From Cellvibrio mixtus subsp. mixtus J3-8 (lineage in GTDB: Bacteria > Pseudomonadota > Gammaproteobacteria > Pseudomonadales > Cellvibrionaceae): a DNA stretch of 39,139 nt. The notes under the pieces were generated by a model. That model was not told where the DNA came from and searched no databases. It saw only the letters and a program-made list of their open reading frames with translations. Position numbers and translations under genes: made by a program. This document shows, piece by piece, positions 1 to 39,139 of this stretch. Position 1 is the stretch's first letter; every line of letters starts with the position of its first letter. The DNA lies in assembly GCF_000766945.1 (NCBI RefSeq), contig NZ_KN266218.1, forward strand, positions 4,502 to 43,640, written 5' to 3'.

Positions 1-1
1 G

Positions 2-652
2 AGTTGGCATAAAAAAACCGTGCTGGAAATTGTCACCACCATTGCCAATGAACATGGCCTTATCCCGGTTGTTGGCAAGCCACTGGATGGCATACGCATT
101 CACCATATCGATCAAACCCACGAAAGCGACGCACACTTTTTAACGCGTTTGGGTGAACGGTACGATGCTTTATTTGCAGTAAAAGAAGGCAGGCTTTTAT
201 TCATGCCGATTGCGCAGGGAATATCAATCACCGGCAAAATATTAAACCCAGTGACAATCATCAGAAGTGACGGCGATCAGCACCGTTATGTACGTGCAGA
301 CCGCAACGCTTACACCGGTGTGCGCGCCTATTGGAATAATGTTTCCGGAGCAAAGCGCCAAATGGTGATTGCGGGCACAACTGAAAAGGCAAAGGAATTA
401 AAGGAAACTTACGCAAGCGAAGCGGATGCACTTTACGCAGCAAAATCAGAGTTGGCGCGATTACAGCGGGGAAAAACTACGTTTAGTTTAAATTTGGCGA
501 GGGGGAATTTAGACCTGGAACCAGAAGCACTCATTCAGTGCCAGGGCTTTAAGCCGGAAATAGATAGCACTAAATGGGTTGCAATTAGGGTTACTCATAG
601 ACTCTCTGAATCTACCGGATTGACCAGCAGCCTTGAGGCAGAATCGCACTGA
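2..652 (+). CDS. D: Phage late control D protein (P2 gpD-like), 3' part
   Basis: This is the C-terminal part of a P2 gpD-type tail/baseplate hub protein, a virion structural component of contractile-tailed phages. The frame is open from base 2 with no stop, so the gene begins left of the window; the GTG at 20 is internal, because the residues before it (SWHKKT) continue the family pattern. The diagnostic stretch is HHIDQTHESDAHFLTRLGER, followed by a phage-type beta-rich segment and a short helical tail. About 216 residues are visible, roughly the last half to two thirds of a family member. In P2 relatives D is the last gene of the late tail operon, which is why the neighbouring DNA is read as the right-hand part of a prophage. 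The next genes run in the opposite direction. Confidence 0.88.
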   Translation, partial: SWHKKTVLEIVTTIANEHGLIPVVGKPLDGIRIHHIDQTHESDAHFLTRLGERYDALFAVKEGRLLFMPIAQGISITGKILNPVTIIRSDGDQHRYVRADRNAYTGVRAYWNNVSGAKRQMVIAGTTEKAKELKETYASEADALYAAKSELARLQRGKTTFSLNLARGNLDLEPEALIQCQGFKPEIDSTKWVAIRVTHRLSESTGLTSSLEAESH

Positions 653-662
653 TCAATCAGGA

Positions 663-677
663 TGCCAAGAGTTGGCA
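663..677. terminator. Hairpin between convergent genes
   Basis: TGCCAA-GAG-TTGGCA is a perfect 6-bp stem in the 32-bp gap between the end of gene D and the end of the minus-strand cargo cassette. There is no T tract on either side, so a transcription-termination role rests only on its position. Confidence 0.3.
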
Positions 678-684
678 ACCAGCA

Positions 685-1410
685 CTACCAGTTAACATTT
701 CCACTAGAGTCCCGTGGAAACAACTCTTCAACATGTTCGAAAATTATGTCGCCGTCCTTGTTCAATCCCTTTATGGCAGACACCCATGAATCGTTGATTT
801 TTTTTATCCGCAGTAGTTGAGAAAAAAGTCCGTTTCTTGCAGTAAAGAAAATATTGAATGACAGCTCAGAATAATCTTTTACGTCTACCGCAAAAACAAT
901 GTTCGATTGAGTCGGAATCATATTTCCAACGTGCTTCATGGTGCCAAATGCTGCAGCACTTATAGATGAAGAATCCTTAGCTTGAGCCAATTGTCGCAAG
1001 TCAGTAATTCTCACAGTGACATCATATAACGGATAGCTACCATGATGTCTAACTATTAACCCCCAGTTATTTGGGGGGCCAATTCCACAAAACTGAGCCA
1101 TAGGATAGCTACCTCCACCGGATATATGAGAGATTGTTTCTTCGGCCTTTGCCTCCAGCTTATCAATAAGCTCATTAAAACGAACCTCCACACTTCCAAA
1201 ACTATCCTCAACTTTTGCCTGCTTTTTCACTCTAAAGAATTGGCCTGTAACCCAACTCAGAAGGAAGAATGTAGGACCAAAGGTGTTAACAATTTTTTGA
1301 ACTGGCCATCCACCTCTATTTTCGTCGACATAGATATTGTAGATAGTCCATAAAACGGCAAGAATTAATGGAAACCAAAACTCTTTCAAAATTTGTTTAA
1401 AAATCTTCAA
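685..1410 (-). CDS. Membrane-anchored protein with coiled coil, unknown function
   Basis: 241 residues, last gene of the minus-strand cargo cassette. Two hydrophobic segments at about 11-27 and 43-58 suggest a membrane hairpin. A charged helical stretch follows at about 65-97 (coiled-coil-like), then a soluble beta-rich domain beginning with the glycine run near residue 98. The start is a TTG at 1408-1410, chosen because GAAGGAA lies just upstream and the only nearby ATG is out of frame. It lies 105 bp after the DUF4393 gene. I do not recognise the family. A membrane anchor, coiled coil and sensor-like domain beside a protease and an Abi-type gene would suit a role in phage defence, but that is inference from context only. 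Confidence 0.7.
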   Translation of the reverse strand: MKIFKQILKEFWFPLILAVLWTIYNIYVDENRGGWPVQKIVNTFGPTFFLLSWVTGQFFRVKKQAKVEDSFGSVEVRFNELIDKLEAKAEETISHISGGGSYPMAQFCGIGPPNNWGLIVRHHGSYPLYDVTVRITDLRQLAQAKDSSSISAAAFGTMKHVGNMIPTQSNIVFAVDVKDYSELSFNIFFTARNGLFSQLLRIKKINDSWVSAIKGLNKDGDIIFEHVEELFPRDSSGNVNW

Positions 1411-1515
1411 ACCGTTTCCTTCGCATTTTCAATGAATTTAAAATCGGCACCTATTAAACTACTGCAATCCAACAATCAAACAGAAAAACCAACAAAAAAT
1501 CGGCACAGTAACGCT

Positions 1516-2298
1516 TTAGCTTTTATCACCGTAACCATGGTAATCAAATCGATCCTCAATCGGCACAAACTCGCCCCCATCTTTTGATTGCAACTTGTGG
1601 TCAGTACATGCTCTCATGAAATAAATACCGAATAAAGTACAAGATACATTCATTGAAAATGACCGCTCTTTGCCTGAAGTCTCCTCCAAAAAGAAAATAC
1701 TGATAACCGTATCATCAACTTTTTTCTCTGATTTGGCATGCAACTTTATCAGGCCCAACCGTTCCAAATTGTTAACAGCAAAGCTAATCTGAATAACACT
1801 TCTCGTTTTCTTTGGGTTGATATATGTGCTTTTTGTCTTATCAAGTGTGGCTTGGAGATGCATTCGATATATAGCTTCAATCAACTCAGCATCTACCAGA
1901 TCGAGCTGCTTCAAGACTTCCACATATGACTTAGCCACTGTAAACATACATTCCTCAGACATTGCTGAGGCTAAAAGATTTGCCCACATAATTTGGATGC
2001 TATCCTCGTCTTCTAGAACAGCTGCATCCAAAAGTGGCAAACCGGTTCTAAGAGGGAGCGAAGACAGTGAGGGATTTCCACGCTTAGCTAAAACGCGTTC
2101 AAACTTATCATTAAGACTGAGCGCATTCTTTATCTTCCAATATTCAGTATACTGCTTGGCAATAGCGCCGAGATCCTCAATAGCTGGACCGATGACCTTT
2201 CCAATAAAACGTGACAGTTCAGCACCTTTGTCGAGCGCATTACTGGTTGTCTTGGCAACCTCTTGAACTGCTTTCGCTGTTTCTTCTACCTCACCCAT
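1516..2298 (-). CDS. DUF4393 (Abi-alpha) family protein
   Basis: 260 residues. The N-terminal third is helical (ETAKAVQEVAKTTSNALDKG, then GKVIGPAIEDLGAI and a charged helix). The family-typical core is PLLDAAVLEDEDSIQIMWAN followed by LLASAM at about 94-120. This matches DUF4393, whose founding members include a plasmid Abi-alpha abortive-infection protein; the molecular activity is unknown. The C-terminal half is predicted alpha/beta. I start at ATG 2298 rather than the TTG one codon upstream because AAGGAG sits six bases before the ATG. The gene follows the protease gene by only 32 bp, so the two are very likely co-transcribed. Confidence 0.75.
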   Translation of the reverse strand: MGEVEETAKAVQEVAKTTSNALDKGAELSRFIGKVIGPAIEDLGAIAKQYTEYWKIKNALSLNDKFERVLAKRGNPSLSSLPLRTGLPLLDAAVLEDEDSIQIMWANLLASAMSEECMFTVAKSYVEVLKQLDLVDAELIEAIYRMHLQATLDKTKSTYINPKKTRSVIQISFAVNNLERLGLIKLHAKSEKKVDDTVISIFFLEETSGKERSFSMNVSCTLFGIYFMRACTDHKLQSKDGGEFVPIEDRFDYHGYGDKS

Positions 2299-2330
2299 CA
2301 AAGACTCCTTAAATTGGTGAATATTGATTT

Positions 2331-3017
2331 TTAAATTGGCAGTAGCAGGCCTATTGGATTTTGATTGATTATTTTCACTGCTTCTGAAATATCGGTACCA
2401 ATAGTCAAACCTGTATTGTATTCCACAGTCCAGCCCGTACTATTCCCTTCTTCACACACAACACTGCCATGTTCAGTTCTATACTTAGAAACTATACCCG
2501 CCAATGAAAACTTGTTAGTTCCCGAAACCTTAAAAACGATTGGGCCACCAGAAAAACCTTCGTTATTAATTGCATCAATGTAGAGCTTATAGTCTCCAGT
2601 GCCATCATCGAAAAGCGAACTCCATATGCCCTTTTTAACAAAAGGACATGGCCTCCCTTGAAGCGCCGCCCCTCCGTCAGTACTTAATTTGAAAGGGTAA
2701 CCCAAGAAATAAACATCTTGGCTTAATACCATATCCTTGTTACCTACCATTAAAGGCAATGAAGAAGGACAAAGAATAGTATCCGTCGCAAATACTGCGA
2801 TATCAGCACCACCTCGCGCTACTCCAACAATTTTTACATTTAAATTTTCCCATTTTCCATTGAAGTAAAATTTAATACTGCTAACTTCAGATTCCCCACG
2901 AAGCAAATGCTTTGCTGTAACTAAATACTGCCTTCCATCAACATCCACCACAGTGGCCGAACCGTAATCGGCCACTTTTACAAAAAGAACTCGGTTAATT
3001 ACTTCGGCAGTAACCAT
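2331..3017 (-). CDS. Trypsin-like serine protease
   Basis: 228 residues with a chymotrypsin-fold catalytic triad in the right order: H37 in YLVTAKHLL, D72 in GGADIAVF and S156 in NEGFSGGPIV. The oxyanion GFSGGP motif and the GYPF strand are typical of trypsin-like/DegP-type peptidases (MEROPS clan PA). There is no signal peptide and no PDZ domain, so it should act in the cytoplasm. The start ATG lies in a weak ribosome-site context. It sits in the middle of a minus-strand cassette between a membrane/coiled-coil gene and a DUF4393 gene. Cytosolic trypsin-like proteases occur in several phage-defence systems, where they cleave a partner or act as effector. Here the substrate is unknown; the neighbours are the obvious candidates. 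Confidence 0.82.
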   Translation of the reverse strand: MVTAEVINRVLFVKVADYGSATVVDVDGRQYLVTAKHLLRGESEVSSIKFYFNGKWENLNVKIVGVARGGADIAVFATDTILCPSSLPLMVGNKDMVLSQDVYFLGYPFKLSTDGGAALQGRPCPFVKKGIWSSLFDDGTGDYKLYIDAINNEGFSGGPIVFKVSGTNKFSLAGIVSKYRTEHGSVVCEEGNSTGWTVEYNTGLTIGTDISEAVKIINQNPIGLLLPI

Positions 3018-3134
3018 TATCTATACCTACTAATCTAAGCGGTGATATTTAGAGTTTTTGTCATGAAACGAAAAAATCTGAAAAGCAAAATGATAATTAA
3101 AAACCTGCCATCCATTTGATGATTGTTTATGTCT

Positions 3135-3800
3135 TCAAGAAAGTTTGTTTTTTAGTTCAAATAGCTTTCTGTATTCCTCCAAGCCAGCTAGTACGGCACC
3201 TCTAGTTTTATACAAATCCCCTTGAAATATACGTCCTGCCGCTTCTTGTAGATGCTGCTCTTGCAATGAATCATGTGACAATGCTACTGGCGTCGGAAAC
3301 TCATATTCACCACGATATTTGGTTTCAACATTATTATTGAATTTGGAAATCGCTTTTATCTGCCCTTTCAAAAGAACGTCTATTACTTCCATTATATTTT
3401 TTTTGAGGTCGTTCACGCAGCTGAAGGAGGAAATTTTTTCAAAAAGCGACCAAAAATCTGGAATTCGTTCATCAATTGGATTACGGATACTACCTAAGCC
3501 ACCACCATATTTCTTTGTTAGTGATAGTAAAAATCTAAAAGTTTCCGTTCTTGCCTCCTTAAGTTCAGCGATAGATCTTTCCGCATCAGCTTTCACTTCT
3601 TTTAACTTTACGATATTTCCTGCGATTGAAAACTCACTTACTTCTGATGCAAATGAAATGATTAGCCCAATTATTGCAAATGCAATTATTAAGCTTATAA
3701 ATTCGGAACCAGATAGCTTTCCATTTGATAGGAGACAATAACCAAGTTTGACACTTGCGATAAATAACAAAGCCCCCAAAATGACAAGTACAACTCTCAA
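3135..3800 (-). CDS. Two-span membrane protein with coiled coil, first gene of the cargo cassette
   Basis: 221 residues. Two membrane spans at about 3-21 and 33-52 are followed by a long helical segment rich in E, K and A (about 60-95), then a mostly helical soluble domain ending in charged residues. The start is a TTG at 3798-3800 with a GGAGAGG ribosome site close upstream. It is the promoter-proximal gene of the four-gene minus-strand set and lies 117 bp before the protease gene. Not recognised as a named family. Its layout (membrane hairpin, coiled coil, soluble domain) resembles that of the last gene of the cassette, although the sequences are not obviously alike. Confidence 0.7.
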   Translation of the reverse strand: MRVVLVILGALLFIASVKLGYCLLSNGKLSGSEFISLIIAFAIIGLIISFASEVSEFSIAGNIVKLKEVKADAERSIAELKEARTETFRFLLSLTKKYGGGLGSIRNPIDERIPDFWSLFEKISSFSCVNDLKKNIMEVIDVLLKGQIKAISKFNNNVETKYRGEYEFPTPVALSHDSLQEQHLQEAAGRIFQGDLYKTRGAVLAGLEEYRKLFELKNKLS

Positions 3801-3957
3801 TTACCTCTCCTTATATGTAACAGCTTGTTCGATGGTGAAGGTTGTAATTCAAGGAACACACAAAACCCTCAATTGGCTCTTGGTTAAGGGTTAACCCTAT
3901 CTGCACAACTCCCTTGTTCAATTATCTGAGCAAGAAAATTGAACACTTCATTTTTAA
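3801..3957. other. Intergenic region between cargo cassette and repressor
   Basis: 157 bp that must hold the cassette promoter and the end of the repressor transcript. Visible structure: GTTCAATT (3916-3923) and AATTGAAC (3937-3944) form an 8-bp inverted repeat, and GGGTTAACCC (3888-3897) is a perfect palindrome. Neither is followed by a T tract. No gene is seen here. Confidence 0.4.
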
Positions 3958-4302
3958 TTATTTCGTTCCTGTCAAACCTTGCGCCTGCGGTTTCTGTACC
4001 GCATCGGCCAAGCGTTCAATTGCCCTTTTGTCTTCGTCCGCCATGTGTTCAAAGTTATCTACAAGCGCAGCTGCTCGCGGACTTAAGGCCGCCGCTGGTG
4101 TAGTCCGTACACCGGTAATGACATAAACAATATCAACACCAGCTGCTGCAATAGCCGCCAAATAAGTCGAATCAGGGTTTCTCTCCCCCTTTTCGTAATT
4201 AATTTGAGCTCGCTTTTTTACTCCCCCTTTTTCAGAAAACTCATCCTGAGTTAACCCCAACCGTTCCCGCTCACTACGCAATCGCTCGCCAAAAGAGTCC
4301 AT
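3958..4302 (-). CDS. XRE-family prophage repressor
   Basis: 114 residues from the ATG at 4300-4302. An N-terminal helix-turn-helix (GERLRSERERLGLTQDEFSE, then a second helix ending INYEKGERNPDSTYL) matches the Cro/CI class. The C-terminal part is a short helical region with no LexA-type autoprotease motif. The frame is open further upstream, but that stretch is low-complexity and runs through the operator sites, so the later ATG is preferred. The gene is divergent from the early operon and is the natural candidate for the lysogeny repressor (functional analogue of P2 C). One operator-like site overlaps its own start codon, which suggests autoregulation. Confidence 0.82.
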   Translation of the reverse strand: MDSFGERLRSERERLGLTQDEFSEKGGVKKRAQINYEKGERNPDSTYLAAIAAAGVDIVYVITGVRTTPAAALSPRAAALVDNFEHMADEDKRAIERLADAVQKPQAQGLTGTK

Positions 4303-4373
4303 TTGAACACCAAAAAAACATTGACAAGTGTCCAATTGGACACCAAACTTAATAAATGTGCACATTTGCACAC
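4295..4373. promoter_or_regulatory. Three operator-like sites between repressor and early operon
   Basis: GTGTCCAATTGGACAC at 4328-4343 is a perfect 16-bp palindrome. GAGTCCATTTGAACAC at 4295-4310 matches it at 13 of 16 positions and covers the repressor start. GTGCACATTTGCACAC at 4358-4373 matches at 12 of 16 and contains TGTGCA-N4-TGCACA. The sites begin 33 and 30 bp apart, about three helical turns, so bound dimers would lie on one face of the DNA. This is a classical lambdoid/P2-type operator layout; binding by the adjacent XRE protein is inferred. Confidence 0.72.
4321..4355 (+). promoter_or_regulatory. Possible early promoter
   Basis: A consensus -35 box TTGACA lies at 4321-4326, directly before the perfect operator. 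An A/T-rich stretch that could supply a -10 box follows at about 4345-4355, but no hexamer there is close to consensus at ideal spacing. The operator would fall between the two boxes, so repressor binding would block this promoter. Confidence 0.4.
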
Positions 4374-4395
4374 AACCATACAGGAACTTTAAGCC

Positions 4396-4584
4396 ATGAA
4401 AACCAAATCCGCTACCCGCCCACGCCGTTTGCGCACCCATGTGATGGTCACCCTGGCCGACGACCAACGCGCAAAGATCGAGGCTATTGCCAAAGCAGAA
4501 GAACGCAGCATGACCAGTGTTTGCCGGTTACTGGTGATAGATGCACTAGAGCGCCGCGAATCCCCGAGACCTACTTGCAACTAA
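4396..4584 (+). CDS. Small ribbon-helix-helix-like protein, first early gene
   Basis: 62 residues. Basic N-terminus (KTKSATRPRRLRTH), then a beta-strand-like VMVTLADDQ and two helices (RAKIEAIAKAEE, SMTSVCRLLVIDALERR). This is the pattern of Arc/CopG ribbon-helix-helix DNA-binding proteins. AGGAA lies upstream of the ATG. It is the first gene to the right of the operators and may act as an early transcription regulator with a Cro- or Cox-like role. The function is inferred from fold pattern and position. Confidence 0.6.
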   Translation: MKTKSATRPRRLRTHVMVTLADDQRAKIEAIAKAEERSMTSVCRLLVIDALERRESPRPTCN

Positions 4585-4595
4585 GGAGAGAGCTA

Positions 4596-4634
4596 ATGAA
4601 TCAGCATCAAGTAACTCCGTTAAAAAACCACTAG
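4596..4634 (+). CDS. 12-residue leader ORF
   Basis: ATG with a strong AAGGAG site at the right distance opens a 12-codon frame (MNQHQVTPLKNH) that ends nine bases before the AlpA-type gene. Such a short frame could serve as a translated leader that couples ribosomes to the next gene, or be a chance ORF under a misplaced Shine-Dalgarno. Confidence 0.25.
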   Translation: MNQHQVTPLKNH

Positions 4635-4643
4635 GAAACGCCC

Positions 4644-5081
4644 ATGACCTCGTTAACCACAAAAAGCAATGCATCTGGTCATCGAATTATCCGCATGAAA
4701 GAGATGCTCACCATAGTTGCAATTTCTCGTGCAACCGCATATCGGCTTATTGCAAGCGATAAACACTTTCCTCAACCAATAAAAATGGGACAAGGAGCCA
4801 ATTCAGCTGCAGGTTTTTTACTCAGCGAAATCGAAAGTTGGATAGACCATAAGATCAATACAGATCCAAACACTGCATCGGGCCAACAACGTAAAAGAAG
4901 CAGCCTACTAAGGCGCAAAGACGTAGAAGAAAAAACCAGTTTGAGTCGGGCACGCATTTACGCACTTATGGAAAAAGAAAGATTCCCCAAACCTATACAT
5001 CTGAGCAATAACACAGTGGCTTGGCTCGAAACGGAAATTGATGAGTGGATTAACCAATGTATCGAAGAGAGGAATAAATAA
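4644..5081 (+). CDS. Tandem AlpA-type DNA-binding protein
   Basis: 145 residues made of two AlpA/excisionase-like winged helix-turn-helix units. Unit 1 spans about 15-70 (RMKEMLTIVAISRATAYRLI, FPQPIKMG, SEIESWID). Unit 2 spans about 84-140 (RRKDVEEKTSLSRARIYALM, FPKPIHLS, TEIDEWIN). Single AlpA domains of about 65-70 residues are common phage and island regulators; two fused copies are less usual. Its stop overlaps the next gene by one base (TAATG), so the two are translationally coupled. Likely an early transcription factor or directionality factor of the prophage. Confidence 0.75.
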   Translation: MTSLTTKSNASGHRIIRMKEMLTIVAISRATAYRLIASDKHFPQPIKMGQGANSAAGFLLSEIESWIDHKINTDPNTASGQQRKRSSLLRRKDVEEKTSLSRARIYALMEKERFPKPIHLSNNTVAWLETEIDEWINQCIEERNK

Positions 5082-5551
5082 TGACACCAGCTATCACCAT
5101 CACGATTGAGGGCGCACCCGGATCAGGGAAAACCACTCTGCTCAATTTAATCGGCATTTGCTTAGCGCGAGCGGGCATGAATATTAAATGCACTGAGCAA
5201 ATGCTGAGTTTCGACGGTGAAGAATCTTACGAACATTATCTCAGCGAATATGATCGGGTAATTCCGGACTCCCCAGATGACAGACTGATACATGTAGTCG
5301 CCCGCTGTGTTCATGACGATAACTTCGGAATGGTTCACAGCGATTACCCTCGAACCACCGAATTAATCTGCGATGAAATTAAACGCCTTATAAACAAAAG
5401 CCGTGAAAAACCAGCAGATGAAAATGGTGAAATTTATCGCGAGTGGGCTTACGGCGCATTCCTCGCGTGGCGACTAATCGTTGGCGATAACGCCAAATCT
5501 GGCGATGCGAAATTACTGGAATCTATCGCAACCGGAGAACAACCGTTCTAA
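5081..5551 (+). CDS. Small P-loop NTPase-like protein
   Basis: 156 residues. A canonical Walker A, EGAPGSGKTT, lies at about 10-19 after a beta strand, so it should bind a nucleotide. No clear Walker B is visible. The middle contains acidic patches (SFDGEESYEHYLSEYD) and the C-terminal half is helical (EWAYGAFLAWRLIVG). The start overlaps the stop of the AlpA gene. The specific role is unknown; it is an early-operon protein of the prophage. Confidence 0.6.
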   Translation: MTPAITITIEGAPGSGKTTLLNLIGICLARAGMNIKCTEQMLSFDGEESYEHYLSEYDRVIPDSPDDRLIHVVARCVHDDNFGMVHSDYPRTTELICDEIKRLINKSREKPADENGEIYREWAYGAFLAWRLIVGDNAKSGDAKLLESIATGEQPF

Positions 5552-5561
5552 GGGCTTAGTG

Positions 5562-5906
5562 ATGACAGACAGTGATAACAACTTAGCAGCAAACCAGCGC
5601 AATCAATTTATTTGTCCCGTGTGCCTTAAAAAAGCGCGTATACGTTTTAGCAGACGTCTATCGCCTGTATATGCCCACGGCGTTGTTGAATGCCAAGACA
5701 TTTCTAGTTGTGGCTGGAGAGGTTCTTTTGCTGTTGAGCTTTTGGCAACCATCACTCCTTCACTACAACCAACAACCAGCGCAATCAATTTGCCCTTATC
5801 ACCCTATGCCTTACAGAAAGATGGCATGCCACGCAAAAGCCAAGTCACAACCAAAAACCCATTTGATCCACACCGCGATCAGATGCTGCTTTTTGAAAAC
5901 AAATAA
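5562..5906 (+). CDS. ogr: Ogr/Delta-type zinc-finger late-gene activator
   Basis: 114 residues starting at ATG 5562, ten bases after the P-loop gene stop. The N-terminal 65 residues match the P2 Ogr / P4 Delta family: CPVC, 22 residues, then CQDISSC, followed by W and a FAVE strand. These four cysteines bind zinc in the family, and the protein activates late promoters through RNA polymerase alpha. The spacing of the second pair is C-X5-C rather than the C-X4-C of P2 Ogr. The tail after residue 70 is unstructured and longer than in P2 Ogr. In P2 the gene follows D at the end of the late region; here it lies inside the early operon. Confidence 0.78.
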   Translation: MTDSDNNLAANQRNQFICPVCLKKARIRFSRRLSPVYAHGVVECQDISSCGWRGSFAVELLATITPSLQPTTSAINLPLSPYALQKDGMPRKSQVTTKNPFDPHRDQMLLFENK

Positions 5907-5918
5907 CGGAGCCGCACC

Positions 5919-6275
5919 ATGAATCCAAGCATTACGCAAATTAATACCAGCGCTGTAATTGCGCTAACCCGCCGCTTACAAGAAAAAAAGCCACGCCGTC
6001 AGTGCATCACTGAATCACGCGACGAACTTATGACCAAATTGGAAATGACACGCGACGCCGCAGAATTGGCCTGCTGGCGTGTATTGGCTGAACTGGAATC
6101 CCGAAATATTCCCAAAGGCCACTGCATTGATATCGCGAACTCAACGGCACAGCTTTTGATTGTGAAGGCTCTTGATAAAAAACTGGTGTTCACGTTAGGC
6201 GACTTACTCGGCTTGCATGACACCCACGGCGAAAGCGATGCCGAAACCGAGCAATTAAAAGTAGTTACGCACTGA
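5919..6275 (+). CDS. Early-operon protein of unknown function
   Basis: 118 residues, helical and hydrophilic, with no motif I recognise. It has a basic segment (TRRLQEKKPRRQC), a central helix (MTRDAAELACWRVLAELE) and an acidic tail. It starts 12 bases after ogr and ends 10 bases before the next gene, so it is part of the same operon. Confidence 0.6.
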   Translation: MNPSITQINTSAVIALTRRLQEKKPRRQCITESRDELMTKLEMTRDAAELACWRVLAELESRNIPKGHCIDIANSTAQLLIVKALDKKLVFTLGDLLGLHDTHGESDAETEQLKVVTH

Positions 6276-6285
6276 GGCAAGCACC

Positions 6286-6570
6286 ATGCCGCACCCTAAA
6301 AAACTATTCGCGTATTGCTGGAAAAGCGGGGCCATTGAATTTGGCCACAAAGTCCCTGTGGGCGCGATTGGTTTGGCCGAGGGTGAAGACAAGCTTGTGC
6401 GGGAAAAAATTCGTTTAACCGCAGTACAAGAAGCACAAGCATTAATAGTCCCCGCGATGGGTGCGGCATTTCTCAACAACGACACAGACGGCGCTTACTC
6501 CGCAGCAGCCCGTTACATAGCGACATTGGATGCGATTAGCACCGTCGGATTTAAAGCGATAGGCGCATGA
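6286..6570 (+). CDS. Early-operon protein, possibly a phage nuclease-inhibitor-like family
   Basis: 94 residues. The opening KKLFAYCWKSGAIEFGHKVP resembles small phage proteins often annotated as host-nuclease inhibitors, which start with a similar aromatic-W-x-SG-x-IEFG pattern. This is a weak resemblance from memory. The rest is alanine-rich helix. Its stop overlaps the next start (ATGA), so translation is coupled. Confidence 0.5.
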   Translation: MPHPKKLFAYCWKSGAIEFGHKVPVGAIGLAEGEDKLVREKIRLTAVQEAQALIVPAMGAAFLNNDTDGAYSAAARYIATLDAISTVGFKAIGA

Positions 6571-6740
6571 ACCGGAAATTACAAAAGCCTGCACGACTTT
6601 GGGCGGAAGAAATAGCAGAGATTCCAAAACTTGAAGACCGCCGCGCAGCATTGGAAAAAGTTCCAACTGAACTACGACCGATGACTGAAACACATTTAAA
6701 AAATCTTTGGCTCCGGAAAAAAAAGAATGAAGCTAGCTGA
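6567..6740 (+). CDS. Small basic protein, 57 residues
   Basis: Starts in an ATGA overlap with the previous gene and ends 14 bases inside the primase gene. Composition is charged and helical (PARLWAEEIAEIPKLEDRRA), with a basic end (RKKKNEAS). Tight coupling on both sides argues that it is real. The pattern recalls short proteins that sit before phage primases, but I cannot assign a function. Confidence 0.55.
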   Translation: MNRKLQKPARLWAEEIAEIPKLEDRRAALEKVPTELRPMTETHLKNLWLRKKKNEAS

Positions 6741-9489
6741 TATTAAAAAGAAAGTTGATTTGCACGATGTAGCTTCACGTTTGGGTTTAGTACGGCCGGA
6801 TGCCACTGGTAATGGGAATTATCGAAGCCCGCACCACGATGACAGCAACCCTTCGTTATCGATTTTTAATTGCGATGATTTTACACAGCGCTGGGAAGAC
6901 TTTAGCGCAGATCAGAAAGGCGACTGCTTTGACTTGGTAGCCTATGTACACCAATGCTCGACCGCAGAAGCCATTAAAACGATTCGTGAATGGTACAACC
7001 TTCCCGAAGAGCCACGCGAAAAAAAGCAACAACCAGCAAAACTCAGCACCATTGAATACATCGCACTGCAATGCCTTAAAGAGCCTGCAAAAGCGATTGA
7101 ATATTTAACTAAAGTGCGCGGACTGGATGAAAAAGTTATCACCACCGCCATTGCACGCCGCACATTAGGTTTTAGTGAATTCACAAGCGCCAAGCATGAA
7201 CCGGGCAAGCTGGGCTATGGCGGCCCTGCGCCCGCATTTATTTGCCTTGATATGCATGACAGCCGTGCGCGCGGAATTGACTACCGCTATATAGACCCTG
7301 CGCTTAATGGTGACCTGAAAACCAAAAGCATTGGCGACAAAGAAGGCGTGTTATGGACAAGCTGCTGGGCAAGAGTACGCAGAGCAAAAACAGTGGTGAT
7401 TGTTGAGAGCGCTATTAATGCCCTTAGCGCTGAATCTGCATGGTTTGTTACCAAAAAACCGGACATGGCTGTATTAGCAACTCGCGGCACAAAAAATACC
7501 GATATTGATTGGTCGTTCCTGATCGGCAAAAGCGTAGTGCTTTGCTTCGATAACGACAAACCATTGGAAGAAGGTCCAGACAAAGGCCGTCGCCCTGGTC
7601 CTGAAGCCGCGTGGAAAATTTGCGAGGCGTTAACCGCGCTAAACATTCCAGTGCAAATGATTGACCAGTTAACCACTGAATGGGAAAGCATTAACGATTT
7701 AAATGAATATTTAATCAAACACGGCCCACGGCCAACCAGCAACGCACTGGAAAATTTAGAGCCTTGGTTAATACCCGGCTTAGCGGGCGCCGGTGATGGT
7801 GAAACTAAAGCACCGGGTGGACGCAAGCGCCTATATTTACCTGCGCACGACTTCGCTATTTATTGGAAGTTTCGCTGCAAGGCCGACTTTACATCGCGCA
7901 TGAGCACGTCCAAAGATGATCAGGGAAATACCAGCTTTGTGCACGAAGACGTTTGCGGTTTTCGCGTAGCAGCTTTATCGCGCATCACAATTGCAAGTGC
8001 CCACGCAACCATGAGCGGTGGCGAAGATGCACAACCAAATACAGTATTTGCTGCGGCTGTCCAAACACCACGCCACGAGAAAAATTTATTGCGGCGTGTA
8101 ATCAGCGATGATGGTTTACACAACATCACTAACTGGAGCAAATTCGGCCCGATTTTTAAGCCACAACAATTTGCACGTATGCTCAGCATTTGGGAGCGCG
8201 CAACCAGCATTGGTGCACGCAATGCAGCTAACTTTGTTGGCCTGTGTTTTCGTGATGGTAAACCGGTAGTTAATGAAGGTGCTGATTGTTATTTTTCAGA
8301 TCCGGAAAAGCAGTGCCCTTATCACAATTTGCGTTTCCCAAGTGGCCCAGTCGCCAACGCCGCGCCTGTCGTTACCGCATATCAAAATACTTTTCGCAAG
8401 AACGCAGCCTGTCAGCTTCTCACGTGGGGACTGGGTGGCCACCTAAAGCCTTACCTCGGTTTTTGGCCGCACATGGTTTTACAAGCGGATAAAGGCTCAG
8501 GAAAAACCACTCTGATCAAAGCGCTGGAAAGCACCATCGCATTCACTATGTTTTCTGGTCAGAGCTTGGGTACTGAGTTCCGCTTGATCACAAGTGTGTC
8601 CCATACATCGCAGCCTATTGGCTGGGAAGAACTTTCTGCACGTCGCCAAGACATTATCGATAAAGCGGTAGGTCTACTGCAGGAAACTTACCAATTCACT
8701 ATCACACGCCGTGGCGGAGACATGACGGAATATCTGTTATGTGCACCGGTGCTACTAGCCGGTGAAGATGTTCCAGTGGATAGCCTGCAAGGAAAAATTG
8801 TTCGCTCTCAACTATCAGGCCGCAAAGGCGACATTCTTCCTACAAATTTACCGCGATTTCCTGTGCGTGAATGGCTGCAATTTTTAGCGAGCCTTGACCC
8901 ACAACGCGTGCGAGAAATTCATCAAGCAACGCGCAACAAATTGTTACTGCGCGCTGCTGGAAGCAAAGATGATGACGGCGCCGCACGTATGGTTAGCAAT
9001 TACGCCGCACTCGGAACCGCGTGGATTTTGCTCGCTGAATTCGCGGGCATCGCCTCCGATCAAAATCAATTCCCCGATGATCTCATTCAGGAAATGAATA
9101 TCCACATTATGGAATCACGGGCAAACCGTGAACCATGGGTGCAGATCATGGAAATTATTTTGGGCGAAATTGACCGGCATGAATACAAATTTCCCTTCAA
9201 ATTTGAGGCACGCCCGGACGGTGATACATGGCTGTTAATCAGACCCACTCACATCATGCAACACATATCCCAAACCAGCGCCCTGCGCTCCAAATTCGAT
9301 GCAATGCCAGTGAAAACCTCCAAAGTTTTTGCAAAGCAATTGGAGCGAGCCGAGGTTGCTGTCGAAGCAAATATAGAGCGCGCCATTCGCAGACAACGAA
9401 TAGGTCACCTGTACGCATTGAGCCTTAACCAACTAGCCACATACGGGTTAAGCGTTTCCATTCCCGATGGCCCATTACATGAAGATTAG
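6727..9489 (+). CDS. Primase-helicase (Toprim plus P-loop ATPase) with degenerate zinc-binding domain
   Basis: 920 residues, the replication protein of element 1. The N-terminal CHC2-like primase domain (about 1-90) keeps the family spacing, but the usual cysteines are gone: CPFH is replaced by SPHH and the second cysteine pair by D and A in WEDFSAD. A Toprim catalytic domain follows, with E227 (VVIVES) and the D275-N-D277 pair (CFDNDKP). The C-terminal half holds a Walker A (GSGKTT, 590-595) and a probable Walker B region (IGWEEL), so it should unwind DNA as an ATPase. The arrangement resembles phage and plasmid primase-helicases. It replaces the rolling-circle A protein expected in a P2-like phage. 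Its start overlaps the 57-residue gene. Confidence 0.85.
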   Translation: MKLADIKKKVDLHDVASRLGLVRPDATGNGNYRSPHHDDSNPSLSIFNCDDFTQRWEDFSADQKGDCFDLVAYVHQCSTAEAIKTIREWYNLPEEPREKKQQPAKLSTIEYIALQCLKEPAKAIEYLTKVRGLDEKVITTAIARRTLGFSEFTSAKHEPGKLGYGGPAPAFICLDMHDSRARGIDYRYIDPALNGDLKTKSIGDKEGVLWTSCWARVRRAKTVVIVESAINALSAESAWFVTKKPDMAVLATRGTKNTDIDWSFLIGKSVVLCFDNDKPLEEGPDKGRRPGPEAAWKICEALTALNIPVQMIDQLTTEWESINDLNEYLIKHGPRPTSNALENLEPWLIPGLAGAGDGETKAPGGRKRLYLPAHDFAIYWKFRCKADFTSRMSTSKDDQGNTSFVHEDVCGFRVAALSRITIASAHATMSGGEDAQPNTVFAAAVQTPRHEKNLLRRVISDDGLHNITNWSKFGPIFKPQQFARMLSIWERATSIGARNAANFVGLCFRDGKPVVNEGADCYFSDPEKQCPYHNLRFPSGPVANAAPVVTAYQNTFRKNAACQLLTWGLGGHLKPYLGFWPHMVLQADKGSGKTTLIKALESTIAFTMFSGQSLGTEFRLITSVSHTSQPIGWEELSARRQDIIDKAVGLLQETYQFTITRRGGDMTEYLLCAPVLLAGEDVPVDSLQGKIVRSQLSGRKGDILPTNLPRFPVREWLQFLASLDPQRVREIHQATRNKLLLRAAGSKDDDGAARMVSNYAALGTAWILLAEFAGIASDQNQFPDDLIQEMNIHIMESRANREPWVQIMEIILGEIDRHEYKFPFKFEARPDGDTWLLIRPTHIMQHISQTSALRSKFDAMPVKTSKVFAKQLERAEVAVEANIERAIRRQRIGHLYALSLNQLATYGLSVSIPDGPLHED

Positions 9490-9497
9490 GAGCATTT

Positions 9498-10088
9498 ATG
9501 CCTTTCACCTTCGACGACACAGCACAGCTTTTAGGTATTGGTCGCAATGTAATGACAAAAAAATTGCGTGAAATGCGCGTATTGGATTCGACGAATAAGC
9601 CGCAGGGCCGCTACAGCGGTAAGGGCTATTTTGTGGTTGCCAATAGCAGTTGGAATCACCCGACAAAAGGAAAAATGCCTTACCAAAAAACATTAGTGAC
9701 TGATAGCGGTTTGCAGTTACTTGAATATTTATTAATTAAAAAACCGGAGGAAGAAAAGATGCAACGAGAAGCCCCGATAACGTGCGGCACACGCAACATA
9801 ACGCCATACCAAGCAATCAACGCCCTGCTGGAGTTGGCCAATAAAAGCTGCGGCTCCAGTGAGATCGCCGCCGCAGTGTTGTTAAGCACTTATAACATCT
9901 ACGAATACAAGCTGGATTTAGGCGGGCTGTGCTTGCTTGATTTTAATTACTACTTATCTGCACTTGTAGTGATTGATTTGCGCTGCCGCATGAATACCGA
10001 ACCTCACTCGCTCATTGAAAACGGCGGCGCAATATTTCAACAGCTCGCCACTGATTGGTCACACCTTCATAACAACAACACTCACTAA
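9498..10088 (+). CDS. Phage antirepressor, KilAC domain
   Basis: 196 residues. The N-terminal 80 residues match KilAC: FDDTAQLLGIGRNVMTKKLR, then NKPQGRYSGKGYFVV, then YQKTLVTDSGLQLLEYLL. KilAC is the DNA-binding C-terminal domain of many phage antirepressors, but here it stands first and no Bro-N or Rha domain precedes it. The C-terminal 110 residues are helical and unassigned (NALLELANKSCGSSEIAA). It starts nine bases after the primase gene. A role in induction or gene regulation is likely. Confidence 0.75.
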   Translation: MPFTFDDTAQLLGIGRNVMTKKLREMRVLDSTNKPQGRYSGKGYFVVANSSWNHPTKGKMPYQKTLVTDSGLQLLEYLLIKKPEEEKMQREAPITCGTRNITPYQAINALLELANKSCGSSEIAAAVLLSTYNIYEYKLDLGGLCLLDFNYYLSALVVIDLRCRMNTEPHSLIENGGAIFQQLATDWSHLHNNNTH

Positions 10089-10099
10089 GGAGATTAACC

Positions 10100-10315
10100 A
10101 TGGCCGATGTAGCAGACATTGCCAGCGATATCGAACAGGAACGTATTGCGCGCATCCTGAATAACCGCCCACAAAATAACACGCAGCCAAGTGCAACCGA
10201 TTGCGGTGAATGTGGAGACCCCATTCCGGAAGCTCGCCGCCTCGCCTTGCCCGGTGTTTCTACCTGCGTTCATTGCCAAGCACTAAATGAAGACTCAACC
10301 AAGTGGCATAAATAG
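10100..10315 (+). CDS. TraR/DksA-family zinc-finger protein
   Basis: 71 residues. Short N-terminal helix (DIASDIEQERIARILNN) and a four-cysteine zinc finger, CGECGDPIPEARRLALPG followed by VSTCVHCQ. This is the phage/plasmid TraR subclass of DksA proteins, which bind the RNA polymerase secondary channel and mimic DksA with ppGpp. AAGGAG precedes the ATG. Typical accessory regulator of P2-like and F-like elements. Confidence 0.85.
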   Translation: MADVADIASDIEQERIARILNNRPQNNTQPSATDCGECGDPIPEARRLALPGVSTCVHCQALNEDSTKWHK

Positions 10316-10325
10316 GAGACAACGA

Positions 10326-10601
10326 ATGCAGTGCAAATGTGTAGGCGAAATTAAATCAGCTTTGACTAAAGACTTCACAGATAACCCACGATTTAAAAAA
10401 CCACTGAAGCGTATCGATTTACTCGGCGTTGGATTTGGAATTGACAGCAAAAATAATTTCGTAGCCAGAACATATAACGTTGTTGAAATTGAATTAGAAG
10501 GGCAAAAGAAAAAGGAGCGCTTGTCTCTTTTTCATTCCTTCTGCCCTTTCTGCGGAAAGCCTACAGGTGAAATGGAGAAGCCAATAAATGAAAAAATTTA
10601 G
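10326..10601 (+). CDS. Putative zinc-binding small protein
   Basis: 91 residues from ATG 10326, chosen because TAGGAGACAACGA precedes it. Cysteines are paired at both ends, CKC near the start and CPFCGK near the end, which suggests one zinc site joining the termini. The middle is a beta-rich, basic segment. The C-terminal CPFCGKP is shared by many small phage proteins of unknown function. It overlaps the next gene by 14 bases. Confidence 0.6.
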   Translation: MQCKCVGEIKSALTKDFTDNPRFKKPLKRIDLLGVGFGIDSKNNFVARTYNVVEIELEGQKKKERLSLFHSFCPFCGKPTGEMEKPINEKI

Positions 10602-10719
10602 CTATAAAAAAATCTTCGTAATAGGGGCGATTATTACAACACTTTGGCTCTGGCACTATTCCCATGTAACAGCATGCCCCGGCGTTGCCGTTTACGTTAA
10701 ATGCCGAAACTATTGGTGA
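10588..10719 (+). CDS. Single-span membrane peptide, 43 residues
   Basis: A basic start (MKKFSYKK) is followed by one hydrophobic span (IFVIGAIITTLWLW) and a short tail with two cysteines (ACPGVAVYVKC). It overlaps the previous gene and its stop is five bases before the ASCH gene start. The look is of a small phage membrane protein, or a peptide exported by an uncleaved anchor with a disulfide. Confidence 0.45.
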   Translation: MKKFSYKKIFVIGAIITTLWLWHYSHVTACPGVAVYVKCRNYW

Positions 10720-10724
10720 CGGTC

Positions 10725-11009
10725 ATGGATTTAATCTTACCGCTAAAGCGCAAATGGTTTGAACAAATCCAGCAAGGGATAAAGCCCTTTGAGTACCGAC
10801 TAAAAACCGAATACTGGAGAAGGCGGCTTGAGGGAAAGAGCTACACCAACGTGATTTTTACCCTCGGCTATCCACGCCGAAACGATGAAACCAGACGAAT
10901 CAAAAAACCTTACGCCGGTTATGAAATTCAAACAGTGATTTGTGACGAATGGAGTAACCAACCGCAAGAGGTTTATGCAATTCACGTTATGCAACCTGCT
11001 AACCGGTAG
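10725..11009 (+). CDS. ASCH-domain protein
   Basis: 94 residues from ATG 10725. The start DLILPLKRKWFEQIQQGIKP with EYR following is characteristic of ASCH domains, PUA-like folds that bind RNA or nucleotides. The segment YPRRNDETRRI with the following aromatic strand fits the small phage ASCH group. An upstream in-frame ATG at 10701 exists but lies within the preceding gene. The function in phages is unknown; RNA binding is inferred from the fold. Confidence 0.7.
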   Translation: MDLILPLKRKWFEQIQQGIKPFEYRLKTEYWRRRLEGKSYTNVIFTLGYPRRNDETRRIKKPYAGYEIQTVICDEWSNQPQEVYAIHVMQPANR

Positions 11010-11016
11010 TAAAGAT

Positions 11017-11391
11017 ATGAGTTCATTAAACGAAAAAGCTTCCGCTCTATCCAATCGTCACACGTTCAAAATTGGTGGGATTTATTGGCTGGCAACTCTA
11101 ATTCATCATTGGGATGACACCGACGATTTAACTGATTGCATTGGCGATCTTTATACGGATCACGATCAAATCGCCGAAGCTATTGGCTGCAAAGGAAGCA
11201 GTGATGACGAGATACTTAATCATCTACTGATTAATCAACTGACAGGCTTATTGATAAAGGTAGAAACCCCCGTAATGGAATGCATTGGCTATTCCTGGAA
11301 TCACTATAGCTACACATGGATATATGCCGAATCACTAGAGGATGCGCTAGAGGCTGCGAAAAACTGGGTTACCAATCCTCGACCGCAGTAA
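11017..11391 (+). CDS. Hypothetical protein at the end of the early operon
   Basis: 124 residues, acidic, with no family I recognise. Aromatic-rich segments (GGIYWLATLIHHWDDTDDL, YSWNHYSYTWIYA) alternate with acidic helices. The ATG at 11017 follows the ASCH gene stop by seven bases. The frame is open upstream but overlaps the ASCH gene, so the shorter form is preferred. Confidence 0.5.
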   Translation: MSSLNEKASALSNRHTFKIGGIYWLATLIHHWDDTDDLTDCIGDLYTDHDQIAEAIGCKGSSDDEILNHLLINQLTGLLIKVETPVMECIGYSWNHYSYTWIYAESLEDALEAAKNWVTNPRPQ

Positions 11392-11443
11392 TGCCAAAAA
11401 CAACAATACACATTAACAGCCTGATTGATACGCCTACACAAAA

Positions 11444-11722
11444 ATGATTCGCTATATTACAGTCAATCGCTTCTCGGAACTGTCGGGCTACACCGAAGAT
11501 GCAATCCGAACGAAAATTCGAGATGGCAAATGGCTTAAAGGCCATCTATGGCATCATGCCCCGGATGGCCGTGTTTTAATTGATTTGGAGGGGTATAGAG
11601 AATGGGTAGAGATGGGCGCGGAGTCAAACCCGGATCAGACTCCAGTATTGAAATCAGTTTCATGTACCAAGGCATCAGGTGTCGCGAAAGAATCGCGCTC
11701 AAGCCCACCGCCACTAATTTAA
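11444..11722 (+). CDS. Excisionase-like protein of element 1
   Basis: 92 residues. The N-terminal 50 residues are an excisionase-type winged helix: ITVNRFSELSGYTEDAIRTK, then KWLKGHLWHHAPDGR, VLIDLEGYREW. The 67-residue protein at 30691-30894 beside the third integrase has the same order of elements (W..AP.GR.FI). The last 40 residues are low-complexity and overlap the integrase gene by 121 bases, in a different frame. Such proteins direct the integrase towards excision. Confidence 0.72.
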   Translation: MIRYITVNRFSELSGYTEDAIRTKIRDGKWLKGHLWHHAPDGRVLIDLEGYREWVEMGAESNPDQTPVLKSVSCTKASGVAKESRSSPPPLI

Positions 11723-12780
11723 AACGTGCTGAATTGCATCGAGCAGCAATACTCGATGCAATCCTGCGCGGCACATTCGACTACGCTACAACGTTTCCCA
11801 ATTCCTCACGCGCCACCCAGTTTTCATCCACCAAACCAGAATCAACCAAGACTTACCTGGAGCGCTGGCTTGATCGCAAAGAGGTTGAGGTGAAAGCCAG
11901 TACAGCCGAAGGCTACCGGAAGATAATTACTCACCGGGTTATTCCCCAGTTTGGCGATTTGCCACTATCCGAGCTGTCCCGCAAGCGTATTCGCGAATGG
12001 CTGGATGGCTTAACCACCAGTAATAAAACCCTAAGCAACATCCAAAGCTGCCTGCGCTCCGCCCTGGATGACGCTGTGTACGATGAACGCATTGAATCCA
12101 ACCCACTGCAGGGCTGGACTTATCAGCGCCGGGAAGCCCCAAAGCAAACCGATGATGTTGACCCTTTCACTGCAGAAGAACAGCAGGCAATCCAAGCACA
12201 GCTAAATGGCCAAGGTCGAAACCTTATTCAGTTTGCTTTCTGGACCGGTTTGCGCACTTCCGAGCTGGTTGCTCTGGATTGGGGAGATATCGATTGGATC
12301 AGGGGTGTCGTGCGGATATCACGTGCATTAACACAAGCAGCCACCGAGGCGGAAACGACAAAAACAACATCCGGGCAAAGAGAAGTTAAATTACTTAAAC
12401 CCGCATTACAGGCGCTAATGGATCAAAAACAGCACACCTTTCTGGCCGGGCTGGAGGTTTTCCAAAATCCCCGCACGGGCGAAAGATGGGCTGGTGATGG
12501 ACCAATCCGCAAGACGCTATGGCAACCTGCCTTAAAACGCGCCGGCGTGCGTTATAGGCGGCCTTATCAAACCCGGCACACCTATGCCAGCATGATGCTT
12601 TCAGCAGGCGAGCACCCAATGTGGGTGGCCACTCAGATGGGGCACAGTAGCTGGATGATGATATCCAGAATCTATGGCCGGTGGATGCCAAGCGCCGATG
12701 TCGGCGCGGGGTCAAAAGCCGAATCGCTTTTCGGAAACAATGACAATACAATGACAACATCACGGCTGAAGGGCTTGTAA
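11602..12780 (+). CDS. int: Tyrosine integrase of element 1 (DUF3596 arm-binding type)
   Basis: 392 residues. The N-terminal arm-binding domain (MYQGIRCRERIALKPTATNL) is of the DUF3596 type, a SAM-like core-binding domain follows at about 85-165, and the catalytic domain holds R218 (TGLRTSEL), R325-H326 (YQTRHTYAS, with Y in place of the first His, as is common in this group), H348 and nucleophile Y358 (RIYGRW). The start was set by alignment with the integrase at 31171, which begins at the same point before YQG-RCRE. It ends 22 bases before the att repeat, so it is the integrase of the prophage on its left. Confidence 0.9.
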   Translation: MGRDGRGVKPGSDSSIEISFMYQGIRCRERIALKPTATNLKRAELHRAAILDAILRGTFDYATTFPNSSRATQFSSTKPESTKTYLERWLDRKEVEVKASTAEGYRKIITHRVIPQFGDLPLSELSRKRIREWLDGLTTSNKTLSNIQSCLRSALDDAVYDERIESNPLQGWTYQRREAPKQTDDVDPFTAEEQQAIQAQLNGQGRNLIQFAFWTGLRTSELVALDWGDIDWIRGVVRISRALTQAATEAETTKTTSGQREVKLLKPALQALMDQKQHTFLAGLEVFQNPRTGERWAGDGPIRKTLWQPALKRAGVRYRRPYQTRHTYASMMLSAGEHPMWVATQMGHSSWMMISRIYGRWMPSADVGAGSKAESLFGNNDNTMTTSRLKGL

Positions 12781-12801
12781 TTACTGGGTTGGCCGAAGGT
12801 T

Positions 12802-12822
12802 CAAATCCCCCCGGCTCCACCA
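12802..12822 (+). repeat. att copy 1: right end of element 1, ssrA/tRNA 3' end
   Basis: CAAATCCCCCCGGCTCCACC plus a final A, with TT before and C after shared with the copy at 32480. It reads as the end of a T-arm (TTCAAAT-CCCCC), an acceptor strand (CGGCTCC), A and CCA. The 5' T-stem that should read GGGGG is GAAGG here, so this is a fragment carried by an element, not an intact gene. The sequence fits the 3' end of Pseudomonas-type ssrA. Confidence 0.88.
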
Positions 12823-12884
12823 CTTTAAAATAACTTGTTGTTTTCTAATAAGTTATTGAATCATAAAGACTTCCATATCCCATG

Positions 12885-12905
12885 TGGTACACATTACTGG
12901 TACAC
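12885..12905 (+). repeat. TGGTACAC direct repeats, probable arm sites (left end of element 2)
   Basis: TGGTACAC occurs at 12885-12892 and 12898-12905, 13 bp apart, just before the integrase start. A third copy lies at 27253-27260 near the other end of the same element. This placement is what integrase arm-type sites show. Overlap with the integrase promoter would allow autoregulation. Confidence 0.55.
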
Positions 12906-12912
12906 TTGGGGT

Positions 12913-14640
12913 ATGGAAGACTTGTCTAAACGATCACACCTGCTTAATCGAAACGGCCACTATTACCTGCGGGTACGAGTGCCTGTAGACCTTGTTGATC
13001 GCCTCAAGAAAACTGAGATAAAACGCAGCCTCAAGACCAAAGACTCAAAGGAAGCTAAAGCACGCCTGCAACTTGAGCTTTTGAAAGTCGAGGAAGAATT
13101 CCAGAAGCTGCGCAGGCAACTATTAAAGCCCACCCCCAGCGCATCAGTAAGCACACCGCTAACCAATCACATATCCAATACTGACCTCGAACGTGCAGTA
13201 TTAATCTGGCACAGGAAAGAGTCCGCCAAATCAGCGCTTGAAGATGACCAACTTAGAATCAGTATTTCCCCTACTGAAAAGGACGCGGTTCTCGACAATT
13301 TAAAAGATGATTTGGCAGCGCTAAGCAATGCCGATGAAGTTATTAACGCATCATCGATACAAGCAACTGCCAATAAAATTCTTGATGAGTCTGCAATCGA
13401 TAAGCAAACTCTGAATAGAGAACAAGCTCAATATTTTTACAACCTTATTCGCCAAGCTCGCTTGGAGCAAATTTTTGAAAGCTTTGAAAGGTTCGGAGAG
13501 TTTTTCCAACGAAAACCGTCAAGCCTATTTACCAACACTCAAGCGTTAGCATGGACGGGGGAATCAATCCCCTCGAATGATGTAACTCTTGAAATCCTTC
13601 TCCAAAGATTCCGCTCCGCAAAACGTAGTGATGGCCTGACCGAAAAATCGTTGGCTGGGTACAAACTCACATTTGACTTTGTAGTCGAATTATTTGGCAA
13701 ACAGAAACCGATTAAGTCGCTAACGCCTGCGGACTGTAGAGAGTTCAGAGATAAACTCGCCCAGCTTCCCTCTAACGCAAAAAAGAAATATCCGCATCTA
13801 ACCCTTATGCAAGCAATAGAAACGTGCGCCAAGGGCTCTACAGAAGCGCTGAGCGCCACCTCTGTTAATGGCCACATGAAAAATCTTTCCGCAATTTTTA
13901 ACTTTGCGGTGAGGGAACAACTACTGGACACAAACCCGGCAAACCATATCCCTCAGCTGAAGGTAAAACGCAACAAAAAAGGTCGGATACCGTTTAATCA
14001 CGATGAGCTACATAAACTGTTTTCAACCCCTATATACACCGGCTGCAAAGACGATGAACATAGTTACAATGTTCCGGGGGAAAACAAACCTCGTCGTCAT
14101 CGCTTCTGGGTGCCCTTGATAGCGCTTTATACGGGCATGCGATTGAATGAAATATGCCAACTGTTTACCGACGACATAGAGTGTATAAACGGAATACATG
14201 CTATCCATGTACGTGTTGATGAAGACGAAACAAAAACTTTAAAAACCGACCATAGCGAGCGCATTATCCCTATCCACAAAAACCTCATAGAAATAGGTTT
14301 TCTTGAATACGTAAATAAGATTAAAGCACAAAATAAAACGCAGCTCTTTCCTGACCTATCCTCTAGCGCTCGCGACAGCCTATCGGATAACTTTTCTAAA
14401 TGGTTCAACCGATTCCTTATTGCATCAAATCTCAAGCGTGCGGGGCTTTGCTTTCACAGTTTTAGACATACATTCAGGGATGAATGCAGGGCACACAACA
14501 TCAACAAAGAAATTGCTGCAACACTGGGGGGCTGGAAGCACTCAGAAGACGTAATGGACAACTATGGTATGGGATATGAGTTGAAGGTTTTGCAAGATGC
14601 AATCAACAAAATCCACAGTGATTTACAATTAATTGGATGA
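12913..14640 (+). CDS. int: Tyrosine integrase of element 2 (long DUF6538-type)
   Basis: 575 residues from ATG 12913. A longer frame is open upstream, but it would start only 12 bases from the att core and cross the arm repeats. The N-terminal segment (LLNRNGHYYLRVRVPVDLVD, RSLKTKDSKEAKARL) is DUF6538-like, a long helical linker follows, then a catalytic domain with R410 (YTGMRLNEI), a K/H strand (TDHSERIIPIH), H515-S-F-R518-H (CFHSFRHTFRD), GGWKHS and Y551. It is unlike the other two integrases. It reads away from the left att, so it belongs to the island on its right. Confidence 0.88.
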   Translation: MEDLSKRSHLLNRNGHYYLRVRVPVDLVDRLKKTEIKRSLKTKDSKEAKARLQLELLKVEEEFQKLRRQLLKPTPSASVSTPLTNHISNTDLERAVLIWHRKESAKSALEDDQLRISISPTEKDAVLDNLKDDLAALSNADEVINASSIQATANKILDESAIDKQTLNREQAQYFYNLIRQARLEQIFESFERFGEFFQRKPSSLFTNTQALAWTGESIPSNDVTLEILLQRFRSAKRSDGLTEKSLAGYKLTFDFVVELFGKQKPIKSLTPADCREFRDKLAQLPSNAKKKYPHLTLMQAIETCAKGSTEALSATSVNGHMKNLSAIFNFAVREQLLDTNPANHIPQLKVKRNKKGRIPFNHDELHKLFSTPIYTGCKDDEHSYNVPGENKPRRHRFWVPLIALYTGMRLNEICQLFTDDIECINGIHAIHVRVDEDETKTLKTDHSERIIPIHKNLIEIGFLEYVNKIKAQNKTQLFPDLSSSARDSLSDNFSKWFNRFLIASNLKRAGLCFHSFRHTFRDECRAHNINKEIAATLGGWKHSEDVMDNYGMGYELKVLQDAINKIHSDLQLIG

Positions 14641-14707
14641 AGCTGCAAACAATAAATTTCACTTATGGAGCCGTGTTTTGAAACTCCGTCACTCGCCCCT
14701 ACAACAA

Positions 14708-14947
14708 CTAAAAACTGGCAAAATATCGCTCAAGGAAAGACTTCGGAGCCACGTGTAACCCCTCACAAACCTCCATTACTTCCACAAAATCCAACCGCCG
14801 CTCTCCACTTTCATATTTAGATACATAACTCTGGGGTTTACCCAATAAGTTAGCCATCTCGGTTTGCGTTAAGCCTGCCTCGCTACGCAGAGTTTTAAGT
14901 AATGCGGTGAGGACTTCCCTCTTCTCATCCCAAGGTCTGTTTGCCAT
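14708..14947 (-). CDS. Small XRE-family regulator of element 2
   Basis: 79 residues, almost entirely a helix-turn-helix of the Cro/CI type: LTALLKTLRSEAGLTQTEMA, NLLGKPQSYVSKYESGERRL, then LDFVEVMEVCEGLHV. There is no second domain. It is transcribed leftwards from a palindromic operator at 14997-15021, divergent from the gene at 15091, and probably controls both itself and the rightward genes or the integrase. Confidence 0.82.
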   Translation of the reverse strand: MANRPWDEKREVLTALLKTLRSEAGLTQTEMANLLGKPQSYVSKYESGERRLDFVEVMEVCEGLHVAPKSFLERYFASF

Positions 14948-14996
14948 TTAGATACTTCGCCTGTAAGCCGAAATATCCCAAATTAGAATATTGTTT

Positions 14997-15021
14997 AAAT
15001 TATCCCATTTTGGGATAATTT
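14997..15021. promoter_or_regulatory. Perfect 25-bp palindromic operator
   Basis: AAATTATCCCA-TTT-TGGGATAATTT, 11-bp arms with no mismatch, lies between the divergent XRE gene and the gene at 15091. A related half site, AAATATCCCAAATT, is at 14971-14984. Position and symmetry make it the likely binding site of the adjacent XRE dimer. Confidence 0.72.
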
Positions 15022-15023
15022 GA

Positions 15024-15041
15024 TTTGCAACTGGTTTCAAA
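15024..15041. repeat. 18-bp palindromic repeat, copy A
   Basis: TTTGCAACTGGTTTCAAA, one mismatch from the consensus TTTGCAACWGGTTGCAAA. It follows the XRE operator by two bases. Other copies are at 16422, 19845 and 27197, all between genes of element 2. Confidence 0.65.
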
Positions 15042-15090
15042 ATGCATCTAAGCATCGCACTCAAATATCAACTAACAATAGGGATACACC

Positions 15091-15762
15091 ATGCAAGAGA
15101 CTACCCCGCCCCCTAGCGCAGACTTATCGGCCACCCCCGCCAAAACACCTTGGTACAACAAACGGTGGGTTGTTACTCTTTGGCTGATCTTCTTTTTCCC
15201 TGTTGGACTAATTGGGTTATGGATGTCAGAGCGCTTTCATATAGCCCTAAAAATAGCGATCTCCGCTGTGTTCGTGATCATTCTGAATCTGGACTCACAG
15301 GAAGAAAAAGACGCGAAGAAAGCAGGCTTTAAATCACTCTCAGATAAACAAGCAGCGGCACAAGTAAATATCACAAGCGCAACGTCGTACTACCAGCACC
15401 TTGATGCAGAGGAAAAGAAAAGACTGGCAACCATTGAAGCCGAAAAACAGGAGAAGGCTCGGGAAGAATTGGAAAAAGAAGACTTAAGCACAATGGCTTT
15501 TATCATTTGCAATCAATACACAAAACAAAACTTGGCCTCTCCTGCCTCAGCAGACTTTCCATTTCTTCCAACTGATGTCCGAGGCTTCAAAAGTCAGAGC
15601 TACATCATTCAAACCTACGTAGACTCACAGAATAAATTCGGCGCAATGCTTAGAACCCAAATTCTCTGCAAAGTGAAATACAAAGGCTTAACAGCGGATG
15701 GAAATGAGACAGCGGATATTAAAAACTGGGAGTTAATTGAACTTGCATTTGATCCACGCTAA
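15091..15762 (+). CDS. Membrane protein with helical stalk, unknown function
   Basis: 223 residues. Proline-rich cytoplasmic N-terminus (QETTPPPSADLSATPAKTP), one or two membrane spans at about 28-65 (VVTLWLIFFFPVGLIGLW, then IALKIAISAVFVIIL), a charged helix (LDAEEKKRLATIEAEKQEKA) and a soluble domain resembling those of phage-type lipoproteins (CNQYTKQNLASPASADFPFL). The ATG follows an AGGGATAC ribosome site. It overlaps the next gene by 26 bases. Not recognised as a named family. Confidence 0.65.
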   Translation: MQETTPPPSADLSATPAKTPWYNKRWVVTLWLIFFFPVGLIGLWMSERFHIALKIAISAVFVIILNLDSQEEKDAKKAGFKSLSDKQAAAQVNITSATSYYQHLDAEEKKRLATIEAEKQEKAREELEKEDLSTMAFIICNQYTKQNLASPASADFPFLPTDVRGFKSQSYIIQTYVDSQNKFGAMLRTQILCKVKYKGLTADGNETADIKNWELIELAFDPR

Positions 15763-16318
15763 AAAAATCCCATCAAAAATACTGACGGTAAATCAGCTAG
15801 AAGATTTTGGGAGAGTCCAGCTCTCCCCTTCTTTCTTCATGCGCGACTTTCTCTACTCCGAAATATCCCAGATAGAAAATATCCCCAACATCCCGCACTA
15901 CCCGGAGACAGCCATACAAACAGGCTCAATGCTTTGCCAGAAAGTCCTTGAGCCGCTACAGGAAGCCTTTGGACGCATAAGCATAAGGTCGGGCTACCGT
16001 TGCCCTGAAGTGAATGCAAAAGGCGCTGAAAACAAAAACCAGTACCGATGCGCAAGCAATGAAAGAAACTATGCCCGGCATATTTGGGATTACCCTGATA
16101 AGTATGGGAATTATGGAGCTATGGCCTGCGTGGTAGTTAATTCCTACCTACCCTATTACGAAGCCACTAAAGACTGGAGAAAACTTAGCCTCTGGATAAC
16201 AGCAAATATTCCCAACTACTCAGAAGTTCATTTTTTTCCAAAATTATGTGCCTTCAATATTTCTTGGAACGAAGCGTCCAAAAAGATTATTAAATCCAAT
16301 ATCAGGAACCCTACATAA
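15737..16318 (+). CDS. M15-peptidase-like protein
   Basis: Up to 193 residues; the start is uncertain because the upstream options are TTG codons (15737, 15743, 15749) and the first ATG is at 15839. The pattern LSPSFFMRDFLYSE, then LCQKVLEPLQEAFG, ISIRSGYRCPEVNAKGA follows the N-terminal part of D-Ala-D-Ala carboxypeptidase-like (M15) proteins. The zinc-ligand region would be RHIWDYPDKYGNYGAMACVV and SEVHFFPK, where the usual S-x-H-x-x-G-x-A-x-D is altered. It may therefore be a diverged, non-catalytic relative. It overlaps the membrane protein gene upstream and probably shares its transcript. Confidence 0.55.
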   Translation: MNLHLIHAKKIPSKILTVNQLEDFGRVQLSPSFFMRDFLYSEISQIENIPNIPHYPETAIQTGSMLCQKVLEPLQEAFGRISIRSGYRCPEVNAKGAENKNQYRCASNERNYARHIWDYPDKYGNYGAMACVVVNSYLPYYEATKDWRKLSLWITANIPNYSEVHFFPKLCAFNISWNEASKKIIKSNIRNPT

Positions 16319-16558
16319 AACCGCACTTAACTCTCTTTATAAGTCACACAAAATAGAAATACATAAAAGGAAAAATCAAGAATCCTTAGCAATCAATGAC
16401 GAAGCAACCATACGGTAACTTTTTGCAACAGGTTGCAAATAAGGTTGTAGCTCAATCTTTAAAGTGCGAAGCTTAACTCCGCAATCTTCCATAAAGACCA
16501 GATGGCGTGCCTCATCATTATCAACCGCTGAAACTTCTGATTAGCGTTACATGTAATG
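16319..16558. other. Intergenic region between convergent genes
   Basis: 240 bp between two convergent genes. It holds the palindromic repeat copy B (16422-16439) and most of a 30-bp palindrome (16537-16566). No coding frame or T-tract terminator is seen. Confidence 0.5.
16422..16439. repeat. 18-bp palindromic repeat, copy B (perfect)
   Basis: TTTGCAACAGGTTGCAAA, arms of eight bases with no mismatch around AG. It is the best match to the element 2 repeat consensus and lies in a gap between convergent genes. Confidence 0.7.
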
Positions 16559-16566
16559 CTAATCAG
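16537..16566. repeat. 30-bp near-perfect palindrome over a stop codon
   Basis: CTGATTAGC (16537-16545) and GCTAATCAG (16558-16566) flank GTTACATGTAAT, itself palindromic apart from its outer bases. It covers the stop codon of the gene at 16559-17815. It could form a long hairpin in the transcript, but no T tract follows, so it may be a protein site rather than an intrinsic terminator. Confidence 0.5.
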
Positions 16567-17815
16567 ATTGATAAAACTTTGGTTGCACTCCCATTGCCCT
16601 CATCGCTGGCACTAAAAAAAAGATGCGCTCATCTGTTTCATCCTCAATTTTTTGCGCATCAAGCATAGGTATTTGATCCCCTAGCTCCCTAACAATCCTC
16701 CATGTGCATATCGTTTTGTTACCATCCACATCCACAGCTGCAAGCTGTAAAAACTCACCATTGATGGGTAACTTGCTCATAGTTAAGCCGGGACGATATT
16801 TTTTTAGATCTCTTGTCCAAGCCTCTGTAATATGAATCAGACAGTGGGGCTTTTTTACTTTTATCTGCTCTGCAATTAAGCGCGCAAAAAAATATTTATC
16901 CGTTTGATCAATTAACATAGGATTAATCATCTGTTGAATTGACCAGTCAGGATTCAAAAAATACAGAACCGTAAGGTGATTACCCCATTGCTTAAAGGTT
17001 CCTTCAGCCATTCTGCTATAGTAATCAACAGCTGATTTATAATCATGAGGTGCTTCGCCTAGCATACTCTTAAGCTCTGAAGCTCTGCCTCTAACAAAAT
17101 CAGGCACTTGTGAACTAGGTGGCCTTTTGATTTGTCCAAAGCTTATGCGACAACTCTGCATACTTTTTAGCTTTATCATTTCTACCTGTCGAAAATACTC
17201 ATTCTTGTTTCCCAATGAATATTGCTCATGAACATTCCCATAAAATTCCCTATTAAGATGTTTGGCAAGAGCTTCACAACAGTCATATTGACGAGCATAA
17301 ACGTACTCCAAAGCAGAAAGGATTTCTCTTTTCTCTAGTGATTTGGTTACCCAAGCACGTTCAATTTTAACTCCAGCTACATCCGTAAGTCTTGTTGGAA
17401 AATATTTCTGTGCAAAACGGACTAAACGCTTAACACTGGCAGTTAGCAGCTCTTTTTCGCCAACAGGCATTTGCAGATCGTCTTCTTCTAAATAGGAGAA
17501 AATCAGAGTCACAGTCAATGTGCTGTTAAATTCAAGATCTCCTTGCTTTTCAATAATATTTCTTGAATCTTTCGCCCAGCGCATCACATCGTCACCAACC
17601 CATTTATCCAAAACATTTTCTTGATACCACTCGTCAAAATTTTGGATATCACTCTTATTTTTCTGAATAATGAAAGTTATTGTTCTTGCAGTTTGCAAAA
17701 ACTGATTTGTGTTTCTTCTAAAAAGTTCGGGATCAAAATACGTCTCACTACATGCATGTAGAATATGAGCAAGATCGTCTAAGCGCCGCTCCCATGGCAT
17801 TCTAACTACTGACAT
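16559..17815 (-). CDS. Hypothetical 418-residue protein
   Basis: Mostly helical, hydrophilic, cytoplasmic, with no motif I recognise. Notable stretches are RRLDDLAHILHACSETYFDP at the N-terminus, a K/E-rich middle (SLEKREILSALEYVYARQYD) and a C-terminal beta-rich region (FLQLAAVDVDGNKTICTWRI). The ATG follows only a weak ribosome site. It shares the strand with the SH3 gene to its right, from which it is separated by 118 bp. The island context would allow a defence role, but nothing in the sequence proves it. Confidence 0.6.
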   Translation of the reverse strand: MSVVRMPWERRLDDLAHILHACSETYFDPELFRRNTNQFLQTARTITFIIQKNKSDIQNFDEWYQENVLDKWVGDDVMRWAKDSRNIIEKQGDLEFNSTLTVTLIFSYLEEDDLQMPVGEKELLTASVKRLVRFAQKYFPTRLTDVAGVKIERAWVTKSLEKREILSALEYVYARQYDCCEALAKHLNREFYGNVHEQYSLGNKNEYFRQVEMIKLKSMQSCRISFGQIKRPPSSQVPDFVRGRASELKSMLGEAPHDYKSAVDYYSRMAEGTFKQWGNHLTVLYFLNPDWSIQQMINPMLIDQTDKYFFARLIAEQIKVKKPHCLIHITEAWTRDLKKYRPGLTMSKLPINGEFLQLAAVDVDGNKTICTWRIVRELGDQIPMLDAQKIEDETDERIFFLVPAMRAMGVQPKFYQSD

Positions 17816-17933
17816 ACAATATCCAATTATAATTTTTACAGCGAATGAACTGACTGATGATTAATATTGTTTAGTTTTTGACTCATCATTACAGCAAAGA
17901 AACCTGCAGGTGTGTTATAGTTACATAAACAGC

Positions 17934-19130
17934 TCATCTAAATTTTTTTAAATATCTAGAAAAAACCCAACCTTTTATTACCACATCGGAATCTACATCC
18001 CGCCATTCCACCAACGTCCAGCTCTTCCTTTTCTCCAGAATCAGAACGGAATAAGAAAATTGCAAAACCCCTATAACGTCAGATTTTTTTGATGGTGCCA
18101 ACCTAACATTAAGGCGATCAGCAGAAACATACCTAATTGACTTTAAAATCTCATGATTGCCAACTGATTGTATTGCCTTTGCTCTAATCTTCTTCTCTAC
18201 AGACTTCTTATCTTCTTTTAGAAATGAGCCGACATGATGCTCGGCTATAGGGGTGATAATTGCTATTATAATCCCCACCAGAAGTGGATAAATAAACCAT
18301 GCCAAAAGCTTTTGCAGCCATGGATCTCTTTGTGCTTTAATTTCAGAGACCAAATCATTAATTGATTTCTCCAATCCAGAAGTATTATTTAACGAGACGC
18401 TACGAATTATCTCTTCTGATAACTCCTGCAACTCTTGAGCTGCAATCTGTTTAGATGAGAGAAAAATTTCATTGTTATCTATTTCTATTTCCGAATATAC
18501 GCCTAGCGCCTGATCTCTCAGGTAGCCTAGCGCTACACTATTATCAAGATCAGATATAAACAATTCATTCGCAGATTTAATAGTCGAAAGCTCATCCACC
18601 CAACCTAACGCTTCCTTAAATTGTTTTAATGGTTGGGACAAGCCAGCCCAGGCATCAACAGACTGCCTAAACATTTCATTTTGAATTGTATGCCCACGAA
18701 TTAAGTCGAATGACTCTTGATAGCTTTTAAGGGGATCCACAAGCCTTTTCCATGCACTTGCCGATTCCTGAATGGCTCTCACCTGATCAGACACCACATC
18801 CAATTCCATTGACTTACGATAACTATCCAAAGAAGTCGTAAGACCATACCAAGCACCAACAGAATTTAACTCCCTCAACACATTGCTCACGCCATAAGCT
18901 TCCTGATAACTACGAAATGGCTGAGCAGCCCCGTTCATCATGCCTAGAATTTCACTGGCAGAGTTGAACTGATTAGCTACTTTTCCTATTTCTAGCGCGT
19001 ATTTATATTCACTCAATGGATCCAGAAGCGCTCGCCACTCAGCGAGCGACCCCTGATACAAGTCAGATAGTGGATTATAATTTTTTGCCACCTCAAAGCA
19101 CCCCCGCCTTATCCTCAGACAATAAAACAA
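17934..19130 (-). CDS. Tandem-repeat membrane protein with C-terminal SH3 domain
   Basis: 398 residues, or 385 if it starts at GTG 19091 (VAKNYNPLSDLY), which may be the true start. The first 180 residues hold five imperfect repeats about 35-40 residues apart with a W-x-x-L-x-x-P-L-x-x-[YF] core: AEWRALLDPLSEY, NGAAQPFRSY, GAWYGLTTSLDSY, SAWKRLVDPLKSY, DAWAGLSQPLKQF. A helical region and one membrane span (LLAWFIYPLLVGIIIAIITP) follow, then a bacterial SH3 domain (SADRLNVRLAPSKKSDVIGV to VIKGWVFSRYL). The SH3 domain is predicted on the far side of the membrane from the repeats. Function unknown. Confidence 0.7.
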   Translation of the reverse strand: MFYCLRIRRGCFEVAKNYNPLSDLYQGSLAEWRALLDPLSEYKYALEIGKVANQFNSASEILGMMNGAAQPFRSYQEAYGVSNVLRELNSVGAWYGLTTSLDSYRKSMELDVVSDQVRAIQESASAWKRLVDPLKSYQESFDLIRGHTIQNEMFRQSVDAWAGLSQPLKQFKEALGWVDELSTIKSANELFISDLDNSVALGYLRDQALGVYSEIEIDNNEIFLSSKQIAAQELQELSEEIIRSVSLNNTSGLEKSINDLVSEIKAQRDPWLQKLLAWFIYPLLVGIIIAIITPIAEHHVGSFLKEDKKSVEKKIRAKAIQSVGNHEILKSIRYVSADRLNVRLAPSKKSDVIGVLQFSYSVLILEKRKSWTLVEWRDVDSDVVIKGWVFSRYLKKFR

Positions 19131-19206
19131 TTAAAAGCATTAAGCCTTAATCTGCTGGAGCAGTAAAATAAATCTTAAGATTTTTTACACCCACCCAGAC
19201 CCTGTG

Positions 19207-19280
19207 TATACTGTCAAATAAATCGGTTTTTATTAGTTTTTTTACAAATCTGTAAATCAATCTATTTTCTGGACAGTATA
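19207..19280. promoter_or_regulatory. Inverted repeat TATACTGTC / GACAGTATA, possible res site or operator
   Basis: TATACTGTC at 19207-19215 and its exact reverse complement at 19272-19280 flank an A/T-rich spacer directly upstream of the resolvase gene; the second arm runs into the start codon. In the family, resolvase binding sites lie just upstream of the gene, serving both recombination and autoregulation. Recombination activity here is inferred. Confidence 0.5.
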
Positions 19281-19843
19281 TGGCTCTTCTAGGTTATGCC
19301 CGCGTATCTACCAATCAACAGGATCTGACCATCCAGAAAGACCGACTCATCAAAGAGGGTGTGAAGAACAGCCCGGACTTTCTGTTTATGGACAAAGCTT
19401 CGGGTAAGGATGACAACCGCGAAGGGTTGCAGCTGTTGCTTACCAAGGCTCGGGAGGGGGACACCATCCTAGTAACCAAGCTTGATCGCCTTGGCCGCAA
19501 TACAGTTGATATGATCTCGATAATAGACCAACTCCATAAACGTGGCATATCTGTACGCTTTCTGGATGATGGGATTAGTACCGAAGGGTCGATGGGGAAG
19601 ATGGTAGTAACCATCCTTGCAGCGGTTGCCCAAGCTGAGCGGGAGAGAATCCTTGAGCGTACTCATGAGGGACGCAGGGCGGCTATTGCCAACGGGATCA
19701 AGATGGGCAGGAAACCATCCATTACTGATAAGACCAAAGCTCAGGTATTGAAGCTAGCCCAAGAGGGCATTCCCAAAACAAAAATAGCCAAGGATTTAAA
19801 ATTAAGCAGGCAATCTGTTTATGATGTTTTAAAGTCATCCTGA
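19280..19843 (+). CDS. Serine recombinase (resolvase/invertase family)
   Basis: 187 residues, full length for a small resolvase. The catalytic domain has Y6-A-R8-V-S10 (nucleophile S10), TKLDRLGRNT and EGSMGKMVVTILAAVAQAER, then the E helix ERTHEGRRAA. A C-terminal helix-turn-helix (GIPKTKIAKDLKLSRQSVYD) binds DNA. This is the Tn3-resolvase/Pin type that resolves cointegrates or inverts segments. No transposase is nearby, so it may serve element maintenance or be a remnant of a transposon. Confidence 0.9.
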   Translation: MALLGYARVSTNQQDLTIQKDRLIKEGVKNSPDFLFMDKASGKDDNREGLQLLLTKAREGDTILVTKLDRLGRNTVDMISIIDQLHKRGISVRFLDDGISTEGSMGKMVVTILAAVAQAERERILERTHEGRRAAIANGIKMGRKPSITDKTKAQVLKLAQEGIPKTKIAKDLKLSRQSVYDVLKSS

Positions 19844-19868
19844 TTTTGAAACTGGTTGCAAAATCAGG
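19839..19868. repeat. Hairpin at resolvase 3' end containing palindromic repeat copy C
   Basis: CCTGATTTTG and CAAAATCAGG form a perfect 10-bp stem with a 10-base loop across the resolvase stop codon. Inside it, TTTGAAACTGGTTGCAAA (19845-19862) is copy C of the element 2 repeat, with one mismatch. It sits between convergent genes and may also work as a terminator, although no T tract follows. Confidence 0.6.
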
Positions 19869-19894
19869 TGTCATCTTCAACTAGAGCAACCAAA

Positions 19895-20815
19895 TTATAG
19901 GTCAACATCCTTAGACCTTCTTTGATTTATCTGCAACACAAAGCCATCCAATAAACTGCGTGTTATACCTAATTTTAGTTCAGTCATGATTGAAATTATC
20001 TTCAAACATAAGTCATATGTTACGTCTACCATCGACTCTACAGTTATCCCAACATAACTAGACGACACCAAATAATCTACCTCATTCACACGAAACAATT
20101 TTTGATTCCCAATGGTGGCAATTAATTTCCCTTTATTAAATAAATCAACATAATAACTATCAGGTTCAACAATAACATTAGCGCCAGAATTTAGCTCCAA
20201 ATCAAATATTACTTTGAATACCGAGGCATTTAGTAATGCACTACTATGCTTATTTATATAAACATATGGAAGACAAACACTTTTTCCATTAAATAAAAAC
20301 TTTGGAGCATAAGAAGATAAAATTCTATTATGCTTAAGAAAATTATTGAGCACATACATTTCGTGAAACCTACCAACAAAAAGGAATTCAAATGATTTAA
20401 TAAATGCTTTTTTACATTTATCAGTGTACTCAGAATCAGTGCTTTTTTTTAAAACACCAATGGAGTGATATTTGAAAATTCTATTAATTTCCTTTTCTAT
20501 TTCACTATCTATATTTTTAATAGGAGTATATGTAGTTTTTTTGTGCTCTATAGTTCCTATATAAGAAAATATAACCCACGAATAATAGTACTCAATTAAA
20601 GAAGAATAGTTATTTACAAGAGAGTCAATGAGATAGTCATCTTCACAGTCTGTAGAATAAAAATAAAGCGATCTTTTTTGCTTATATAGAAACGATTCTA
20701 TTTTTTTGCAGATGAATAATATTTTTCCCAACTGATATTCTAATGAGAGCCCCAGATCCGCCCTAGAAGAATAGTGCAGTTCAGGATTTTGTATTTCCTG
20801 TAATGGCAAAATCAT
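19895..20815 (-). CDS. Hypothetical AT-rich protein, 306 residues
   Basis: Not recognised. The N-terminal half is helical and rich in Y, K and I, with a segment LFVGRFHEMYVLNNFLKHNR that is slightly reminiscent of HEPN-type helices. The C-terminal half is beta-rich (SGANVIVEPDSYYVDLFNKG). No membrane span. The gene is clearly more AT-rich than its neighbours, which suggests recent acquisition. It stands alone on the minus strand, facing the resolvase gene. Confidence 0.55.
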   Translation of the reverse strand: MILPLQEIQNPELHYSSRADLGLSLEYQLGKILFICKKIESFLYKQKRSLYFYSTDCEDDYLIDSLVNNYSSLIEYYYSWVIFSYIGTIEHKKTTYTPIKNIDSEIEKEINRIFKYHSIGVLKKSTDSEYTDKCKKAFIKSFEFLFVGRFHEMYVLNNFLKHNRILSSYAPKFLFNGKSVCLPYVYINKHSSALLNASVFKVIFDLELNSGANVIVEPDSYYVDLFNKGKLIATIGNQKLFRVNEVDYLVSSSYVGITVESMVDVTYDLCLKIISIMTELKLGITRSLLDGFVLQINQRRSKDVDL

Positions 20816-20993
20816 ACCCCCCCCTTATTTACTTAATAAAAACCTGACACACACTCTTATCCAGCGTTCGTTACTTACGCCATATTATTCTTCTTTTAAT
20901 AGCACTTCCTAGAACAACTATATAAAGAAATGGATACATCATAATAAATACCATGAATTCACCCTTACTAGATATAGGTCAGACTGGGATGTA

Positions 20994-22220
20994 GTGGTGC
21001 CAACGCTGACAAACCTAAATACAATGATCGGCCAAGCGGTATTAAGTGCGCTTCTCGATGAAGTTAACTTTATGAGCGTGGTGGAGAATTCCAAGAACGT
21101 GACCGGGGCACGGGGGCAAGGCGGACACTATGACCAAGCAGAGATAGTGCATACCAACATCACACGTCGCCGGGTAGGTACATTTGCGACCCAAGGTATA
21201 TCGATTGGTTGTATATCCGTGCTTTCGTCTACCCGATATAAGGGGGACTTCCTTGACCGTCGCCAAGAAAACATAGAAAAGAATGAAGAGAAAAACGTAG
21301 TCATGAAACGCCGGGCGCAATATGAGGTGCGTCCAGAGGGTACATACTGCGGGGAGACCTTTAAGCTATTGGTAGGCAGTACAGACTACGCTACCCAGAT
21401 ACTCGATGATGACGCAGAGGCTGGAATAGATTACCCAGAGACAGCAACCGTTAAGGATGTACCTGTAGAGTTTAAGGCGGCCTTCCAGTTAGACCCAGAA
21501 GGTTCCCTACGTGACGTGATAGGAATATCCACTGACGTGCTTGCCCCCTTCATTACACGCCGTAACAAGATTGTAGATGCGGTGGTGCGCGCTAAAGAAC
21601 TGGATATAGTGCCGTATGTACATAAGCAAAACGTGGTGCTGGGGGAAGACTCATTACCATTGATTGCGGAGGGACTACTACCTGAAGATAAAGACACACC
21701 CAGATACGTACACGTAGACTTATCCCGGACAGGTGACCGGTGTGGCCTTGCGGTGGTGAAGGAATCAGATGTAGTAGCTGTACAGACTGGAGAGCTGTTA
21801 GAGCTAATGCCACGGATAGTAGTAGAGCTGGCCATAAGCATTGAACCCAATGCAGCAAACCCAATTGCCCCCACAGAAATAAGAACGTGGATTCTCGCAC
21901 TGAAGAAGGTATACGGCCTCAACATCAAAAAGGTTACGTATGATGGTTATGACTCGCGTGAATCTATTCTCTTGCTGAGAAAGGCGGGGATACTGTCAGA
22001 CACTGTATCTATGGATACTACTACCGATCCTTACATAACTCTTCGCACAGCCTTCTACCAAGACCGTATAGACATGGTTGATAACGAGATACTACGTGTA
22101 GAGCTGGCGGGGCTGGAATACCACAAAGATAAGGATAAAGTGGATCATCCCAAGCGTTTATTCAGAGTAAGTCTATCAATCAGGCCAAAGCACAAAACCA
22201 AGCCAAGCCTCATTAAATAA
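20994..22220 (+). pseudogene. Truncated phage terminase large subunit
   Basis: 408 residues matching the middle and nuclease part of a tailed-phage TerL. Visible are the Walker B-like strand SALLDEVNFM, the coupling region (QAEIVHTNITRRR, GCISVLSSTRYKGDFLDRR), and RNase H-like nuclease motifs YVHVDLSRTGDRCGLAVV, KKVTYDGYDSRESI and DKVDHP. The N-terminal Walker A part is absent and the end after DKVDHP is replaced by an unrelated tail. The frame stays open a little upstream of the GTG, without a convincing start. There are no other phage packaging genes nearby. It is a stranded fragment of a phage unrelated to element 1. Confidence 0.75.
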
Positions 22221-22378
22221 AAATTAAAAATCTGCAACTAAAAATTAAATTAAAATATTGAAAGAACCTCTTGCGTTATTTTCTGATGATCAATAAATTC
22301 CTAAAGTTAATTAATTTTTAACGAATAAAAAAGCATTCAATTCCGAATGATCTACAACGGACTCAGCAGGAGGTCTTT

Positions 22379-23068
22379 ATGCCCTTAATTGGATTGCGTG
22401 GCGGTTACAACGCCAAAATTGACTCAATCGATTGGCCATTGGTTTCGCAGTATTTGTGGCACATAAGCTCTAATGGCTATGCAATGACAGTTATTCACGA
22501 CCCAGAAAAATACAAGGCCACAGGAAATGGCAATAAAAATATTTTCATGCATAAATTAATAATGGGAAGTCCTCCTAAAGAAGGGCTAATATGTGATCAT
22601 AAAGATGGGGATCGTACTAATAACAAGCGTAGTAATTTACGATGGGCAACTCACAAACAAAACTCATGGAATTCCCGTTCATGCGCCAAATCAGGGTATA
22701 AAGGTGTAAACCAAGACGGTAATCGCTGGGTAGCATCATGCAATCGCTTATGTGTTGGACGATTTGATACCGCTGAAGAAGCAGCGATGGCACACGATAA
22801 GGCGGCCAGACATTTTCACGGTGAATTCGCCTATTTAAATTTTCCAGATAAATTTTATGAGGGCGAACTTAGATATGTTGACTTTATACCTGACCAGAAA
22901 AAACCCGTTTCCGATTATCCCGGAGTAACTTATTTCGGACATGGAGGCAAACGGGTTAAGCGCTGGAGAGCAGTTTATAGAAAGAAAACTATAGGATATT
23001 TCCACACAGAGCTTATTGCATACCTAGCATACAGATCAGCCAAAAACATCGAGCAATGCTCAGAATAA
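22379..23068 (+). CDS. HNH endonuclease with AP2 domains
   Basis: 229 residues with a clear AGGAGG site before the ATG. The N-terminal part is a phage-type HNH domain: IFMHKLIMG, then [20 protein letters not shown] and THKQNSWN. An AP2 DNA-binding domain follows ([20 protein letters not shown], then [20 protein letters not shown]) and a second, weaker AP2-like unit lies at about 180-225 (YPGVTYFG to [12 protein letters not shown]). HNH-AP2 proteins are mobile homing endonucleases of phages and often sit beside terminase genes, as here. It may have arrived with the terminase fragment. Confidence 0.85.
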
Positions 23069-23120
23069 AAAGAAATTATAAAAACCGTAAGAAAACACAA
23101 CCATTAAAAACATGAGATGA

Positions 23121-23207
23121 AAAATAAAATCAATTAGAATTTTCACAGAAGAACGCTTGGCTTTATTACCCGATAAATATTGGATTAATACCCCCCTTAA
23201 TTGCTAA
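23121..23207 (+). pseudogene. Start-less fragment related to the 45-residue ORF at 24065
   Basis: An open frame of 28 codons after an in-frame TGA, with no start codon, reads SIRIFTEERLALLPDKYW, closely like SIGILSEENLIFLPREYGW at 24065. It ends at TAA 23205-23207. It looks like a decayed copy of the same short gene, so the nuclease-like gene between them is flanked by two related pieces. Confidence 0.4.
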
Positions 23208-23240
23208 AAGATTAACTGATAAATGGAACAAGGATTAAGC

Positions 23241-24002
23241 ATGGTATATGGCATCATTTCTGGTCAACGCTATTTTGAAGAAGATATATTTAACCCGATT
23301 ATTTATCCAAAAATGAAGGATGAACCATTATTAAACAATGATGACTGCTTGGTTGTCCCGGTGAGAAATGAAAGAACGCCACACTTTAGAAGAATAGGAA
23401 ATCCATCATTTATAAAAAGATTAGGTCGCGATGAAAACAACCCAACTCATGACAAATGCGTTAGATCTTTATTCGACAAATTAACTTCACCGGAAATTGA
23501 TAGAATTCAATTTTCTACGTATATCTTTGGAGAAAACAGAGAAGAACAGGTGATTTTTAAAACAATAGATGATAGCAAATACATTTGGTTTATGGAAAAC
23601 GATTGTCGCACTGCTTTTGGTGATGAAACCTACATAAAACCAGATTTGGCAGGCAGAGACTCCACAAGATTTTTCCCTCGCTCCGCCTATCCCAATATTA
23701 TTATTGAGGTTGTACGAACGCATATCCCTAGCCCTGAAACATTTCAAAAGCTTTTTGAGCTCTCATTATGCAATCATCAAATTTATTTTTACTTTATTGC
23801 GGAAGGGAAAGAAAGCTCTAAAGTTAATCACGTAAAGACAGAAGAAAAAATATTAACCATTAGAGTTTCGCATTATTTGATTGGCGGTAAAGTTTTTAAA
23901 AATGGAGAGGAATACAGCCCAAAAAGGGATAGCGAAACAATAGCCGAATGGTACAACCATTTAAAAAACAGTTATTTTATTAAAGCCAAAGAAAATGCCT
24001 AG
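23241..24002 (+). CDS. Nuclease-like protein of the PD-(D/E)xK type, tentative
   Basis: 253 residues from ATG 23241, preceded by AAGGAT at good distance; an in-frame ATG at 23223 lacks a ribosome site. The middle carries YIKPDLAGRD, then YPNIIIEVVRTHIPSPETFQ and a helix-strand ending IYFYFI. The D followed by hydrophobic-E-x-V and a helix recalls restriction-endonuclease-fold and CoiA-like proteins, but the lysine of ExK is not in the standard place. An N-terminal segment (FIKRLGRDENNPTHDKCVRS) fits the same group. Island cargo; a nuclease role is inferred. Confidence 0.5.
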   Translation: MVYGIISGQRYFEEDIFNPIIYPKMKDEPLLNNDDCLVVPVRNERTPHFRRIGNPSFIKRLGRDENNPTHDKCVRSLFDKLTSPEIDRIQFSTYIFGENREEQVIFKTIDDSKYIWFMENDCRTAFGDETYIKPDLAGRDSTRFFPRSAYPNIIIEVVRTHIPSPETFQKLFELSLCNHQIYFYFIAEGKESSKVNHVKTEEKILTIRVSHYLIGGKVFKNGEEYSPKRDSETIAEWYNHLKNSYFIKAKENA

Positions 24003-24064
24003 CAGTAGAAAAAATTTAACCCAATGGCCAAATTTTCAGCCAAAAACATTTACAAGGATTAAAA

Positions 24065-24202
24065 ATGAGCTCAATTGGAATATTAAGCGAAGAAAATCTC
24101 ATTTTTCTTCCACGTGAATACGGATGGAGATCGGCATTTACGAGCACATCCCCATACAGACCAATTGAACACCTAACGCCACATTGGTTTATTGAACATT
24201 AG
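24065..24202 (+). CDS. 45-residue ORF, tail-to-tail overlap with the HD-ATPase gene
   Basis: ATG with ACAAGGATTAAAA upstream, the same leader as the preceding gene (ACAAGGATTAAGC). Sequence SIGILSEENLIFLPREYGWR and a proline/histidine-rich end. It overlaps the 3' end of the opposite-strand gene by 30 bases. It could be the truncated start of a larger gene cut off when the downstream gene arrived, or a genuine small protein. A related fragment is at 23121. Confidence 0.4.
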   Translation: MSSIGILSEENLIFLPREYGWRSAFTSTSPYRPIEHLTPHWFIEH

Positions 24203-27067
24203 TTTTTTAATCCTGCTAATATAACACTCAAGCTTTTCAGAAATTTTCTCTTTTGTTACAGAATTATCTTTTCTGTTTTCATATATATAATTCAGCAATT
24301 CAGCTGACCTATCAGCAACAGCTTTACGCTCAGAAACAGCTTTACGCTCAGGGCCAGCTTTACGCTCCTCAATTAAAAAGGGGAAAATCATTAAATTAGG
24401 ATAGTAACCAAATGCATAATCATAATTTATAGTATCGAAATAGCCATTTATTTTATTTTTATCGATAGCCAGCTCTATATAATCTGATTCACATAATATT
24501 AAATTTCTTTTATGACGTATTGCACCCCAAAGCTCTGCCCCCAACATCTTTTGTAGCGCATTATCACTGATAACCGTTTTAGAATCACGCATCAAGCTAA
24601 ACATTAATCGGTCATCATCAGCATCTAAATTTTTCCTATGCTCATGAACCTCAACTCCTAGACGACGACCATTTTTTTCCAATAATATTTGGAGAAATTG
24701 AATCCTGAGAGAGATACCACGAAACGCATTTGATTTTATTTTTATAACGCCATCATCATTAGAAATGACCGGGGAAACATAAGTATTATGATCACTCACG
24801 TTGACCTGATAAAACAATATTTTATCAGCATTTATTACATCGCCAATCGTAACACCTTCACCCATAGCAATATCTTTATGCTTTCCGTCATAAATAGGAT
24901 CAAATCCATGAAAAATTAAAAAGGCATCAATATATTTAAAATCTTCCTCATTAGATTTTGACTTGCTAGCCAAGAAATATTCATTTAAAGAAGAGATAAT
25001 TTTTTGTTTGACCTCTAAACCTTTTGATTTTTTTAATTGATTTCTACTAAGCTGAAGAATATCACTAGCATCGTAACCCAGTATATTAATATCACTTCTT
25101 ACAAATGGAATAGCCGCAAGGCGGGAATCAAATGGTTGCCACTTATAATAAGTGGCCGCTGAGGCAGCACTTTCAGGACCAAAATTTAAATTCAATATTT
25201 GAATTTCATTTTTTTCCGAGTAAAAAACATAAGGGGGAAGATCAACATCTTTTATATTGATAATTTCGCCATCAAACGTTAACGAACAATTAAAAATTGA
25301 AAACCTAAAAAACTTCTCTATTTCATCGACTACTCGTGCAATATCAATATCCAATCCATTACCAACCACTGGATCATGATCCCTCAAGGCGCGCAAAGAA
25401 TTCTCCATGTTTGGGCTAATAGTAAATGCATTAGGTATCGTATCGTATTCAAAATCAAACGAAATAGAAGTCCCGACACTTTCAACACCTTGAACAGTGG
25501 ACTTAGAAATAAGAATATCACCTCCCGACCCAGGGCTTTTTAAATTAATGAAGTATTGATTATATGAGCCCAAATATCTGGTGGTAAGATCAACTTCTTG
25601 CGTCAGCAAAAAAACACTTTGGAAACCCAATCCAAAAGACCCCGATGGTCTCATCCAGGCGGGCATTTTTGATAATGTTTTCCTCAGGCTTCCCCGTCTA
25701 GAGGAACCAATACTTTGTATAGATCGAATACCATCATAATCCATCCCTGTACCATTATCCTTTATTGTTACACGCCAAGCTGTTCTGCCACTTACTTGAA
25801 TAATTTTTTTCGATATTGAAATATCAATATTTACTTTATTTTTTATAAAATCCAACGTCTCAACACTAGGCTCATCAAAATTTTTACTTCCCGAGTATTC
25901 AATCCAAATCCTTACAAGGCAAGCATCTATTGCGTTTTGCAACAGCTCTCGAATTGCCTGCTCCTTATGAGAATATATTTCCGAACCAGTAACGATATCA
26001 AATATTCGCTTTTTATCAATTTCAAATCTAGGGACATTTTTTCCGTCAATTAACTCATACCCCATCAGCTGGATATTTAACTTTCCTATAGTAGGCAACG
26101 CACCAAAACTTATAGCAGGAATAATTTCATGCCAACTATTCATTTGACATGAAAGCTCATCCTTTAAATAGGAAAACCATTTTTGAGTTTCAGAATAACC
26201 AGCATATGTTTCACATACAGCCTCAACCTCAATATTCGACGGAGAAGCATAAAAACTATTTATCGAAAAATGTTTTTCAATATGGCTAAGAGTACTATCA
26301 GGAACATTTCCAGCACAGCTCAACATAACCGGGCAAAATCTATTATTATCGAGATCTAACAAATCACCCAATCTAAGTAAGCTTGCTATTAATCTTGGAT
26401 GAACATCATCGTTACCAATTCCAACCTCAACTTTTGGAAGTTTCATAACTTCTTCAAAGGGTTGCCCATGCAAATAGCAAATCCTCCCAATAAGATTAAA
26501 AATTCTTTTCGGCAACAACTCTGTCCTTGGTGAAGAAAGCGATATTTCATGAAGAGGGTTTTTAGCTATTTCATCAGATCTTTGTGGATGTTTTGCCCGA
26601 TAATATTCAGACATTATAAATTTCATTTTTTCGTAGAAATCTATTGGCCAAGATGCCAAATCAAATGGTTTTTCTTGGCTTATAGCCCCAAAAATATCTC
26701 TTAACTCTTTAGCCGTAGTACTTTCATTGAAAAACTCTTGGAACTCTTTGGAGCTCCAGTCTTTTCTCATCAGATCAATGGGAATAACCATACCAATATC
26801 ATGTAAATAAGCACATTCCAAAAGCATCCAAATATCAGTCGCAGAAAGCAAATCAATCCTATGATTACCGAGAACTCTTTCTATATTGATAAGTATCTGC
26901 TTAGAATGAGACTCATCATGTCTACTGTAATGACCAAAAATCGTACCTATGTTTGCCAACGCCTTTCCTATTAAACGTTCGTCAAATGCCCATTGAGCAG
27001 CTAGTATTTCTAAATTTTTATCTTCGTTAGATAGTTGATTAAGCCTTTTGAGAAGTAGTGATGACAT
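24173..27067 (-). CDS. HD-domain plus Hsp90-type ATPase protein
   Basis: 964 residues from ATG 27067, chosen over the first frame start at 27115 because GAAGGGA lies seven bases before it. N-terminal HD-type domain with H46/H50/H54 (GHYSRHDESH), H89-D90 (AYLHDIGM) and D235 (LRLGDLLDLD). A GHKL (Hsp90/MutL) ATPase domain follows: E374-N378-D381 (IRELLQNAIDAC), D437-N-G-T-G-M (TIKDNGTGMD) and GSFGLGFQSV near 477-485. The remaining 450 residues resemble an Hsp90 middle region. HD-Hsp90-type fusions (HD-CE class) have been predicted to act in phage conflict. An 18-base tandem repeat inserts KA..ER units near the C-terminus. Confidence 0.8.
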   Translation of the reverse strand: MSSLLLKRLNQLSNEDKNLEILAAQWAFDERLIGKALANIGTIFGHYSRHDESHSKQILINIERVLGNHRIDLLSATDIWMLLECAYLHDIGMVIPIDLMRKDWSSKEFQEFFNESTTAKELRDIFGAISQEKPFDLASWPIDFYEKMKFIMSEYYRAKHPQRSDEIAKNPLHEISLSSPRTELLPKRIFNLIGRICYLHGQPFEEVMKLPKVEVGIGNDDVHPRLIASLLRLGDLLDLDNNRFCPVMLSCAGNVPDSTLSHIEKHFSINSFYASPSNIEVEAVCETYAGYSETQKWFSYLKDELSCQMNSWHEIIPAISFGALPTIGKLNIQLMGYELIDGKNVPRFEIDKKRIFDIVTGSEIYSHKEQAIRELLQNAIDACLVRIWIEYSGSKNFDEPSVETLDFIKNKVNIDISISKKIIQVSGRTAWRVTIKDNGTGMDYDGIRSIQSIGSSRRGSLRKTLSKMPAWMRPSGSFGLGFQSVFLLTQEVDLTTRYLGSYNQYFINLKSPGSGGDILISKSTVQGVESVGTSISFDFEYDTIPNAFTISPNMENSLRALRDHDPVVGNGLDIDIARVVDEIEKFFRFSIFNCSLTFDGEIINIKDVDLPPYVFYSEKNEIQILNLNFGPESAASAATYYKWQPFDSRLAAIPFVRSDINILGYDASDILQLSRNQLKKSKGLEVKQKIISSLNEYFLASKSKSNEEDFKYIDAFLIFHGFDPIYDGKHKDIAMGEGVTIGDVINADKILFYQVNVSDHNTYVSPVISNDDGVIKIKSNAFRGISLRIQFLQILLEKNGRRLGVEVHEHRKNLDADDDRLMFSLMRDSKTVISDNALQKMLGAELWGAIRHKRNLILCESDYIELAIDKNKINGYFDTINYDYAFGYYPNLMIFPFLIEERKAGPERKAVSERKAVADRSAELLNYIYENRKDNSVTKEKISEKLECYISRIKKLMFNKPMWR
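24319..24367 (+). repeat. Three 18-bp tandem repeats inside the HD-ATPase gene
   Basis: CAGCTTTACGCTC recurs at 24319, 24337 and 24355, exactly 18 bp apart. On the coding strand it gives three six-residue units, ERKAGP, ERKAVS, ERKAVA. The unit length keeps the frame, so copy number could change without breaking the protein. Confidence 0.7.
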
Positions 27068-27196
27068 GTTATCCCTTCGATAATGCTGTAATTTTGTCTT
27101 TAACGTACTGGGCACTTATTAACCATCCGGCACTTAACATTGAAAATGTGTTTTCAATGGACGTAAGCGCCAGACAAGATAATGAAGAATAGTCAT

Positions 27197-27214
27197 TTTG
27201 CAGCAGGGTGCAAA
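27197..27214. repeat. 18-bp palindromic repeat, copy D
   Basis: TTTGCAGCAGGGTGCAAA, two mismatches from the element 2 consensus; flanking bases extend the stem to TTTTGCA/TGCAAAA. It is the copy nearest the right att. Confidence 0.6.
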
Positions 27215-27252
27215 ATCTCTTCTCTATCCCCTAACTAAGAGTCACAAATTTG

Positions 27253-27260
27253 GTACACTA
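27253..27260 (+). repeat. TGGTACAC, probable integrase arm site (right end of element 2)
   Basis: An exact copy of the octamer found twice beside the left att of element 2, located 60 bp from att copy 2. With the left pair it brackets the island. Confidence 0.5.
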
Positions 27261-27319
27261 AACTCAATCACAGGGTTTTAGCTGTCTATATAAATCAATG
27301 AGTTAGGTGTATCCGGGAG

Positions 27320-27340
27320 CAAATCCCCCCGGCTCCACCA
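27320..27340 (+). repeat. att copy 2: junction of elements 2 and 3
   Basis: Same 21 bases as att copies 1 and 3. Upstream the T-loop TT is replaced by AG (GGGAGCAAAT), so identity begins at the C and the crossover lies within this core. It closes element 2 and opens element 3. Confidence 0.88.
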
Positions 27341-27354
27341 AACACAGGGGGGTG

Positions 27355-27486
27355 TCTAGACCTATCTAGACCGCTGGAGACCAGTATTTGTGCGGGTTCC
27401 AGCAGCTCCCCAACTCCCAACTACATGGTCTCCAGTGGTCTTGATCGGTCTCCAGTAAGGCACCAATCCGGCACAAATCCGGCACA
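27355..27486. repeat. Cluster of short repeats at the left end of element 3
   Basis: TCTAGACC at 27355 and 27365 (10-bp period). CTGGAGACCA at 27374-27383, with its exact reverse complement TGGTCTCCAG at 27426-27435 and a near copy CGGTCTCCAG at 27446-27455 (20-bp period). ATCCGGCACA at 27466-27475 and 27477-27486 (11-bp period). The last pair has inverted counterparts at 32252-32269 near the right att. Helical-turn spacing next to att points to integrase arm and excisionase sites. Apart from these, 27341-27593 holds no gene. Confidence 0.6.
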
Positions 27487-27593
27487 TTTCACCACCCCGC
27501 CCAGCAAAGCCCTTTCCCTATGGTCTCGGAACGACTGACTGTCACCTTTTCCGCAAAAAAATTTTTGAACAACATCCCCAGCTTTCCCTGTCG

Positions 27594-29183
27594 ATGGCAT
27601 CGTCCTATCTGGATATTGCCAAGGCTAAAGGCTACGTTGATGCAAACCGCAATCTACTGACCTTAAACCAGCGCCTGATCGTCAAAGACCTGAATCTGTC
27701 GTCCAGCCTCGAAATCATCAAAAAATTTGCCGAAGATAAAGCCCAGTACACCACCACCCTTGCTGAATCTTACAAAGGCAATTTGAACGCCGCCTATGAT
27801 GCGTGCTGCGAGTACATCAAGGGCTATGAGCTAACACCACCAAGAAAGAGCAAAAACGGGGATTTTATCTCTGCAAGTATTTTGCGTATGGGTTGCCCAC
27901 GCTGGTGGAAGAAAAAACTGTGCACCCTTCAACGCCGCACTATCGAGGCAGTTGCTCGCGACCTTGGAATGATTCACCGCAAGCGCTCCGCTTATTCAAG
28001 CAAGTTCACTCAAGCTCAACGATCACATCAAAAACATTTGGCTAATCAGTTTTTGGAAAACACCTTTTTGGTCAACCAAAACCAGCAAGTTTTTTCACTA
28101 AAAGAGCTTTCAGAAAAATCAGTTTCTAATCCAGAAATTAGGCGCGCTGAACTAATGACGCGCATATCAGGTTTTGAAATTGTTGCCGATGAGCTTGGTC
28201 ATTGCGGTGAGTTTTACACCATTACCGCACCATCAAGAATGCATTCCCGTTTAAATAAAACAGGAAAGCAAAATTCTAAATATGACGGCACGACTCCGCG
28301 AGAAGTGAACGAATATTTAGGTGAGCTATGGGCAAGAATTAGAGCCAAGTTGCATCGGGAAAACTTGAACGTTTACGGTTTCCGTGTCGCAGAGCCTAAC
28401 CATGATGGAACCCCGCACTGGCATTTAATGCTGTTTATGTCGCCATCAATAAAAACCCGTGTGCGTTCGATCATGAAGCATTATGCATTGCAGGATAGCA
28501 AGCATGAAAAAGGAGCGAGCAAACACAGATTTAAAGCTGTTGCGATAGATAAATCGAAAGGCTCTGCTGCTGGATACATTGCTAAATACATCACTAAAAA
28601 TATTGATGGCTCTAATATCGATACAGACCTATACGGCAATGATGCAAAGCAATCTGCCAAAGCCATCGATGCATGGGCAAGCTGCTGGGGCATTCGTCAA
28701 TTTCAGCAAATTGGTGGCCCGAGTGTAACCGTCTGGCGAGAGCTTCGAAGAACACCGGCATGCGATATTGATGTTGATGACATTGACAATAACGCAATTA
28801 TATCTGAGGCGGCATGCGCAGCAGTCGCCTCAGATTGGGCAGCTTATGTCATGGTTATGGGCGGTGTTGAAATGCGTAAATCAGAGCACCCTATCAGACC
28901 GTTCTATGAGCACCCTGTGTTTGTTAATGAAGAAACAGGAGAGCTATTACCAGAAGGTCTTACCGTTTATGGCGACCCGAAAAAACCACGAATTAAAGGC
29001 TTGGATTATTTCAATCAGGCCATCATCACGCGCTTACATAATTGGAAAAAATACGAGTCCGCTGGCGGCCTTAGCATAGCGCCGCGCGCAGGTACGAGCA
29101 CGACAGCGGCGAGGCCGCCAGCGCCGCCCGCAGGGCGGCCTTGGACTAGTATCAATAACTGTACGCAGCCCCAAATTCATTAA
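27594..29183 (+). CDS. Rolling-circle replication endonuclease, P2 gpA type
   Basis: 529 residues. It matches the phage replication protein A family (GPA, HUH superfamily), which nicks the origin and stays covalently attached through tyrosine. Visible: [14 protein letters not shown], then [20 protein letters not shown] with the metal-binding H275-W-H277, then [13 protein letters not shown] with two candidate tyrosines, Y328 and Y332. P2 gpA is longer, about 760 residues; this one stops soon after a GC-rich stretch coding for [20 protein letters not shown]. The SINNCT motif recalls the same segment in other gpA proteins. The start ATG has no strong ribosome site. It is the replication gene of element 3. 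Confidence 0.85.
29060..29139. other. GC-rich inverted repeats in the Rep gene, candidate replication origin
   Basis: CGCTGGCGGCCT (29060-29071) pairs exactly with AGGCCGCCAGCG (29112-29123). Next to it GCCGCCC-GCA-GGGCGGC (29123-29139) is a perfect hairpin, and GGCGGCCTT recurs at 29064 and 29134. In P2 the origin nicked by gpA lies within gene A, so an origin here is plausible. The nick site itself cannot be read from the sequence. Confidence 0.5.
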
Positions 29184-29198
29184 TGGAGAGGGTTAAAA

Positions 29199-29480
29199 AT
29201 GTCTAAAAAATTAGGCAGAGAATATGAAGTTGATTTTTTCGACTGGGATACATCTTTGCAATTTGAATTAACAGAAGCCTGCTCTTTAATGTGCCGTGAA
29301 GTTGTTCGCACGGAAGATGCCGAACTTCTACCTCGCCCACCTATTACAAAAACCGGAAACATTGTTGGTGTTCTTGCTGTGAATGAGGAAATTGAAGTTG
29401 TAGTGCGTTTTCCAGAGGGAATGGAGCAATTAACAAAAACCGAATTTTGTGGTGATTACAAGCTGGTGCCAGAATGGTAA
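29199..29480 (+). CDS. Small acidic protein of element 3
   Basis: 93 residues, acidic, with no recognised family. FFDWDTSLQFELTEACSLMC and a beta-rich second half (GNIVGVLAVNEEIEVVVRFP). GGAGAGG precedes the ATG. It starts 16 bases after the rep gene and overlaps the next gene by seven bases, so the three genes form an operon. In rolling-circle phages this position often encodes a single-strand-binding protein, but I see no direct sign of that here. Confidence 0.6.
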   Translation: MSKKLGREYEVDFFDWDTSLQFELTEACSLMCREVVRTEDAELLPRPPITKTGNIVGVLAVNEEIEVVVRFPEGMEQLTKTEFCGDYKLVPEW

Positions 29481-29848
29481 CTGATCGCGTAAGAGCAAAG
29501 CTTTATCGCCTTGACGATATATATTTATTTCACAAACGCGACAAGAAAAATCATGCTGCCAAAATTATTCCTGCGTGCATTATTGATTTCACTGCCTATT
29601 GGCGAGAGCTTGAAGATTGCCAATTTGATGGCTTGATGAAACACGAAACGGATGAACTATATTTTTTTATAAACGAAAAGCTTTATGAAATATGTCGCGC
29701 GCATCTCGACCTTTATTGGCTAACTTATGACTATGACGATCTACCAATGTACAGGAATGGCGATGTTCCAAAACCATTTTGGCAAAACGGCAATAGAAGG
29801 AGACAAGGAGGAGGACGGAGAAAACGCGGCCCCAAACTAAATACATGA
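29474..29848 (+). CDS. Small protein with basic C-terminal tail
   Basis: 124 residues. Aromatic- and acid-rich body (HLDLYWLTYDYDDLPMYRNG) and a strongly basic, glycine-rich end (NRRRQGGGRRKRGPK) that would bind nucleic acid. Start overlaps the previous stop. No family recognised; accessory replication or packaging roles are both possible. Confidence 0.55.
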   Translation: MVTDRVRAKLYRLDDIYLFHKRDKKNHAAKIIPACIIDFTAYWRELEDCQFDGLMKHETDELYFFINEKLYEICRAHLDLYWLTYDYDDLPMYRNGDVPKPFWQNGNRRRQGGGRRKRGPKLNT

Positions 29849-29942
29849 TATTTCGTAACACTACGGAATATTTTGTTAGTCGCCCTGCCAAGAGTTGTAC
29901 CTCAAGGCAGAGCTAATCATACCAACCTGATCGGAGGTCTAT

Positions 29943-30257
29943 ATGACTGATTTGAATGTTAACACTAATATCAAAAAAAATTATTTACTGTCCTTAGTGG
30001 CTACACCTGTTTTTATTAATAGATTTAATTCATCACCATCCTACTTTGAAATGCCAGCAGGTCTATATTTAATCGATGCAGTTATTTTTCACTTTGATGG
30101 GCATATTGAGCTTGGCGTATCGGAATATGATCCTTCCATATCGCTGGAGCAATTTGACATTGATAAATTCCACATTGCCTATTTTAATTTGCATGACTTG
30201 GACATTAATCACGAACAAGCTATCACCACAACACTGATTAACCATCAAGCAGCTTAA
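29943..30257 (+). CDS. Hypothetical protein, 104 residues
   Basis: A strong CGGAGG site precedes the ATG. The protein is acidic and beta-rich (GLYLIDAVIFHFDGHIELGV), with FDIDKFHIAYFNLHDLDINH near the end. No family recognised. It lies 94 bp after the rep operon and just before a structured non-coding segment. Confidence 0.55.
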   Translation: MTDLNVNTNIKKNYLLSLVATPVFINRFNSSPSYFEMPAGLYLIDAVIFHFDGHIELGVSEYDPSISLEQFDIDKFHIAYFNLHDLDINHEQAITTTLINHQAA

Positions 30258-30690
30258 ATTTAGCAACATCTTTCAAGCCAACGCGCACACGCGCCCAGTT
30301 AGCCTGTGAAGGAAGCCTCAAGCGACCACCCACAGGTGTTATCTGGGTCAGGGGGCTTTAGCCTCCTTGATTGGCTTTGGCATTTGACAGCAGCTTAAAC
30401 CAATGATAAAAATGCACCTTCCTAGACGTGGTTATACGGTTATTTTCTTTGTCGGCCTGAAAACTGAAGGGCAAAGCCCGGGCAAAAAGAAGATTGAAAA
30501 TAGTCGTCAGTGCCTACCTAAATTAAGTGTCGATACTGGATATTTCTTTTACGTATTATCAGCTATATGCTGCTCAATACTTTTCCCCTTCTACCATTTC
30601 GACACTCATCTAATTCTTTTTAAACGCATAAATAGCAATGGCCATTTTGGCTACTGCATTCGCTTGCTTTTGATTATTAGGTGATTTTGT
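30258..30690. other. Non-coding region of element 3
   Basis: 433 bp. The left quarter is the structured segment at 30275-30377. The rest contains an open frame (30403-30684) that lacks a ribosome site and protein-like composition, so I treat it as non-coding. The excisionase promoter must lie at its right end. Confidence 0.45.
30275..30377. ncRNA. Structured segment: small RNA or single-strand origin
   Basis: Nested complementary pieces: AAGCCAA (30275-30281) with TTGGCTT (30371-30377); GCGC-ACAC-GCGC (30283-30294); CCCAG (30294-30298) with CTGGG (30343-30347); CCTGTG (30303-30308) with CACAGG (30331-30336); GGGGGC-TTTA-GCCTCC (30351-30366). Together these form a closed multi-branched fold of about 103 bases. 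In a rolling-circle element it could be a lagging-strand (single-strand) origin, or a transcribed RNA. No known RNA family is recognised. Confidence 0.5.
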
Positions 30691-30894
30691 ATGCAATGGC
30701 AAACAATCGAAAAAGTTTCAAGTGACATTGGCTTATCCAAAGAAGCTATTAGAGCATTGAAAAAACGCGGAATTTTTAGAGAAAAAATTCATTGGGTTAA
30801 AGCTCCCAACGGAAGAATTTTTATTAACCCCCATGAGGTTCAAAAGTGGATTTCCGGTGAAAAACCTAACGTTAAAAACCTTAGGAATTCATAG
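30691..30894 (+). CDS. Excisionase-like protein of element 3
   Basis: 67 residues forming one excisionase-type winged helix: WQTIEKVSSDIGLSKEAIRA, then KIHWVKAPNGRIFINPHEVQ and KWISG. It has the same plan as residues 1-50 of the protein at 11444-11722. It sits two genes before the integrase and probably directs excision of this element. Confidence 0.72.
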   Translation: MQWQTIEKVSSDIGLSKEAIRALKKRGIFREKIHWVKAPNGRIFINPHEVQKWISGEKPNVKNLRNS

Positions 30895-30896
30895 TT

Positions 30897-31181
30897 ATGT
30901 ATTTAGCTAACATTCAAGAATTAAAACAGATATTCTCCATTCCGGAACATGCAAACTTTATAGGGTTTGCTGTAACCAGAAAAAATTCAGAAACATTTTT
31001 AGTTTCCATTTCAAAGAAAATACTATATTCACTTTTTTCAACAGTGTTAGACGATGCATTGATTTTTAATACCCAGGCAGATGCTACTGAGTTTGTGAAT
31101 CAGTATAAGCAAGATTCCTTGGTAATTCTTTTGTTTGATTTTGGCGAATACGTACACACATTTTATTTCGATGAACATTAA
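30897..31181 (+). CDS. Small protein between excisionase and integrase
   Basis: 94 residues, not recognised. Beta-rich N-terminus (NFIGFAVTRKNSETFLVSIS) and acidic C-terminus (LLFDFGEYVHTFYFDEH). It starts two bases after the excisionase gene stop and overlaps the integrase start by 11 bases, so it is translated with both. A similar gene is absent from element 1, where excisionase and integrase overlap directly. Confidence 0.55.
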   Translation: MYLANIQELKQIFSIPEHANFIGFAVTRKNSETFLVSISKKILYSLFSTVLDDALIFNTQADATEFVNQYKQDSLVILLFDFGEYVHTFYFDEH

Positions 31182-32250
31182 ACATTCTGGCGTAAGATCG
31201 CGCGGCAATAGCATCCTCCTTGATTTCACTTACCAAGGCGAGCGCTGCCGCGAAACATTAAGAATTAAACCAACCAAAACCACTTTGAAAGAAGCCTCGC
31301 GGAAACGTGAGGCTATTCTCTTTGAAATTGCCATGGGAACATTTGATTATTTGAATCACTTCCCCGCTAGCGCAAAAGCAAAGAAATATTCGAAGCAATT
31401 AGGTCAGTCGATCACCATTGAACAAGCACTAAAAGACTGGCTAAAAAAGACTGAGCGTCATTGCCAATTAAGTACCATCAGGGGTTACAACAGTGCTGTT
31501 TATCACCACCTAATTCCGACATTTGGGCATCTGAAATTAACCGAGTTGGCTGTATCGCATATTGAAGATTGGTTAGACACACTGAGCATTTCCAACAAAC
31601 GAATAAACAATGTTCTCAGTCCGCTAAGGCTCGTTTTTAAAGATGCTTACTTCGATCAACTGATTGATAAAAATCCACTTGATAGAGTTCGGTTTTTACC
31701 GGTTGAACAACGCGAGCCGAATCCGTTTACCCAGCACGAAATTATTCGTGTGCTCGATCAATTGCAAGGTCAAGCCCGCAACCTGTTTCAATTCGCGTTT
31801 TATACTGGCTTGCGCACATCTGAATTGATCGGCCTCCGGTGGGAAGATATCGACTTACCCAACAACCGGTTTTATGTACGTGTTGTCATAGTGGGCCGCA
31901 GAGAGAAAACAACTAAAACCGTTTCTGGCCGGCGCACAGTGGAATTAAATACTCAAGCCATTGAGGCCCTAAACAATCAGCAATCATTTACTGAAGACTC
32001 GCACAGGGTCTTTCATGACGATAAAACCGGTCAGGCATGGCAATGTGATCAGGCAATCCGGAAACGCCTTTGGATACCCGCTTTAAAGGCCGCTGGGCTC
32101 GATTACAGGAATCCCTATCAAACACGGCATACCTTTGCGTCAATGATGCTCTCTCAGGGCAAAAACCCGCTATGGGTTGCCGAGCAAATGGGCCATAAAG
32201 ATTGGGGAATGATTCGTAAGGTTTATGGGCGTTGGATACCAAATAACTGA
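31171..32250 (+). CDS. int: Tyrosine integrase of element 3 (DUF3596 arm-binding type)
   Basis: 359 residues from ATG 31171. The same architecture as the element 1 integrase and clearly homologous to it along the whole length: FTYQGERCRETLRIKPTKTT, a core-binding domain, R215 (YTGLRTSELIGLRW), R319-H320 (NPYQTRHTFASMML), EQMGHKDWGM and Y352 (KVYGRW). The shared ancestry explains why both elements chose the same att. It reads towards att copy 3, 230 bp away. Confidence 0.9.
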   Translation: MNIKHSGVRSRGNSILLDFTYQGERCRETLRIKPTKTTLKEASRKREAILFEIAMGTFDYLNHFPASAKAKKYSKQLGQSITIEQALKDWLKKTERHCQLSTIRGYNSAVYHHLIPTFGHLKLTELAVSHIEDWLDTLSISNKRINNVLSPLRLVFKDAYFDQLIDKNPLDRVRFLPVEQREPNPFTQHEIIRVLDQLQGQARNLFQFAFYTGLRTSELIGLRWEDIDLPNNRFYVRVVIVGRREKTTKTVSGRRTVELNTQAIEALNNQQSFTEDSHRVFHDDKTGQAWQCDQAIRKRLWIPALKAAGLDYRNPYQTRHTFASMMLSQGKNPLWVAEQMGHKDWGMIRKVYGRWIPNN

Positions 32251-32251
32251 C

Positions 32252-32269
32252 TTGTGCCCAATTTGTGCC
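32252..32269 (-). repeat. TTGTGCC repeats, probable arm sites (right end of element 3)
   Basis: TTGTGCC at 32252-32258 and 32263-32269, an 11-bp period directly after the integrase stop. They are the reverse complement of GGCACA in the ATCCGGCACA pair at 27466-27486, which has the same 11-bp period. Between here and att copy 3 no gene is seen. Confidence 0.55.
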
Positions 32270-32479
32270 GTTTGAGCAAACTTGATCCGGATACATACGG
32301 TTTTATGTATTAACCAGGTGTTTACATAAAATTTTATGTTTGATCCGGGTCAACCTCGATTATGGCCAGATTTTGCACAAACCAGTAATTGGACTTTATA
32401 AGGCTTTTTTGATAATTTTGGCACTATTGAGGCGCAGTGAATGGATAAGGTTTTGAATACTAACGGTTTTCCAAACATT

Positions 32480-32500
32480 CAAATCCCCCCGGCTCCACCA
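32480..32500 (+). repeat. att copy 3: right end of element 3
   Basis: Same 21-base core as copies 1 and 2, and identical to copy 1 for two more bases on the left and one on the right. A terminator-like hairpin follows within ten bases, as expected if this is the original downstream flank of the target tRNA-like gene. Confidence 0.88.
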
Positions 32501-32509
32501 CAAAACAAA

Positions 32510-32546
32510 CCCTAACATATTGATTATGTTAGGGTTTTTTATTTTT
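32510..32546 (+). terminator. Rho-independent terminator after att copy 3
   Basis: CCCTAACATA-TTGAT-TATGTTAGGG is a perfect 10-bp stem followed by TTTTTTATTTTT. It reads in the direction of the target gene and is most simply the native ssrA/tRNA terminator left behind by integration. No such hairpin follows att copies 1 or 2. Confidence 0.85.
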
Positions 32547-32590
32547 AGATTTTAAAAACATCATAAAATGACCACATTTTGGCCACAAGT

Positions 32591-32677
32591 CGGCTCCGTG
32601 AGGATGAATCAGAGCGAACTAAAGCATTGGGGCGCGAGAACCGAGAGCTTAAACGTGCCAATGAAATCCTTCGCTGA
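32591..32677 (+). pseudogene. IS3-family OrfA transposase remnant
   Basis: 28 codons ending at TGA 32675-32677 read LREDESERTKALGRENRELK and RANEILR, the C-terminal leucine-zipper region of IS3-family OrfA. No upstream helix-turn-helix, OrfB or terminal inverted repeats are present. An old insertion remnant beside the integration site. Confidence 0.7.
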
Positions 32678-32688
32678 GGCTATTGATC

Positions 32689-32931
32689 ATGGCTAGACAC
32701 GATTCTACGCAAGCAACACCACCCTGTCACATTCGCAAAATCAAGACCGGGAGTATGGTCTACGACTACCGGCGCAAGACGCAGTACCCGCCACAGGCAA
32801 CCGTGCCCTGGTTGCAGCTCAAGGGGCATTGGTTGGAACAGGCGGGATTCACCATTAACACGCCGGTGACGGGTAATGCAAGGGTGTTTGGTGTTGACGG
32901 CGGAGTGACGAACAAGCTCAAACATTCATAA
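32689..32931 (+). pseudogene. SymE-type toxin gene, frameshifted near the 3' end
   Basis: 80 residues from ATG 32689 (GAGG upstream). The core TGSMVYDYRRKTQYPPQATV and PWLQLKGHWLEQAGFTINTP matches SymE, an SOS-induced type I toxin with an AbrB-like fold. After TPVT the frame leaves the family pattern. Skipping one G in the GGG run at about 32872-32874 restores VMQGCLVLTAE and a stop, the usual SymE ending. The gene therefore appears inactivated by an indel. No antisense regulator can be verified from sequence alone. Confidence 0.75.
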
Positions 32932-32936
32932 AAACA

Positions 32937-32966
32937 AAACCCCGGTCAGAGGACTGGCCGGGGTTT
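32937..32966. terminator. Terminator between symE-like gene and immunity gene
   Basis: AAACCCCGG and CCGGGGTTT form a perfect 9-bp stem around a 12-base loop, between two convergent genes. T-rich sequence (CGGTTTTC) follows on the plus strand and A-rich sequence precedes it, so it may work in both directions. Confidence 0.7.
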
Positions 32967-32983
32967 CGGTTTTCAATTTAAAA

Positions 32984-33478
32984 CTAAACTTCTTTACTTA
33001 TATTTTTACCACGAACCCCGCTTTCCAGGAATTCCAGAATTTGAGGCAATAGCGGCATAATTTCATCGATAGTTTTTTTAGAGCTGGATTCACCCCAAAA
33101 ACTCATTGGAAACCACCACGGCTTTCCCCAAAGAAAATAACGCTGGGTCGAATTTTTAACCAAACAAGCATCCCGAATAAATTCATGAGGAGAATCTAGC
33201 TCTCTCCGAGAAATTCTAATTTGAAATTTGGTTGCTCCATGTTTTGCAAAACCAACATATATCGAATCAATAACGTTGCTTACTTTTCGCTCTAATCTAA
33301 TCTCATCCATTGATACTGGCCACTCTGGATTATTCAAAGCTACTTCAACTTTCTGGAAACCATTTTTTTCAAAGAATGGGATAATATTTTTATCTACTTG
33401 CTCACTCAGAAATCGAGTCTCCTGAGAAATTTTTTCCTGCCACCTTTTAAATTTTTGTGAATGGTTTTTTGCTTTCAT
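32984..33478 (-). CDS. Probable immunity protein for the RHS toxin
   Basis: 164 residues from ATG 33478, five bases after the stop of the RHS gene; a TTG five codons upstream overlaps that stop. No membrane span or signal peptide, so it is cytoplasmic, as expected for an antidote to a nuclease. Features: a basic N-terminal helix (KNHSQKFKRWQEKISQETRF), a strand-rich middle (SIYVGFAKHGATKFQIRISR), and a tryptophan-rich segment (YFLWGKPWWFPMSFWG). The family is not recognised. The immunity role is inferred from its position directly after the toxin tip. Confidence 0.65.
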   Translation of the reverse strand: MKAKNHSQKFKRWQEKISQETRFLSEQVDKNIIPFFEKNGFQKVEVALNNPEWPVSMDEIRLERKVSNVIDSIYVGFAKHGATKFQIRISRRELDSPHEFIRDACLVKNSTQRYFLWGKPWWFPMSFWGESSSKKTIDEIMPLLPQILEFLESGVRGKNISKEV

Positions 33479-33483
33479 AGTGA

Positions 33484-36400
33484 TTACCGACAAGGACTTG
33501 ATGTTGTGGCTACACAGCTCGCAGCAGCGCCAGCCGCTGCACCTGCTGCCGTTCCCGCATTAGCAACATCATTGAGAGTAGTTCGGGAAACGGTGAACGC
33601 ATCACCCATCTGTTTTTGTAAATCCTTTTGTGCTCCAGTTAAGCCGCTTGAATTAAATTTAGCCTCAACAACCTTCACATTACCGCTTTTGTCCTGTACG
33701 ACATAATCAGGCTTGGAATTAGCACCACGACCGTTAATATTACCTAATTGTTTAATATCACCAGCCCGCGTACCTTGCGGAACAAGAACTTTTTCACCTC
33801 TAGCTGCAATTCCAGCTCTAGCAACAGCCTCACCAATTTTTCCTTTTGTTGCATTGCTTAATCCACTTACTGCTTTAACTGCAACATTTCCCCCTATACC
33901 GCCACCAGCAGCAGATGTCACTGCCGTTGTAATAACCGTTCTTACCACCTCAGCCTGACCATTGGCTTCGGCAGCCTGATGCATTTCTTCCATACCAGGC
34001 CAATATCCATACATCCCAGTCGGGTCTGTCATGTTCACCGGATCATTTCCCACATAGGCATACCAATTCATGCCATCCTTGTAGCTCACGGGGTCAGTTT
34101 GCATGAACCGCCCTAAAGCTGGACTGTAAAAGCGGGCCTTATAATAATAAAGGCCTAACTCAGGTATCCATGTCTGACCTGTATATTGAAATCTACCAAT
34201 GGTATTTAGTTTCTGGACTCCATATTCATCATAAGAGTTAACCGACGTGCTCATTCCATTTTGTAGCGTAATTCCTACGATGCTGCCTTGGCGATTCGCA
34301 GTGTAGTAACGCTTATCGCTAGTACCTGAACCTTCGTACCACACAATTGGATCGTCTGTTTCAGGTCCATGCACATAACGGCGCTGAGTCATGTTACTAC
34401 TGTTCGTTTCAGCAATTAAGTCAGTACCATCGTATACAAACTTTGTTGTGCTGCCAGATTTCGTTACGCTATGCAATCTATTTTCAGTATCGTAACTTAA
34501 TGTAGTGGTAACACCGCTTGCCGTTGAATTAAGCATAAGATTGTTGGCATTGTAGGTATACGTGCGACCCGCCTGATCCTTTGTCAAATTTCCGCGCCCG
34601 TCATAGTTGAACACCACACCATCGACACTTTTAATCCGGTTCAATGCATCATGTACGTAGTTTATTGCAGCACTCACACTCGGTGTAAAAATATAATTAC
34701 TATTAGCAACACTCAAAGTATGGTTCTTCAACTGCCCAGACAGGGTGTAGGTAAAGCTTTCACCAATATCATCGGAAATATTGGAACCACCAACATCAGT
34801 TGATTGTGCATCCAGCTGATCAAGATCATTGTATGCATAGGATGTAACAACACCATTTCCACGCGTTAAGCTTTTGCGGCGACCATTGTCGTAATAATCA
34901 AACTCAGCTAACAGTGTATCGTTAGACTCTGTAATCTTTCGCAGATATTCACCGGCAGCACCGTTGACTTTGTAGTCGTATTTAATAGAAAAATTATCAG
35001 GCCACGTCAATGTTTCGCGGCGACCGGTAGAGTCATGGGTGTAGCTTACGCTACCCAATATTGTTCCAGTACCGGAAGTGCTGGTTTCACCTTCCAGCCA
35101 ACCTAAAGCATTGAATTCATAAGCTGATGTCTGAGAAGTTCCACCTGTGGAATTATTGGTTCGGCTTACCACCTGATTGAAATTGTTATACGTAAAAGTT
35201 TCATTAACAGCACCAGACTTGGTTTTGACACGCCCCAACGCGTCATATTCACTAAAGTCAATTGTCAGCCCATCGCGCAAGCGAACAGAGTCCACCAGAG
35301 AGGAACCCGATTTATAATTTGTTTGTGTATAGTCAGTTGTGCTTTTTGTGGTGCCGCTTTCAGCAGTGGGATAAATGGTTTTATAGAGCCGACCGAAACC
35401 ATCGTACTCATAATTGGTAGTATTTCCATTGCCATCAGCGTCAGAACTTAACATTCCATTACTTTCATAATAAGTACTTGTTCTGTCTATTCGCTCAAAA
35501 ATGGTACCCAGCGCGTTGGTGGTGGATAATAACGCACCAGTTGCATCGTATGTATATTTTGTAATGCGATCACTCCCTTCATCGCTTGCAGTTCCAAGCG
35601 TGCAGGCTGATAACGGCAAGGATGCCCACTCAGTCCTATTTAAGCGCTGAGCAACACACTCTAGTCGAAGCATGCCGTCATAGCTTTTCTGTGTCACCCT
35701 TTCCAAAGTACCTGCTGCATAAAACTTTTCCACAGTTGGCAAGCCATGAAGGGTACTGAAGTCTGTTGTGGCATATTGCTTGACCGTCATACCATTCAAA
35801 TTTGCCAAAGTAGTACCGTTGGTGATCCCCATATCAACCCGACTAATCTTTCCATCACCGTTGTAAGTCGTTTTTACCGCCCTGCGCGGCAATGGTCCGG
35901 AACCATCTGGATCAATACCAATTTCACCAGTTTTTCGTTGCATCAAGTCGTAAAAATAGTACGTTTTATCACTAGTTCCCGAACGAGGTCCGTCAATGGA
36001 TGAAACATTGCCATATATGTCGTACTGCGTTGTGGTAACCAAGCTTTCGGAATTGTCACCCGTTTTTACGATCGTGGTTTGCGGTAATAAGTTGTTTGAA
36101 AAGTTTGAGTAGACAATCCTTTTTTCATCTGCAGTATCGACACATTCGTCCGGCGCAGTGTTCATACATTCCGACAATTCGGTCAGTACCCAAACAGCAG
36201 GTGACGCAACCAAACTACCGGAACTATTTTTTACATAAGGAATTTTTTGTTCATATGTATAACGAGTTTGCGCTTGAACACCATTGACGGCGGGTTTAGT
36301 GATAGTCGCAACATAACCACTTTCAGGATGATAGGTAAAAGTGGTTACCACCCCTTTATCGTCTGTCACCTGATAGGGTTTATTACAATATTTAATATTT

Positions 36401-38049
36401 ACAGTATTACAGGGTTGTACATCTCTATAATGTGTTATGGAGCTTACAATTTTTTCATCTGAAGCATCGTGGGAAATTAACTCCATTGACTGCAGGTTTG
36501 TGCCCTCATAATCCCACTCGGTTGAACTACCATTTGGCTGAACCAATCTCTCCAAGTAGCTGCCAACATTCGCATATTTATAGCTCCACGTCCGCTCAAG
36601 ATTATCTGTATATGTCTCGATTCCGTATTGAGCTGAGTCAATAGTGTAATTACCATCTGGACTGGATATGGTTGCACCGGTTAACACGGCACTAGTATTT
36701 ACCAGATTGAAGTTATAACTAAAATATGCCTTTTTAGAAGACGCACTATCAATTAAAACCAGCTGATTAACAGTGCCTTGACCGGGGCTTTGAGTACAGA
36801 CTGTCTGAGACGGTGGTGGCCCGCTATTAACGAGAAAGCCCGATTTGACCTCATACCTCCGCTTGAGACCAGTGTAACTTTCAAAGCTATATTGATCTAA
36901 TTTGTTGCAGGGAGTTAATGAACGCGAATACTTGCTTGTTAAGTTCAGCGGATTTGTTATTTCATAAGTGTCGGAATAATATATAACCCCATCATTTATT
37001 TGCACACCTTGCATAATACCATTAGAAGGATTATATACAGATGAATCTAGGAACCCCATTACACCTATAAACTTATACTCCCCGCTCTCATCCTTTTTGT
37101 AAGTGGCTTGCGAAGGAAGCGAAGAAAGAATGAACTTGATGGTGGCGTAACAACTTGCGTCACAACTTACTATGGTCGAATAATTCATATTCCCATCAGT
37201 TTTCACACTAATTGACGGCCATGTTTTCGTTAAAGAATTACATAAATTGTCACTCGAGCCATCGCAATATTCTTCTGCATTATTTACCAGCTTTATGTTT
37301 AGCGTTGAGGTGGAGTTGATGTTAGTTATTTGATTATACGTGCTTATATCAGACGTAATACCGCTATATGAAAGCTTAATCATCCACCCCAATGAACTAC
37401 TAACAGATTTTAGCTTGGTAGGATTCCAATAGGACTCATAAGAACCCCACACATTGGAAATCACTTCACCGTTTGGCTTAGTGTGACTGACTTGCAGCGC
37501 AATATTCCATTCCCCGTGCGCCTTACTGTGGGGATCTACTATTTTTTCTCCATTTGTATTGTAGCGCTGATTTGAGTACCCGTTGGTGTAACTCTTATTG
37601 AACTCTATAATATCGCCAAATTTATTCGTATAGGTACAGATATTCACACCGCACGAAAGGGACCCACCAGTATTACGGGTATTATCTAGCACACCATTCG
37701 CATTTAACTTAAACACCTCTGAATTACCAAGAGAGTCAACTTTATAATAATCTCCTGCGCTCAAACCTACCACATAGTACGGTGCAGGGTGATTACTAGA
37801 CGTTAGCTTCAACAACGTGATAGTTCCAACAAAATTGTTAGAAAAAACGTTGCCTGTACCCGACACATATTTAATGCCGCTATTCTCGTTTCCAAGACCA
37901 AAAGATAAAGTTTGACCTACAGGTGCCGCCTTCATCAAGTCAACACCAAAACGATCTTCAAAATTTGGCACCCCGATATCGTCATCCGCAATTGTATTTA
38001 TACATATTCCAAGCAATACCACAGCAGCAAACATACTAAATACTTTCAT
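33484..38049 (-). CDS. Secreted RHS/YD-repeat polymorphic toxin with nuclease-like tip
   Basis: 1521 residues from ATG 38049, with GAAGGA upstream. A Sec signal peptide (MKVFSMFAAVVLLGICINTI, cleavage near ADDD) is followed by about 400 residues of N-terminal domain, some 20 YD repeats forming the RHS shell, and the conserved core end PGLG-type ELGLYYYKARFYSPALGRFM, then DPVNMTDPTG at about 1335-1345. The variable tip (about 180 residues) has E1407 (KIGEAVARAG), D1448 (KPDYVV) and E1462-A-K1464 (VVEAKF), the order of a PD-(D/E)xK nuclease. It ends in an alanine-rich stretch. The toxin would be DNA-targeting by this reading; contact delivery is inferred from the family. Confidence 0.85.
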   Translation of the reverse strand: MKVFSMFAAVVLLGICINTIADDDIGVPNFEDRFGVDLMKAAPVGQTLSFGLGNENSGIKYVSGTGNVFSNNFVGTITLLKLTSSNHPAPYYVVGLSAGDYYKVDSLGNSEVFKLNANGVLDNTRNTGGSLSCGVNICTYTNKFGDIIEFNKSYTNGYSNQRYNTNGEKIVDPHSKAHGEWNIALQVSHTKPNGEVISNVWGSYESYWNPTKLKSVSSSLGWMIKLSYSGITSDISTYNQITNINSTSTLNIKLVNNAEEYCDGSSDNLCNSLTKTWPSISVKTDGNMNYSTIVSCDASCYATIKFILSSLPSQATYKKDESGEYKFIGVMGFLDSSVYNPSNGIMQGVQINDGVIYYSDTYEITNPLNLTSKYSRSLTPCNKLDQYSFESYTGLKRRYEVKSGFLVNSGPPPSQTVCTQSPGQGTVNQLVLIDSASSKKAYFSYNFNLVNTSAVLTGATISSPDGNYTIDSAQYGIETYTDNLERTWSYKYANVGSYLERLVQPNGSSTEWDYEGTNLQSMELISHDASDEKIVSSITHYRDVQPCNTVNIKYCNKPYQVTDDKGVVTTFTYHPESGYVATITKPAVNGVQAQTRYTYEQKIPYVKNSSGSLVASPAVWVLTELSECMNTAPDECVDTADEKRIVYSNFSNNLLPQTTIVKTGDNSESLVTTTQYDIYGNVSSIDGPRSGTSDKTYYFYDLMQRKTGEIGIDPDGSGPLPRRAVKTTYNGDGKISRVDMGITNGTTLANLNGMTVKQYATTDFSTLHGLPTVEKFYAAGTLERVTQKSYDGMLRLECVAQRLNRTEWASLPLSACTLGTASDEGSDRITKYTYDATGALLSTTNALGTIFERIDRTSTYYESNGMLSSDADGNGNTTNYEYDGFGRLYKTIYPTAESGTTKSTTDYTQTNYKSGSSLVDSVRLRDGLTIDFSEYDALGRVKTKSGAVNETFTYNNFNQVVSRTNNSTGGTSQTSAYEFNALGWLEGETSTSGTGTILGSVSYTHDSTGRRETLTWPDNFSIKYDYKVNGAAGEYLRKITESNDTLLAEFDYYDNGRRKSLTRGNGVVTSYAYNDLDQLDAQSTDVGGSNISDDIGESFTYTLSGQLKNHTLSVANSNYIFTPSVSAAINYVHDALNRIKSVDGVVFNYDGRGNLTKDQAGRTYTYNANNLMLNSTASGVTTTLSYDTENRLHSVTKSGSTTKFVYDGTDLIAETNSSNMTQRRYVHGPETDDPIVWYEGSGTSDKRYYTANRQGSIVGITLQNGMSTSVNSYDEYGVQKLNTIGRFQYTGQTWIPELGLYYYKARFYSPALGRFMQTDPVSYKDGMNWYAYVGNDPVNMTDPTGMYGYWPGMEEMHQAAEANGQAEVVRTVITTAVTSAAGGGIGGNVAVKAVSGLSNATKGKIGEAVARAGIAARGEKVLVPQGTRAGDIKQLGNINGRGANSKPDYVVQDKSGNVKVVEAKFNSSGLTGAQKDLQKQMGDAFTVSRTTLNDVANAGTAAGAAAGAAASCVATTSSPCR

Positions 38050-38133
38050 AATTCTTCCTTCAAAATTTCTCAATTCTGGTTCTTGGCCTTCCGGCCCCTG
38101 CTCTCATCAAATACGCTAGTAAGCACTTCCAAA

Positions 38134-39117
38134 TTAATAAGGTAATGATTCCATTTTTGTTCGATTATTAGCATCGTCATACTCGTAAGTGTTTTTAATA
38201 GTATTTGGATGAGTTACAGTTTTCACTCGACCCAAGTCATCGTACGTAAATATTATTGTCACTGATTGAATTGAAGCCGAGCTGGAGTTTGATGTGCTAG
38301 AAAAAGAGCTGCTTGAGCGTGATGAACTGGTTGCAGCCACCACTGCAAATCGCCCTTCAGCAGATTTTGACAGTCCGCCGTTAGAACCACTGGCAACGAT
38401 ATGCCAATAATAAGTTTTGCCAACAGTAAGAAATTGTGGGGAACTATTGCTCACAATGACTGCTGGACCATCAGGATTTCCGTTACGCGTACGCTGAACC
38501 CAACCTGAGTTCCATATAAGTTGATCCAAGCTTCCCTGCGTTAAGCTTGTGCTGCTTAGCCCACCAATCGCCCAATAATTCGTATACTGATTATTTAAGC
38601 CTGCGCGAGGCGCTTCAGACAATGATATAGTGTAAGTAGCATTGGAAACTAAACTCGATCCAGTTGCTGCAAAAACAGGAGCAATAGTTGCTGTCGTTCC
38701 AATAGCTGGGGATTGAATAATTGCAGTTGTAGGTGGCGTAGGGAAATTACCATTGCCACTCGATCCACTCGTACAACCGGCTGCATTGCATGCTTTGATA
38801 GAAAACGGAATGGTCACACCAAAATTCCCAACAGGAACCTCCTGAGTGACAGCTAAGCCTGAATAGATCAACGCACCACTGCGATACAGCTCATACCGAG
38901 TAACACTACTCACCCCATTCCAAGAAACATCGAACAGCCTACGATTTAAATTATTGGAAATGGTCAAGTAAGGCTGAGCTGGCACTGACATCACGGTAAA
39001 GCTAGCCTCAGCTGACTTGCTGCCATTTGTACCTACAATATGCCAATAGTATGTTTTTCCAGGCGTGAGCGTTACTGGAGAACCAAAAGTGGACTTCCCA
39101 GGCTTCGTTAGACACTT
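38134..39117 (-). pseudogene. Secreted protein fragment with Ser-rich linker and a single YD repeat
   Basis: An open frame of 328 codons. The ATG at 38994 has no ribosome site, and the frame continues upstream with homologous sequence (TPGKTYYWHIV, repeated at residues 192-202 as TVGKTYYWHIV) until an in-frame TGA at 39118-39120. It is thus the 3' part of a longer gene broken by a stop or frameshift. It holds fibronectin-III-like repeats, a linker made almost only of serine (SSSRSSSSFSSTSNSSSAS), and one YD repeat (FTYDDLGRVKTVTHPNTIKN) before stopping. The RHS gene follows 84 bp later, suggesting that the two derive from one ancestral RHS gene or a duplicated start. Confidence 0.6.
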
Positions 39118-39139
39118 TCAAGCCTCTGAAAATACGCCT

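Follow-up and report, generated by a model that had tools for sequence, protein, structure and literature searches.

Three integrative elements, among them a putative filamentous-phage satellite, stacked at one tmRNA site in Cellvibrio mixtus

Three mobile elements probably entered a single tmRNA gene (ssrA) of Cellvibrio mixtus subsp. mixtus J3-8, each by a recombinase of its own: a P2-like prophage (E1), a 14.5-kb island (E2) and a 5.2-kb element (E3) that we read as a satellite of filamentous phages. Judged from sequence, this reading as a whole has a probability of roughly two in three. The window, that is, the whole stretch of 39,139 nucleotides that was analysed, corresponds to positions 4502–43640 of contig C18 in an assembly of 50 contigs, and the order is ssrA, E1, E2, E3, chromosome. 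An earlier sequence-only reading had proposed three elements in one ssrA site, and the analysis supports it.

The elements are bounded by a 21-base core, of which the window holds three exact copies where that reading had placed them (core 1, 12802–12822; core 2, 27320–27340; core 3, 32480–32500; forward strand, as are all features below unless marked otherwise); no copy appeared in 100 dinucleotide shuffles with up to three mismatches tolerated. The only other exact copy in the genome (C4:2133–2153) is the 3′ end of a tmRNA (C4:2133–2487, tag ANDDSYALAA), which is the sole tmRNA match in the genome above the family cut-off and shares 25 bases with core 1 (12798–12822). The predicted intact ssrA ending in the core is therefore present, beyond a prophage: found on contig C4, it marks the left end of the P2-like prophage of which the window contains the right end. 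A second, permuted tmRNA called by ARAGORN on C4 overlaps prophage DNA and was set aside. To the right of core 3, 43 bases (32501–32543) align across the junction with genus mate G004 at 90.7% identity and mark the native ssrA terminator and the start of the chromosome. When the ssrA end was joined in silico to this flank, the product aligned with the single-core site of G004 over 406 bases at 94.8% identity, the alignment extending 43 bases beyond the core. The label ‘Pseudomonas-type’ also fits to the extent that the core ends in exactly the 14-base repeat reported for the Pseudomonas islands I23, I44 and I55 (PMC12595487).

Repeated copies of the 3′ end of the tmRNA, in direct orientation, thus serve as bounds, and an integrase gene lies beside an end of each element, as had been claimed (E1, 11602–12780; E2, 12835–14640; E3, 31135–32250). 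The E1 and E3 enzymes, both with PF00589 and PF12167, are indeed homologous (46% identity), but the E2 enzyme, of DUF6538 type and adjoining core 1 (PF20172, PF00589), is not the wholly unrelated protein it was taken for: it is 24% identical to that of E3 (E = 1e-7), and PF00589 matches all three. To call the elements themselves unrelated is likewise too strong for E1 and E3, since their excisionase-like proteins (11444–11722 and 30691–30894) are also related (26% identity, E = 2e-7). We propose that each element entered through its own tyrosine recombinase, and that every insertion would have restored the ssrA 3′ end and left a core copy behind; it is sound to infer that the elements could excise singly or together. 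A pile-up at ssrA is in itself ordinary, and stacking at tmRNA genes is already on record (PMC12595487).

Occupancy was compared at 13 loci of 12 genus mates. Ten of the 12 have a single core copy in the stretch read (up to three mismatches), which we interpret as an empty site, a count that an element with a shorter repeat would escape. The site of G005 holds a 3.8-kb cassette. G016, a bin with 7% contamination that contains both E3 and a filamentous prophage, has a single-core site on C71 and, on C113, E3 alone, bounded by cores and with a gpA 89% identical to that in the window; G015, of the same genus, also holds E3 alone. E3-like elements lie directly beside ssrA in G015, in G035 (another genus) and in G095 (another family). 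The comparison that had been suggested thus never found the whole block as one unit.

E1 is a P2-like prophage. Its right-hand part (1–12822) carries tail genes, cargo, a repressor, a primase, xis and int; leftwards it runs through C18:1–4501 and then through either C22 or C23, reaching the end of ssrA on C4. We infer the pairing of C4 with C18 from the att repeats, C19 and C9 having instead a common tRNA-Leu end. P2-type structural genes are represented by the capsid family PF05125 on C22 and C23, and relatives of what we take to be its portal and tail genes occur in other loci. The cargo includes an Abi_alpha abortive-infection protein (1516–2301, reverse strand; PF14337, E = 1.1e-21; PADLOC PDC-S47, E = 4.3e-12), and the replication gene encodes a Toprim primase (6727–9489; PF13362, E = 3.8e-13).

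E2 (12823–27340, bounded by cores 1 and 2) looks like an island of the known tmRNA-island class. Its integrase has one match only across 20 other genus genomes (G014, 28% identity). Further in are a terminase large subunit-like protein or remnant (20994–22220; phrog_9, E = 2.3e-5) and a protein with HD-CE and HSP90-like ATPase domains (24173–27115, reverse strand; PF24391, E = 2.7e-49; PF13589; partial PADLOC RT_UG24 match), a probable defence gene. I23, I44 and I55 are described as similarly inserted at the tmRNA 3′ end with the integrase beside the 5′ core and defence cargo, and as sitting directly upstream of another island, PFI-12, an arrangement comparable to the present stack (PMC12595487). 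Their 3′ end carries alpA; in E2 no alpA was identified, and no ORF of at least 80 aa lies between 27115 and 27319. I55 is reported to be moved by a jumbo phage (PMC12595487). E3 is far smaller than these islands as described there and has its own initiator.

E3 (27341–32500, bounded by cores 2 and 3, with the same unit on G016:C113) begins with a gpA-type rolling-circle initiator (27594–29183, frame open from 27459; PF05840, E = 1.8e-87; phrog_91). This is followed by p93 (29199–29480), a conserved small protein found by HMM in 34 of 39 loci among the matches listed, and by p124 (29474–29848), which is 94% identical in G016 and 75% in G015. The AlphaFold model of p93 (pLDDT 83.3) looks like an SH3/Tudor-type barrel; UvrD/PcrA Tudor domains are among the top Foldseek matches, none of which is significant (best E = 0.078). 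A role for p93 as the inovirus single-strand-binding protein was rejected, as HMM comparison with three inovirus proteins from the next gene position gave no match at E values up to 10. The 67-aa Xis-like protein has no Pfam match, and tblastn finds relatives of it in 39 of the 40 family loci that were labelled automatically (among the matches listed). Neither Pfam nor PHROGs identified a virion or morphogenesis gene in the six ORFs scanned, a set that leaves the 93-aa frame at 30403–30684 outside.

The link to filamentous phages comes in part from two DNA signals of E3 that, within the genus, recur in filamentous prophages and in the RS1-like mini-elements of these prophages. R1 (30269–30382) is an intergenic covarying structure and R2 (29061–29122) a GC-rich hairpin within the 3′ end of gpA; a search with the whole of E3 returned them at E = 5e-15 and E = 3e-4, respectively. 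Scored singly, as regions picked after the match, R1 reached 77 bits against the filamentous loci (100 shuffles gave 32.8 at most, host DNA 24.7) and R2 reached 50 bits (29.2 and 24.7). In the R1 alignment, 93.9% of cells were paired, versus 78.4% in shuffles and at most 57.1% in slid structures, and both sides had changed in 8 of 14 pairs; the structure was derived from folds of sequences in that same alignment, a bulge led to the omission of the three outer pairs in helix 3, and the G005 mini-element row, misregistered in the 5′ arm, was kept. The G014 mini-elements have exactly the apical loop of R2, and a G005 mini-element and filamentous prophages of G016 and G004 differ from it by one or two bases. 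Across 21 genus genomes the loop had nine matches with up to two mismatches (six for the reversed loop). Seven of these have at most one mismatch: two E3 elements and four copies of mini-elements account for six, a filamentous prophage for the other; the eighth, with two mismatches, lies in another filamentous prophage, and the G015 element has none. As a family-wide signal the loop was rejected: it is exact in 2 of 45 elements, whose bounds are approximate, and one mismatch gave 23 hits versus 22 for the reversed control. The initiators of the G014 prophage and mini-element are of G2P type (PF05155, PF05144) without PF05840, and a common initiator therefore does not explain the sharing of the signals.

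E3 might instead be autonomous, a cryptic plasmid that integrates, replicates by rolling circle and moves only by chance transduction or transformation; its signals would then be single-strand origins that the host reads and that the rolling-circle replicons of the genus have in common. We give this a minor but real share of the probability. It would suit an element with initiator, Xis and Int and no packaging gene among its scanned ORFs, the absence of the exact R2 loop from most family members, and the lack of a Zot match in the window's own genome. Several further results on Zot speak against the satellite reading: G015, G035 and G095 have no match either; among the matches listed, Zot occurs in only 14 of 41 family genomes; and within the genus it occurs in one of three E3 carriers versus 6 of 18 others, so that we see no enrichment in carriers. 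Against the plasmid reading, loop matches with at most one mismatch are limited to filamentous prophages, mini-elements and E3, and Marinobacterium ramblicola and M. halophilum each hold ssrA, a filamentous prophage and, next to the prophage, an E3-like element, in this order in one stack. In a separate observation, to which we attach little weight, the M. iners element has 32 of 35 bases in common with the M. ramblicola prophage hairpin, with the stem absent.

The gpA tree also favours a filamentous-phage satellite. The gpA of E3 and those of 44 further loci among the matches listed form one clade (45 rows, SH-aLRT 97) that adjoins inovirus replication proteins, in a quick search with many long branches; in 23 of the 44 loci, again among the matches listed, the tmRNA ends 210–308 bases before the gpA match. 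The relatives came from 558 confirmed genome matches, of which the best 80 were kept; in the viral collection, the best 80 of 585 included one family-labelled sequence, the M. iners contig. Loci were labelled by tblastn, for which three Zot and seven P2 sequences served as queries; the Zot genes of Marinobacterium escaped this labelling and came to light afterwards through Pfam. L092, L094, L133 and L134, in whose stretches int was unseen, were for that reason added to the family rows by hand, a further ten loci had their labels changed by hand to INOV or CORT, every third P2-labelled row was taken, and rows below 350 aa and the duplicate L166 were omitted. The family is apparently widespread and undescribed.

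On this tree 16 of the 18 P2-labelled rows form one set away from the clade of E3, which argues against the idea that E3 depends as a satellite on tailed phages of the P2-like kind, E1 among them. That idea, which we consider improbable, draws on the kinship of the E1 and E3 integrases and excisionases and on the name of PF05840, derived from the P2-type gene A. However, no gpA was found in E1, which has a primase, and a genome-wide search returns the E3 copy only. Both P2-like prophages of the genome have a stretch with a cos-like pattern that a search of E3 did not find, and on this ground a P2 helper was rejected; one related element, that of G035, gave a weak match. E3 is small and lacks a recognizable virion gene in its scanned ORFs, as would a decaying remnant of a larger prophage, but this is very unlikely given that the gene order of the whole unit recurs across many gammaproteobacterial and betaproteobacterial species with frames mostly open. 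Least credible is that the stack is an assembly artefact: C4, C22/C23 and C18 lack end overlaps and two similar P2-like prophages broke the assembly, but a single contig carries cores 1 to 3, the window is free of N, and the att repeats match C4 to C18 and C19 to C9.

As a filamentous-phage satellite, E3 would be excised by Int and Xis as a 5.2-kb circle, which gpA, to judge from its family, would nick to drive rolling-circle replication into single-stranded DNA. This strand would bear the two structured signals found in filamentous phages of the genus, candidates for a packaging signal and an origin; a helper would package and export it, and Int would re-insert it at ssrA. The E3 family probably travels inside filamentous phages, as far as sequence comparison can tell.

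To our knowledge, few satellites of filamentous phages are known, namely RS1, TLC-phi and pDolos. RS1 and TLC-phi are satellites of Vibrio filamentous phages. TLC-phi is described as having its own replication module, no morphogenesis genes and a place in stacks with its helpers, like E3, but it integrates at dif through host XerC/XerD, whereas E3 has its own Int and Xis for ssrA and a gpA-type initiator (PMC4246890). The plasmid pDolos, a satellite of a Shewanella inovirus, is a replicon said to target Inoviridae, but it is autonomous and E3 integrative (PMC13230959, PMC11389934). PICMI resemble E3 in being minimal (about 6 kb), with Int and AlpA and no capsid-remodelling genes in the account given, but they combine int, alpA and primase at fis and depend on a virulent phage, whereas E3 sits at ssrA with gpA and no primase among its scanned ORFs (PMC10803314).

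More tentatively, and at less than even odds, E3 may be the founding member of a family of integrating filamentous-phage satellites across Gammaproteobacteria and Betaproteobacteria, with ssrA a common dock for helper, satellite and islands, where neighbouring cores could give rise to joint circles and hybrid replicons. If this is true, satellites that bring their own integrase and live in nitrifiers, methanotrophs and marine bacteria would mean that inoviruses are commonly parasitized and that such parasitism can be tested in harmless strains. The common covarying signal gives a lead to cis elements in environmental inoviruses, and the Marinobacterium genomes offer ready candidate pairs of helper and satellite.

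The sequence-only reading had proposed three elements stacked at one ssrA-type attachment site, and its 21-base core was confirmed as exact at 12802, 27320 and 32480 (cores 1, 2 and 3). An ssrA gene ending in this core is present on contig C4 and is the sole tmRNA above the cut-off in the genome. When joined to the flank right of core 3, this ssrA gave an unbroken alignment to a single-core site in a genus mate (G004; 406 bases, 94.8%). The DNA past core 3 is chromosome, and right of the stack, at 33484-38073, lies a gene for what we take to be a large RHS-type repeat protein. The stack is genuine, and stacking of this kind was already known.

The first element, E1, is a P2-like prophage. After the ssrA core, C4 continues for 2.1 kb into a P2-like left end, with what we believe to be a methylase and a portal gene, and then ends; contig C18, which carries the window, starts within what are presumably P2-type tail genes. 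The genome holds two P2-like prophages that are 92% alike in the gene tested. The ends on C4 and C18 have a 25-base ssrA core in common, whereas those of the second prophage (contigs C19 and C9; L084 and L085) share 19 bases located at the 3' end of a tRNA-Leu (taa) on C9, and C4 was therefore paired with C18. This gives E1 a size of roughly 32.7 kb (2.1 + 13.3 + 17.3), with the middle part (C22 or C23) assigned rather than joined. E1 also carries a minus-strand cargo cluster (window 685-3800), with genes for Abi_alpha, for a trypsin-like protein that has a match to LmuA and for two unknown proteins.

Across the genus, the core was matched at ≤2 mismatches in 17 of 21 genomes. Occupancy was compared at 13 loci from 12 genus mates, with G015 read separately. 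Ten of the 12 have one core only within the stretch read, in several cases with a terminator-like hairpin directly 3' of it; we read these ten sites as empty, although an element with a shorter repeat would escape. In G005 (L062 4102-7902), a 3.78-kb cassette is flanked by two ssrA cores. On the right, the last 99 bases of this cassette, including the core, are 84% like the corresponding end of E2, the island in the middle of the stack; its left end retains native terminator sequence, and no integrase-like ORF was recognised on inspection of its ORFs. In G016 (a bin with 7% contamination), contig C113 carries E3 alone and C71 a single-core site, and in G015 an E3-like element adjoins ssrA, with the right repeat shortened to 16 bases. 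The relatives, proposed at the outset as the test of a one-unit block, contradict that reading: their sites are single-core or singly occupied, and because occupancy is separate, the three-element block is not one unit.

E3 (27341-32500) encodes gpA, p93, p124, further small ORFs, Xis and Int; its Xis, at 67 aa, falls under the 80-aa ORF cut-off. Named genomes were scanned with gpA, and the best 80 of 558 gpA loci were kept. A related integrase lay ≤6 kb downstream, with no Zot or P2 gene detected, in 40 of these 80, by a labelling (three Zot and seven P2 queries, tblastn) that overlooked Marinobacterium Zot genes outside the elements. Within the family so drawn from the best 80 of 558, Xis was matched in 39 of 40 loci, p93 in 34 of the 39 tested, and a tmRNA end lay 210-308 bases ahead of the gpA match in 23 of 44 (the 40 plus four added by hand). 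The best 80 of 558 come from hosts such as Nitrosomonas, Marinobacterium, Thiothrix, Methylococcus and Alteromonas; where the core is repeated exactly, the smallest element measures 3.99 kb (Thiothrix eikelboomii) and the largest 8.4 kb (Alteromonas oceani). In the gpA tree, all 45 family rows form one clade (SH-aLRT 97) inside a 59-row set (89) that also holds all 10 inovirus rows, three unlabelled rows and one P2-labelled row; 16 of the 18 P2-labelled rows fall in another set. Dolos, Vaf1 and PE001 are annotated as Inoviridae or Tubulavirales.

Cargo also recurs. Four loci (L116, L128, L144, L157) carry a minus-strand gene of ~323-340 aa between gpA and int, and the C-termini of its products are, by eye, similar and cysteine-rich; the L116 protein had no Pfam match. 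Separately, five gpA loci (L109, L142, L145, L168, L223) encode a 200-234-aa P-loop protein near gpA, which we guess is perhaps a packaging ATPase of tailless phages.

In two Marinobacterium species, filamentous prophages occur as neighbours of E3-like elements. The ssrA stacks of M. ramblicola and M. halophilum begin, after the tmRNA, with a filamentous prophage that bears Zot (9.5 and 9.8 kb, respectively); a core and then an E3-like element come next. An Int_N-type integrase is encoded by the M. ramblicola prophage itself, and this species has two more cores, one where the E3-like element ends and one 4.0 kb further on. The third element of this stack (L121 13053-17095) is 87% like the left end of the filamentous prophage over its first 71 bases, core included. 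In M. iners, Zot and an E3-like element share a contig whose left end is cut off. Overall, Zot is present in 14 of 41 family genomes.

Set against loci of its genus that carry Zot or gpA, E3 gave, in addition to gpA-to-gpA matches, two short ones, R1 (30269-30382) and R2 (29061-29122), both above shuffles and host DNA. R1, whose stems show compensating base changes, matches a filamentous prophage/mini-element array in G014, a prophage locus in G004 and a mini-element in G005. The G014 array (L258, G014:C1:862000-880000) consists of two 6.37-kb filamentous prophages in tandem, then 3.29-kb mini-elements, which resemble RS1 in having a repressor and a (PF05144) initiator without Zot. R2 is a hairpin within the 3' end of gpA. 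The mini-elements of G014 carry its loop unchanged, repeated three times in the array at a spacing of 3288 bases, and a G016 filamentous prophage has it with one base different, directly past zot. The stems of R2-type hairpins differ, yet each contains a perfect run of 7-10 pairs. A scan of the 21 genomes for the loop at ≤2 mismatches returned 9 matches vs. 6 for the reversed control (not split by mismatch number). All seven with 0-1 mismatch lie in E3, a mini-element or a filamentous prophage; the ninth (G011, 2 mismatches) has no hairpin and looks like chance.

E3 is established as a unit, together with its conservation, its phylogeny, its shared structured signals and the location of E3-like elements next to filamentous prophages. 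Against its being a satellite, Zot was not found in E3's own genome, Zot was not enriched, and the R2 loop is not family-wide. No ssrA-integrating inovirus satellite was found in the literature searched, which is weak evidence of novelty because most subscription papers fell outside the search. E3 is likely an integrating satellite of filamentous phages, and this is the likely novelty of the locus; such an element would excise, replicate by a rolling circle and be packaged.
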